This document shows, piece by piece, positions 1 through 64,000 of a DNA stretch of 64,000 nt. This stretch comes from Prostheceraeus crozeri. Taxonomy: Eukaryota; Platyhelminthes; Polycladida; Euryleptidae. Each line of letters opens with the position of its first letter. Position 1 is the first letter of the stretch. The position numbers were made by a program, and so were the translations under genes. The stretch spans positions 310,001-374,000 of the forward strand of contig CAJQUW010001859.1 in assembly GCA_907163375.1 (NCBI GenBank). Direction: 5' to 3'. The notes beneath the pieces were generated by a model. That model searched no databases and was not told the DNA's origin. It saw only the letters and a program-made list of their open reading frames with translations.

Positions 1-62
1 ACTGGAGACAAATTCAAAATCAAACTGCAAATATGTATTTCATGTTCAAATAATAAAAAAAA

Positions 63-1198
63 TCATGAAGACAAGAAAGGGTGCTCAGATACTCTGTCCA
101 GCAGTCTGATGAACTTTTGGAGTGCATCCTTTTGCAAAAGAGCGTTTTCTTTTTGAAGAATTGCATTCTCCTTCTGCAGTTGAAGAACTTCAATCTGTAG
201 GGGCTTCACATCAATCTCACTGTCCTTACTTACTCTGATGCGTCTCCTCTTCCGGATTGGTGTAGAAGAGTCTGAAAGAATGAGATTTTACTATGTTATT
301 TCCAGGGGAGATACCCTCACTAAACATTAAATCATACAATACATTTATATTTTTTACATAAATAGTGTGTTCGTGGTAAAATTGAAATAGTTCGTTGTTT
401 CATGTTTTTGGTTGGCTCGTATATCTGTATATAGCCTACATGTACATCGACAAATCAAATACGAGTTCTGCTACATCATCGACTCTATTCCCATCATATC
501 AGATACATTAGTAATTTAAGTCCTTATCCTTTTAAAATAAAGCCATGTAAAGCGAGTCAGTGTTACGTCGAGCATGAGAATCTTTAGAAAATAAATAAAA
601 TTATAAAAAATGGCGTTTTATGATTGGATTTGGTTTACTCAATTTCGTACGCCCACTCTACAGTAGTAGAATTATTTATCGGATTGACTCAAAAAAAATT
701 TGACAAGAAAACACATGTATATTATGATAAGTTAAGAACTCGAGTATATTGTACAAGTGTAGGTACAAAACGTGGTCACTCACCGTTATTTTCCTTGACA
801 AAGTCGGAGATCTCGCGAAGCACGCTGTCGTCTCCTGTAACTTGACTGTCGAAGCCATCCACACCTGAGAAAGAGGGTGTCCCTCCGAGGAAATCGATGA
901 TTGCATTCTCTGGGTCTGTCAGTCCAACAGGTGGTGGTCCGCCTCCAGTAGTCGCCACTGTCCTCTTTATGTCTGCATTCTTCGTCTTTGCAGTGCTCTT
1001 CATGTTGTACCATTTCTTCTTCACCTGTCCTGTCGTTCTTCTTACTGAACTCTCACTGTTAAGATTTGTGGTGATATCGACCCAAGCTTGCTTCCGAACA
1101 CTCGATCCGTTGGGAACTAAGCCGGTCCCGAAGAGTTTGTCGTTATTCTCGCGAACTAACTCAATCAGACGCAACTCTTCTTGCTTCGAGAAAGCCAT
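63..1198 (-). CDS. Myb/SANT-like DNA-binding protein with C-terminal coiled coil, two exons
   Basis: Exon 1 is 1198-784 and starts with MAFSKQEELRLIELV. Exon 2 is 271-63. The 512-base intron begins GTGAGT (783-778) and ends TTTCAG (277-272). Splicing joins phase 1 cleanly and gives about 207 residues. Residues 1-85 resemble the trihelix/MADF-type Myb-SANT domain, with spaced tryptophans and a basic WYNMKS stretch. A Gly/Pro patch (GGGPPP) follows. Exon 2 encodes a basic patch (PIRKRRRIR) and a heptad-like leucine/glutamine coiled coil (LQIEVLQLQKENAILQKEN), then TGA. Proteins of this design are the accessory DNA-binding ORF of PIF/Harbinger transposons or NAIF1-like genes derived from them. 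No Harbinger nuclease is visible in the window, so it could be half of an element cut by the left edge or a domesticated copy. The exon structure is directly visible and the family is inferred. Confidence 0.75.
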
Positions 1199-1418
1199 GA
1201 TAATGTGTGAACTTCAGTGTTTGTGTGGGAGGAGTTAAATTCGAGGGTCTCGAGATGTGATCGCCCACGTATTTAGGGAGTGATACATTTCCGAATGATG
1301 TCACAATGACGTCAATACGTTAAGTAAAGATTCTTGAGATAGCAAAGTATTGTGAATACCAAATACAAAAATTGCTAACCCAAGCAAGAATTCTTACTTT
1401 TAAGACTAAAAATATTTG
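1199..1418. other. Upstream flank of the Myb/SANT gene and 3' truncation point of a PLE
   Basis: No coding potential recognised. It presumably holds the 5' UTR and promoter of the minus-strand Myb/SANT gene, but I see no convincing TATA or initiator. The words ATTCTTGAGATAGCAAA and GCAAGAATTCTTACTT suggest degenerate inverted-repeat sequence that could be a transposon end. This is not supported well enough to name. Confidence 0.3.
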
Positions 1419-3501
1419 CTAAGTTGTGAATACGGCCACTGATATGTTACAATTTTCATTTAAATGCTTTGCTACAGATTTACAATGAAAATGTCTGATG
1501 TTAGACAAATGTTCGCTAATTCTCTTTGCCAGCTTCCTTGACGTCTGACCCACATACTGACAGCGGCACCGTTTACATATAATCAGATAAACAATTTTAC
1601 AATTTAGCCTATGTACAATTAAAAAACCGTTGCTATTTAAACTATTTACAACTGAATGGGTGGGCACACCATAAATGCAGACTTCACAATCACAAGGTGT
1701 AAACCCTGTTTCCCAGAAATCTGGAAGCTGCAGGGTAAACTGTAGCACATTCCTGACAGTGTTTCTTATAATACTGCGAGAATATCCTTGTTCTCGCCAC
1801 TTTGACTGGACAGTTTCCTTTACACTTTTAAAATCTTCATAAGTTGAACAGCGAGTAGCCCACCTTAGAACTTGACAAAAGAGGATGGAACGAAAGAAAT
1901 GTGGTGGATGAAAAGACTTCTGTGATAAAATGCTATGACTGTCTGTAGGCTTAAAGTCTACTCTATAAAGAATATGAGGTGTAGACTTGTACAAAAGTAA
2001 ATCCAGAAAACGAATTCTACTAAGGTCGAAACACATTTCTACTTTTATAGTAGAATACAGGGAGTTCACAAAATCACAGAACTCATAGAGAGCTCTATCT
2101 GAAAAATCCCATGTGAGAAAAATGTCATCGATAAAGCGCTTCCACATGGAAGGTCGACAACGAAACTGTAAAGCCTTCTCTTCCCATTCGATAAGAAAAA
2201 TATTTGCAAAAGAAGGACCGAATGGACAGCCCATAGCAGTACCTTGTGTTTGTTTCTCGCCGTGAAAATAAAAACAATTATTGGTTAAAATGATGCGGAG
2301 CATCGTAAGCAAGGTAAGGTCAGGCCTCTTTACATCAGGAGATCTCAAGAATGCATCGCTTACAGCAGCTATACCATCTTCAGTTGGTATATTCGTATAC
2401 AGTTAATTCACATCAAGTGTAACAAAAAAAGTGCTGTCAGTGACACTGACGTCCTGTAACAAAGAAATAAAATGTGGTGAATCTCTGACATAGCTAGATC
2501 CCGCTTGAGCTAACGGTGACAAAAAATGTTCTAAAAGAATACTACATGTTCTTGTAACACTATTACAGTCACTAACTATAGGTCGACCAGGTGGCATACC
2601 TGGGACATACCAAGACTCCTTATGAGCTTTAAGAAGTAAATAAAAATTGCGAGTCTTAAAATTATCTGATGGCTCTAAAGCCATGTACTCTTTTTTAGTC
2701 ACTAAACCATTTTTGTAAAAATAAGACAACAAATTAAGCAAGCGACGACGAACATGCGAGTCAGGATCTGATTCCAGAGGCATATAGAATGATTTATTTG
2801 TTAACTGACGGAAAGCCTCTGCCTCATAATGCTTCTTGGGTAGAATCATCCACTCAGATCCCTTGTTTACTGGAGTTATTACAACAGAATCATTAAAACG
2901 AAGTCGTTTCAACTCCCTCCTTTCATCGAGGGTCAAGTTGTCTTTGGAAAGACAGCATTTACATTTATACAACAATGTCATCACGTATGCGTTTGCAATT
3001 TCCATGAACGCTGTCAGGTATTAATTTCTTAGGAGGATAACGTCCACTTTTGAAAGGAAATCTACAGACATTTGTGGACTCAGAAAAGACAGCAAGTGAC
3101 CACTGGTACTTCCGTAAAAATCGTCTACACCGTGAAAAATATCCTTGTGACGATTTTTCCCATGGGATCAGGAATGAACTTCGCAGTATTAGACAAAAGC
3201 TGACGAGTCACATGATTTAGTTCAAAATCTACATCTGCGAAGACAAAATTACGACCGCAAACATTGTGGGAATTATTGCTGACTGTAGTAAGACTATATG
3301 AAGTTTCTATAAAAAACGCTTTAGATCTTCATAAACAGATTCACGAGCAGAATGACTCCATAAACCATTTGTAACATCAAAAGCTTCAGGTGATCGTAAA
3401 ACATTGCAACCAGCAGGAGTCTTATCTTTAATAAGCTTATTTAACTCCAAGAGGTTAGCTTTTGAGTCTGATTGAGCATCTTCGGGAATACCGTTAAGCA
3501 A
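1419..3501 (-). pseudogene. Penelope-like retroelement, RT plus truncated GIY-YIG (copy 1)
   Basis: Read on the minus strand, this is a PLE polyprotein in pieces. The N-terminal part (3501-3307) is followed, after a frame change, by FELNHVTRQLLSNTAKFIP (about 3235-3160), a typical PLE N-terminal block. The RT then runs 3005-1419 in one frame. It shows FFVTLDVN (motif A), QGTAMGCPFGPSFANIF (motif B) and RFIDDIF (motif C with both aspartates). A cysteine-containing linker and a GIY-YIG nuclease follow, seen as IVYLIICKRC, QYVGQTSRKLAKRISEH. Lesions: an in-frame TAA at 2403-2405 just after motif A, and frame changes near 3310, 3130 and 3010. The nuclease stops at AVFTT without its C-terminal helix, so the 3' end is missing. 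Family membership is firm; the copy cannot encode a complete protein. Confidence 0.88.
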
Positions 3502-3554
3502 AACAGAAATGAAAACATTCGGAAATACACGCTTTGCACAATAAATGATAGTTG

Positions 3555-3574
3555 ATATATATATATATATATAT
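3555..3574. repeat. (AT)10 microsatellite between two PLE copies
   Basis: Twenty bases of perfect alternating AT. It separates minus-strand PLE copy 1 from plus-strand PLE copy 2, one of several (TA)n tracts in the window that sit at PLE boundaries. Confidence 0.9.
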
Positions 3575-3585
3575 TTATAGACGGT

Positions 3586-3989
3586 ATGAACAAAGCAAAC
3601 TCATTAATTGACAGAGAAGAAACACAAAACAATAGCAAGATGATCCTACCTTTCATAACAACATATAACCCGAATAACCCTACCATATTTCATGATCTTA
3701 TACGACCTGCTACTGAGAGTCTGAAGTTGACGGACACTTTCACACAATGTAAATTTACTGCATCGTACAAACAGCCAAAAAAACTCATTGTCTATACTAC
3801 AAAATAAAAAACGTGAGTATCTAGGCGTTCAAAAGTGCCAAGATAAAAGATGTAACTGCTGTCCCCATTTGCTTGTCGGCAATTGCATAGACATTAATGG
3901 AACGACATTCTACATCCCAGCAAATACGAGCTGTTAGTATATCCAACGTGATATACTTGCTCCGTTTGTAATGGGTGCTCCGCTTTCTA
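3586..3989 (+). pseudogene. PLE linker and start of GIY-YIG domain, 5' half (copy 2)
   Basis: This is the region between RT thumb and endonuclease of a plus-strand PLE. It contains PFITTYNPNNPTIFHDLI, the SYKQPKKLIV block, then KCQDKRCNCCPHL with paired cysteines, and SNVIYLL, which begins the GIY-YIG fold. The RT upstream is absent, so the copy is 5'-truncated at about the (AT)10 tract. There are small frame changes near 3810 and 3955. The coding sequence breaks at AFY (TTC TA) at 3985-3989, where a mariner element is inserted. It resumes at 5871. Confidence 0.85.
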
Positions 3990-5870
3990 TAGGTCATCAC
4001 ATAAAAAATTGCGTTTTTTATATGGTTCATTTAATTGGATTCTATGATATTATTCTTTATCATTTTATTCTTTTGCAAACAAGTTTGTGCCATATCTGTA
4101 AACCGTTCATTGTCTCTACTATATTGCATGGATATCTATATAGTAAGGGGATGAGACACTCTACTCAAAAATCAATTTAGCTCTATACCAACTCGGTGTT
4201 ACTTGAATCAAAGAACTTTGTAAGTTACAATACGGCAACGGCAATAATACAGTTCAGATGTTGAACTGCAATAACCATAAGTCAAATTCATTTCATTTTG
4301 AAGTGAAAACAATTTATCGTGTAGAAGACGACTGCTTCGTATCAGTAAAGAAATCAGCCATAGCTATAACTTATTGATTTTCCCACGAGTCAAAAAATCG
4401 ACGTTTGAATGTGCACATGGATTTCTTTTTCATTTGCGACTATTCTCATCTACGGCGTGTTCGGAATCCTTACTATACAGATATCCATGTATATTGTCTC
4501 TGGTTTGTTCCATGTTTGTTCCATCATCGCCACTTTTCACATGAATCATAGATATCTTAAACACAATCATCATTATCTTTAACATGGATTCACTTTGAAA
4601 TCAATTTTAATTTTGATTCCGAAAACCAGCATTCATTTTGACTGCCGCAATGGAGATCAACAGTCGTGACATCAACCTAATCGTCGAGACTTTAAGAAGA
4701 AATAACTTTAAAAGCACAAAAATACACGAGATCATAACAACTGCTTGGGGTGATAAGCGGATATCAGTTAGACGTGTACAACAAGTTATGACTGAGTTTG
4801 GAGAAGGTCGCATTCAATTTGATAGAATTGATGGAAGTGGGCGTCCAAAGTCTCAGAAAAGAATCGATCTTACTCAGATGGTTGCTGATGAGGTGACCGT
4901 GAATAGGAGAATTACGTGCTACGAGCTTGCTGATAAATTGGATACAAATCATAGAATGATTTACGACATCCTGACAGAAGACCTGCATATGCGATCAATC
5001 CAAGATAAGTGGGTGCCACATAATTTATCCGAGGCAAACAAAGAGGCTCGTGCATCGTGCTGCACTGAGCTTATTGAGAAATTTACAAGGCGCAATATCC
5101 ATCGCAATCTTGTAGTTGCAGACGAGAAAAGGTTTTTCTGTAGGCCAGTTGGTTGTCCTCAAACCAGAAGGTCTTGGTGTTCAGCTGATGGTGATGTTGA
5201 TAGAGATCAAATTCCTAAACGTTTAACCGTCGACAGAAAGTTCATGGAAATTGTTGCTGTGAATTTTGATGGATTATCGTTTTCTACAGTACTTGAAAGG
5301 AATCAGTCTGTAGATACCGAATTGTATACTAATTTTCTGATTGACACAGTTAATTCTTTCACTAACCATGATTTAAGAAATGAAAGAAGAGAGGTGTCAT
5401 GGGAGAATATGGTTTTGATGCATGATAACGCTCGACCACATGTATCACGCCACACTCAAAACTTTTTGGCAGACAAGAATGTTCAGCTACTGTATCAAGC
5501 TCCATATTCACCTGACTTAAATATATGTGATCGCATGATATTTCCTGCTTTGGAAATGAAGAGAAGTGATTTGGAGTTAATGACAAAGGAATCTTTAGAA
5601 TCCTACTTAAATGAAACTTTGACTTTTACTCCACAAGTAATGAGAAGAGCAGCATTGAAATTGATTGACCACTGCAGAAATGTGATTGCTGCAAACGGCA
5701 ATTATTTGTGAGTTACTTACTGTCTTACTGACCCCCATTACCCCCATTTACTGAGCCCCCATTTATGAGTTAACAGAACACAAATTTTAATAGGTCTCAG
5801 TGCCATAATAATGTTTTCAATTGCCATTAAAAATCAATTATAAAAACGCAGTTTTTTATGTGATGACCAA
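3990..5870 (+). mobile_element. mariner-family DNA transposon with terminal inverted repeats and TA duplication
   Basis: The element is 1,881 bp. The left end reads TAGGTCATCACATAAAAAAT. The reverse complement of the right end reads TTGGTCATCACATAAAAAAC. The match continues through a TGCGTTTTT run, giving imperfect inverted repeats of about 30 bp. It is flanked by TA at 3988-3989 and TA at 5871-5872, the target duplication typical of IS630-Tc1-mariner transposons. Removing the element and one TA rejoins the disrupted PLE codons for FYIGQ, which independently confirms the boundaries. It carries a single open transposase ORF (4650-5711), so it may be a recently active copy. Confidence 0.92.
4650..5711 (+). 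CDS. mariner transposase, DD34D, apparently intact
   Basis: A cut-and-paste transposase of 353 residues, the usual mariner length. The first ATG in the frame is at 4650 (MEINSRDINLIV); an open frame extends 12 bases upstream without another ATG. The N-terminal helix-turn-helix region spans about residues 8-50, with RISVRRVQQVM as a recognition-helix candidate. A GRPKS linker follows at about 64-68, then a second HTH. The catalytic triad is D158 (VVADEKRF), D259 (MHDNARPH) and D294 (YSPDLNICD). There are exactly 34 residues between the last two, the mariner DD34D signature. No stop or frameshift interrupts the frame. The CxxC often seen near the first Asp is not obvious. Family assignment is strong; activity is inferred only from the intact frame and clean ends. 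Confidence 0.93.
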   Translation: MEINSRDINLIVETLRRNNFKSTKIHEIITTAWGDKRISVRRVQQVMTEFGEGRIQFDRIDGSGRPKSQKRIDLTQMVADEVTVNRRITCYELADKLDTNHRMIYDILTEDLHMRSIQDKWVPHNLSEANKEARASCCTELIEKFTRRNIHRNLVVADEKRFFCRPVGCPQTRRSWCSADGDVDRDQIPKRLTVDRKFMEIVAVNFDGLSFSTVLERNQSVDTELYTNFLIDTVNSFTNHDLRNERREVSWENMVLMHDNARPHVSRHTQNFLADKNVQLLYQAPYSPDLNICDRMIFPALEMKRSDLELMTKESLESYLNETLTFTPQVMRRAALKLIDHCRNVIAANGNYL

Positions 5871-6077
5871 TACATCGGACAATCGAGAGCTCTCTTCAAA
5901 ACTAGGATAACTGTGCACCGACAGCACATTAATAACCCAAGAGTTGCCCCACTCTATGTTAGCAAACATATCTCCTGTTGTGCTAAGGCCATGAATTTTA
6001 AGTTCCTGGCTACACCTATTTTTCAGTTACACTTCTATGCATGTAAAGCTGAGAGAGAGAAGCGCATATATTTGTAA
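5871..6077 (+). pseudogene. PLE GIY-YIG endonuclease, 3' half (copy 2, continued)
   Basis: This resumes exactly where the mariner interrupted it: YIGQSRALFKTRITVHRQHI, then SKHISCCAKAMNFKF and a C-terminal block ending KRIYL and TAA (6075-6077). The YIGQ, R and HRQ residues of the GIY-YIG fold are present. The frame is open over 68 codons. The normal C-terminal Pro-Ser-Leu-Asn segment seen in copies 3-5 is missing, so this copy is also truncated at the 3' side. No hammerhead-like motif follows before the LINE that starts near 6190. Confidence 0.85.
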
Positions 6078-6193
6078 AATTGAAAATCGAAATCATTACA
6101 AGTGATATGTCACATACACAAATGAAGGTAAAAAAATGGCAAAGTAATACGACGATCATGCAATAATCAAGAGTGTCATAGTCACTTATCGTA

Positions 6194-6460
6194 CTAATTC
6201 AGACAGTTTGTAGTGTATGGGAAGAAAGAGTTTTGACGACAGGTAGCTCTTGAGAAAGGCTGTCTCAGCTGTCGCGAGCTTAGGAGTCTATCAGACACAA
6301 AGTGGTGTAATGGATGGCTCTCATTCTGGTCGACAATCAACATAAGCTTGTAGGATTGAGACAAATGCAACTGTCTTATGTCTTGAAGCAGGTCACAATC
6401 ACATCCACTCCCACATATTATGCGATGAGCCCTCTTTTTAATTGATTCAAGTGGTTGCAT
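6194..6460 (-). pseudogene. LINE ORF2 C-terminal tail
   Basis: The piece LESIKKRAHRIICG, then DIRQLHLSQSYKLM, HPLHHFVSDRLL and FFPYTTNCLN is the C-terminal block of CR1/Jockey-group ORF2 (usually IQKRALRII ... HPL ... R ... F.P). It lies in an open frame of 88 codons. Alternative: an unrelated short ORF, but the ordered match makes this unlikely. Confidence 0.72.
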
Positions 6461-6734
6461 AAGTGTCGCATTCAGTCTGGCGAGGCGTAAGTCAAAACTG
6501 CGACGATTACAGAACGGTAAACAGTAATCAAGTCTTTTTTGTTTTTTGCTTTTGAATGATCAAATGTTTTGTCTTTTGATCGTTTAAGACCAAACCTTTG
6601 CTGTTTAGCCAAGATTTTACATGACACAGCTCCTTGTTGGTGATTAAGTCATCGTCACAGGAACACAGACCATGTAGAATAGTCACATCATCGGCGCACC
6701 TGACATAAGTGACAGTAACAGAGGACGGCTGCAG

Positions 6735-7773
6735 TTAACTCATGTAGGATGCAAAAAGGTACGGGCCCAATACCGAACATTGAGGGACGCCCGAGTATAC
6801 GTCCATCATCGACCCGTAGGTACCCGGATAACGAATCTGATAACTGCGATTATAAAGGTAGTCAATTAACCAAAAAAGGAAGTGGCGAGAAACTTTACCG
6901 TCAAGGTGTTGTGCCAGCTTATGATGCGGTACTCTGTCAAATGCCTTTGATACGTAGACAGTGGTCATTGCAACTCGATTACAGTCTGTTAGATCGGGAA
7001 GTTCAGTAACCTTGTCATAAATGCAATTAATGCTGCCGTGGTTGAACCAAAGGGTCGATGTGCAACTGCGAACTGACGTAAGTATTCATGACATTATTGA
7101 ACTCCTTTGACAGAATGATTCGCTCCAGTATTTTCGCAGGGCAACCGTGGTGACATCGAATAATTTCCACTTACTGGGAAGCTTTCCTACTCCCAGAGAC
7201 TGCCGAAATCCGACAAAGGATAACAAATTGCGAATGCACCCGTTTTCAAAAGCTTTGGATGAAGGTTGTCCGAACCTGGTGATTTTGGTAATATCAAGTC
7301 TTTGAGGTTGACTAAAACAGCATTAGGTGAAACAAATGCATTAAAAGTCAAACTTTCAGAATGAACGAAGCGATGAGGAATAGTAAAGTCAATTTTCTGA
7401 GAAAATGTGGATTGAATGGTATTTGCAACGGAGTTGACTTTATCAGTGCAGTCATTGCCTTTAAACAGTGCGATTGGCTCTGTATGACATTTTCCATCAA
7501 CCTCACGAACCATATTCCATAACTGCTTCGCAGACGAAGATGCTTTTCGCGCCCATTGTTTCTTAGCTTTGTCAATTTTCTCTGGAGCTTTCAATTGAAG
7601 TGTTGATACTGAACCAGATCACCGTACGCCTGCCAACGCTTGTCTATTATTACCTTGAGGATGGGAGTAACCCAGGGCTTGTCCTTTTCTGTAAAAGTAA
7701 CATAGTCCATGGGAATCGACGCCGAAATCATTACATCAAGTTTTGAATAAATTAAATTGCACATCTCATCCAC
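6735..7773 (-). pseudogene. LINE ORF2 reverse transcriptase, frameshifted
   Basis: Three frame-shifted pieces give the CR1-type RT. At 7773-7591 is the EN-RT linker KPWVTPILKVIIDKRWQAY. At 7594-7187 the RT N-terminus has VNLKDLILPKSPGSDNLHPK. At 6968-6735 the palm reads VSKAFDRVPHHKLAQHL and SGVPQCSVLGPYLFASYM. The motif A Asp is at best ambiguous, and the SGVPQG glycine is replaced by Cys. Just downstream, on the minus strand near 6720-6690, VTYVRCADDVTIL keeps the motif C DD pair (usual YADD) in another frame. Reading frame is lost between 7187 and 6968. Confidence 0.78.
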
Positions 7774-7779
7774 ATCAAA

Positions 7780-8243
7780 CTGTCAATGAAATACGATTTT
7801 ATTGAGTCCTTTTGAGTACTTGATAACGCAAGAGGTACATAAACACAACAAAAAACCACTTTTTGATGATCTTGATGATGCCCAAGACACTTCAATGCAC
7901 TCAGGTTTAATGGAAGTCGGAAAAAGTACATCGCAATTCAAGTTCTTTGCGGTCCAAATACAGGTACCCCGCTACGTCGTTCTGTTCTATCATTTCAGTA
8001 AAAATCATAGTTTGAAAGTCTCAAAAGATCTGACGAAACAATTGGCGTTAGCCATGTCTCAGTAATGGCTACAATAGCAGGCTTCAAAGCCCCAACAAGC
8101 ACGTTTAGCTCATCAAATTTTGGGAGAATCGAACGAGCGTGCAAGAAAAGAATGCGTCGCGCAACATTTTTGGTAGTTACGTAAAAGCGATTTAGAAAAA
8201 TTTGATTCTGTAGATCGAACTTATCAATTTCGTTATCGTCCAT
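7780..8243 (-). pseudogene. LINE ORF2 N-terminus, partial AP-like endonuclease
   Basis: From ATG at 8243 it reads MDDNEIDKFDL, then HARSILPKFDELNVLVGALK and PAIVAITETWLT, the first strands of the EEP (APE) endonuclease with the TETWL catalytic Glu block. After YDFY the frame breaks. NDRT and a degenerate VFCCVYVPLAL (the usual VYRPP region) are recognisable in other frames. The second half of the domain, including the SDH motif, is not found, so this nuclease is dead. Confidence 0.75.
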
Positions 8244-8260
8244 TTTGAGACGACCACTTT

Positions 8261-8962
8261 TCAAGATAACATCAGAGGATTATTTTCTCTTGTTTGTTTC
8301 AGCAAAGTTCTCAGTCTTTGTTTCTTTTTCCTTCTTAAAAGGGGTAGATCGCTGTTGATAGGCCTATATATGTGTTTAAGTCTTTCATTTCCATGTAAAT
8401 GTTCCGATCTCAAGAAAATATTTTTATTTAGGTCTGCTGATGTTAGTTGGATCAAAAGTGGACGAGGTTTGCTCCGAAACTTTCTCAAACCAATACGCCG
8501 CATGCTCATAATATCGCTACCTTTGATTCTAACCCTAATCCTCTCGAACATGTGATTCACTTTGTCTGCGTCAGAATTGATGATGCATTGACCCATCGCA
8601 CTAGCCGAATTCCATGAAACGTCAGCCTCCGGTAAACCATTTACAATGAGATTATTCGACTTAGCATCTCGGTGTGCTTTCACGAAGTCTATTTGCTGTT
8701 TCACAATAAAGGACTCGTATAACCTATTTTGCTTCTGGCAATTTTCCGTGTCATCTTCAAAAGAGGACATTTTGGCATTTATCTCATCATACCGGACGTT
8801 CAAAGCTTCGTGTAGCTGTTTCAACTCAGATATATCATGCTCATACTGCTGCACAGTTGCGTCAATAATGTTCAATCTACGATCTATATTTTCAATTTTT
8901 CTTGAAGCCTCATCGATCTTGAATGAAAACTCCTCTATGAGAGACTTGAATTTGATTTCCAA
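8261..8962 (-). CDS. LINE ORF1 protein, coiled coil plus RNA-binding-like domain
   Basis: Open frame of 233 residues. Residues 1-80 form a heptad-rich coiled coil (SRKIENIDRRLNIID, HDISELKQLHEAL). Residues 100-200 resemble the RRM-like core of L1/CR1-type ORF1 proteins: SNNLIVNGLPE, then RIRVRIKGSDIMSMRRIGLR and PRPLLIQLTS. The basic tail has LRRKKKQRLRTLLKQ. Such proteins chaperone LINE RNA in an RNP and help target-primed insertion. The frame ends TGA at 8263-8261, 17 bases before the ATG of ORF2 (8243). This is the best-preserved part of the element. The RRM assignment is by pattern only. Confidence 0.72.
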   Translation of the reverse strand: MEIKFKSLIEEFSFKIDEASRKIENIDRRLNIIDATVQQYEHDISELKQLHEALNVRYDEINAKMSSFEDDTENCQKQNRLYESFIVKQQIDFVKAHRDAKSNNLIVNGLPEADVSWNSASAMGQCIINSDADKVNHMFERIRVRIKGSDIMSMRRIGLRKFRSKPRPLLIQLTSADLNKNIFLRSEHLHGNERLKHIYRPINSDLPLLRRKKKQRLRTLLKQTRENNPLMLS

Positions 8963-9217
8963 TTTTTAATCGATCACATAAATGATTTTATTCATAGAAT
9001 TAGTAGAAATATTTGCTTCACTCTCAATTTTCAAATTCTGCATCATGCTGTTTCATAAGTAGAATAGTTTCAATGAGGTCTTGTTTTCTGAAAGTTGACG
9101 CTCAATTTCTAAGATCATGAACAGTTAGTACATTGATGTCACTGGGCGAAAAATGCTTTGCGTTTGTTTGAGGATGACAGAAAAAGGAAAATAATGATCA
9201 GGAAAAAAATATATATT

Positions 9218-9330
9218 TCCCTTGATTCGACCAGGACTGGAACTCAATCAAACACGGACTTAAGTCTGCATCGAAAAGCACACGGCTACTAAGACAACGC
9301 CGCTGTGGATTTTACCAGTGCAATAAATTC
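9218..9330 (-). repeat. possible tRNA-derived SINE remnant
   Basis: On the minus strand TAGCCGTGTGC resembles a polymerase III A box. About 45 bases later GAGTTCCAGTCC resembles a B box. An AT-rich tail follows. The rest does not fold as a good tRNA. It may be a decayed SINE head or coincidence. Confidence 0.3.
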
Positions 9331-10056
9331 CGAATATCCATGAAAATTGTGTGATATCTATGCTCGATCAAACTTCACAGAGTCATGATACGACTGACAA
9401 TACAAGCCGTGGAGGTAAAGGAATCAATAAAACTATTGCACACTCAATATTTGCTTGCTGAAAAGGGCACGTGAATTATAAATACGATGATGATGTTGAC
9501 ACACTGAATATCAGCAAAGGTAAGCAGACCAAATACGTTGCAATGACCACCGATGTCACAAACTAAATGCAAGAATTGCGATGCTATAAATACCACATAG
9601 AGAGACTGGGGGAAATCTCGACCATCCGATCTGCACAGCACGGAATAGTGAGAGGTAATCAGCCGACTGAAGCACGTATGAATAGATCCAAAATTGCCAA
9701 CAGAAAAAGCTTATATGGCTCAAAAATATAGAAATAATATTAATGTTGAAATCAATACCAGTCGATTGATATAGCTTTTAACATCGCATGATCCGTATAG
9801 CCAAACAAAACCACAGAAAACAGACTTGATGAACGAGAGAGACCGTATGCGGCAGGCAGCCAGCCTGGCAAAGAACTCTTGGCAAATGGGAGGGAAAGGA
9901 AAGAGAAGATATTTATTTCAAAATTCAATTCTTGTCTCAATGATAATGTATAATGACTTTATATGTCAGTTTTATTTCTGTGTCGCAACATTGAAAGCGC
10001 TTGCAAACAACACAATAAATTGTTTCTGATTGAAGTGTTGGTCTATTCAATTTTTG

Positions 10057-10061
<5 letters not shown>
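9331..10061. other. No recognised gene
   Basis: AT-rich sequence with only short ORFs that lack recognisable domains. It lies between the LINE/SINE remnants and the 3' end of PLE copy 3. Confidence 0.6.

Positions 10062-10105
<44 letters not shown>
10062..10105. repeat. (TA)22 microsatellite at the 3' end of PLE copy 3
   Basis: Forty-four bases of perfect TA repeat. In the orientation of minus-strand PLE copy 3 it lies 84 bases downstream of the hammerhead-like motif at 10190-10221, the same order seen for the other ribozyme-bearing PLEs here. Confidence 0.9.
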
Positions 10106-10110
<5 letters not shown>

Positions 10111-10189
10111 GGAAAAATATTGATAACTATACTCAGCAACCGGAGAAAAATATAATAAAATTGAAATTGAAAACACGACTTTTACTGAT

Positions 10190-10221
10190 AAGCATAAGCG
10201 CTTTCTTTTCTTCAGATGCTT
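10190..10221 (-). ncRNA. hammerhead-ribozyme-like motif without stem II (PLE copy 3)
   Basis: Minus strand, 32 nt. Stem I is AAGCAT (10221-10216) paired with ATGCTT (10195-10190), 6 perfect pairs. The core is CTGAAGA (10215-10209), then only AAA where stem II should be, then GAAA (10205-10202). Stem III is the self-complementary AGCGCT, and the unpaired base before the cleavage site is U (10196). All invariant core bases (CUGANGA, GAA, A15.1-U16.1, H17) are present. The 3-nt linker makes it resemble engineered minizymes, which work best as dimers; the palindromic stem III would allow dimer pairing. It starts 99 nt after the PLE stop. Activity is not demonstrated. Confidence 0.55.
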
Positions 10222-10320
10222 TATAAGTAATGAGATTCAGATAACATGCTATTTACAAAATTTGAAATATACATCATAAAGTTAGTCATTAGAAATAACA
10301 TGGAAATTTGGAACACATCT

Positions 10321-11159
10321 TCAAAGTGATAGGATTATGTACAGCATAGATATCTGTTGACGGCAAGATAATTCGGTCGAATTGAGTGATGGATCAAAGG
10401 ATTCAATGAAATATCTTTCTTTGTTTTTTCTTTCTACATCACAATCAGGAAACATCTTATAAAAAGGGAAAATAGAGAAAGATTTTCGTCCACATACATC
10501 TAAATGTTCACTTACACTTATCTGTCTGTAATTAGGGTTGTTTATCTGTTGTTTGTGAATTCTTGCTCTGCACCTTATTGTATTTTTAGTCTCGCCAATG
10601 TAATATTGGTTGCATCCGTGGCATGTAATTACGTAGATAACATTTTGTTGTTACATGTCTTATTGTAAAAATCTTTCCATTGAAATTATGCATAGATCCT
10701 TCCCTTAAATAATTACAATTTTCACATCTAGGATCTTCACATTTCTTTACAGAATATATTTTGTTTGTTGTTAGTTTAGAACTGCATAAAATTCTCTTGA
10801 GACTTTTTGGTTGTCGTTTACTTATAATGAATTTTGAGTTTTGGAATATGTTTTAGTTCGTTCATCTTCTGTTAGCATTGAATTCAAAGAATGGATTGTT
10901 GGGGAAATATTTGGATTTTTTGGATTATTTGTCGACAAAAGGAATAAGAGATTGATTGTCATTGTTGGCATTTAAATTTTGTTGCTCAGTTAAGAGTTGA
11001 GATCGATCAAATTGTAAGGCCTTGTCAATTCCATTTAATATTAATTTTTTGGGATACTTTTGTTTAGTTAAAAAAGAGTTCAATTCTTGAAGTCGCTCAT
11101 GCCTTACTTGTGGATCGCTAACAATTACACAAATGCGACGATCTTTTTCGTAGTAGACT
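10321..11159 (-). pseudogene. PLE RT thumb, linker and GIY-YIG endonuclease (copy 3)
   Basis: Minus-strand reading begins inside the RT thumb: YYEKDRRICVIVSDPQVRHE and LQELNSFLTKQKYPKKLIL. It continues through the linker (FVSTNNPKNPNIFPTIHSL, KRQPKSLKRIL), the cysteine block CEDPRCENCNYLREGSMH and the nuclease (CHGCNQYYIGETKNTIRCRA, RIHKQQINNPNY, VSEHLDVC). The C-terminal block is RYFIESFDPSLNSTELS, with the stop at 10323-10321. Frame changes near 10930, 10850 and 10640 break it. The RT palm is missing, so it is 5'-truncated, as is common for PLE insertions. It abuts copy 4, which runs the other way. Confidence 0.83.
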
Positions 11160-11160
11160 G

Positions 11161-11367
11161 ACTGTTCATAGACAGCAAATCAATAATAAGCAATATAGAA
11201 TCCTTAGTGTTAGTGCTCATATTCCCATGTGTTGTAGAAATCTTCCGATGCCTTTTGAAGCTGCGCCAATATATCAACTGCATCCATCTACGAATCGTTT
11301 GGACAGAGACAAAAAAGAGCAGTATTTTATTTCTATGCTTAAACCTAGTTTGAATGCTGCTTCATAG
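11161..11367 (+). pseudogene. PLE GIY-YIG endonuclease C-terminal fragment (copy 4)
   Basis: A continuous 68-codon plus-strand frame: TVHRQQINNKQYRILSVSAH, PMCCRNLPMPFEAAPIYQL, then DRDKKEQYFISMLKPSLNAA and TAG (11365-11367). It is the last third of a PLE nuclease, equivalent to the ends of copies 3 and 5. Its 5' junction abuts copy 3 directly in opposite orientation. Copy 5 starts 57 bases downstream in the same orientation, a head-to-tail arrangement typical of PLE clusters. Confidence 0.8.
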
Positions 11368-11423
11368 ATTTTGTATGTATTTTAGTTTATTTAGTTTTAA
11401 ATCAATCATTCCCATGAGTAGCC

Positions 11424-11994
11424 TTGCATGTCCATAACAAGAATAATCCGAAAACTTTCAATGATTTAATTCAACCAATATCCAATTATTTAAGATTGAA
11501 CGACTCATTCAAGAACTGTACAATAAAAGCCTCATATAAGCAACCAAAATCATTGATTTCTTTGTTGAACAACAACAATCGGAAAACGATTAATGGAATA
11601 ACTAAATGTGATAATAAACTATGCGAAACATGTAAAACCATGATAGCATGAAGAACGATTCATTTTAGAAAATGCTGGAAAAACTTTTGACATAAGAAAT
11701 AACTTCAATTGTAAATCATCAAATATTATCTATAAATTGGAATGTTCATGCGGACAGTATTACATCGGTCAAATGGGCGACACATTTAATCACAGAATGA
11801 CATTGCACCGCCAACATATCGCCAATCAACATTATGCCGTGTTAAAAGTCAGTAAACACATAAGTGACTGTGAAGGAAAATTCAAGTCGGCCCCCTTCTA
11901 TCAACTACCGCCTACAGCAACCAAGATTGAGCGAGAACATAAAGAAGCTATGTTCATCAATTTATTTCGGCCTTCTTTGAATAGTAATTGTTGA
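11424..11994 (+). pseudogene. PLE linker and GIY-YIG endonuclease (copy 5)
   Basis: The first part is the linker (HVHNKNNPKTFNDLIQPI, SYKQPKSLISLLN) and the cysteine block CDNKLCETCKTMI. After a frame change and stop near 11650 it continues with ENAGKTFDIRNNFNC and SSNIIYKLECSCGQYYIGQ. This gives Y-L and YIG with the usual ECSCG cysteines, then RMTLHRQHI, SKHISDC and the C-terminal EAMFINLFRPSLNSNC and TGA. The RT is absent (5' truncation). A decayed hammerhead-like motif follows 88 nt after the stop. Confidence 0.85.
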
Positions 11995-12082
11995 GTACTT
12001 TCATTTTAGATATCTCAATGATTTTCATAGATCTATCTTTATAGTTTGTAAATGATTCTATGTAACATACTTGTTTCATTCT

Positions 12083-12131
12083 ATGCAGTGCCTTGAAAAG
12101 CGAGACAACTCGTGAAATCGATCGGCAGCAT
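12083..12131 (+). ncRNA. decayed hammerhead-ribozyme-like motif (PLE copy 5)
   Basis: Stem I is ATGC-AG-TGCC (12083-12092) pairing with GGCA-GCAT (12124-12131), with an AG bulge. The core reads TTGAAAA (12093-12099) instead of CTGANGA, so C3 and G8 are changed. Stem II is GCGAG/CTCGT with an ACAA loop. GAAA is at 12114-12117. Stem III is the self-complementary ATCGAT, followed by C at the cleavage position (12123). G8 is catalytic in hammerheads, so this copy should be inactive. The architecture is otherwise complete. Confidence 0.55.
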
Positions 12132-12208
12132 GATTAAACTCAGTTTGAGGTACCCTTCTAGTTTTTATTTTTCTATACAATAACCTTTACCATTTATACC
12201 ATTTTACT

Positions 12209-12221
12209 TATATATATATAT
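12209..12221. repeat. short (TA)n tract after PLE copy 5
   Basis: Thirteen bases of TA repeat, 77 bases after the hammerhead-like motif of copy 5. Confidence 0.8.
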
Positions 12222-12319
12222 TGACAATGAGGTTTTTCCAACTTAAGTATTCAAAGTGCTAAATGCCTAAAAAAACAGAGCGTTATATAGTAAATAAGCA
12301 AGCGGAGTTGGATTACTGA

Positions 12320-12383
12320 TTTATTGCCATAACTGCAAGTTTCACGGAGATGCAAATATTACCGATCGTCAGACAGCAATAAA
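12320..12383 (-). ncRNA. hammerhead ribozyme with complete core (PLE copy 6 3' UTR)
   Basis: Minus strand. Stem I is TTTATTGCTGT (12383-12373) pairing over 11 positions with ATGGCAATAAA (12330-12320), two of them G-U. The core CTGACGA (12372-12366) matches CUGANGA. Stem II has CGG/CCG (12364-12362 with 12347-12345) and a long loop. GAAA is at 12343-12340. Stem III is ACT/AGT with a TGC loop. U at 12331 is the H17 base, so cleavage is predicted between 12331 and 12330. Every invariant position is retained. It begins 91 nt after the stop codon of minus-strand PLE copy 6. Hammerheads are known from PLEs; this instance is read from the sequence and untested. Confidence 0.72.
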
Positions 12384-12469
12384 AGGGAAGAATCTCAATA
12401 TTAAAAATCAAGGCTATACATATACATTTGAATTCAAATATGCATATGGACATGCATTGAGTATGAGAC
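12378..12469. repeat. 92-bp direct repeat, copy 1 (PLE 3' UTR)
   Basis: Matches 12780-12871 at 88 of 92 positions by eye. It is the 3' UTR immediately after PLE copy 6 on the minus strand and includes part of the 5' strand of the hammerhead stem I. Confidence 0.85.
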
Positions 12470-12474
12470 TATGG

Positions 12475-12717
12475 TCAAATGTTGGATAAAAGAAATTTTC
12501 TACGATGTCTACATTGTGATATCATTTCACTCTTTTTGTTAATCAGATATTCAGATTTAGATGTTATAATATAAAATTTCTCTGTCAAACATAAATTGCA
12601 GAATCTGCTGCCACAAGGATATGGTCTAGTATGTTGCACTATACTCCATCTGATGTCAAAGTTTTTGTTTTTATTTCTAAGAGACCATAAATACTTTGAT
12701 AATGATGTTTCGTTCAT
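12475..12717 (-). pseudogene. C-terminus of a YRDD-type PLE (copy 6)
   Basis: An 80-codon minus-strand frame: TSLSKYLWSLRNKNKNFDIR, then WSIVQHTRPYPCGSRFCNLC, LTEKFYII and ISQCRHRRKFLLSNI. It aligns along its length with the last 85 residues of the 710-codon PLE at 13062-15194, including the C-x-LC and CRHR cysteine/histidine pattern. Only the end of the protein remains. The rest of the copy is replaced by sequence leading to the inverted repeat at 12752. Confidence 0.85.
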
Positions 12718-12779
12718 GTATTTTTGTTGTTATCAACCATTATCAAAGTAGCTCCGCTTGCTTATTTACTATATATATA

Positions 12780-12871
12780 AATAAAAGGGAAGAATCTCAA
12801 TATTAAAAATCGAGGCTATACATATACATTTGAATTCAAATAGACATGTGGACATGCATTGAGTATGAGAC
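12780..12871. repeat. 92-bp direct repeat, copy 2 (PLE 3' UTR, broken in ribozyme stem I)
   Basis: Second copy of 12378-12469. Its match stops inside the 5' strand of the hammerhead stem I, and on its other side it runs into the long (TA)n at 12893. It is thus a sliver of another minus-strand PLE 3' UTR. Confidence 0.82.
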
Positions 12872-12889
12872 ATTATGATGATACTTATG

Positions 12890-12892
<3 letters not shown>

Positions 12893-12973
<81 letters not shown>
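12893..12973. repeat. (AT)40 microsatellite
   Basis: Eighty-one bases of perfect AT repeat, 88 bases upstream of the start codon of PLE copy 7. The Ile-Tyr ORFs across it on both strands are translation artefacts. Confidence 0.95.
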
Positions 12974-12977
<4 letters not shown>

Positions 12978-13061
12978 GAGCACTTTCTTCGAATACGCTT
13001 CAAACCCTTGGTGAAATTGCTCCTACTCCGCGAAGGTTGAGCACTTTGAACAAATTCGATT

Positions 13062-15194
13062 ATGATGGAGAAATTTAACTTGGATTTTTCGAATAAGAAC
13101 ATTCTACTACCTACAGAGGAACAGTACAAGATGCAATTACTATCCAAAATTGAAACTTTTATAAAGCGATTAAGATGGAGAGCAATCAATTTCAGTGTGG
13201 AGGGAGAAAATGCCGTTCCCTACGATGATACAATTAATTATGGTCTCAGAAGTCCCAACTGCCCTCATCCTGTTAGAGAATTGGAAAATTTTGAAAACGA
13301 CTTATTTGATTTGGTGAATAAGATAAAGTTCCGAAAAGTTAACTGCGACTTTCAAAGTCATATGAGAAGTAAAATGCAAGAAATCAAAAAGTGTGATCAA
13401 CTGCTTGTTTCTGCTGACAAGACTTCAAATATTTACAAGGTTCCTCCTGAGGAATACAAGCAACTTCTTCATGGTTCTATAACAAAATCATATAAGAAGG
13501 CTCGTTTGAATATTCAAAATGATATCATAATGGAAGGGAAACGCATTGCTACCACCTTCAATGTTGCCAATAAAATGGAAGTTTATGGCGAAAACGAATG
13601 TTTCATTACCTTAAAGGATCACAAGGACAATTTCCCAAATAATCCTTCGACACGCTTGATAAATCCGTCGAAAAACGAAGTTGGTCGTATTAGCAAGCAT
13701 ATCTTGGTTGATATCAATTCAAAGTTGAGAGCTTCTACTGCTGTTTTACAATGGATGAATACGACTGACGTTATTTCATGGTTTAATGATTTGAAGTATA
13801 AACAATCGGGAAAATTCATGGTATTTGACATTAAAGATTTCTATCCATCTATAACTGAAAACTTACTCGATCAGTGCTTAAAGTTTGCGGCTGACTTTGT
13901 CAAAATCGATCATCAATCGCTGAATACTATCAAGCATGCTCGAAAATGGCTGTTATTTAATAATGGTGAGCCATGGGTAAAGAAAGAAAACGAAAAGTTC
14001 GATGTATCAATGGGATCTTATGACGGCGCAGAAATTTGTGAATTGGTCGGAATTTTCTTGTTGCATATATTATCCAAAGAATTCGATACAAATTCGGTTG
14101 GATTATATCGGGATGATGGTTTGGCCTACTTTAATAACATCACTGGACGCCAAGATGACATAATTAGAAAGAGGTTTCACGAAATCTTCAAGTATTATGG
14201 ACTCCACTTGGACATATCATGCAATCTCAAGATTGTGAATTACTTGGACATCACTTCAGACCTTAATGATGAAACGTACAAGCCTTTCCGGAAACCAGAA
14301 CAAGATGTTTTGTACATTAACGCCAAGTCCAATCATCCTCAGTGTATTATTAAGCAAATACTCACAAATGTAGAAAAGCGGTTATCTGAGTTATCATCAA
14401 ACGAGAGCACATTCAACGACTCAGCTGATTTTTATCAGAAAATGCTGCACAACAATGGTTACGCGCACAAGCTCACCTATCAGAGTACTGAAAATAAAAG
14501 TCAACAAGAGAAGAAAAATCGAAAAAGAGTGATTACATGGTTTAACCCTCCATATAGCAAGAGTGTTTCTACAAACATTGGTCGGATATTTCTTGCTCTA
14601 ATTGATAAGCACTTTCACAAAGACCACATGTACAGGAAGATATTCAACCGCAATACAATCAAATTGAGCTACAGCTGCATGCCAAACGTGAAGCAGATTA
14701 TTAATGGACATAACAAGAAAGTAATGGAAAAAGAAGGGAAATCAAATGATGATAAAATGTGTAACTGTCTTAAAAAAGAGCAATGCCCCCTGAGAAACGA
14801 ATGTCTCACAAAGAATATGGTGTATGAAGCAACAATCTCCTGCGACGACTCCAAATATGAAGACAGAAAATACATCGGGATATGTGAAGGAACTTTCAAA
14901 TTAAGATTTGCGAATCACAAAAAATCTTTCAATCATGAGAAATACAAAAGTGAAACTGAACTATCAAAAGAATATTGGAAATTAAAAGAAGGCAATAAAA
15001 ATCCTAAAGTAGTATGGTCAATAAGAAGGAGATGCAAGCCATTCAAGCCTGGTGTATCAAAATGTGATTTGTGTCTTTATGAAAAATATTTCATTCTGAC
15101 GGATCAGACTGGCAAATTATTAAACAGGAGAAGTGAACTGGTGTCAAAGTGTCGGCACAGAAACAAGCACTTGCTTGCTAACTTCAGACTGTGA
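13062..15194 (+). CDS. Penelope-like retroelement polyprotein, RT plus GIY-YIG, intact 710 codons (copy 7)
   Basis: ATG at 13062 follows an in-frame TGA at 13047, which supports this start. The protein opens FNLDFSNKNILLP. RT blocks: ADKTSNIY (118-125), CFITLKDHKDNFPNN (about 180-194), KFMVFDIKDFYPSI with the first catalytic Asp (251-264), DVSMGSYDGAEICELVG (about 314-330) and GLYRDDG with the DD pair (347-353). The thumb region has VNYLDITSDL and NAKSNHPQCIIKQI. A CNCLKKEQCPLRNEC cluster (567-581) precedes a GIY-YIG nuclease (MVYEATIS, then YIGICEGTFKLRF at 604). The tail carries a second Cys/His set: CKPF, CDLC, CRHRNKH. No frameshift or stop is present. The YRDD motif and Cys-rich tail mark a group distinct from copies 1-5. 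Activity is unproven. Confidence 0.92.
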   Translation: MMEKFNLDFSNKNILLPTEEQYKMQLLSKIETFIKRLRWRAINFSVEGENAVPYDDTINYGLRSPNCPHPVRELENFENDLFDLVNKIKFRKVNCDFQSHMRSKMQEIKKCDQLLVSADKTSNIYKVPPEEYKQLLHGSITKSYKKARLNIQNDIIMEGKRIATTFNVANKMEVYGENECFITLKDHKDNFPNNPSTRLINPSKNEVGRISKHILVDINSKLRASTAVLQWMNTTDVISWFNDLKYKQSGKFMVFDIKDFYPSITENLLDQCLKFAADFVKIDHQSLNTIKHARKWLLFNNGEPWVKKENEKFDVSMGSYDGAEICELVGIFLLHILSKEFDTNSVGLYRDDGLAYFNNITGRQDDIIRKRFHEIFKYYGLHLDISCNLKIVNYLDITSDLNDETYKPFRKPEQDVLYINAKSNHPQCIIKQILTNVEKRLSELSSNESTFNDSADFYQKMLHNNGYAHKLTYQSTENKSQQEKKNRKRVITWFNPPYSKSVSTNIGRIFLALIDKHFHKDHMYRKIFNRNTIKLSYSCMPNVKQIINGHNKKVMEKEGKSNDDKMCNCLKKEQCPLRNECLTKNMVYEATISCDDSKYEDRKYIGICEGTFKLRFANHKKSFNHEKYKSETELSKEYWKLKEGNKNPKVVWSIRRRCKPFKPGVSKCDLCLYEKYFILTDQTGKLLNRRSELVSKCRHRNKHLLANFRL

Positions 15195-15273
15195 ATTTTA
15201 CGCCCCGCACACTTCTGACTACTATTTAGGCATAGAAAATTAGGCATTCAGATAAACAGTTTATTTCTATTTA

Positions 15274-16929
15274 CAGATTGTTTCATAAAAAATGGATCAC
15301 CCCTAAACATCGCCTTAACTTAAACTTTGTCTAACTCCGCCAAACTTGAACGAATTTCTCTGAAATTTGGAAGATATGTCAGTTGTGTTTACTAATATCA
15401 TTGTTGGAAATTTCAAGCATGAATATTGAGTTGTTTTCCTGTTATAGATAAAAAAGTAGTAGATAATTTGATCTTCATTTAGCAATGTTACACAAAATTA
15501 TACCTCACTCTTATAAAATTACATTTGTTTCCTTTGTTATGTAATATGTTGTTATAGAAGCCAAAAGCTATCAAGCAAAACAAAAATAAAGAAAATCCGT
15601 CAATCAGAGCCAGTATAGCACCATTATTCATCAGCAATAATGCAACTGCTACATGTGATTAACTGGACTTCATGTTCCATAGCTTCCTGACTTCGTTGCG
15701 GTGGTGTTGGCAGCACTCCTGATTGCTTTCAGCTAGAAATCTATCTCTTACCGGTTGAAAACAATACAAAGCACAAATGAACAATAACGATATCGCATTC
15801 ACAAAAGGCAAAGTGTCAGCCTTGGTAGAACTAGGGTTTTCTTTGCGAGCTACAAGCAAGCGACTAAATGTCCCTTACACAAATGTGCATCGATGGCATA
15901 ATGATGATTTTCGACTCTGTCGTAAAGAGGGCTCTGGCCGTCCACGCAAAACATCCAAACGTAGAGACCGCCTAATTTTGAGATTTGTTAAAGTTGATCC
16001 AAGTCTCTCGTTAACTGAGATGGCTGCACTAGACTCGTCTATTTCTAAGTCCACTATTCGTAGAAGACTTATTGAGTCGAATTTCAAGAGCTGTAAGAGG
16101 CCCTCTCAGATCGAATTATCAGATCAGCATACAAAAAGACGTCTCAGATGGGCAATGAGTCATTGTCACTGGCGAAATCAATGGGATCGGGTTGTCTGGT
16201 CTGATGAGGCATCAGTCCGTCTGAAGGATAGTGATGGTCGATTGAGATTATGGATAAAATCTGATCAGAAAATTCCGAGACATTTACATCGTCCCCGGGT
16301 ACAAGGTGGTTCGACTCTACTGATTTGGGCTGGCATTTGGACCAATGGCCGCTCTGAACTTCACATACAGCAAGGAACCATGAATTCTGAACGCTATGTG
16401 AATGTTTTGCGAATGAACATTGGCCAAATGACAGATCAACTTGGTGATCCATCGACTTGGCTGTTTATGGATGATAATGCTACGTGTCACAGGAGTAGTA
16501 GAGTCAACTTATGCAAGTCTCAATTAGGGCTTAGGACATTATCTTGGCCAGCTCGTTCTCCTGATCTGAATCCCATAGAAAATGTATGGAGTATTCTAAA
16601 ACGTAACGTTCGTCGTTCACTGCTACCTACAGATGGCGTATCACAACTTACGTCACTGTTAAAAAGAGAGTGGAGAAAGTTAGATCAGTCAAAAATCAAC
16701 GATATCATCGAATCAATGCCTAGACGAATTGGTAATGTCATTGACAATAAGGGTACGGCCACAAAATATTAGCTTCTTAAGAACCGTTACTGTATCATAG
16801 CTTATCAGATTATATAAGGACATTTAAATATATTAGGGACATGAAATAACATGAAAAATGCTTTCTGTATCATACTTATGTTTTATTTAGTCAAATTTTA
16901 GGATGATCCACTTTTTATGAAACGGACTG
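15274..16929 (+). mobile_element. Tc1-like DNA transposon inserted in the 3' UTR of PLE copy 7
   Basis: 1,656 bp. The left end starts CAGATTGTTTCATAAAAAAT. The reverse complement of the right end starts CAGTCCGTTTCATAAAAAGT. Similarity continues through TGGATCA and CCTAAA, giving imperfect inverted repeats of about 35 bp. TA flanks both sides (15272-15273, 16930-16931). The element lies between the PLE stop codon and its hammerhead motif and carries an open transposase ORF. Confidence 0.92.
15777..16772 (+). CDS. Tc1-like transposase, DD34E, apparently intact
   Basis: 331 residues, ATG to TAG. The N-terminal paired HTH region has ALVELGFSLRATSKRLNVPY and VHRWHNDD, a GRPRK linker (54-58), and a second HTH around SLTEMAALDSSISKSTIRRR. 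The catalytic triad is D143 (VVWSDEASV), D233 (LFMDDNATCH) and E268 (SPDLNPIENVW), with 34 residues between the last two, the Tc1 DD34E spacing. GGSTLLIWAGI is the usual glycine-rich region. The frame is uninterrupted and close to the normal Tc1 length of about 340. Such proteins bind the element's own inverted repeats and excise at TA sites. Confidence 0.93.
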   Translation: MNNNDIAFTKGKVSALVELGFSLRATSKRLNVPYTNVHRWHNDDFRLCRKEGSGRPRKTSKRRDRLILRFVKVDPSLSLTEMAALDSSISKSTIRRRLIESNFKSCKRPSQIELSDQHTKRRLRWAMSHCHWRNQWDRVVWSDEASVRLKDSDGRLRLWIKSDQKIPRHLHRPRVQGGSTLLIWAGIWTNGRSELHIQQGTMNSERYVNVLRMNIGQMTDQLGDPSTWLFMDDNATCHRSSRVNLCKSQLGLRTLSWPARSPDLNPIENVWSILKRNVRRSLLPTDGVSQLTSLLKREWRKLDQSKINDIIESMPRRIGNVIDNKGTATKY

Positions 16930-16980
16930 TATTTAGGCTATCTGTGATATTAACCAAAAGCTGTAGATTGCAATGTTCAT

Positions 16981-17026
16981 TTGGCTGATGATTGTATGAC
17001 CACATACATTAAACTCCGAGTACCAA
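16981..17026 (+). ncRNA. hammerhead-like motif with G12 substituted (PLE copy 7)
   Basis: Stem I is TTGG (16981-16984) with CCAA (17023-17026). The core CTGATGA is at 16985-16991. Stem II is TGTATG/CATACA with an ACCA loop (16993-17008), flanked by a T-T mismatch also seen in the minus-strand motif at 12320. The GAAA block reads TAAA (17010-17013), so the general-base G12 is U. Stem III is ACT/AGT with a CCG loop; the H17 base is A (17022). Without the Tc1 insertion it would start 128 nt after the PLE stop. The fold is complete but the G12 change should abolish most cleavage. Confidence 0.65.
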
Positions 17027-17055
17027 TACAAGCTATTTTTCTCTGATTAAACAAA

Positions 17056-17059
<4 letters not shown>

Positions 17060-17095
<36 letters not shown>
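17060..17095. repeat. (TA)18 microsatellite at the 3' end of PLE copy 7
   Basis: Thirty-six bases of TA repeat, 33 bases after the hammerhead-like motif at 16981-17026. Confidence 0.92.
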
Positions 17096-17099
<4 letters not shown>

Positions 17100-17117
17100 C
17101 TGAAATGAATTAATTTA

Positions 17118-17139
17118 TTTCAAACTTATAAGTTTGAAA
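17118..17139. repeat. 22-bp perfect palindrome
   Basis: TTTCAAACTTA followed by its reverse complement TAAGTTTGAAA. It lies between the (TA)n tract and the first hAT copy. Function unknown; it could act as a hairpin. Confidence 0.7.
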
Positions 17140-18088
17140 AATATTTTTAATGTTTTTAAAATATTAGTACCTGTATAAACGTTAAGATCATTATTTTATT
17201 AAAATAATAGATATAAAACTGACATACAAGCAAGCATGCCGGCACGTAAAAGGGGCAGCATGGGCAAGTATAAAAAAGGCATTTTGCATAATATGCACAC
17301 CTACATGTATATACAAGAAATTGGACTATTTTACACGCCTTTATTTATTTAAATTATATAACCATAGACCAGGAAGCACTTACTAGTTTCCCTGCCGCGC
17401 GAATCGCGCGGATTTCCATACTAGGCGTGGTGTAGAACGTTGTGGATCGAGCTTGATATCATTACATCGGAGCATGATAATCATCGCTTTGCAATAACAA
17501 TTAGCTGCGGTAGGAATAGTTCCGTAGTCCATAGGTTATTAGTCCATAGTATTGCATGTTCGCATCGGTATCGGCACCTTTATTTGTATCTAAAGTATGG
17601 GAACTTTTATTTGAAAATTTTGACTTTATATGTGATTTTTGAATTACTTTTCTTCTGCTTAAATGAATACGGAGTTCAAATGATCTTATATAGAGGTTTC
17701 TTTTAACAAATGCATAAACATAATGCCATGATTTAACAATATTATAAGTAGGTTCTATTCCGATGAAATAACGTGTGAAAATATGAGGCTTATAGAATAA
17801 GGAGAAGTTAAAAATATGACAATGTGATGCAACCGAAATCGAATCATATATTGTAGGTTCTATATACACTTTTACGTACAGTGACTTAAACTTGATATTC
17901 TTAATGTGTACTTAACTGTAAGGTTATTATTATTCACGACACCGGTATCCAGCTTTGATACGGAAAATATTCAAAAATAAAATATTTGATCAAATCATTA
18001 TGATCTATTTATGTACAAAATATCAAACAATATAATCTAAACCTCTGTGATAACTCTAATGATACAAACAAGAAAAACAAGAGCCAGA

Positions 18089-19034
18089 TCAGAAATGTCC
18101 AAAGTATGAGAGTCTCTTTTCATTGAATTTGATGAATTCATCAGCAACGGTGTGGATATTAACATCGTCCATGTAATCCTTATGCAATACTGCAAACAAG
18201 ATATTGTTAAGGTGGTTTGGTCCAGTCTTGGCTCTGGTCCATGTTTTCAGGCGTCGCATTGCGCTGAAACTTCTTTTCGCTGTCGCTGAGCTCATGGGTA
18301 CTGTGCAATAATATTTCAGCAAGTAGTGGGTAATTTTGCAAGCTTTTTTCGTCATTGGCATTGCGTTAAATATATCACAAATTGTTGATATCTTTGTAAC
18401 CGTCTTTATTCTTGGTTTGATCTGTTCATTTCTCATTTTGAGGAGGACTGGCAAACCCTTTAGTTCTTCTTCAATTTCTGCTTTGCGAGATTGTTGAAGC
18501 TTCATTACTCTGGACACAATTGGAAATATTTTGTCAAATGATTCCTTCTCGAGCTTGCCATTTACAGAGTCTATCAGGGCTATTTCAATATCTTCTAATA
18601 TTTTCAAATCATTTTGGGAGAATCTTCTCTGCATTGCTCCGTCGATCAAATTGATCAAATCAAAATATTTCTGGAAAAAGATTGGAACGTTGTATCCGGT
18701 GTATCAATATCAGGCAAGTCTGTCATTTCGGACAATATTTCTGGCAGTTTTCTTTTTCTCTTTTCCTTTCTCTCCATGATGCTATCTGTCATTTCGTCCC
18801 CTAATTCTGCTTGTAGCTTTTCTGCATGACTAGCTAGTATGCTAATCTTACTAGCCTCGTCATTGCAGCACATTTCTTTGAATCGTTGCTTCGCAAGGTT
18901 TTGAAGACGAAATTCGCTTCTTGAGCACTAACATCAGATCTTTGAGTAGTCCTGGAAATATTCTCCATTATACAGATCACGTCGTATGAGCACTTAATGC
19001 TAGCGATCAAAAAAGTGTCCCCCAATTGATTCAC
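18089..19034 (-). pseudogene. hAT transposase C-terminal portion, frameshifted (copy A)
   Basis: Three minus-strand frames join into one hAT C-terminal region. The first is 19034-18834 (LGDTFLIASIKCSYDVICIM, then QEANFVFKTLRSNDSKK). The second is 18873-18655 (NDEASKISILASHAEKLQAE). After a second shift the third continues FFQKYFDLINLIDGAMQRRF at about 18680-18089. The last frame holds the hATC dimerisation domain, VPMSSATAKRSFSAMRRLKT then LNNILFAVLHKDY, ending YFGHF and TGA. The N-terminal BED finger and most of the RNase H-like catalytic core are missing. The final 190 codons have no lesion. Best related families by memory are ZMYM/TTF-like hAT proteins. Confidence 0.85.
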
Positions 19035-19079
19035 TATTCCTTTCGACTTTCGACTCCCAACTGTATGACATTACCTATT

Positions 19080-19620
19080 TTGTAAATGTGACCGCAGACT
19101 TGCCCACGCCTTGTGAAAAGTCAGCATTGTTTCTATTTGCCCATCCTCTATAAATTGCACAATGGCAAATTGCACCTGTCAAAATGCAAGACACAGTAGA
19201 ATAACTTGGCCGCCGCGCAAAAAGGCAACATAGAAACACGCGCCCACGTTGTACTCGTAAAAAAAGGCAACATATGTACATTAATAACTTATGCCGACCA
19301 TGTAAAAAGGCAAAATAGATCAATTTGCTCACCCTACAAAACGGCAATCATGTTGATCAACTTGCCCACTCTGTCAACCAAAAGGCGACACATATTAACT
19401 TGTCCATCCTGTCTAAAGGAAACATCCTAACTGAAGTCACTTACAGCGTACTTGAAAAAGGGCAATATACTAGCGTAATATAGGTAATTAAACATTTGCC
19501 CATCCCGTGAAAAGGCAATTTGCCCCTCCTGTAAAAAGGCAGCATTGCCCACCCTGCCCACCGCGTGAAAAGGGCAGCATGGGCTTTGCCCACCCTGCCC
19601 ACCCCGTGCCGGCATGCTTG
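19080..19620. repeat. hAT subterminal repeat array, copy A
   Basis: About a dozen degenerate units on the theme TTGCCCACCCTGTAAAAAGG then CA, spaced roughly 35-50 bases, fill the terminal 540 bases at this end. The opposite end (17231-17290) has only two or three such words (TAAAAGGGGCAGCATGGGCA, TAAAAAAGGCAT). Subterminal repeats in hAT elements such as Ac are transposase binding sites. Short ORFs rich in Gly, Trp and Ala across this array are artefacts. Confidence 0.8.
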
Positions 19621-19628
19621 CATACAAG

Positions 19629-21774
19629 TGACCATAGCATTCCATTATTTGATCTTAAAAATATGACAGTGAGTCGACAGCATCAGCCATCTGATAGGAC
19701 TCCGACTCGGCATCCTTGATTAGAATTATTAAATTACTAGTACTCGATTGTGTAGTCGGCATCTTGCATAATTCAATTTTTTCAAAAATTCAACAATATT
19801 TTTTACCTATAGGTCTTCTAGTCGACTCTTTTTGATAACAAATGTATTTTATTGTTTGTGAGGATGCTATATGTATGTATTAAATTGCTACAGTGATAGA
19901 TTTGCAACTTCCTGAACTATGACAGAAGTTCAAACGCTCAATGATTAAAATGGCATTAACTAGCAATCAATAGTCCAAGGGCTCAAATCTATTCATGAAT
20001 TTGATTTTTCCGGATTATCATGAAAATTCGTCAACAAGTTGAGATTTAATCATGAAGCCCACAGATTAAAGTAGAAGCTGACAGATACATTCTCTTGTTT
20101 AACAAATTGCCTGCCGAACCGTCAAAATTTATACATTATATTTTTTCGCACACATTTATTCTGCGAAGCTTAATTTCTGGTAAGGAGAATGCATTAATGA
20201 ATCAATTTTGAGAGAGAACAATTACCTCGTCAACATCGACATTCATGGGTTGGTTTGGAATATAAATCTCGAAACTCCTAACATCTCGCCGGACTTGGAT
20301 TTGATAGCATGCGGGTTTTTTTCCATTTGAATCACGGAATTATAGGTATTTTAATTTGCAAAAATAAAATGAGCGCATAACTGCAGGGGACGAAAGAAAC
20401 ACATTCTAAAGTGATTGTATTATTATGATTGAATTTTTATTCTCATCAATCGTCATGATTCATGACAATTGTCAAGACCGATTGATTGATTATCAATATT
20501 CAAACAGCAAGGGATGTCATTTTATCTCTAATTTATGAATTACATGTCATCTCCATGGACATGAAAAGTTGACAATATTTCAAGATTCTTTATTTAGATT
20601 TTGTTTTTTTGTAATTATTATTGAGTTATCATTATACATTACGTCCAATACATTGCCCAAATACATTGCGCCCCTGTCGAGAGGGCAGATCGTTCGATTT
20701 GCTCCATCTTTATCGATGAAACAGAAATGACAATAAAAACAAAAATTACAGTTGAATCCCATTGATATATTGTAATTTAATTGACCAGATATTTTTCAAA
20801 GTCATGTTTTTCTTTCCTAAGTGCCAGAAGACATCTTCGAAACCGTGAAGATATCTACTCGAATAGAATTGTAAAAATTAAAGCATCTTCAGTAAAATGA
20901 TTTAAGCGAAAAATCGGCGTCGTGATGGTGAAAATCAAGTATGGTGGCGGGATAATTTGTTTTCATTTTATCATTGCAGGACAGCGGCGCAGCCAGGATT
21001 TATTTTCAGGGGGTCCGATTATATATTATCAAAGAATGATGGAGATTTTCAAGTGAATGAGGAAAAATGCAGAAAGCTGTTTTTTGCCGAATGTTTTTGG
21101 ACAAAACAGATTTCCGGTGAAAACCATCGCTATCTTAATTCCATTATTAATTATTTAATTATTAATTCCATGCATTTAGGTTTTTGAGGGTGAGATAGAC
21201 TTGAAACTTTAAACCTACGATGCCACTTCATCTTTTCGGAAATCGCAGGTTTAGGCGCTTTGAAGTGTAGTCAATTATTAAAAATCGATATCAACGCAAA
21301 GTTTTATTTATGCTATAATGATGACGTCATTCTGGGTCCGCTTCATTGAAAGCTTTCAAGTTTTTAATTCCAGGGGTAAATTCTAGTTTTAATTTCCTAG
21401 ATATTTCTAACGGCATTGGAAATAAACCTATATGTATATTGCCAGTGGTTTTCTAAGTCTACTCATTCAAATATTAGGCCTACTGTGCAAAGTTGGATTC
21501 ACAGCATAAAGACAATTGAAAACCCGCGAAAAAAATGTTACATGTTACTCTAGCCAATGGCTACATTGTGAGAGCTACAAAATGAAAAAACGTAAAGCAA
21601 GAAAGAAAATTAGGATGATATCATAGCAAGAATCTTCAAACTCGGGACTCCAAGGTATGACTGCTTAGTTCATAAAGCCCATCCCTCAGACTACGCCACT
21701 GGTTGTAGGATGTTTCAATTGGGGAAACGTGCATGATGCGGTTTTTTTGGTTAGATAACACTTTCGGAGGAGGC
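19629..21774. other. 2.15-kb unique spacer between the two hAT copies
   Basis: AT-rich sequence with no recognisable gene; the ORFs present are short and domain-free. It is not palindromic, so the inverted symmetry is confined to the two hAT copies. Confidence 0.7.
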
Positions 21775-21782
21775 CCGGGCAC

Positions 21783-22325
21783 CAAGCATGCCGGCACGGG
21801 GTGGGCAGGGTGGGCAAAGCCCATGCTGCCCTTTTCACGCGGTGGGCAGGGTGGGCAATGCTGCCTTTTTACAGGAGGGGCAAATTGCCTTTTCACGGGA
21901 TGGGCAAATGTTTAATTACCTATATTACGCTAGTATATTGCCCTTTTTCAAGTACGCTGTAAGTGACTTCAGTTAGGATGTTTCCTTTAGACAGGATGGA
22001 CAAGTTAATATGTGTCGCCTTTTGGTTGACAGAGTGGGCAAGTTGATCAACATGATTGCCGTTTTGTAGGGTGAGCAAATTGATCTATTTTGCCTTTTTA
22101 CATGGTCGGCATAAGTTATTAATGTACATATGTTGCCTTTTTTTACGAGTACAACGTGGGCGCGTGTTTCTATGTTGCCTTTTTGCGCGGCGGCCAAGTT
22201 ATTCTACTGTGTCTTGCATTTTGACAGGTGCAATTTGCCATTGTGCAATTTATAGAGGATGGGCAAATAGAAACAATGATGACTTTTCACAAGGCGTGGG
22301 CAAGTCTGCGGTCACATTTACAAAA
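21783..22325. repeat. hAT subterminal repeat array, copy B
   Basis: Mirror image of 19080-19620: repeated GGGTGGGCAA, GCCTTTTTACA and GGGCAAGTTG words. It carries the single base difference from copy A that I detected (A at 22279 against G at 19124 on the plus strand, where the complement would be C). Confidence 0.8.
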
Positions 22326-22368
22326 TAGGTAATGTCATACAGTTGGGAGTCGAAAGTCGAAAGGAATA

Positions 22369-23314
22369 GTGAATCAATTGGGGGACACTTTTTTGATCGC
22401 TAGCATTAAGTGCTCATACGACGTGATCTGTATAATGGAGAATATTTCCAGGACTACTCAAAGATCTGATGTTAGTGCTCAAGAAGCGAATTTCGTCTTC
22501 AAAACCTTGCGAAGCAACGATTCAAAGAAATGTGCTGCAATGACGAGGCTAGTAAGATTAGCATACTAGCTAGTCATGCAGAAAAGCTACAAGCAGAATT
22601 AGGGGACGAAATGACAGATAGCATCATGGAGAGAAAGGAAAAGAGAAAAAGAAAACTGCCAGAAATATTGTCCGAAATGACAGACTTGCCTGATATTGAT
22701 ACACCGGATACAACGTTCCAATCTTTTTCCAGAAATATTTTGATTTGATCAATTTGATCGACGGAGCAATGCAGAGAAGATTCTCCCAAAATGATTTGAA
22801 AATATTAGAAGATATTGAAATAGCCCTGATAGACTCTGTAAATGGCAAGCTCGAGAAGGAATCATTTGACAAAATATTTCCAATTGTGTCCAGAGTAATG
22901 AAGCTTCAACAATCTCGCAAAGCAGAAATTGAAGAAGAACTAAAGGGTTTGCCAGTCCTCCTCAAAATGAGAAATGAACAGATCAAACCAAGAATAAAGA
23001 CGGTTACAAAGATATCAACAATTTGTGATATATTTAACGCAATGCCAATGACGAAAAAAGCTTGCAAAATTACCCACTACTTGCTGAAATATTATTGCAC
23101 AGTACCCATGAGCTCAGCGACAGCGAAAAGAAGTTTCAGCGCAATGCGACGCCTGAAAACATGGACCAGAGCCAAGACTGGACCAAACCACCTTAACAAT
23201 ATCTTGTTTGCAGTATTGCATAAGGATTACATGGACGATGTTAATATCCACACCGTTGCTGATGAATTCATCAAATTCAATGAAAAGAGACTCTCATACT
23301 TTGGACATTTCTGA
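22369..23314 (+). pseudogene. hAT transposase C-terminal portion, frameshifted (copy B)
   Basis: Plus-strand equivalent of the remnant in copy A, with identical protein pieces and the same two frame changes: near 22530 (NDSKK to NDEASKIS) and near 22725 (before FFQKYFDLINLIDG). The hATC domain lies at about 23080-23240. Because the lesions are shared, they existed in the common source copy before both insertions. Confidence 0.86.
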
Positions 23315-24180
23315 TCTGGCTCTTGTTTTTCTTGTTTGTATCATTAGAGTTATCACAGAGGTTTAGATTATATTGTTTGATATTTTGTACATAAATAGAT
23401 CATAATGATTTGATCAAATATTTTATTTTTGAATATTTTCCGTATCAAAGCTGGATACCGGTGTCGTGAATAATAATAACCTTACAGTTAAGTACACATT
23501 AAGAATATCAAGTTTAAGTCACTGTACGTAAAAGTGTATATAGAACCTACAATATATGATTCGATTTCGGTTGCATCACATTGTCATATTTTTAACTTCT
23601 CCTTATTCTATAAGCCTCATATTTTCACACGTTATTTCATCGGAATAGAACCTACTTATAATATTGTTAAATCATGGCATTATGTTTATGCATTTGTTAA
23701 AAGAAACCTCTATATAAGATCATTTGAACTCCGTATTCATTTAAGCAGAAGAAAAGTAATTCAAAAATCACATATAAAGTCAAAATTTTCAAATAAAAGT
23801 TCCCATACTTTAGATACAAATAAAGGTGCCGATACCGATGCGAACATGCAATACTATGGACTAATAACCTATGGACTACGGAACTATTCCTACCGCAGCT
23901 AATTGTTATTGCAAAGCGATGATTATCATGCTCCGATGTAATGATATCAAGCTCGATCCACAACGTTCTACACCACGCCTAGTATGGAAATCCGCGCGAT
24001 TCGCGCGGCAGGGAAACTAGTAAGTGCTTCCTGGTCTATGGTTATATAATTTAAATAAATAAAGGCGTGTAAAATAGTCCAATTTCTTGTATATACATGT
24101 AGGTGTGCATATTATGCAAAATGCCTTTTTTATACTTGCCCATGCTGCCCCTTTTACGTGCCGGCATGCTTGCCGGGCAC

Positions 24181-27100
24181 CCTTGGCTGTGTCACTGTTG
24201 CAGGATGATTTCAATAATATCATTCTCATTTGAAAATATGGTTTTATGAAATTTGTGAAAACAATCGCAATCTTATCATATTTTTGAATACCGCTCTACC
24301 TAACATCATCCATAACATTACAGTAGTGTCTAACGATTCAAAGTAACAATAAATATAGGGACATTGGTGTCAACTTGTCCAAATCATAGGAAAAGTTGTC
24401 AATGTTTATACCTGGATAATTCCACACATTCAGTGTGAGACATGAAATTATCAGATGTTATGAAACACTTAATCCACTCACCGGAAGTCATGTTGTCTGC
24501 TGTTGTCTGACCGTTATCGACACTATTATTGAAAATGAACATTTGGACAAGGAAGAGAAAGTAGAATGAATTGACAATGAATTTCCTGCATCGATCGTTA
24601 TTCGTTCTATGATTGGAGTAAACGTATTTTCGGTATGAGAAGTGTTTTTAATTAGCCATATCTTATGCCGCACATAAAATGCCTTGGAAAACACGATTTC
24701 ATTCCTCAAGGGAATTATATTCACGCAATAAAGGGATTATCAGAGTCTTCAAACTGAAACTTACGTAAAATTGACTAAATAATTTAATATCTAATAAGGA
24801 AGCAACCATTCCATGTGGAAAAAGATCAGTTGGTATCAAATATACAAAGGAAAGATTGATGAAAATCTTGCAAAACGCTCTTACAGACAGTCGATATTGG
24901 TCCTTAACTTGAAACATTGCGCAGGCGCAGTGCGTCTTTGGTTGGAGATCAAATCATTTGTCTCCTTCAGACTTGTGCTAAGTATTTGTAGAGATAAAAA
25001 GTATTACATGAATTATGATCTCTGATGAACATTTTCATATTGACATTGTTTTCCTTCACATTTTGATTCCTTTGTCGGACATGCAGGAAACACCAACTCC
25101 TTAGCTGCATGTAGCTGTCATGTTGTTTTGTCTATATCATGTGACTGTACGTTTGCAATCTGCCCTCTTTTTCTACGATTATTGACAGAGATTATTTTTA
25201 GGTTAACATTGTTTTGCAAGGCCATTAGTCATGCGTGGAGATTTTCATGGAAATGATAAATAGTAGAAATCTAGAATGTTTGCTGCTATTTGCACAATAA
25301 ATATATAAATTGCTTGCATTCTCAAGTGTAAAAAATAATATCACATGCTGCAGAGCCAGTAGCAAATATCTGACTGTGAGTTTGGGTAAGGATTTATATT
25401 CCAGATTTCTGAATTTGAGCGACAATGAAGAATAACTGTCAATTGAGAAAATAATATGAATAAATATTGAATTCTTGAAAGCAATTGCTAGTTAAGAAAA
25501 TAATGTAAATGTGTAGGTAATACAGTGACTTTTGATTCCAATAATGCAGTTCATAAAAACTAAATGTGGTAGCCTTTAACAATTGGTACTTTACATTGAA
25601 TTAACATTGGTATAAGGTTTAACACTGAGAATTTTTTTTGATCATGACAATTACGTACCAACACACGGAAAATATTTAAGCCTAAAATTTTACTCAATAA
25701 TCAGAAAAACTTGTTTTCCAAATACATCATCCTGACATTGTCATTTCTTCTACATAATTGAAACAATGACTTGCATGTTGTAATTTGCGGACTAAAACGT
25801 TCACTTTTTCTCTCGGGACTTACCCGAAAATATTGTATTTTCTTCGCTCACTCACATGTCCATATGTTACATTTTAAATTGTCATTTTATTTCCTAAGAT
25901 TGTCATTTTCTAGCACGAGATCTTTCGCCCTACATCGTAAGCCATTCTCAAGCGACTGCACTGCATTACTGAATCACAACCGATTAGCACATCTCACATG
26001 AAATCACAATGATATCAGGCGGATTGCCAGGTACGTGGTAGCAAAAAAAAGAGACCGTTAACGTATATTGAACAACACAATAATAACATAATGAAGGGAA
26101 AGCCAATGAAGAACCAAGCTCAAAGTAACGATCAGTCATAGATTGAAAAATTAAAACTGAAAAACAACTACATGCAACAGGATAAAAAAAATAATGAAAT
26201 TATGAAAAATCACCTCCATACGAAGCTGTCAATCAATTGTTTTTTTAATATATGCATGTGAAATCAATAATTAATCTAATCAGCATGTAATCGGTTCTAG
26301 ATGCTGGGCTTGGGTGGTTGAGCCGGATCGGACCGGGTCTAGATTGTAGCATTGGGTGAATGGACCAGTCGGACCCTCTTCCGTTATGATGAACAAATAT
26401 CAAGTTTACTTGCATGTAATTAGTATTACCGAACAAGAAATAGGCATATATACATTCATCGATACTCATTTGGCATCTACGTCGGAGACTATTAACTGAC
26501 AGTTTCATCGACTGTGTCGTTCATAGTCAGAAATGGAAAGTAAAGTAACTGCATTTCATCCATGATTTTGTCAGTATGCTATTTACATTACAGTTATGTC
26601 ATGTAGTCTAGAACTTGCATTTCTGCAAATTTTCCACGTACATGTATTAGCGCAACAGACAAGTTATCGAATTTTGACATTAATGCAGGCTATATATCAT
26701 TTCCAATTCGTGAGATATATTGGCAATGAATTTATGTAAAAATTCCCAGTATATAATTGCACTATATGATACTCATAGACAGGGGAACATAATCATCAGG
26801 AACGTCATTCTCCAACCATGATTCCGTTAATACTACGACATTTAGCCGCAGACTCCGTGCACAATGTTCAAATCCATCCATTTTGTTTGATAATGATCTC
26901 AAATTTGATATAAGACAGGAAGGCAACTTCGATTGAGTTTCTGCGCGACCTTTTCAAAGTTTCTCTCCGATGATCAATTATTGAAATTACTCAAGGTAGC
27001 TTAATTCAATCGAGCAGAATTGTGAACCAGTCAGTGACGCATCTAAGCTCTACATTATCGCATCATTTATGTTTCAAATGATTTGCTCTGAATAACAAAA

Positions 27101-27274
27101 ATTGGGATCGATTTCCGGTTAAGTTTTCTTTTATATTACGTTCAATGGTAGTCATTTGTCCCTAAAAATAAAATTGTAGTAAAAAGTAAAGTTGAGAAAC
27201 ATGATTTAATTGATTCCATCGATAGAGGATTCCTAGAACAAATTTAGAATAAGTCACCTCTGAAGTTAAGTCGC
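24181..27274. other. No recognised gene
   Basis: AT-rich anonymous sequence. ORFs are short, without domains, signal sequences or neighbouring splice sites that I can support. Confidence 0.6.
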
Positions 27275-27900
27275 TTAGACTTGGGAGTGTAATGTCTGTG
27301 AAGCTCTGCGATCCCGCATCTCCAGCAGCTGCTCGTCCGAACCGGAAATCATGCGCCGCCTCGACCTATTCCGCAGAACCTTTGACCGCCTTTCTCGCGT
27401 CTGGCGCAACAACAAGGTGCGCCCGCAAACTGAAACCAGGATCTTGGATACTTGTGTGCTTCCGGTTCCATCATATGGCTGCGAAACTTCGTGCCTCTCC
27501 GTCAGCACGGCACCTCGTCCGGACAACCTTCACCGCTCCTGTCTCCGTCGAATCCAGGCCATTCGCTCGTACCACCGTGTATCGAATGACGATTTGTATG
27601 TCAGAGCTGGTGTCTCAACGCGCCTGACAACCATCGTCCGTCGAGGGAGTCTTCGACATCTCGGTCATGTTGCCCATCATGGTGACGAAACCACGCGAGG
27701 CAGATCCTCGCCGCTTCGACCCTTTCTCTACCTTCGGGATGGCATTGTCCTCCTGGTCGTCCTCGATTCTCCTGGATGACGCAAGTTCAATCTACACGAC
27801 CGATTGCAGACCTCATCGACGCCGCGGAAAAATTTTCCCACGTTTCGTGACCTGGTCGCCACGGTCACCTAAGTGGCCCTGCGACCGTAAGTACAAGCAG
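27275..27900 (+). pseudogene. RTE/L1-type LINE ORF2 C-terminal fragment, GC-rich
   Basis: A 142-codon frame (27351-27779) reads MRRLDLFRRTFDRLSRVWRN, then ETRILDTCVLPVPSYGCET, HRSCLRRIQAIRSYHR, NDDLYVRAGVST and RRGSLRHLGHVAHHGDE. This is the familiar tail of RTE-like LINE ORF2 (usually LLYGCETW, CLRRI, RRLRWLGHV). A further basic block, in another frame, runs to about 27850. The RT palm is absent, so it is 5'-truncated. Its base composition is far more GC-rich than its surroundings, suggesting a different or recent origin. Confidence 0.75.
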
Positions 27901-30900
27901 TGCCTACATGATATCGCTATTTTTCATATAACAATTACATGGATGAATTCGTGGATGAATGAACCATTTTTAGTCATACTGCATGCGTACTTTGCCGGTG
28001 GTCTATCACAAGTTGACAATAACATGCCTGTCAATGTCTGTAAGACCAAATGGTCATGTTTTTGATACATTTGGTTTGTGATTTTGCAGAAATGATAATC
28101 AAGGATATTTAGTTGCTTCGAAATGATTCTTTGTGTTGTAATCCTCAAAGCAATTTCAAGAAATGTTATGGCCATACGCTCGGATTGATAAAACAATCAT
28201 TTGCTTTGCATTACCGCTTTTATGCAGAATATAATGTCGAACACATTATATATACCTATAATACTTCATTACACATACCTTCAAAGCTATTGGGCAAAGA
28301 AATTAACAATTTCGAATAAATTCATTATTTCATTTGAATTTGCCCCGACGCATTATTCTGCTTCCTCTTCAACCAACATGTAATTTTCTGAATATATTAC
28401 GAGTATTTGTAGTTTTTATCACTCGTCGACCAATCCCAAGACAACTTATATTTAGAAATCAATTGCCAAATTGCACAGCTAATATCTATCTGTGCTGTAC
28501 TGCCAGTTGTGAATAACTCTGTATTTGTGTCTGTCCCAAACCAGTTGATGAGGAACTCTGGTAGATTGATAACCGCACTAATTTTATAGCTTACCTGCAC
28601 AATGAATTCGACTGACATTGGATTATCGAACATAAAGACATTCAATATATTAGATATTTCGGTAGTATCACTTATTGATACGGGTGAAAGTTATTGAATT
28701 GTGGGTGTGTGTGAGAAACCTCCCGATTGTGGGTGTCACCTGCAAAATGCGGGTGACTTGACAGGTTTGCAATAATTCTCTTTTCAAAAGTACTTTTAAA
28801 GAAAGGTCAAGGTTTTGATGTTTCCATAGGTGAAAGTAAATAACATTTTGAATTAGTCAAATTTGAATAGGCTATCAAACGTACATAGAAACTGGAAGTC
28901 ACGATAAACTGGAGTGGTAGCCATTATAGTTCGGTGCAATATCAACATATGTGTAGGGATTGTAGCATGTCTCCCCCAGAGTAAAAAGGTTTAACATTTT
29001 GTGGCATTCATTTAGCATAAATAAAATCAGTCACTTTCGTAATTGGTATTGACAAGGAAGAAAAATTAGTCGAAATCTTAGAATATTGGCCTCATTTTAA
29101 TGTACGCAGATTAAGCGACTCTAATGGACACAATTAACACAGCTAAACAATTGTTAAACAGTATTTTCTTGCATTTTCTTCTGCACATTTACAATTCAAA
29201 AAATGAAAATAAGAAAACAATTAGAAAAAAATCCAGGGATCTTCAAACCTGGTGTGGACACTTGCATAATATGTGAAAGTGTGGCAACAATGAATTTTCC
29301 ACGAGTCTACTGACCGCACTTTGCCGTCTGTCCAGTCGTGGACAGTCGGTCCTTAGTATCACCCCAATCCACACCCTATAGTACGAGTGAATGCGATAAC
29401 GTTCGAATTTCCAAGTCAGCGGTTGATATCTGTGGTGTGAAAGATGTCCGCAACATGACTGATCGACTAACATAAAATGCTGTATTCTTTTTGATTATCA
29501 ATGCGTTTCACTAAAAGATATTGCAGAAAATAGTTGCCAAAACTGTCAAAATTTGAAGTTATGAAGCATACTTTTAAGAAAGCATTTTACAAAATAAGTT
29601 ATAAAGGTAACTTTCTGGATGACCACGTACAAAGATTTTTCTGTGAATAGTTTTTAAGCACCATTACGCAGCACCACAAAAAGGTGGACTATGCTCATTT
29701 TTAAAAAGGCTGCAGCAAGAGCATGAGTGGGGTGACTCCGTACCCTCGGTATAGATAGCGACGTCAAAATTCAGAAAATGGTTAAGTTATACTCGTACGC
29801 CCTGTCGATTCTAGCGTCGAAGCATGAACTAAGTGGTTTAATCTGCTAGTGTACACAGATGATTTTACTTATAAGTTACAATAGTTAGTTATTTTTGTTC
29901 CATCCGACTTGTGATGCGCTAATCACAAAGATCTGCGTCTCATGAGACCTTTGCGTCTGATCAATTTACGGGAATCATAAGCAATTAATTTCATTGTGAT
30001 TCTCATACAATGCGAAGTCATTTGGTCGTCCTAAGCCACCATGTTCTATCTATCTAAGCTGTGTTTGCAATGTCAGGCAAATTGATGATATGAATAGTAT
30101 CGAAAGCACATGTATCAATGTCACTTAATTCGCGAAGTTTTTTCTATACTTGGAATGCTAGAAGCAAAAAATATTTTTGCGCCTTTTGCTGACAATAAAG
30201 TGAAACTATGCGCTGAAAAGGAATAAAAGTAGAATCAATCAAATCCTCACTGAAGCAAAAATAGCTGCCAAAATGGTGTAGAGGACGTGAAAGTAAGTAA
30301 GATATTACTCAATGACAATTTTCGGTGATGTTAGTATCGATAAGGGGTCAGGGTTTCAAGGTCCGAGTCCAAACAAGAGGCACATCCAATTTCATGTCAA
30401 ATTTTATGTCAATTTCATTTGACGTTAGCGCATCCCACTTTTACTAATAAATTAATTGTTCAAGAATACATATATTAATTCTTTTTAACTTCTTTGACCA
30501 GTAGGCGTTCGAATATATCCTTTTACTGTTTCAATGATAAAAAATTTCACTAATTAGTGATTTTATCATGGCAAAAGAACATTTCAAAGAGGCAAAGCCA
30601 AGAGAGGGTAACTAATTTTTGAAGATTGCTATGGTCCTCTCTATGACGACTGGAACTGTTGCGCAATAGTTTCAACTTTCAATGATTGACCTATACCTCC
30701 GACGGAACCATCAACACACTAAACAGAGGCATTTGACTTTATTTCTTTGGCTGATGTCGTTTAATGAGCTTAAATTCACACGAAGCAGGTCGACAAATCT
30801 GCTTAGTTGAGAATCAAACATCAAGGAAAGCGCGGTTAATTAAATTCGCAAATTGTGCTAAATCTGTCAATTATGCAAGACTGATGTGACATTTACATGA

Positions 30901-33900
30901 TTTCATAACAAGCCACATCCATGTTTAGTAGGTTGCCACTGAATGATAGAACTACAACAAACATCCTATGAAATCGAAAAAAGATCTGAAGGAAGTATCT
31001 GAAGATAAGTTAAGAAAACAAAAGACACTATAGGATATCATATCAAGATGCTACATTTCCATTGCATATCAGTGTTATGAAATTGATAAATGAAGGTAAA
31101 TCAGACGATGTCAACAAACAAACCATATACTCGTACATGCCTTCATGTACTATTCATACTCTGGGCAGGACAAAGAAATGATTTACTATGCCAGTCACCC
31201 AGCCAACCAACTACACGTGAATTTTAAGACATGATCGACTTATAACCTCATTCAACGCGTTACACGATTAATCAATAATTACTGAATGATAAGACAAGGT
31301 TGTCTGTAAATAATGGTAATAATGTGATAATATGTAATTTTCGTCATTGATCTTTTAAATCACCATCACGTATGTACTTTGAGAATCATGATTTTGAAAA
31401 GGATGATTGTATCAAAAATGAGAGTACTATCTACAACATGCTTACTTACAATGCGTGGTTTCGGTGCAATCTTTTCTAAAATTTCTATGAAAACAAAAGA
31501 TGTCTGTGCAAGGTCAATAAGCATTTAAATGAAAATAATAGACAGCATCATTAGGGGCTGCTTATCAATTGAATGTCAAAATCTTACCAACATATTACAG
31601 ATTAGTAGTACCCTCTTAGATAAGTAATAAAACTAACGTTTGAATTCACAATATGTTTCAGGATGGTGAAAGCGTCAACACGATTCATAGTCAAAGCTTG
31701 ACTCCATTTTAGGCCTACTAATCAAAATTATTAAAAAGAATGCTAGAAATCAATTATACAATTTGAGACAATGTCTAATGCCACTAACAGCAGGGTTTTT
31801 TATGATCAGAGAACATGCTTTATGATATGCGCTTAGGAAGGAAAATGCACAAATGAATCACTTGAAATATTCATGAAGTGATCCTGCAATAATTAGACAG
31901 TTCATAGACAAACATCGCACTTGTAGTAATAAGTTTGTTAGAGATAAAGAGTGATACATACCCATTTATGAGTATATATTCCTGCAAATTAAATGGAGGT
32001 GATAAACAAAATATATCGATTTTTCAAATATCTCTTTAAACTAATAGGATACATTTTCCTCTCAATGCCACTATGTACCATAATCCCATCTTTGAATATG
32101 TAAAAACAAAACTTAACTTTGAGATGTTTCAATTGTATCAATTTTCAGCAATGTAAGTGTGATCAAAGACATTATAGTATAATAAATGCAAACTCCAGCA
32201 GCAATAAAACTGTCAAAATAATATTGATTGTAACTCCTTTTATCGGCTATGAATGGGTAATTGTAAGAAAGGTACAGGAATGTTTGTGTACGTAGTGAAT
32301 CCGATCTGCAAATGTAAACCAAATCAGATTTCGCGAAGAGCCGATGCAGTGACTCGTTTGGTGTTGAAAACTATGTACCGGTATTTAGATTCTTTGTAAA
32401 AAATCTTTACAACAATTCGTTTGTCAAATTTTCCATCATATCGTGATTTTGTTCCTGTGTATATTTCTTTGTAATACCGCTTGTTGTATTCACAAATACA
32501 GAATTATTATATAATAATTAACTTATTCTAACGAACTGTTTGTACACTTTGTAGGTCTTTGTAAAATAACTTATTATAATAAGCGTTCATGAATTGAAAA
32601 ATTTGGAAACATTTCAGTGGAAATAAAGGAACTTTACAAAATTGTCAAAGTGAAAGCTCTTTGTGATGCTTCCCTCAATTTTTTTTAATCATTCGAAATC
32701 TAATTGAAAGAGTCAATGGTCACTTATGTTGAAGCACATATTGCTAGCTTCGCAAAAATAACAAAAATGTACAAAGTGATTATTTTTTTGAAATCACTTG
32801 ATCTTCTCAGACCAGGTGGAACAAAACATTAGAACACGAATCTCCGAATGATGGATGACTCGTTCATGTGCACAGATCTTTATGAAAATGTATTCATGCA
32901 CGTGGCTTTCAGCATGTACAGGGTTTGTTGCATTGATACTACAGAATCAATGTGGCATGCATTACACATCATATAACATTAAATAAGACTGGAAGACATG
33001 AGAATCCGATTGAATATTGACATTCTCAGATATTCCGGTTTCATAATCAACTCTTTTAGAATTGTAATTTCGCTTTAATAAATTTGAATACAGAAAACGC
33101 AGAAATGAGAATGATTGGCATCAAAGCATGATTATTTGGTTTGCGTATTAAGTTGCGATTTTTCTCTCCTCTTACAATTGAATGTAGCATTGAAGCTGTT
33201 TTTAAATCACAATTGAAACATTTCAAGAAACCCGTTGCCGTAGACGTTAAAGTAGAATGTGGACGGTCACTGATTGAAAGCAATAATCAATCACCAATGG
33301 TTTCTATTAACAAAAGTCAATATTGGCATCGGCAAGACGATGTTAGGAATTGCACAACTCTCTAATGAAGTCGGCATGTGATTCATTTATCAAATTTTTG
33401 AAGATCACTTGGGAACACGTTGAGAAGAATGAAAACAATCATAAAAACACATCGATTAACCTTCTGCAGATGTCCAGATGTTTTGAATAAAATTGAAACA
33501 ATAGCTTTCGTTATCCTTTCATCTATTTAAGTAATAGATCTGTGGAATGTATTACTGTGACAATATTTAAATAAAATACAAGCTGCTATTTCTTCTCAAT
33601 GCAAACTCAAGGACAAAGCAATACAATCGACGCCAATCTCAAGCAATTGAGTTTGACCTTGAAGTATAGTAAATGTGCCAGAATGTTTGTCTTATCTGCA
33701 AACCCATCCTACGTTAATTCATGTGAAAGCAAAGACAAATCTTTTGAACACAAATTGACCAATGCATGTATCAAAAGCATGTGCAATGAGCCATGAAAAC
33801 CCAAAGAGATTCTTCAACGAAAAGATCACAAAGAAATTCCAAATAGTATAGTCGTAATTCTAAATTGTAGTTGTAGGGGTATGATTACAATGAATTATAT

Positions 33901-36420
33901 GTAGGCTAATAGTGTTAGCGAACACTGTTAGGCTAACAAATCTCTAGGAGTGAGATTCACCGATTGAAATTATCCTGTCAGAAACAATTCACTATCTAAC
34001 ACTGCTTCTGTGCGGTCACCCCTGGTTGTCATCAACCAGCAAGTATCTTGTACTCCAAATTAACACCCCATACAGTGGTCGATGTTGCGGTAGCTCGTAG
34101 TAATGTAATTGTTTCAGAGGCAAGACTACGCATTCTAAAATTGTATTTCAGTCATGAAGACCATTTTCTACTAGCTTTAGAGACCCTGCACATTGAAAGC
34201 AATGTCAAATGTGTGCAAGCGTAGCATTTTCTTTATTTACTTATTCCGTGCGTCGGAAATTTTCTACTGATTTTGATTGCAATTTGTTCTTAATTCTTTT
34301 TCTGGAATTTTACCCTAAATATTGCAAGATCATCGATATCTATGGGAACTGTAATCGTCACCTACCGCATATTAATCATTATTTCATGCATCTGTTTCGT
34401 AAATAAAAATGAAGGATTGGCATACGACATTTTTTTTCTATGTATGCGATTCCGTCGATTTAAGGGAGAGATTTTCTTTTGCAGCACTTTTTATCCAAGC
34501 CCATTTGCAGCAAGTACTATAGCAAGTACTATAGCTCAATTTTTGAAAATTGAAATAGTGTCCAAAATTGTCTAACGAGGGAAAGTAAATTTTTGTACCA
34601 GCATTCCACTAACTCAATAATTGCTTGAAAACGTTTTGCAAGCATTTGAGCATCAGCAAATCCCAGTTTATGTGAAACTTCACAAGTAAAAAATTGAAAA
34701 GAAACTGAACTCTCTCTCTCTATGTATATGTGTTAATTAGAGATCTTCTTGTTGATTTCTGTAAGGAAGAAATTAGAAGAATTCCATCTATCTATCGTAT
34801 AGTTCGTGTAGCTGCACTCCATGCGTGTTGCGAATTTCCTCCGATTTCTCGTCTTCCTCTGTCTTGTCGGTCGCTTTGGAAGTAGCTCAGCGACTACTGT
34901 TCCATTGACTACCTAGATAATTCCTCTATATTGAGCAATTAACGCAATTCTGTTTACTTCAAGTATCTTTTCAAGGATTGCTTGTATGGTCTCATTCCTC
35001 GCTTCAAAGGAATTGATGTATGTCAACAAGGAGCATAATTAGCCTGTGAGGTATTTTGAAAGACATCCTTTCGTATGACATAGGCAGCTTTGCATCTCTG
35101 AAGGACGAAGTTGGAAATCGTCATTTCAGAAACCTCGTCATTTCGGCATTATCATAGGTCACTTCATTCGTCATTTGCTCATCGCTTCTATTACTGTGTC
35201 AAAAGGCTGACCATATTTTAAAGAATAAAAAAAAATTTAAAAAAATTTTATAAAAGGAAATGCCATATTTTTTATAATAGAAACGCCAGGTTCTAATATG
35301 TATTTTCCTCTTCTCTCTTATGGGCTCTAGTAGGGGTCAGGGTTGTATTTGTCAAATCATCAGCAAAATTTTTTCCACAAACACTTTTTTATGGAAATCC
35401 ATTTTTTCCTTTTGTTAGGGCGAGGTTACTCACTGACTATATAAGCAATTCATATCAAGGTTGACAGTAATGTTACCGAATACCTGATGAAAAATAGCCA
35501 AGAATATGAATGTAAATGTTTGGTTGTGAGTGAGGTAGAATCACTGTCTCTAGGCCATCTCTGATATTTGAGGGAGATTTAACAACAATACTAAAACTAT
35601 CTCTGGTTGTAATGGCACAATTATGGTAATTTGTCATCCTCTGTTTGTTGCTATTTCATGAACACCACTCAAGCTACATATTTAATGAAATCAGATGGAA
35701 AGAAAGAAATTTAGGATGGAGAATAGCTTTTCCATATTACTGAGTAAGTAATAGGCCCTAATTGGAACATTGCTATACATGTTCGTTAGAATTTTTGTGT
35801 CAATGCGTCAAATGACGTCAGAAAATGATTCATATTGGACTCGAGCTAGACGTAAATGAGATTTGCAATGGATAGCGCTATCCTTACAAGCCCTTTTCAA
35901 ATTGAAAGTGATTGTCAGGATCAGCATGTCACTCTGCTGGTTTTTGATGATTAGCAGCAAAGGATGGATGTATGTACATAGTTCTGATTGAATCCTGACT
36001 AATGAAGGGAATTCTGCGATATGAACGGCATTGATACATATTGTCGCAGGATCATTTTTTAAATTTCTATGGATAAGTATACATGTATATCGTAGTTGAT
36101 TACAAATTTCATCGTTTCAGAAACAAATGTTGTAAGCTGGCGCAAGTTTATTGTCAATCAATGCACTCGAACATTCTTTTGTAAGTTTTCAATTTGCAAC
36201 AGATGTTGTCTGTGGCGGTCGTTCGATGAACTACTCGGTCGTGGTTGGTTGTACACCACTGCTGGTTGACATCGATGTGACACAGCTACACAAGCACCTC
36301 GATGTTAGGGTGGCTGTCGTTCGAAGTGCAACTGTTGATGACAGTCCTGCCTCCATCACGTCTGCTCCCGCCGGCGTGAGTCTGCTCTTTCCGAACATTT
36401 ACAATTGTCACTAAGGCCAA
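27901..36420. other. Long stretch without recognised genes
   Basis: AT-rich and non-coding by eye. Small features only: a 13-bp tandem duplication (GCAAGTACTATA type) near 34510 and short hairpins such as AGTGTT/AACACT near 33912-33930. No RNA gene or transposon end is supported. Confidence 0.55.
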
Positions 36421-37530
36421 TGTTTTCGACCAGGTGGAGAAATTGTCTGACAATCATGGTATGAACGACCACTTCCCACACGGCTGCTCAAGTGCTGTAT
36501 TGATGTACTCGCACCATTCCTGTGCAATTTGTTTACCTGGTCACTTGAGAATGCTGAGGTTCCTGCGAAGTTCAAATCTGCTTACATGACGCCACGGTTG
36601 AAGAAAGCAGACTTGGATGCCGCTGATCTAAAATCATATCACCAGATCTCGAATCGACTGGTGTTATCCAAGCTTCTTGAGCGACTTGTTGTGAAGCAAC
36701 TGAATCAATATTTGATGGAGAACATGCTGCTTCCTGACTTGCAGTCCTGCAGTCCGCTTATAGGCAATTTCATTCGACGGAGACTGCAGTACTCAAGGTT
36801 TTGAGCGATATTCTGCTGGATCTTGATGACAGCAACCTGGCGATGCTGACATTGCTCGATCTGTCAGCACCATTTGACAGTGTGGACCACGGCGTACTTC
36901 TATTCTGTGGCGTTTGACTTTTCTTATGTTGTGGATAGATCTGTTATTGATTGGTTCCGGTCGTACCTGACTGGCAGTACAGAAGGTTCGTTCCGGTTCA
37001 TTTAGTTCGTGTTCGCTGCTTGTGTTGTGTGGGGTTCCACAGGGGTCGGTCCTCTGACCAATCATTTTCCTGGTGTGCACGCGAGATTTACTGCAACTGA
37101 TTCAGCGACATCACCTGGTGCCGCACACCAACTTTGATAATGCTCAAATTTATGGATTCTGTCTGCCAGCCACCAGTGGTGAGCTCGTTCAGACGGTGTC
37201 TGCCTGCGTGAGCTTCACTGGGTGCGGATGATCCCAGAGCGCATAAAGTTCCGCCTATGTGTTCTGACGTTCCGGTGCTTACATGGTATGGCACCGCGGT
37301 ACCTCTCTGACACTCTGCAGCTCGCCAGCAATGTCACGACACGTCGTCGTCTGCGATCTGCTGACTCCAGAGCTGTTTTAGTGCCTGAGACTTCGCGTAT
37401 GTCCCTTGGTGACTGTGCGTTCCCTGTTTCGACATCGCGTGCATTGAACAATCTTCCCTCATACATTAGATCGTCTGAATCACTTTAGGTGTTCTGACGG
37501 CGGCTGAAAACGTATCTGTTCCCCTGTAAT
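36421..37530 (+). pseudogene. L2/CR1-type LINE ORF2 fragment, RT and C-terminus
   Basis: Frame pieces in order: PLPTRLLKCCIDVLAPFLCN, LENAEVPAKFKSAYMTPRLK, ISNRLVLSKLLERLVVKQL, then (frame change) LTLLDLSAPFDSVDHGVLL, CGVPQGSV, and NFDNAQIYGF where YADDTQIYG is expected. The C-terminal block is IPERIKFRLCVLTFRCLHGM, APRYLSDTLQL, then ALNNLPSYIRS. This matches the L2/CR1 ORF2 order. The motif C aspartates are lost, stops are frequent, and an internal deletion joins the fingers/palm directly to the C-terminal domain. GC content is above its surroundings. Confidence 0.8.
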
Positions 37531-40500
37531 GAATGAATAATATCAAAGGTGCGTCGTGACACTTGTACTTCGTATGGTCAATTCGCAACCGCATGCTTCT
37601 TTTGTAATGTGCTTCAGATGCAATTTTTTGCACTGCAGCACATAGAGTAGGGATATATAGGTAGAGTGTCGATTCAAAAATGTATCTGTATACAGTGAAA
37701 AATTTTATATGAAAAGATTCAGTTTTCTGTGGAGATTGCGTTCCCGTGGTCCAAAAAATTATTTGAGCACTTTTGAAAAAAGTCAAAATTTGCCAATTTA
37801 TATACTACCGAGATGACTCTCCTATATAAGTAGTACGAAACAAGTTGGAGATCAAAAGGAATAAATATTTGCTAATAAGCATACTAACTAAGCGGAAATC
37901 AAGCTGATTATCAAGGGAATTTCATGAATTGTATTATAATGAAAGTCTTCATGAAAAAGTCACGATATTATTCGTGCTTTCTTGGCTGAAATTTCAAGTT
38001 TCTAATTCAATATTCACCGGCATGATTTTATGATTCGATCACTAAATTCATGTTTCACTTCTTGAATCTGAATAGTGATGTGGACCCATTTACATCTTTC
38101 AAAGTTAAATGAAATCATTGTCTTTGATTATATTATTTTGCTGTGCCAGTGGCAGGCTGCCTATGATATGATCACGCTTAAGAAAATACTCTTGATGTTG
38201 AGCATGAAAGTAATAACCACCCATCGAATTGCTAATTTAGCAAACATTAAATCTCCAAGGCTGTCATGAGAATCTGTGAAATACCATCATTCCTTCTGCA
38301 TTGCAATCATGATCACTCAATGCCGTGGTAATTTCTGCAAAATTGCAAAAATTTGCATATCTCACATTTGGTGACAATACCACCTGTATCTCCCTAGAGT
38401 TCATTTAATAAAATCGAAAGTGTATACACATTGGGATTTAATAAATCCGGAGTTACCACTCTACCTAAAATACCTACTCTATGCTGCAGCATTATAATCC
38501 TAGCAATAAATAAAAAAATAAATGAACAGCGAACCGCACGAACATTTTTAAGAACAATCCCTTCCTTAACCTTCTCACAAAAGTCCCACAAGCAAATAGT
38601 GCAATCTGAGACAAAACAGATATGGTGTCTGTCTTTTCGTCGGCATGGATGCGCGTAGTACAGATGAGAGGATAAAATAGAATAGATGTTCAAATGTAAG
38701 AGATTATGAATCATAAAATCAGCAAAGCTTATTAACTTATTTTAATTATATTTTCATTACATTTATATATTTCACTGAACTATGGAAAATACATCAAAAG
38801 TACCTCAAGTACAGTACAAAGGCGGTGTAACCTACATGTACGTCGACTAGCCGGTAACGGCCGGGGTTCAAACATTCTTTGCAACTCTGCATGCACCTTC
38901 CTTATGTCACTCTGCAGTGGAATATTGTGCCCTTGTTTAGACAAAAAGGTCTGACGTCCACAAGATCGACACAGCGCTCAGCAATGTCATGAAACTAATT
39001 AGACCTACTTCCACGAACTGTCAGAGACTATTGACTTTCTGGCAAAAATTTGAACAGATGCCTAGGTTTCATATGCTGCTGAAAACGCTTCTGTTGTTAA
39101 AATTTTGCTTTGAGGCTTTCCTTTGGACAGTTTTGAAAATACCATTTTGACCTGGAACCTTAATTCTTTGATTTTGTTTAAAAACTTGATTATGCGAATT
39201 GATCTATATACTGTTTACATAAAACAGTTGAGACACAGACGATATCAAGTTCTCCAGAGAAGGTTGTGAACGCTTTGCCCAACACGCCCGCAATCATTAA
39301 AAGTAATGATCGGAAGAATTTGCATTTTCAAAAAACTTCTATGCACAATAATCTGAATTCTTCGAATGTGAAGGAATTGTAGCAATCGGAACATTTTGAA
39401 GGAATTCACAGCAAAACCGCAAGTGATGAATCTATTGTTGTTATTAAACCAACACGTATTACATTTCTGTTTCTGTCCATTTAGTAAGTTCCTAAATCTG
39501 CCGTCGATTTGTTTTTCTTTTGTGTTCTTTTAAAGCGATTCGCTTTAACAGCACAATTCCATCTCACGTGTGTACAAGGCTTCAAGCTACGCGTGAAATT
39601 CAAGCACGTGTGACAACACGTGCATAGGCCTGTACAGTAGAGTTGCACTGTAAACTGCAGACAGCAAATATTCGTTAAAATTAACAGCCAAAATTAGTTT
39701 CACGGCTTTTTACAATCTGAACTGTATCCGTTAAAACTTACGCTGTTCAATTTATATTAGCAGACTTTAACTGTTACGTTATTAATCATCAAATCGTGAC
39801 GTCATCATTTTTAGAAGAGATATTTGTGAAGCTTTTCTGTGACGTTAAGTGGTTATTTTAGCTGTTTTTAACGTGGTGCAGTTTGCAGTGTGCTTAAAAT
39901 GACATTAGCTAGAAAAACCACCGTTGTTTGAGTGTTTTACATATTGAGCAATCCTCGTGAAAAAATAGAGAACAGCCTGCAAGTTCAATGTTTTTCGTAT
40001 AATTCAAAATGACTCTATGATATTGAGACCTTTTATTAATTAAATAAACGAATGCAACAAATCAGCAGAAAAATTCAGGAGTATTTCTCTGTCATTAATT
40101 TTTCAACTCTTCACATTTTTGACTTGATTGTGTCAATAAAATGAAGAAGTTTCACTGAAACTGCATCACATGTCCCTGTGTTTTGCTAGCATTGATTGTG
40201 CGACATAATCGATATAGGCTCAAGCAGCGAGCTTGCAACAGATTTTGTTGTAGACATCGATGGTTTGTGACTGTTTCGGTATTTCAATCATCTGATCTGT
40301 AGGCCTATCGAGATTTGTAAAACAAATTTGTACGGTGCTGCATTTTGACAGTTATAGTACAGTTCCTCTGGTATGCGAAATAGAACGTTGAATGTTCGAG
40401 TTTTTGTGCAAAGTCAAATGTTTTCGCATATTTCTTAGTGTCACAGCTGCAACTTTCATTTGCTCTGCCTGCGCATAAAGCAGTCATTCATTAATGATTA

Positions 40501-41843
40501 GAATCTGACACACGAGCATCGACCACTGTCGCATGAACGATCCGCCAAGAGTTCCTGATCCAAGAAGAAAAAGCGAAAATGCAAAGTGTACAAGCTGCAT
40601 CAAGCTGCGCGTATCCGATGTACAAATACGCAATAAAGGCTAAGGTGAGGGACTATACAGGTGATTTCTGCCGTAGAATAGTAAATTGATATCAAGCATA
40701 ATCAATTCTTCATGAACTCCTTTATGGATGAAAGGTCAAGTGTATGACGTAGTATGTATGAGTGTGTGAGTGTGAGAAGTAGTTCAGTCAATATATATTT
40801 TAACCCGCCACAAATTGCAACAGTTTCATGAGTGAGTTCATCTTGTAGAGAAGACGCGTTTACGCACCCTTGTCTTGTAGATAACTTTCCTAGGTACCTG
40901 TAGGGTACAAATTGATAAAGATTTGTATAAGATAGGACACAAATTTTATTTTTTCCATCAATAAGCGAAGCATTTTTGCAAGTACTCTCCTGTGAATATT
41001 CATAGAAATTCAAGCATGTCTTTCAAAAACGAATTTATATCAGTTCACATCTCCAGGAACTTTAAAAGAATGCGCATTGGATGATAAGTGCGCGCTTTCG
41101 GCCTAGCGGCTTGATAAGCTATGTGTTTTCATAAGACGGCAGTTGCAAAAGGTAATCGTTTATTGATGGCATAACTCGCAGATTTGTGGCTTTACTTGTA
41201 CAAATCTGTATCAGATTGCATTAGCAGATTGTTACAAATGTTGTCGGACTAGTGACTGAAAAATCTAGCCGTTTGGAACAGACATAATTCAGAAAACAGC
41301 TGACATTGGTGAGAGCCATGTGGAAGGTAAATGCAGCAAGTGAGAGCAAGCTGAAGTGACTCATTTTGATTGGCTGTTGCTATCTGAGTTTGCAATTTCA
41401 TTGGAGTAAGCGCGTTTTTATATTTCGAAAAGATTCGTGACTTCAAGTAGAAAGTTCAAGGTGCTCCACTAGATTTTCCTAGATTTTTGATATGTTGATA
41501 AGGGAATTTTTCTCTACAAGATGAACCCACTCTTGAAACTATTGCAATTTGTGGCGGGTTGATGTGTAATTCGCAGTAGATTGCCTGGATTAAAGGTGCA
41601 TGATATGCGGCAGTGAAATATGCCCCATGAAAGTCGAAGATCAGTAAAGAATGGAGACAGCAGAACGCAGAATTATCCGTTTCATGATGGTCGTATCTTC
41701 GAAGGACAGGTTCGCTTTTTCCATGCTTCTCCAGCTTCTCGGAGTAGAAGACATCACGGCCGTCTTGAAAAGAAACAGTATTAGATAGTTCGGGCATGCT
41801 GTCCAACTGTGTCAAGAAGGCGTATGGCGTGGACCTACCGTGA
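37531..41843. other. No recognised gene
   Basis: Anonymous sequence. Short ORFs only, none with an identifiable domain. Confidence 0.55.
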
Positions 41844-42017
41844 CCAGCACCGAGAGGCCGCCCTAAGATGAAGTGGCGCGAAACGGCACTTGCTGATTGC
41901 AAGGTGCTTGACCTGAAGGACAGTGATGCTGCCAACCGTGATTTGTGGAGAAAATCCATCAGGAGAAGCCGTCCTCTCTTACGAAAGGTAGATAATGGGC
42001 GCGAGACGAAAAAGTAA
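41844..42017 (+). pseudogene. RTE-type LINE ORF2 extreme C-terminus
   Basis: A 57-codon plus-strand frame reads GRPKMKWRETALADCKVLDL, then DAANRDLWRKSIRRSRPLL and ends TAA. It matches the last block of RTE-like ORF2 (GRPRRRW.D...D......DR..WR). Upstream coding is lost. The longer minus-strand ORF over the same bases is a shadow. Confidence 0.62.
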
Positions 42018-42429
42018 AAGTAAAGTAAGCGAGTACGCAAATTTCTGCATTAACTGTCATCAAGAACGTCGAATCGACATTGCGCTACTGAGACGCTATT
42101 TTGTATTATATAATGAGAAGAGTTTGCATAATTTTGACCTATTTAACAAATGCATTTTGACCTAATAGCAATAAGGGTCTACATATTAAAATTTCATGTG
42201 ATCTTGAAACAAATAATCACATTTATTTCTACGTAAAATGAAACAGCCGCATTCCTTCTCGGTAATGCTATAAGATGTCAGAAATTCATTCAATTACTTA
42301 TACATGTCTATTGCGTTATCTCTACTATGGCGTTTGAGTCAATGAATACAAAGTGACGCATACCTTTTGGAGTGAAATTTCTCTTCTCCCTCAAAATACA
42401 GCAGAAACCATGAAATGGAAATCTATCTT

Positions 42430-42756
42430 GCTAAAAAAGATCGAAGTGGTCCAAAACCGATCCATTAACTTCCTGACAAACAATAAACTACACGACCACT
42501 TATATTCATAAACAAATCTAAGCAGCTTACCAAGATCACAACAACAACTAGCATCATCCGCAAAAGAAAGCTTGCATGGCATGGACACGTAAAGCGAAGC
42601 ACATGCCCGTCATTGAAGGATTCAGAAGCAAAAAGACGATGCAGATGACCCCATCGAAGTTGGAGAGACGGCGTCAAAGAGAGGAGTGACCTGGATTGGA
42701 CTCAAGTGAATAAACTACCTCAAAATCGAGAAATGTGGAGGAAATTGTGCAAGTGA
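42430..42756 (+). pseudogene. RTE-type LINE ORF2 C-terminal fragment
   Basis: Frame pieces: KKIEVVQNRSINFLTNNKLH, then IIRKRKLAWHGHVKRSTCPS (the RRLRWLGHV block), and after an in-frame TGA HRSWRDGVKERSDLDWTQVN and NREMWRKLCK. This is a second RTE-like LINE tail 400 bases from the one at 41844. It is not the same copy because both contain the final WR(K) block. Confidence 0.65.
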
Positions 42757-45700
42757 CGCATTATCCGAAGGTGGAGAAGGCGTTTCAAGAAGAAGACTTA
42801 TCACAATGGAAAATTACTATCACATTAAGAGTGAGTTCAAAATTATTGCGTTGCAATCTTATCTGCAGTACTTTGTACAGAATATGCAAGTAATTTTGTC
42901 GTTCATGAAGTTGAATAAAGCTTATGTCAAAAGTGCGGTTCAAGCCGCAATCAGGGAAGAAAGGTAATTTTCTGAAAGTGAATTGAATTCAACGCTTAGA
43001 GATCAAGCAGGCTCCGAATGATTACCCATTTATTCTCAAGAGAAGATTTCAACACTAAATTTCAAGAGAACATGATATTTGAGCAATATGTGAGGAGAAT
43101 TTATCTTGTTTATGCAAATACGGTTGAAGAGGAAGAGATGCCGTTCGTGACTTTTGTTGTAAAATGCGACATCAAACATTCTATACAAAATATTCTCAAG
43201 TTCATTCATTTTTAGACACATCGACTCATAACATTTAAGCAATGAATAAAATCGAATATGAATTGCATATAAGCATACATAAATATGACTCGCATTTATA
43301 TATATCTACTGACAAAAATGTGACATTGCTTAGTTACTGGGAATAGCCTCTTTGTGAAAGCAAGCAATGGGAAATTCGCAGAGACAGTAATTACACTTTA
43401 TGATAGAGCAAATAAAGTGCAAATATTATCGGCTTGCCTAACACATATTGGAATGTGGGAGAATGACGACATAGGGCTAATGGCGACACCGGCGATATTT
43501 AGTCATCAAGTCAACGGTGGAACCCGATCGTTTTTGTATGAGAAAATTGAGATGATGTGATGACTCTCGATCAATCAGATTCGAATGTCTCTCGTTCAAT
43601 CATTTCTCAGCTGCAATTGAAATCCAAATGACAATTTGACTTTTCTACCGAAGACTGAGATGAGTGAATTTATAGCAGGAAGACATAATGTTAGTGCTCT
43701 ATTATTTTAGAGTTAACGAGGAAGATGAAAATGCGTAGAACATGTCGGTAAGTTGATTTTAAGTAGCCTAAAATAAACAATATAAAATCCATTGCAGTGA
43801 GGTGATCACGATACTTGTCGCCATTAACCCATTTCAAAAAAGGGTGATGTAACTGATGCACCATGTCTCATACAGCTTACATCCTATTGCTTGACCTTAA
43901 AACTTACATATACAGGCTTAACATCTGGAGGAAGCTCACATTTGTCCTCTTGTCTCGTTATGCTATGATGTGGTAGTTCAATGTATATCTATATATGAAA
44001 TCGGGCATTAAAAAGAAATAAAGGCATTAAAATTAAAAGAAAGACATTGCCACGAAATGAGTGCTGACACTAAGCTGCCTCGTGATGCTTTTTTATTGTG
44101 ACTTCTGCGGCCATAACGTGCACGTGTGATAATTTACTGGCTATTGACAATATTTCATGTGAAAAATAATGCGCGAATTTTGATTGTTCATTGAGCACAG
44201 TCCAACACATATAGTGCGGCAGACCGGCTGGATTTCTCGCACATTGTTCATTATTTTTTCTGATTCTACTCATGCTTGCAAAGGATACTAACTACCTGAA
44301 TATTATTAGCATCTATAGTTATTACCGTATTCTTAAATTCATAGTTTGGTTTTACTTACTGCGTGGTACGATTTTCGACTAAGGTTCGCCCGTGCTAAGT
44401 TGACTATCAGAATTACGAGGGTATTTTTATATTTAACATATTCTTAAGCTAATTTTTAAGTTTTTTCATTCCTTATATCAATTTACTACCCTGGATTGCT
44501 TCGATGGTTACCAGCAGAATTCCAATAGAATGTTTAGGTTATCACAAGTTGTGGAAATCTAACTCAAATTTCTTATTAAAATGGTAGACTTTTAATGTCG
44601 ACTCTAAAACAAGAAGGATAATACGCTTCAAGCTTTTAGTAAAACAGGCATGTAGATTGAAGATTCCGCAACTGTTAATGATTAACTACTAATCAGTTAA
44701 ACCGACTCTATCAAAATTACAAGCAATAAAATATCCAGAAAACTGGATTGCTATTCCCGACCTATGTCGCCACTATCCATCTTATGCGTTGCCTTTATCT
44801 ACCCCATGGGTAATGCCGACAAAATCGAACTTCTCCAAAAATCAAAATATCTTTAGTTGGGAAGTGAGATGGACATTGATACTGCTCCTACTATATCTGT
44901 GGGTGTCAACAGTAGTTGTGACTGAAAATTGAAACATGGAGCCTGACAGATTGACAGAAATCCGTAATAACACAAAGGTGTCCCACTCTCCATTCTCCCC
45001 CGCACTTCTGCAATTTAAAGGCTTACATCAAATTGTGCTTGAGATTACAGATTGTTAAACAAGTAAATAATTCGAGAAACTACACAAATTCTAAACCGAA
45101 ATGTAAACACTTCAGAGTAATTATCTTTGCAAAACTTGCCAGAACTTAATAATGGAAGTCAAGGAATAAGCATCAAATTATTATTAAATCATTTATCAGA
45201 TATCAAATTAGTCAATTGCTGATTTGGAAAGCCTTCTCTAGAAAATCTGATATTTCAATCTTGACTCTAAATTACTATCTATTCTAAATCTTGTAAAACA
45301 AATAGACACTCTACGTGCCCGGAAAAGTAAATTTATGTATAGATATTTTTATATGTCAAATGATCATTTTCAAAAACATTTCGCTTATAGACACCATGAT
45401 TTAGTATGAGATCAGATTGAAATGCTTGATAACTAACATTCAAGCAGAGTTTCTGTCATAAAGTTTTGTTTATTATATACATCATGGAGCTTTGATGTAG
45501 GCCTACTCTATATCATCAGGGGCCCATAGTTTCTATTGGGATACGTTGAAATACGTATTTTCACGTATCCGAATACGCTCAAAAGTAGTCATCATTTGCT
45601 TGATGTTTGGACTAAAAAACCGATACTTTTGCAGCAAAACGTATGTATGACTCTAGATGGTTACCATGCTTTGGATAGAAAATCTTCTTGTTTAGTTGCA

Positions 45701-46077
45701 AAATGATTGTGTGAGCAAAACTGAGCATACGTTCTTAAATATTTATAATTTATGAGAAAATTTGAGATTAAGATACATTTGCCATCTCTGACATGTCAAA
45801 TCGTCATGTCAGATGGAGTTCACATCCGACAAATCTGACAAAACCCTTACTTACATCCGCGGAAAGTCTGAGTTTGGCTTGCCTTTCCGTGTGAACATGG
45901 TTTAAAAGAACTCCTTTAAGCATGCTGCATTAAACCTTGAACAGTCTGGTATTGCTGTGAGACATGCTCTAAGATCACATAAGAACTGAACTTTAGCGAA
46001 ATAAAATGCTCAGATATATTTTGTCAGCATCGTAGGAAATTGTCTCCGCTAGAATCTCTCTGCAATTCGAGTGATTC
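42757..46077. other. No recognised gene; one 32-bp near-palindrome
   Basis: AT-rich sequence without supported genes. At 45539-45570 GGATACGTTGAAATA is followed by a near-complementary CGTATTTTCACGTATCC, a likely hairpin of unknown role. Confidence 0.55.
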
Positions 46078-46798
46078 ATAGTCCGGCAGCCAGAACGAGT
46101 TTTTGCAGGGAACGAGGCCGAAGGTGAGACTTTCACAGAGTGATGCACACCCTATGCCTACTACGAATCGGCACGTCTGCCGAGTTCTAGTGAGTTCCTC
46201 TCCTTGTCAGACAAGATCAAAGAAAAACGCATGTAAATCCAATGGGACGCAGATTGCAGTTTTTGGCTAAAATGAACTTTTGTATGTTTTCTCTGATTAA
46301 AAGAAACGTACTAAGCCCAGAGTCATAATTTTTGACATGGAATGTCTTCAGGTAATTTCCTATGATGTGCATGTGCTTTTATCATGCATCTAATCGGCCA
46401 TGTATGTGAGAATGTGTTTGAATGTGGATCAAAATGTTTGTGCTTGCCGACATTAAGAGGCTGGCCAAATCTAGATGCGTTTCGCTACATAGACAGGGGT
46501 GCATGAAAATGAAAGGAAATGACCTGAAGACATTCCATGCCAAAATGTATGACTCTGGGCTTCGTACTTTTTGTTTAATCAGAGAAAACATACAAAAGTT
46601 CATTTTAGTCAAAAGCTTTAATCTGCGTCCCATTGGATTTACATGTTTTTCTTTGATCCTGTCTGACAAGAAGAGGAACTCACTAGAACTCGGCAGACGC
46701 ACCGATTCGTAGTAGGCATAGGGTGTGCATCATTCTGCGAAAGTCTCACTTTCGGCTTCGTTCCGTGCAGAAACTCGTTCTGGCTGCCGGACTATTTA
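46078..46798. mobile_element. foldback/MITE-like element with about 290-bp inverted arms
   Basis: Left arm (about 46091-46365) and right arm (about 46512-46798) are imperfect inverted repeats. The ends are ATAGTCCGGCAGCCAGAACG on both sides after reverse complementing. Arms match well through CACACCCTATGCCTACTACG and GGAATGTCTTCAGGT. The short middle (about 46366-46511) is unrelated. No transposase and no clear target duplication beyond a possible TA. It could be a long-TIR MITE or a locally formed inverted duplication. ORFs in the arms look incidental. Confidence 0.75.
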
Positions 46799-49700
46799 AG
46801 GGTAGGTCTACGCGGGAGCGTTTGGCCATCAATGTCACCTGATATGAATTTGCCAGATGTCTGATTTTGGAGAATGTTGGCAGCTTGGGTGCGGCGCAAA
46901 TATTTGCATCCAAAATTTTGAAAGACTTGAAATAACACATAATGGAGAAATGTTTTCAATTCTCTGACGAAGGGATCAGGGGTGCCATACGACACATTTT
47001 CCTTTTTTGCACAGGGACACCAAATATGCGCAGCTGCATTATCGTTACATAAACCAGACAATTTAAGAATATGCAGCAAGCAAAAAAGAGAGTCAAATAT
47101 CTGACATAAAATGAATCTATGAATTAGATATGTCCTCGATTCTGGGGCTGTTAATGTGGGTTGGTTTTAGTGTACAGGGCTATGATCGCAATTCGCATTT
47201 GAGCATGCCGTGCATGCATTATACCACAACGCAGTTATTTCACGAGCTTGCCTGCTGCTTTGTCAAGTGAGATGAAGACCAAGCCAGCTCGTATCAAAAA
47301 GGCTGTGATTAATATAGCTGAGTGATTTTCAACCTGGGCGCCCAGAAAGTTCTAAAAGTGCCGCAAGGGGTGAAGAAAAACGACATTTGGCAAAATTCAA
47401 ATGAGAATGCACCAAAATCAGGATTCTGGTAGTTACCAATATTACACGTTTTCGACTTCATCATGTACATCACCGTCAAATGACTGCGACTTTGTGGAAA
47501 GTGAGCCCAGATTCATGATCTGGAGGCTGAAATTGATAGAGCATAGAAGTTGTTTCGAAAAGACTAGAATCACGCTGCAATAAAAATGGTTCCGCTAGCT
47601 TCACACACGTAGGCTACATGAGCATGTTGTGATATTGCCGATTTAATTGCATTGTTGTGAAAAATGAAGCATGTATTTGTGATCAGCACAACAAATTGGA
47701 TCAAGTATTGACAAATTAAAATTGATTTACTGCACCTATCGGCAGGGGCCAAGAAATCGGTTCGTTCTCTGTGAGGCACCTCCGCTAACTTCATTTTCGT
47801 GCGTAATGCATCGTCTTACCACCGAGATGTCGACAGACAGGAACGCGATAGACAGTAGATAGAGCTGCATATTCTCTAGAGCTTTCTTAATACTATCTTA
47901 ATACTATATTAATACTAAAGATCTACAAGTTTTGAATTTTTGTGCCATACGAATAAAACGCATACTTCTCAATATGACACATTGCATATGAAAGCAACAT
48001 TTCATTACGGAATCTTACGGAAGAGCAACAACTTGCTTTTATCGGCAATATTAATCCAATTTTAATCGACTTTGCCTATTTTCAATTGCTATTGTTGCCG
48101 ATTATTATTGTTGTTTATTGTAAATTTTATGCTACATAAGTCTGTCGAAGTAGCGACTCTTTCAGCAATCTGTAGTGATATTTAAAAGTAAAATGTGATA
48201 AATTACATGTCTTTGAAGAGATAATTATTCAAATCCGAAGATAACGATGTAAATTCGGCGCAGTGTTATGTATCCCTAGCTCAGTTTTTAAGGTAGAAGT
48301 CTGCATCACACTTAGCAATAATTTATTTGCTTGAATAGCTTGAGTGAAAATGACGGCATAATAGTGACCACGTCGACTGTCGTCGCCAACTTCTTTGTAA
48401 ATCGTTCGATGAATCGTAGAAGCTCTGGATTTCGCACTAAAACACGAAGTAAAAATCACGTTGGTCGACCAAGGTCATATTCGCAATATTAATTAGGAGT
48501 TCGAAACCAAACTATAAAACTAACAGGTTTTAAAGGAAAGCAATAGATGTTGGTATTGGTCAGAAAACATTTAAGCTGATGAGGTGGCAGAAAAAATAGA
48601 AGGTGTTGCCGTTCTCTCATTTTTCACAAATTTCATCACGAGTTCAGCATGCTATATTTAGAGTGAATGTCTATACTCATTGGCTTCTGATGAGCTTGAG
48701 AGAGAAGGAAAATTTAATGTTGTATAAGCCCATCTGAAACCCAATCATGTAGGCCCATCTATCAGTCCTGAATAAGGGCGTCCACGGTTAAACTGCATGA
48801 GCTGAAGTTAAACAGTATACAACAACGTTTCTGCAGAATGTGGATTTAAACACCTCTAACTACTGAGCCACACTTTAAAAGCATAAAATGAATTTGCACA
48901 AGATCCTCTTTACATCCGACAGAGTTAACATTCGGCAAATATGGTTCCGGTCAAACTTAAAGTTGTCAAATTCAGTGCATCCCAATTCACCATGAAAAAA
49001 ATCCAGACTAGAACAGTCTAATCAAGAAATTCCAAAGCAGCCGTGGACACTGCATTTCGTCTCACAAGGACTCATCAGTAGGCCAATGATCCGGAATAGT
49101 CCAACAACTAGAGCAGGTTAATGAGTGGACAACAGGTTAATCAGAGCATGGCTATCCTGGCTTCGCCATGCAGGTGATGATCATAATGATTTCACAGCGC
49201 TAGTTTGCCGGTGAATAAGATAGAAATTTTCTCTAGCTTGAACACAGCACTACCCTCCTTGGCAGCCGTAAACACTGCGTTTTACCCTACAATAGTTCGT
49301 CAGTACGGCATGAAATCGCTTATGAGATCCACAATGGCCGAGAAAGCCGACGGACTGCACAAGACTGCTCTGCTTTTATTTATCCTGGCTTCGACGAGCG
49401 GTTGATATTTCTATCCATAGTCGTGATAAGAAAGCACTGACATACAATGTAGATGTGTTACAATTTCTCTAACTTATCTTGTTGCGATGCCCAGTCGAAA
49501 TACCTACTACAAGACCTACGAGGAAGTGCTGTGAGAGAGCGATCTTGGAGCATAAAAAATCATGAGAGGTCGCACTTTTACCTAGTCTGCACGTCAAGTT
49601 AATTTTTTCGCTGAGTGGGCATGATGTAGAGCATTGTAAATTGTTGCAGTAAATGATTGAATGACGTCCCTATTATAAATCAGCATTGATCATTGAGTAG

Positions 49701-52700
49701 GTACTTGTTGACGCTTTCCAGCATTTGCGCAGAACATAGAAGATTTTCTCACATTTTGCGCATTTGCGCAGAATTGCATTATTTGAGCAGCTGCGCAAAA
49801 TTTGCGCACATCTGGCAACCCCGGAAGGGATGCTAGCCGCAATAAGTTGTTTGTAGCGGACATGAGCTCTCAAGCGAGAATTTGGAGTTGAGCATTTTTA
49901 ACAATTTAGGTAACATTGCTTATTTCATACATATGGAATGATCGATTACATGTCAATATTACATTTGGTGATTTTATCACAGGCTAATGACAGTTACTGA
50001 TGCGTAAATTATATTTCAAGAAATATTGATGCATCAAATTTATGATGGTCAATTAAAGTGATGATGGTCAGTCAAATTGATCTTTATTATCAATGTCTTT
50101 GGAGTATATAAAACTAGATAACCCAAATAATTATCCAAATCGTGTTTTGAAGATACTGAGCAATAGCAGCAAGTTTGTGATGCAAATCATATCGTTCCTT
50201 TCTTTTGGGACAACCTGTATATCTGATGTTGATAATGTTGGTTCCTCAAGACATCATATTAAGATTAACTGGCTGCACAGAGCTCCATTTTACAAAATTC
50301 TCATTGATGCATACATTGTCCCATGTTTAGTTTCATTTAAATCAAAAAACAGCGAGGAGCCCAACTATTTTCAAGATCATTGATCATTTCTTATACTAGC
50401 ATCAAGAAAATGTCTATGTAATAGTGCCACAATTATGCACTATTTTTCTATTTTTATTTAACTGACTTCTCAGTGTATAGACTATCTTGAATTAAAATTC
50501 ATGCACGAATGAACATAAAATACATGTCATAGTTAGCAACATCATTAACCATCACAAGCATCGTGATTCGTGACAGTGGTGACCGGGCAAACATTCACTA
50601 TGCAAGCAATTTTCTGGAAAGATTGACATAACATCCACACATGCATTTAGTGTATACCTACACAACATACAAGAAAAACTGACGTACATCTACCGGGTAT
50701 AGTCTCATGTTATTGATTCTTTGTAGGCTGAGTTTTACTAACCTAGTTTGGTTCGTATTTCATAAAAATGTTAAATCAATATTAAAAGCTTTACTTAAAA
50801 TTCTGTCTTGATATGCTACAGTAATTAATAATGTTTCTTCAAAGATAGTTGGGATAGTTGAGAAATCAAGTTAGCTGTAAATCTGATGTTTCAGTGCTAT
50901 TAATTGAGCTCAATTTCAGCTAAGTTCAACTGCAACCTGCATCAGTCATCTTTAAAATTTGAGCATTCACCATGAGCCTAAACATTATCAGTGTTGGGTT
51001 TCTCATCCGGAGGAAAAAACGTCTGGCCGAAGCTAACTTTACATTCACAAGAGAAATCGACTATTTAGTCACTTACCCAGCACTTTCAATAAGTATTGTA
51101 GGATTTTTAGCAGTATATATAACAAAAGATGAAATAAATGTGTAAAGAAATGGCAGTACATACTGGAGCTAGGATGCTGCTACTCACTTACTCAGTAAAA
51201 ACTACTCGTCGCTATTAATTTCATGAAGGGTCATGTAACCTTAGTTTCAAACTAAATTATACGGTGAATCACAAATGAGATAACTCAATTAAATAAAGAG
51301 CAAATGAAAATTGTAGGTCTGCCGCTTAGCTGTAGACCGATATGTTAATTTTTTGGATATCAAACATTAGTCTGTTGAATTTTTCCCTGTTAAATTTTGG
51401 AGAATATGCGTGGCACGCTGAGAAAGCATTTTGTAATACTTAAATAACATCTGATACTTGTGACGACGGTGGTTTCGTTTCCTCATTATAGGCCTAGACA
51501 TGGTTAGAATTTTTGATGAGATTTTTGCTTATGATGCATGAAAGATACTCATGGATGCTCTTTATCTCAAATTTCAATTATTTTAAATTATCCGGTATCG
51601 AAATTAATAACAATCGTTCCTCTAAAAAGTCGATCATTGAGAATCCATGGCGATCGATATCTCTAAAGAATTTGGAAAATATCTTCTCGAGTTCAAGTTC
51701 ATGATCCCTGAGACGGAAATTGCCTATTAGCTTGCTGCGGACAGGTCTTCTCAAATATCCTTAAAATAGATCTTTCTGTGAATGATCAGGACAAATACTC
51801 AGATTGATCAAACCTGGCGAAACGATCGCATGAAAGCTTAATAAGTAATCTGAATGATGGAAAATGTTTATTCAAGTATAAAATTATTTTCCTTTTCTTG
51901 ACAACTGACACTGAGTATAAGAGCTATCTATAGCAGTGTTTGAATTCCTACCCTTGTTTGCATAATTTGCGTTCAAGTCGTAGGTCAAGCATTTTGCTTT
52001 GATTATTGGTCCATTACCATGTTTATTATTGTTTCGAAATGTCGCTAAGTTAGACGCTTTGAGTGAGAATTGATTAATACACAGAATAAGGGGTTATTCA
52101 TGATAGAATCTTTCTGGAGTGTACTTTCTTATTGTACAAAAGACATTCTGTTCTTAAAATTCTAGAAACTTAGAAGCATTTGTCTGTAAAACAATAAAGA
52201 ATGGAAATTATTTAGTTCATGATGAATAAATGTGTGTAAAGGATTCAAGGCAGTTTTAACACATAAATATTACTTTGATTTATCATTTGAGCCATTCCTT
52301 TCAGCAATGAAGTTACGAGGATATATTTCCGCAGGCAAATTCACAAAATAGCGATAATGAAGAACACAAATATCACATATGTGAGCCGTATGTAACGAGG
52401 TGTGCTGAGTTATACTCTTGCAAATCAAAATTTATTTTCTGTTAACAAATGCTTCATGAAAACAGCTCTCACAATCAGATGAAACAAATCTGTGGATAGG
52501 GGACTGCAATTCCCACTGATAATAAATCTTCACACGTGCTTGAAACTTTATCGGCAAATGTGACATATATAACTAGTACACAATAATTTGAGCGCTTCTA
52601 TATAACGAACAATGTCAGTAAACTAAGTACAGATCTTTGTAGTTGTGAATATAGCATTATTCGCCTCACTTTTTCTGTCCGCAAAATCATCTATTTTGCG

Positions 52701-55700
52701 GGAAGTCTTTTTCCTCTTTTACCCTTTGGCTGTTGCAGAGCTGCTACTCTATATGTTTATCCTTTGCCTCTACCACCAATGTTTGCTTCATGAGATTGCA
52801 AACTCTTATTTTTTATCTTCTGATTGATACTTGCATATAGTGTTGGTGAAAAACATGTTCCTTCGGAAATAAACAAATGATCATGACACTATTTTTTTCA
52901 GTTGCGAAATCGTTATTACAACTTTCAATACTGCACTTGCAGTAGACTCCTGAACATTAGGCCTATTATGATATTTCGCATGGAATGTCATGCATTTGTG
53001 TCCTTGAATATCTCGAAATGTGCAATGAATTCATTCTATGAACATTGGCATAAAAAAACCATTTTTTACTTCTCGAATTTCGAAATCATAGAAATTACAT
53101 TGCTATGATTTTGTGGAACTTGTGGAAATCTGCAATAAATAAAGCGAACTTCAAAACATCACTCCGCGTAAGAATGATTATCATGATTTGGTCTTATTGT
53201 TATCTAAGGTGTAGTGAGTAATAACTAACTCGATGCCTTGGAGTTAGGCTACCCATGATAAGAAAACAATCATGACTCAATGACTTAATAGGTTGTTTAA
53301 TATGTGTATATTACTGTTGAATTCAGAATGTAATTGATTGGTAGAAAACGAAATCTAATTGACTAAGTGGCTGGTCACTTTACTTGATGCCTGTCGCAAT
53401 AGTCACAGTGCTAAATTTTATGAATTCCCAGACGATAATGTGGCTGCAGGCTTGCATCCCCGAAATTATTGACATGCCATTATGATGTATATGGTGAGTT
53501 AGTGACATATCTCGATTGGTTGCAAGCGTAATTCTTAAGAGTGGATGCATGCAAAACGTTGCTTTTGAGATTATTGAAAAACACACATTTTTGATTCACA
53601 ATATGGGCGTTGATATTTTCGTTTTTCGGCTTTAATCAAAAATGTCAGTTCACCGCTTACATTCCAATACACCGAAGGAAAGAATATTATAAGGGTAAAT
53701 GTCTGCAGTTGAAATATGTGTCTTTCGATAAAATTTCGTTGTCTGTCTGGTGATCTGAACAATGATTTGTGTGTAATTTTCATTCCTTTTTGCAACTATC
53801 TCAGTGATGTCTTTGCATGCGCATAAACAAACGCATGCGAGAGTGCTTTTCCATGTAAAATAATTTCGTTTGATATTCTTTGCTTTCTTTCAGTAGAATT
53901 TTCATGATCGCCTACGAAGAAGCTCGTCCTTTATAATGATTGCAAATGGCAATAACAATGATATTGATATTCAATAAAGGAGAACTATGAATACAACACG
54001 TGGTGCTTTGCAGGGTTGGAACCGTCGGCGTCATTAAAACCGGGGGGACGGTGGCTGGCGTCTATGTACCGGTTGGTTAAGGTTTAAATCGTCAGACATT
54101 GTGTGTTCAAATTATGTCATTAGACACTATTCAATTCCCACACAGCGTACATGAAATGCATGATATGGTAGGCCTACCGGTACTCCGGATAAGCAAGAGT
54201 TACCATTTATAATGCAATTATTCACACTTTGATAACATGTTTTGTGCGATGAACAGTTGTACGCGCAATAACTCGTACTTAGTTGCAGCCCAACTTTATA
54301 ATTTATGATGATGTCAACTACATTTTCAAAGTCAATAAAAAACAAACAAATTTAAAACAGATATCAAAATATTGACCCAAACGAGCATTGCTATAATAAT
54401 AATATTGAAACAATCATCATTGTTTCAATATACATATATCGACAAGTATATCCCGCGTCCACAGGAAAGCTTTAAGCGGTCAAAAAATTCTAAATTCCAA
54501 TATAATAAAAGTTTTTCTGACGATTGCAGTTCTGAGATGAACAATTTGATCACTGACTGTACTGATGCTATCAAATATTTTGTCTGCGACGTACTAACTT
54601 GATTTGAAGTAATTCACTGAAGTGATATTTATTTATTTACTTGTGAGGGAATTCTAGTGATTTGCGACGTCAATTGCGAACTCTCTCTAATACAGTTTGA
54701 TTTCAGAACTTTTCAATTTACATTGACGTATAAGAGTTTAGAACAACGATCTCGCCAACTTTGTTATCAATTTTTCATTTCAGTGAGGAGTGTCTCTACA
54801 ACGTCAATCAAAATTTATCGTGTGCCGTTAACTTATCGCATTACACAATCCACAGTCAAATGTTCGGGTAGTAGGCCCTAGGTTGCATTGAAATCCATTA
54901 TTCATTGCATCTCTAAGCTTCACGTGTTATATAAACTATCACAGTGAACTTATTCATAAATCTGGAATAATTTTACAGTAGATAGGCTGAGGAATACACA
55001 CTGCTTCAAAAATTCACATCATAGATAAAGTAGGGTTTGAACTATATGTATAATCATAAGTTGCCAGTAATCATTTTCTAACTTGCTGAGTAATTTTGAA
55101 GAAATTGTCATAAGAAATCGAGAAAACGCACCCTCATTACGATCGCATATTGATAACAAACATCTTTTCTAGTGAGCGTGCATTCTCTAATGATGACAAA
55201 AGTCGTCTTAGTATAACATCGATTACAAAAGCATCTAAATGACTGCCGTTACATTAATCTGACTTTTACATGCTTTTTTTCTACCGCCATCTGCTGCACA
55301 TTTTGAAACATGTAAGGTATCAAATTACCCAGCACGGCCAACAGTGACCGATCATATTTACGTCAAATTTCATTCTGCTCTGAGAAACGGTTTGTTTCTA
55401 TGGACAAAAGCTAGCGGCCAACACAGACTGTTATCTTTCTGTCCATCGATCAGCCCGCTGATCACAGAAATTGACAACAATAAAACCTCTAGAATGGAAA
55501 TTAAGTTTCATGCAATGCACAATAACGGCACATAAATCGCACGCATTTTCACTTAGATGCACCTGCCAACGTCTGCATCATTGGGTTAGAATCAGTCACA
55601 TGAGTAAATCGAAGCCTTTAATTGGTTCTTCATGCCCCAACTTAGTTCCCCCGAATGTGCCGCGACCTTGAGTCAATTTCCATTCTAGCGAACTTCAGAT

Positions 55701-57912
55701 AAACAGTTTATTTCTATGCCGCTGATGGTGCGCTATTGTTTATTCATAAAATTTCTCTTGCCGACTTCTAGGATGCTCTTGATCTCAAGAAGGTCTGATA
55801 AATATTATTCATGAATCGTGATATGTTACTTCAATATGTTGCTTTTCTCAGACATGCTAAAATCAAGAAATGATACAGCTTTTGGACGAACTAGTCACAC
55901 TAGTTGTGTATTTATGGAGTGGGGGTTCTGTCTATTCACAAAAGTTGATTCATTTCTCACAGGTGTATCAATTTCGATGAGTGCCGTCAATGGCACCCAA
56001 TACACCGGGAATTCCTGTGTGACGATTGTTGACGTTAATCAATATTAATGAATATAAGAAGAACAAACAATGGGTACACCAACCGATAAGATATTTGTTT
56101 ACTGCATAATCAGAAGCTTAACATTAAAGTATTGCTCACCTTAGCAATCAGTGCAATAACAGCGGTTAGATGCATGTAGATAGAAGCTATTGCTCAGTAG
56201 TGCTCATTAACAGCACGTACAAAATATGAAGAAGCCTTGACAGAAGTCATTGATAATAGACCCTTCATAATAGATAATGCCGTTACCAACAGCATTGAGG
56301 AAACTCATAGACCCAAGCACGCAGACAAGGCCAATTTATCTCTGTGATTTGAGCCAATCCCCAACAAAGCCCCGATAGACTGACAGATCTTTTCTCGGAC
56401 ATGCGCTATCCAGCAGCAGCTAAATGGGACCTCCTCGGTGTCTAGTCAAATTTTGTAAGATATAGCTTATCCCGATATGTGTTAAATGATAACCAAACTT
56501 AAATCATTAAAAATCATTAAATAGCAAAAATATCACTCGCATAATATACTCATTGCATTTAAAGAATGACTGAGACTTCACTCGATCCAGGTTACCGCGT
56601 ATTGATTTTGCTTTGAACTCATGCACTTGATGATCTATTTTTAATAAGGTAAGTAATTCTCCTTTGACAAGACATGAGAAAGCAAAATGTAATTGCGCGA
56701 AATTGTGTGTCGTAGCCATCCTGTCCATCAAACTGGGTATAATTGTGAAGCGATGCGCGCAATCTAATAGTCAAAATGAGAAAATGAAGTGCACGCCAGA
56801 CGTTTATTCCTAAAATGAACATGAAAGAAACAGACGATAGAGCTAAATTTTGCTAGACATAAAGCCATGAGCAGAAAGAAAAGGTTTTAACACTAGGATG
56901 GCACAATAATATATTAAGAGATAGATACACGTCCGCTTCTATATCGTGCAAACGCATCGATTTTCATAACAAATATACATTCGAACTTCACAAAACACTA
57001 AGGGTATTCGACATCCTGGTGATTTACGTAATTGAGCGAGTGTCATAGGCCAGAGACACACAAAATAAGTCAAAAATCATCAGTCATAAGTCTAGCATTA
57101 AACTAATCGAGATGTACTTCCACACAAAAATAGTATTGGCCTTCAGAAATATTAAAAATGGATGTTGTCGCATTGTGAAATAGTTGTTTGGAAAAGTTTT
57201 TTTGACTCAAGACGATACAATAGCTTGACCATAGCCAAATGATGCGATATAGGACTACTGTAGCTTAAGCAAACATATTTGACAGAATCTGCATTGTAAT
57301 GGAATATCTGCTGGAATCGTAACAATGCCTCATGTGGTTCTTCAACTTGCTACATGTACATTGAATAGGATGAGTCAAAAGTTTCTATAGTTTCATTCGT
57401 ACATGAATTTGGCATAAAAACACAGACTGTTTCAAAACTTCGAAGAAGGAGTACTGCTGAGAATGTTGTGTTGAAAAAGTTCCTCCTTTTTCACCACGAG
57501 AGCTTCGAATCTGAATGCGAAACACAATGGGTACTGCTATTGCTTCAGTATAATAAAGCAACAAAAAAATCTACAATGCAGACTGAACAACGAACCGATT
57601 TTGCAATATCCCAAATGAGTATACTGATTTGGGATATAGTACAATCTATTCGTTGCTTTATTTTGTCAAGATTCTGAAGCACAGTGCGAGTACAATAGTG
57701 AACTTTAGATTGTATATTCTTGATTATATATTGGACTCAAGACCAAAAAATTCTTTTAATTCATTTTCTTTTATGATTATGCAACAAATGGTGAGATTAT
57801 CATATCTTTTTCACAATTATGACGAGATATCTATTCAGTGATCGTAATTGTTATGACAGTTGATGTGTGGTGGTGAGGGTTTGATCCTGCCAATTGACAC
57901 AATCGCTTGTAA
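46799..57912. other. Long anonymous stretch
   Basis: No supported genes. Items seen: tandem TTAATACTAT units near 47886-47918; repeated TTTGCGCA words near 49725-49820; a 14-bp inverted pair CTAGAATGGAAATT at 55489-55502 and 55675-55688; a 24-base match of 55694-55717 to 15247-15270; a hairpin ATATCCCAAAT/ATTTGGGATAT near 57606-57637. None defines a gene. Confidence 0.5.
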
Positions 57913-57981
57913 GCGGCCATAGCTCAGTTGGTACAGCAGATGTCTAGCTAACTTGGGTCGTAGATTCGAATCCTGCTAGCG
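57913..57981 (+). pseudogene. tRNA-like sequence, SINE head or tRNA pseudogene
   Basis: It contains a perfect A box TAGCTCAGTTGG and a near-perfect B box GATTCGAATCC at tRNA-like spacing, so a polymerase III promoter is plausible. The acceptor halves GCGGCCA and TAGCGCA do not pair, and the T stem has an A-C mismatch, so it is not a functional tRNA. A tRNA-derived SINE head is the likeliest explanation; no clear SINE tail was found. Confidence 0.55.
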
Positions 57982-60900
57982 CACATCTTTTGCATGGCAA
58001 TTTGATCTATCGTTTATTTCATTATTGCACAGTGATGCAATGAACTAAAGCTAATGATTTGATTCAACGAAGTTAAAGCTATACTGCAGGGCCATTTCTG
58101 CGTGGTAACATTTAGCTAGTTCAATTAGGCTACTACGTGTGCATTAAATTAATCTTTGTGAAGCTATCAAGACAAGTGTTTGATAATCTAAGTGATCTTC
58201 ATACTTAACTTGAATATATTGACATACTTGATTGAACCTAAACGCCATTACAGTTATCGGGAACTCAGTGGATATGAGCGACATATGAACCTGGATCCCG
58301 TATAATCAGCGATGTAGACACGATTATTATCATTATTACGCAAACGTCAGGAGTCAATAGTACAAATTATAAGAACGTCACTAGAAATGGCAAATTTTTT
58401 CTAAAGCGCTAAAACCATAAAATTCTGTCATTAAATGATTGAGTCGATCATACTTAGATGTCGACAAATGGTATTCATCATTTGCTTATCTGCGTGTAGG
58501 ATCTCAGAGTTCAATTTCAGTAATTCAATTTTGGGACTTGAAGATGCGCATAAGCGTACTACATTACCCCTCAACTGTCATTGACTGCAGAGGAATGAGA
58601 GTAAACATCTTGCTCGTCAACATTCTTGGCTGTATTAAAAGCGATTATTTCCTTCCGAATGTAAATAAAGGCTTCGGAATTTTTTGGCTTCAAAAATGCG
58701 TTAAGATTCAGTAAGTTATCTCTGAGGTCTCTAAGAAAATAAACCCATCCAAATGACTAACAGATAATGAAACTTGATATCCACGTAAGATTTTATATCA
58801 CATTCAATAACTATCAGGGTAATACAAAATGAACTCGTCTGACAAGCATCACTCCGTTTACTTTTAGTACATCAATTCGTTTTCAAGATTTTTTTTCTTC
58901 CCTTCTCGATTTTGAGTGTTGCATCTAAAAAGCAGACAAGAGGAGGATGTCTAGTTCATTAACACTGTGTTATTTGTGAAATGGAGTAGAATCACCAATG
59001 ACTTTCTTAAGGTCCATTCACACTGGACGTCGCGCGGTCCCGCGCGTCTGTGTATCAATATCCCGATAATTTTATTAAGGTTCTGAACGAAAATTCTGAC
59101 GCGCGAGGACGCGATGCGCATCGACTAACTTCCATTGAATAGACTGCAGAGCTATTGATTAACAAGTCATCGTTTATAAACATAAAATAAAAAAATGAAT
59201 CAACATGATATAATAACATCAACAATATTGACAAGCCGGATATTATTCCGCTTCTATATGAATTACAGTAAAATAGACTAAACGAATTGCAGTTCAGTGA
59301 AACATAAAAATGCAGTCGATCTCAATCACCTTCATCAGTGCAAATTGTTTTAAATAGTGAATTATGGATCTGAAAGTGTAAACAGACAGTGCATTAATTT
59401 GATTATCTGTCAGTATGTTCCAGAATTTACTCGTGTTCAATGTAGAGAAATGACATTTATAATCATGATGACAACAATTATGATAGGAATATGACAGCTA
59501 ATATGACAGGAGCAAGGCTGTAAATACATGTTTTGATTACAAATTAGATGGTTTTATATATGTCGAATTGCCAAGAAATGTCCTGTTTGAATCATTGTAT
59601 TATCCTTCCGAGCATTGACAACACGTCTATGACATTTTACATGTAACTGTACTCCAGGTCTATATATGACAATTTCGTTTAAATTGCGGATTCTGATCAA
59701 GCAATCATGAAGGTTGCAGGAACGATGCAACATAAATGTCTATCTTCATTCAAATATACTCGCATTTATACATGGACAAACCTTCATAGGCTTGGATAAT
59801 AGTCCAGAGGCTTTCCGCATGCCTACTATAGTCGTATACAGTGTATATAATAAAAACAACACCAAAAACATTGCTCTTTGTTGAAAATCAAGTTATGCAA
59901 AAAATATTGCGCTTTGTGACTGCTTGTCAGATGCGAATATTAGCACTCCATGATATATTCCAGATCAACCACCAAATGAAATACACCTGATTCATTTTTA
60001 GAATAAAGAACTGAAAAGTTTTGGCTTCAAGTTTATCTATAATTGAACAAATTTGGAGATTCACATGTTCTGGTGAATCCATACCCGGAGGAAGCTGCGA
60101 GAATCTGAATTCGAAATATCATATTTTGTGCAGTTGTATTTTTTTAAAAAAACTCGGATTATTATGATATGGTCAGACTCAAAGACAACTTGACCAGCCT
60201 TTTAATTCTCGTAAATCAAATGGAATCTACGAAAAATGTAGGTAAATGTAACTTCCTAAAGGGGTGGACAAAAACTGCATCAGTTTGATGGATTCAAACC
60301 AGCAATTTTAGTGACAGCTGTTGAGATGGTAGCTAACGCCATGAAGCAAAAAGAGAAAGGATAACTATTAAGCTATGAAATAAAAAAAATCATTAAATTT
60401 TCAGGACCCTCACTGTATGAACCACTAATCGATGACTGGAATAGAGAACGTCGGTAACTGCGCAGAAATACCGATTGCACTTGCTAGCTTCTCAATTTCT
60501 TAATTGTGCATTGTACAACAAGTGAAATTTACAAAGCGGACAGTTGAACGTATGTTCCATTCATCAGTAGCCGAGACTGTAGATTTAGTTGTTTTTATTT
60601 ACGAAACAACAGCTTTACGGATCGAGATATGACCTTCTGAAAACATGCACCTATTTCTTCATTGATGCAATTTGTTGATGATTGTGCCATCTTATTATTA
60701 GCTGGCAACAGCGGTGATTGCCACATTGTAACTGAATGCCGATTCGGCCTTCATGACTTGCGTAAGGGGAAAGTGAGGCCACATCCGACCTTACGTATAC
60801 CGCAGGATGATTGCGTTCTCCTGTAAGGCGAGAATGGCTACGAAACTATGAATAATTTCTTTACTTCTGTTGGTTTTTTGAAGTCAAAGCAACATTATTA

Positions 60901-62870
60901 TTGTAAGATAGTCTCTTTTGACGCCACACAGATATTCAAAAATGCAACAGTTATGGAAACCATCGACTTCTCTGGAATTCCAATAAGTGCAATATTTTGA
61001 AGGAACTCTTAGGGATTGCCATTCAAATGCATAACTTTTGTCGACCGATTGATGGAGTCGGATTAGGCAATGCATTGGGGAACCAAATTTCCAGCATTTT
61101 TGCGGTGAAGGCGGAGAATGGTCTAAAATATGATATTCTTACGTTATTGGATTTCTCACAGTCGATATATTTTTGACCGATATATATCTTTCACCGATTT
61201 GAGCGAAATCGAGGTAATGCATACAAGCTGTTGTCAATTTATAATCGTGACTGTTCAAAATGTGTAATGCTATTAAGAAGGCGATGAAATTCATTTTCTT
61301 TGAAGTCCATATGGTACGAAAATGAATTTGAAATTAGCGATGAATTTATGACAATGAATACTAAAGCGACGCATTCATTTTAGATGCCACAGGAAGAAAA
61401 TAATGGAACGTTGTCTCTATTAGGTTTCATGCCTCCCTACCACAGTAGAACAGACGTAGACTTTGTCTAGTACAAAGTCTAGACTTTGTCTTTGTAGCTT
61501 CTTTGAATTTGCTCTAAGAAATTGACGTCAGAATTTGATGGGATCTGTAGTTTCATGTTCTAAGAAATGATTAACCAAAGAATTAATATCAACTAATGAA
61601 GTAGTCAGTTCCATTTCGCTTATTGAAGGCAAACTACCTGCCCCTGAGCAGTTTTATGATTTTCACAATTTTTTGTGAGTATCATTGATATTGACAAAAC
61701 GAATCAAAGCAAATTGGCATCTATTTGTCAGTATCAAGGAGCATTTCCTATATGGCTCATTAATGGAGAAAAGCGCTCTGGAAGTTGCCTAAATGACTTT
61801 CTCACTTACCATCCATGAAAAAGGAATTTACTATTTTATCCGGATCCAGCGAGCACATTGACTTGACACTCATTAGACTTAAGGCCTACTTACGTGCTAT
61901 CCTGAAACGTACTGTGTTTGTAATCTGTGTGCAAAAAGAATTTTAGTATACTCTTCATGTGTCGTGTCTGTGGTGATGATTACTTAGCACTTTTTGTCCT
62001 CTTTGTTGTCTTAGAATAATAATAAATATATTTTCTATTTTTAGCATTTTTGCACCCTTCAGCATTGCTTATCAATTATTCATTCCATGTCTCATTTTGC
62101 TTCCTTTTAAATTAGAGTGCTATATATCGTATAGACTGTATTACGGTAAGTCAGCTATTTTTTTGTGGTTCACCTTCTGAGGGGTCACACTTGAAATTTC
62201 AAAGCCTTCATGAAATCATGAAGTAAGTCTACTCTATCCACTTCATCTGCACAACATCTTGTTAAATAAATAACTGCCATTTCGCATTCAGACTACATAT
62301 TTTTCCTTGGGCTAGATATCAAAACAACTTCAATATACTAAAATATTCAAACATTGGGTAAATTGCAATACGTAATCGAAGTCTTACTCATACGCATATC
62401 GGTGAAGTCAATACTTATAGCTAGCGGGTATGAATGGAACGTTTAAAGCCAAAATACGCCACTTGACCGAAAATTAGGATTCACTGTAGACACCACTTTG
62501 ATGATACGCTATAGGACTTGGTCTTAAAAGAACCTAAACTACAAAAAATGTATATAACAATTCCCAGTCTCCACTGTAAAACTAACCAACAAGAAAATAA
62601 GAATTTAAAAAAGAAATCTTGAAGTTCTCAATTTTTTGGCAATTTACATCAAAGAACCAATTTTGCTTTCACCAAAAGAAGAGCTCGAAGAACTTCAAGA
62701 TTACTTATTTCTAGTTATTCCTTGGGATTTACTTATTATTACTGGGTATTTTACTCATTATTCCCTAGCTTTTCTTGGGATTTACTAGAGGTCCCTCTAC
62801 AGCTTTTGTACTATGTAGTATCGTCTTTTAGAATTTGTCCACCAAGAAATTTAAGTCTTTAAATTTCAAG
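57982..62870. other. No recognised gene; CpG-rich patch and palindrome
   Basis: Anonymous sequence. A short CG-rich patch at about 59028-59125 contains GCGCGGTCCCGCGCG and GACGCGCGAGGACGCG in otherwise AT-rich DNA. At 61472-61489 is the perfect palindrome ACAAAGTCTAGACTTTGT. No gene can be supported. Confidence 0.5.
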
Positions 62871-62930
62871 TATATATATATTTCATATATATGCTTTCAT
62901 ATATTTCATATATATATATAAATATATATA

Positions 62931-62967
<37 letters not shown>

Positions 62968-62968
62968 T
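62871..62968. repeat. compound (TA)n tract at the 3' end of PLE copy 8
   Basis: About 98 bases of TA repeats interrupted by TTTCATATAT-type units. It lies 35 bases beyond the hammerhead motif of PLE copy 8 in the minus orientation. Confidence 0.9.
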
Positions 62969-63003
62969 TATATTTAAAAAAGAAAACAAAGTTTCTTGCA
63001 TTG

Positions 63004-63045
63004 ACCGAACATGTTTCAGAATGTTAACATTCCATCTTCAGCGGT
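63004..63045 (-). ncRNA. hammerhead-ribozyme-like motif with complete core (PLE copy 8)
   Basis: Minus strand. Stem I is ACCG (63045-63042) with CGGT (63007-63004). Core CTGAAGA is at 63041-63035. Stem II is GAATG/CATTC with a TTAA loop and an extra G-U pair, plus one bulged U. GAAA is at 63017-63014. Stem III is the self-complementary ACATGT, and U at 63008 is the H17 base. All invariant positions are present. Stem I is only 4 bp. It begins 132 nt after the PLE stop codon. The loop-free stem III suggests it acts as a dimer, if at all. Confidence 0.6.
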
Positions 63046-63177
63046 AAAACCTGAATACAATAGCAATGGGAGTTTATATACAAAATGCGGGAAATGAACA
63101 AATGAGAGCAATAAAAAGAGTTCAAGTCACCAGTAGCTGTCTGACCATGGCACCGACATAGAGATTGCATTCTGCAA

Positions 63178-64000
63178 TTACAATTTCAAGTACATTTGTA
63201 CTGAACTGTTTCTTTCATTAGAGAGATAATTTGTATTATTCTTTAGAATAATAGATTCCAGAAACAACTGATTTCTAGATTTGCCAATAATCGAGAAATT
63301 TTCACTTTTAGGTGGATGATCATGCATCGAAACCTGAGTAGGAGAGGGATAGCACCTCAAGTGCTCACTTATACGAATGGCAAGATGGCGCCTCGTGGAG
63401 CCGATGTATCGCATTGGGCAGCGATCACACGTGTATAAATACACCACATTAGATTTGACACCATTCGCAATTTTATCTTTGTAATTGAAATAGTTTTGGA
63501 TTTTATCAGTAACAAAAACAGGATCAATTTTCACTTTATCAGAAAGATCAATGTTGATGTTTTTTATCCTCCTTTTCAAGTCATTGCTTTTACTCTCAAT
63601 GTAAGGAACAGTCCAGTAAACACTATTGGAAGTCTCCCTGTCCGACACTGTTTTGTGGAGAGATTGATTCATTTCAGTTTGCCTTTTGATCCGTTCTATA
63701 ACCCGTTTTTCATAGCCATTTCTCAGAAAAATGTCAGAAATCAGAGAGGCAGCCTTATTATAATTTTCTGCATTTGACCAAATTTTGTAAGCACGCGAAA
63801 ATAGAGCGCGCATAGCTGCAACCTTGTACGTAAATGGCGCTGAGGAACACGAAGGTATATAGATATCAGTGTTGGTTTCTTTCAAGTAATGGGAAACGTC
63901 AAAGTTCCCTTGATCAATTTTAATTTTAGTATCAAGAAAAATCAAGCTATCAGAGCCACGTTCCATTGTGAAAGTGATCTCTTTATCAATGCTATTCAAA
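63178..64000 (-). CDS. PLE RT thumb, linker and GIY-YIG endonuclease, cut by window edge (copy 8)
   Basis: Open frame from the window edge to TAA at 63180-63178, at least 273 residues. The visible part starts just after the RT catalytic motif: DSLIFLDTKIKIDQGNF (the FLD block), then RALFSRAYKIWSNAENYN and FLRNGYEKRVIERIKRQ. The linker SVYWTVPYIESKSNDLKRRI replaces the usual PLE FVTTYNP type. The GIY-YIG nuclease reads SNVVYLYTCDRCPMRYIGST, then RRHLAIRISEHLRC, FSIIGKSRNQLFLESIILKN. It ends VQMYLKL. There is no lesion in the visible part, so this copy could be intact upstream. The subgroup differs from both copies 1-5 and copies 6-7. Confidence 0.88.
   Translation of the reverse strand, partial: LNSIDKEITFTMERGSDSLIFLDTKIKIDQGNFDVSHYLKETNTDIYIPSCSSAPFTYKVAAMRALFSRAYKIWSNAENYNKAASLISDIFLRNGYEKRVIERIKRQTEMNQSLHKTVSDRETSNSVYWTVPYIESKSNDLKRRIKNINIDLSDKVKIDPVFVTDKIQNYFNYKDKIANGVKSNVVYLYTCDRCPMRYIGSTRRHLAIRISEHLRCYPSPTQVSMHDHPPKSENFSIIGKSRNQLFLESIILKNNTNYLSNERNSSVQMYLKL

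Follow-up and report, generated by a model that had tools for sequence, protein, structure and literature searches.

Minimal type I hammerhead motifs downstream of endonuclease stop codons in Penelope-like copies of Prostheceraeus crozeri

Do the short hammerhead motifs that follow several Penelope-type endonuclease genes in this DNA belong to the elements, and what might they do there? The window (the whole stretch of 64,000 nucleotides that was analysed) contains eight endonuclease-bearing copies, and five of the eight (A, A2, C, D and E) have a minimal type I hammerhead motif on the coding strand, downstream of the GIY-YIG endonuclease stop. Cervera and de la Pena in 2014 and Lunse, Weinberg and Breaker in 2017 reportedly described minimal hammerhead ribozymes of type I in Penelope-like elements. 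A preliminary description of this DNA had stated that hammerheads occur in such elements, and passages of three published reports confirm that Penelope-like elements bear minimal type I hammerheads, some of them mapped to pseudo-LTRs (PMC6155905, PMC7761336, PMC11167929). Hammerheads in Penelope elements are already in print, and the present motifs are a further instance. We consider it very probable that the five motifs are minimal type I hammerheads of Penelope-like elements, of the pseudo-LTR kind, lying at the 3' ends of copies that belong to several families.

Five copies and the motifs behind their stop codons

The copies that carry a motif, and a transposon that interrupts one of them, are as follows.

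10321..10650, minus strand: copy C, GIY-YIG endonuclease C-terminus (Pfam PF01541, E 3.2e-8); stop TGA 10323-10321
12475..12729, minus strand: copy A2, endonuclease C-terminus (tblastn, 83 aa at 46% identity with copy A); stop TGA 12477-12475
11647..11994, plus strand: copy D, endonuclease (43% identity to copy C); stop TGA 11992-11994
13050..15194, plus strand: copy A, the longest Penelope-like ORF (714 aa from stop to stop), reverse transcriptase and GIY-YIG-like end; stop TGA 15192-15194
15272..16931, plus strand: Tc1-type transposon between the copy A stop and motif m4, with terminal inverted repeats (DDE_3, E 6.2e-16)
63178..63999, minus strand: copy E, C-terminal part of the endonuclease (38 aa at 50% identity with copy B); stop TAA 63180-63178

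GIY-YIG matches exceed the Pfam cutoff in B and C, while A, D, F and A2 are tied in by pairwise or weak profile similarity; copy E, which extends to the window end, has a weak GIY-YIG match (E 0.0062) below that cutoff. Copy A had no match in Pfam. It gives a weak reverse transcriptase match (E 2.4e-4) and, when its endonuclease is compared by profile with the other copies, a match at E 0.0015 with a probability of 16.8%; its predicted structure, with a mean pLDDT of 32, was of no use. The Tc1-type insertion in this copy duplicated a TA. Among the copies without a clear motif, B is truncated within the endonuclease, F meets another copy about 50 nt past its stop and G is decayed. The proteins are quite different, as had been proposed: endonuclease identity is 32-46% within groups, in the parts that align, and 30% between groups (44 profile columns).

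The motifs, all recovered by a descriptor scan, are listed below.

10190..10221, minus strand: m1 (copy C), stem I of 6 bp, core CTGAAGA, GAA
12323..12380, minus strand: m2 (copy A2), stem I of 8 bp, core CTGACGA, GAA
12089..12127, plus strand: m3 (copy D), helix II of 5 bp, palindromic loop TCGA
16981..17026, plus strand: m4 (copy A), core CTGATGA, helix II of 6 bp above U.U
63004..63045, minus strand: m5 (copy E), stem I of 4 bp, core CTGAAGA, GAA

Counted from where the stop codon ends to where stem I begins, the motifs lie 99 (C), 94 (A2), 94 (D), 128 (A) and 132 nt (E) downstream, the value for A holding after removal of 1,658 bases (the Tc1 element and one TA copy). The scan and the stop positions bear out the places and coding strand given in the preliminary description, along with its distances for C, A (after subtraction of Tc1) and E; those for A2 and D become 94 nt in place of 91 and 88. 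Its CTGANGA and GAAA cores are exact in three of the five (10190-10221, 12323-12380 and 63004-63045), with TAA for GAA at 16981-17026 and TTGAAAA at 12089-12127, and its pairing stems are present apart from helix II at 10190-10221.

Helix III is very short throughout. In m1, m3 and m5 it consists of an A-U pair closed by a palindromic tetraloop, a different one each time (GCGC, TCGA and CATG); in m2 and m4 it has 3 bp (ACU/AGU) and a 3-nt loop. Helix II has 3 bp above U.U in m2 and 6 bp with a slip at the helix base in m5, and is missing from m1, where only 3 nt occupy its place. Between the related copies A and A2 the sequences of stem I and helix II differ, with pairing around the same core retained. 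Cleavage is predicted after bases 10196 (m1), 12331 (m2), 12123 (m3), 17022 (m4) and 63008 (m5). An AUG lies 0, 0, 6 and 6 nt past the predicted cut in four of the five motifs, and the predicted cleaved RNA of m1 would have it at its very start; the chance of at least four in five is about 0.0025, counted after the pattern had been noticed. Minimum-free-energy folding did not decide the matter, though it gives the hammerhead reading no help: the complete hammerhead was the optimal fold in none of the five, with ordinary energies for m1 (z 0.64) and m2 (z -0.99) and z values of -2.07, -1.69 and -2.16 for m3, m4 and m5.

How much of this machinery may still work? The full set of CUGANGA...GAA core, A15.1-U16.1 pair, H17, stem II and an open-ended stem I was found in m2 and m5, which keep every core base together with the helices. 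The other three have defects, m1 having no helix II, m3 two core changes (C3 and G8) and m4 one (G12 lost). Because of these core and helix defects we use the word ribozyme in the sense of descent, present activity being putative. All five could be former hammerheads that are now inert in every copy, a reading compatible with the preferred one on origin. Besides the defects just described, C, D and A2 retain only pieces of their coding sequence, which fits such decay; the intact core and helices of m2 and m5 do not. Since any retroelement is represented in a genome mostly by dead copies, decay of copies says little about a live family, and we regard inertness throughout as possible but unlikely.

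TA tracts and the 3' ends of copies

Five TA tracts lie next to the copies that bear motifs; they are given here without strand.

10062..10105: (TA)22, 3' side of copy C
12209..12220: (TA)6, where the 3' ends of D and A2 face each other
12894..12973: (TA)40, between the 5' sides of A2 and A
17060..17095: (TA)18, 3' side of copy A
62871..62966: TA-rich array, 3' side of copy E

All seven tracts of at least (TA)6 in the window adjoin Penelope copies, some on the 5' side and some on the 3' side. Downstream of the motifs the nearest tract follows after 84 (C), 102 (A2), 81 (D), 33 (A) and 37 nt (E), which agrees with the 33-84 nt first proposed for four motifs and adds the fifth, A2, at 102.

The preliminary description had gone further, taking stop, hammerhead and (TA)n as one conserved 3' module. 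The first part stands, in that the motif occurs 94-132 nt past the stops of diverged copies; the inclusion of (TA)n is not supported. If the module were carried by the element, (TA)n in the RNA might prime insertion into other TA tracts, much as telomeric repeats do in Terminons, and the adjacency of all seven tracts to Penelope copies would follow. Against this, (TA)n also stands on 5' sides (12894-12973 and 3556-3573), its distance to the motif ranges between 33 and 102 nt, and it is common to diverged families, as expected of a target site; we think an element-borne module improbable. A microsatellite target explains the tracts better, because they occur on 5' sides too and copy A is flanked on both sides, by (TA)40 before and (TA)18 after. 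The elements probably inserted into (TA)n, which would not itself belong to them.

With the motifs read as element-borne hammerheads and (TA)n as target, the 3' end of a genomic copy would start with some 100 untranslated nt, continue through the hammerhead and a short tail, and finish in the (TA)n microsatellite that received the insertion. Where copies are transcribed in tandem or by read-through, the motif would fall between the stop of one copy and the start of the next, and its cleavage could split the RNA into units; the hammerhead would probably act as a dimer or with the help of an element protein. A more specific version, in which cutting leaves units that start at the AUG of the next copy, so separating tandem copies and yielding nearly leaderless messages, and in which the tail and (TA)n steer insertion into TA microsatellites as a non-telomeric counterpart of Terminons, strikes us as a long shot. 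Penelope families lying side by side here keep the hammerhead at a nearly identical place despite endonuclease identities of about 30-46% where aligned, which argues for use of the ribozyme in the life cycle. The variants in this window (two helix III forms, an AUG beside the cut, TA on both sides) offer concrete constructs for tests.

Detection of the motifs and the role of chance

When both strands of the window were scanned with a descriptor blind to position, the five motifs ranked 1, 2, 3, 4 and 6. With the full descriptor, five matches scored at least 34 (four motifs and 49265-49309), compared with a mean of 0.088 in 600 dinucleotide shuffles of the window, none of which reached five; at the score of m3 (30.7) there were six matches against 0.75 in shuffles (0/600). 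The descriptor was partly tuned after the motifs had been seen, in its weights, the two core mismatches allowed, the helix II slip and a bonus for palindromic loops. A plain version, from which only the slip at the helix II base and the palindromic-loop bonus were removed, gave three matches of at least 34 (two motifs and 49265-49309) against 0.062 expected (0/600), and six of at least 28 (four motifs, 49265-49309 and 11404-11466) against 1.58 (6/600); m4 then scored 27.0 and ranked eighth.

The placement of the motifs is not random. Five of the top six matches of the full descriptor, and four of those of the plain one, start 61-160 nt past the stop of A, A2, C, D or E, where 0.023 would be expected. 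None of 1,719 rotations, with copies B, F and G excluded, reproduced the motif positions. The zone test, which bears on one weak candidate, excluded B and placed the stop of fragment G by guess near 6100 (the first in-frame stop is 6075).

6229..6270, plus strand: weak possible decayed motif near fragment G (score 28.1; zone fraction 0.0063)

This candidate lies about 130 nt past endonuclease fragment G (5859-6065), the end of which was guessed, and shuffles attain such a score about twice per window. Elsewhere in the window, exact matches of 24 and 20 bases to the 3' end of copy A had a best nearby score of 17.2 and no convincing hammerhead.

Other searches were less informative. Plain motif searches were not used as evidence because their counts are at chance level (36 CTGANGA against 32.9 expected, and nine CTGANGA-gap-GAAA against 6.6), and a MAFFT alignment of the motifs was rejected, four being misaligned. 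The Rfam gathering threshold gave no match in the whole window, and the Rfam hammerhead models at E<=10, run on the whole window and on 9900-12700 apart, detected none of the five. No relative was confirmed among the viral contigs searched with proteins A and E or the genome contigs searched with protein A. An E-type DNA pattern with 19 specified bases matched two IMG/VR contigs (L001 and L002), which we take as chance since by eye their genes resemble phage or plasmid partition genes and they contain no descriptor score of at least 28. That the motifs themselves are accidents, short CTGANGA and GAAA strings being common in AT-rich DNA and having been looked for downstream of stops, would suit the unremarkable counts, the phage-like matches to a pattern of the same style and the Rfam result, but is very improbable given that, once stem I, helix II and the A-U/H17 rule are included, the five rank 1-4 and 6 blind to position and neither shuffles nor rotations reproduce the pattern.

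Comparison with known systems

Separate from the Penelope copies, one further locus invites comparison.

49036..49430, minus strand: retrozyme-like pair, two units of about 225 bp, a decayed classical hammerhead in each unit

Here 49040-49084 matches RF00163 with 20.4 bits (E 3.4, below the gathering value of 34); it is absent from the list of the descriptor, which demands a stem I of at least 3 bp. The hammerhead at 49265-49309 has a descriptor score of 34.4. The two units align with a score of 133, where the best of 500 shuffles reached 107.5 (non-overlapping stretches). Both are decayed, with AAA for GAA in one and, judged by eye, a broken stem I in the other. The pair has the layout of tandem units, within 150-450 bp and each bearing a type I hammerhead, and in its sequence the locus resembles a non-LTR retrozyme. 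Metazoan non-LTR retrozymes, as portrayed in passages of PMC7229834, are alike in unit size and in their tandem type I hammerheads; the pair at 49036-49430 differs in that both units are decayed.

The five Penelope motifs share with the minimal hammerheads of Penelope elements the type I topology, the tiny helix III, the coding strand and a position outside the ORF. They differ in that no 5' pseudo-LTR copy was seen in the window, as judged on copy A: the interval between (TA)40 and the copy A ORF held no descriptor score of at least 24, the 5' parts of the other copies being absent or beyond the window. The assignment to Penelope hammerheads therefore rests on the remaining features. A second difference is the 3-bp helix III of the A and A2 motifs, where the minimal form has none.

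Palindromic helix III loops are described, in passages of PMC7229834, for hammerheads of amphibians whose cleavage takes place in dimers. The role of the hammerhead in the Penelope life cycle is called unknown in part of PMC7761336. According to passages of PMC11167929, the ribozyme of a Penelope element from Anolis cleaves in vitro only with protein, the element cuts AT-rich DNA, and ribozyme mutants leave insertion in vitro unaffected. In that account the Poseidon element PAc of Anolis carolinensis has its hammerhead, as here, at the junction of pseudo-LTR and ORF, and an AT-rich target, as is probable for our copies, whereas its start codon is found at helix II, preceding the cut by 26 bp, and not 0-6 nt after the predicted cut like the AUG in four of our five motifs (PMC11167929). 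Terminons of bdelloid rotifers, in the relevant passages of PMC6431247, likewise carry a hammerhead close to the 3' end with a simple repeat behind it; they are described as endonuclease-deficient and their telomeric repeats come directly after the hammerhead, whereas in the flatworm copies (TA)n begins 33-102 nt further on.

Penelope-like copies

GC content lies between 0.31 and 0.44 across the window (2-kb steps) and, going by its transposons, the stretch looks like repeat-rich animal DNA. A tblastn search of the window with its own Penelope ORFs revealed eight endonuclease-bearing copies, to which a fragment without a complete endonuclease was added by eye from the tblastn results.

13050-15194 (+): copy A
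12729-12475 (-): copy A2
3020-1419 (-): copy B
10650-10321 (-): copy C
11647-11994 (+): copy D
63999-63178 (-): copy E
11137-11367 (+): copy F
5859-6065 (+): copy G
3574 to ~4000 (+): fragment H

B and C reach the Pfam cutoff for GIY-YIG and E scores under it; A, A2, D and F gave no Pfam match, with none for A, D and F even at E ≤ 10. The reverse-transcriptase match of A is weak (E = 2.4e-4, far under the model's cutoff), and its endonuclease profile matches the other copies with E = 0.0015 at a probability of only 16.8%. Identity to C over aligned parts is 43% for D, 42% for F and 32% for E, and A2 is 46% identical to A. On the basis of these matches, together with motifs picked out by eye, all copies are assigned as putatively Penelope-like.

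Segments of the 3′ region of A2 (12284-12469) recur near its 5′ side (12752-12871) as a direct repeat of 92 bp (95.7%) and an inverted one of 24 bp (100%). The copy may have been rearranged or have arisen by template switching.

Hammerhead motifs past the endonuclease stops

Direct reading of the sequence confirmed five minimal type I hammerhead motifs on the coding strand, listed with the distance from stop to stem I.

10190-10221 (-): m1, copy C, 99 nt; helix II replaced by 3 nt
12323-12380 (-): m2, copy A2, 94 nt; every core base kept
12089-12127 (+): m3, copy D, 94 nt; C3 and G8 altered
16981-17026 (+): m4, copy A, 128 nt after subtracting 1,658 bases (Tc1-type insertion 15272-16931 with one TA); G12 altered
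63004-63045 (-): m5, copy E, 132 nt; every core base kept

The preliminary description had proposed a fixed position. Placement past the stops is indeed recurrent, but with distances of 94, 94, 99, 128 and 132 nt the position is a range of 94-132 nt. The bases lost or altered in m1, m3 and m4 are required for hammerhead cleavage. Loss of activity on altering C3 or G8 is described in a section of PMC11167929. In the motifs of both A and A2, helix III spans 3 bp and helix II has a U.U at its base; stem I and helix II differ in sequence between the two, yet pairing is kept. Those of C, D and E have one A-U pair and the palindromic loops GCGC, TCGA and CATG, respectively.

We scored both strands, ignoring position, with a descriptor comprising stem I (at least 3 bp), core, helix II, GAA, the A-U pair and H17. 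The top matches were m2 (41.9), m5 (39.7), m4 (37.5), m1 (36.0), 49265-49309 (34.4) and m3 (30.7), followed by a score of 28.6. At ≥34, five matches (four motifs and 49265-49309) compare with a mean of 0.088 in 600 dinucleotide shuffles, none of which reached five; at ≥30, six compare with 0.75 (0/600 reaching six), and at ≥28, nine with 2.04 (2/600 reaching nine). A plain descriptor, without the helix II slip and the palindrome bonus, gave three matches at ≥34 (two motifs and 49265-49309; mean 0.062, 0/600 reaching three) and six at ≥28 (mean 1.58, 6/600 reaching six); its best score, 37.4, was matched in 4/600 shuffles, and m4 fell to rank 8.

Five of the six top matches start 61-160 nt past the stop of A, A2, C, D or E, where 0.023 would be expected for six; the plain descriptor places four of its top six, and five of its top eight, in the same zones. 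None of 1,719 rotations reached the observed placement (the best reached one), with zones set after the preliminary finding and B, F and G excluded.

The motif is thus present 3′ of five of the eight endonuclease ends (A, A2, C, D and E). Copy B stops inside its endonuclease (Pfam match to profile positions 2-39 of 78), and no descriptor match ≥24 lies downstream. D-related sequence begins, by eye, ~50 nt past the stop of F; the zone 61-160 nt past this stop holds no descriptor match, and a chance-level candidate with two core mismatches (11404-11466, score 28.0) begins 37 nt past it. The decayed end of G offers only a weak candidate (6229-6270), whose score of 28.1 is reached by shuffles about twice per window.

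At gathering thresholds Rfam returned no match; at E ≤ 10 the sole hammerhead was 49040-49084 (-), at 20.4 bits against a gathering value of 34, which is not among m1-m5. It belongs to a separate pair:

49036-49430 (-): two units ~225 bp apart, each with a classical hammerhead remnant

By eye, 49040-49084 has an intact core and a broken stem I; by the descriptor, 49265-49309 has a 6-bp stem I, and AAA replaces GAA. The unit-unit alignment scores 133, where the highest of 500 shuffles gave 107.5, and the best local alignment of the units alone is marginal (27 against a shuffle maximum of 26). In this the pair is similar to metazoan non-LTR retrozymes as portrayed in parts of PMC7229834, where mobilisation of these by Penelope-like elements is suggested as a possibility.

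TA tracts and neighbouring elements

All seven (TA)≥6 tracts in the window adjoin Penelope copies, and so does each of the four arrays of period 2 that Tandem Repeats Finder lists.

3556-3573: TA tract, 5′ sides of B and H (by eye)
10062-10105: TA tract, 3′ of C
12209-12220: TA tract, 3′ of D and A2
12894-12973: TA tract, 5′ of A and A2
17060-17095: TA tract, 3′ of A
62909-62920 and 62933-62966: TA tracts, 3′ of E

The same regions hold 9/9 (TA)≥5 and 10/13 (TA)≥4 tracts. A conserved 3′ module including (TA)n, as first proposed, is not supported. TA tracts occur on 5′ sides as well, and A has them at either end, which makes putative insertion into TA microsatellites the simpler interpretation, with element borders approximate. 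AT-rich targets are reported in portions of PMC11167929 and PMC3846280.

Several other elements were observed. The Tc1-type transposon in the 3′ region of A (15272-16931) carries DDE_3 and Tc3-type helix-turn-helix domains and has duplicated its TA. A 364-aa ORF at 4617-5711 (+), with DDE_3 at 28.3 bits against a Pfam cutoff of 28.6, is perhaps a second DDE transposon. A perfect inverted repeat (17230-19620 / 21783-24173; arms of 2,391 nt, 100% complementarity, 2,162 nt between) carries in both arms the same 204-aa ORF, hAT-like by eye only, and may be a fold-back element inserted recently or an artefact of assembly. A 24-base exact match links 15247-15270, in the 3′ untranslated stretch of A, to 55694-55717, beside which there is no convincing hammerhead. 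A tRNA-like stretch lies at 57913-57983 (+) (24.2 bits, gathering 29).

Candidate mechanism and relation to known hammerheads

In the most likely course of events, a transcript that spans tandem copies or arises by read-through would carry a hammerhead at every copy junction and be cut there, and the protein would reverse-transcribe one unit into an AT-rich nick; the predicted scheme follows that published for such elements. According to passages of PMC11167929, the ribozyme of PAc, the Poseidon element of Anolis carolinensis, required protein in vitro, and insertion in vitro still took place with ribozyme mutants; this restricts how far the cut can be called essential.

An AUG starts 0 nt past the predicted cut in m1 and m2, 6 nt in m3 and m5, and 82 nt in m4; at least four of five within 0-6 nt has a chance of ~0.0025, counted post hoc. 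The m2 reading frame ends after five codons. Neither the 94-132 nt spacing nor an AUG beside the cut is mentioned in the portions of the hammerhead and Penelope literature consulted, which came from searches not directed at these two points.

Hammerheads, mostly minimal type I, are known from Penelope-like elements (parts of PMC6155905, PMC7761336, PMC7229834, PMC11167929 and PMC6431247), so m1-m5 fall within a known kind and are a further example of a type already described in these elements. Of two axolotl hammerheads presented in PMC7229834, one has a single-pair helix III and a palindromic tetraloop, features also seen in the motifs of C, D and E, and the other has a helix II with a U.U at its base, as in those of A and A2.
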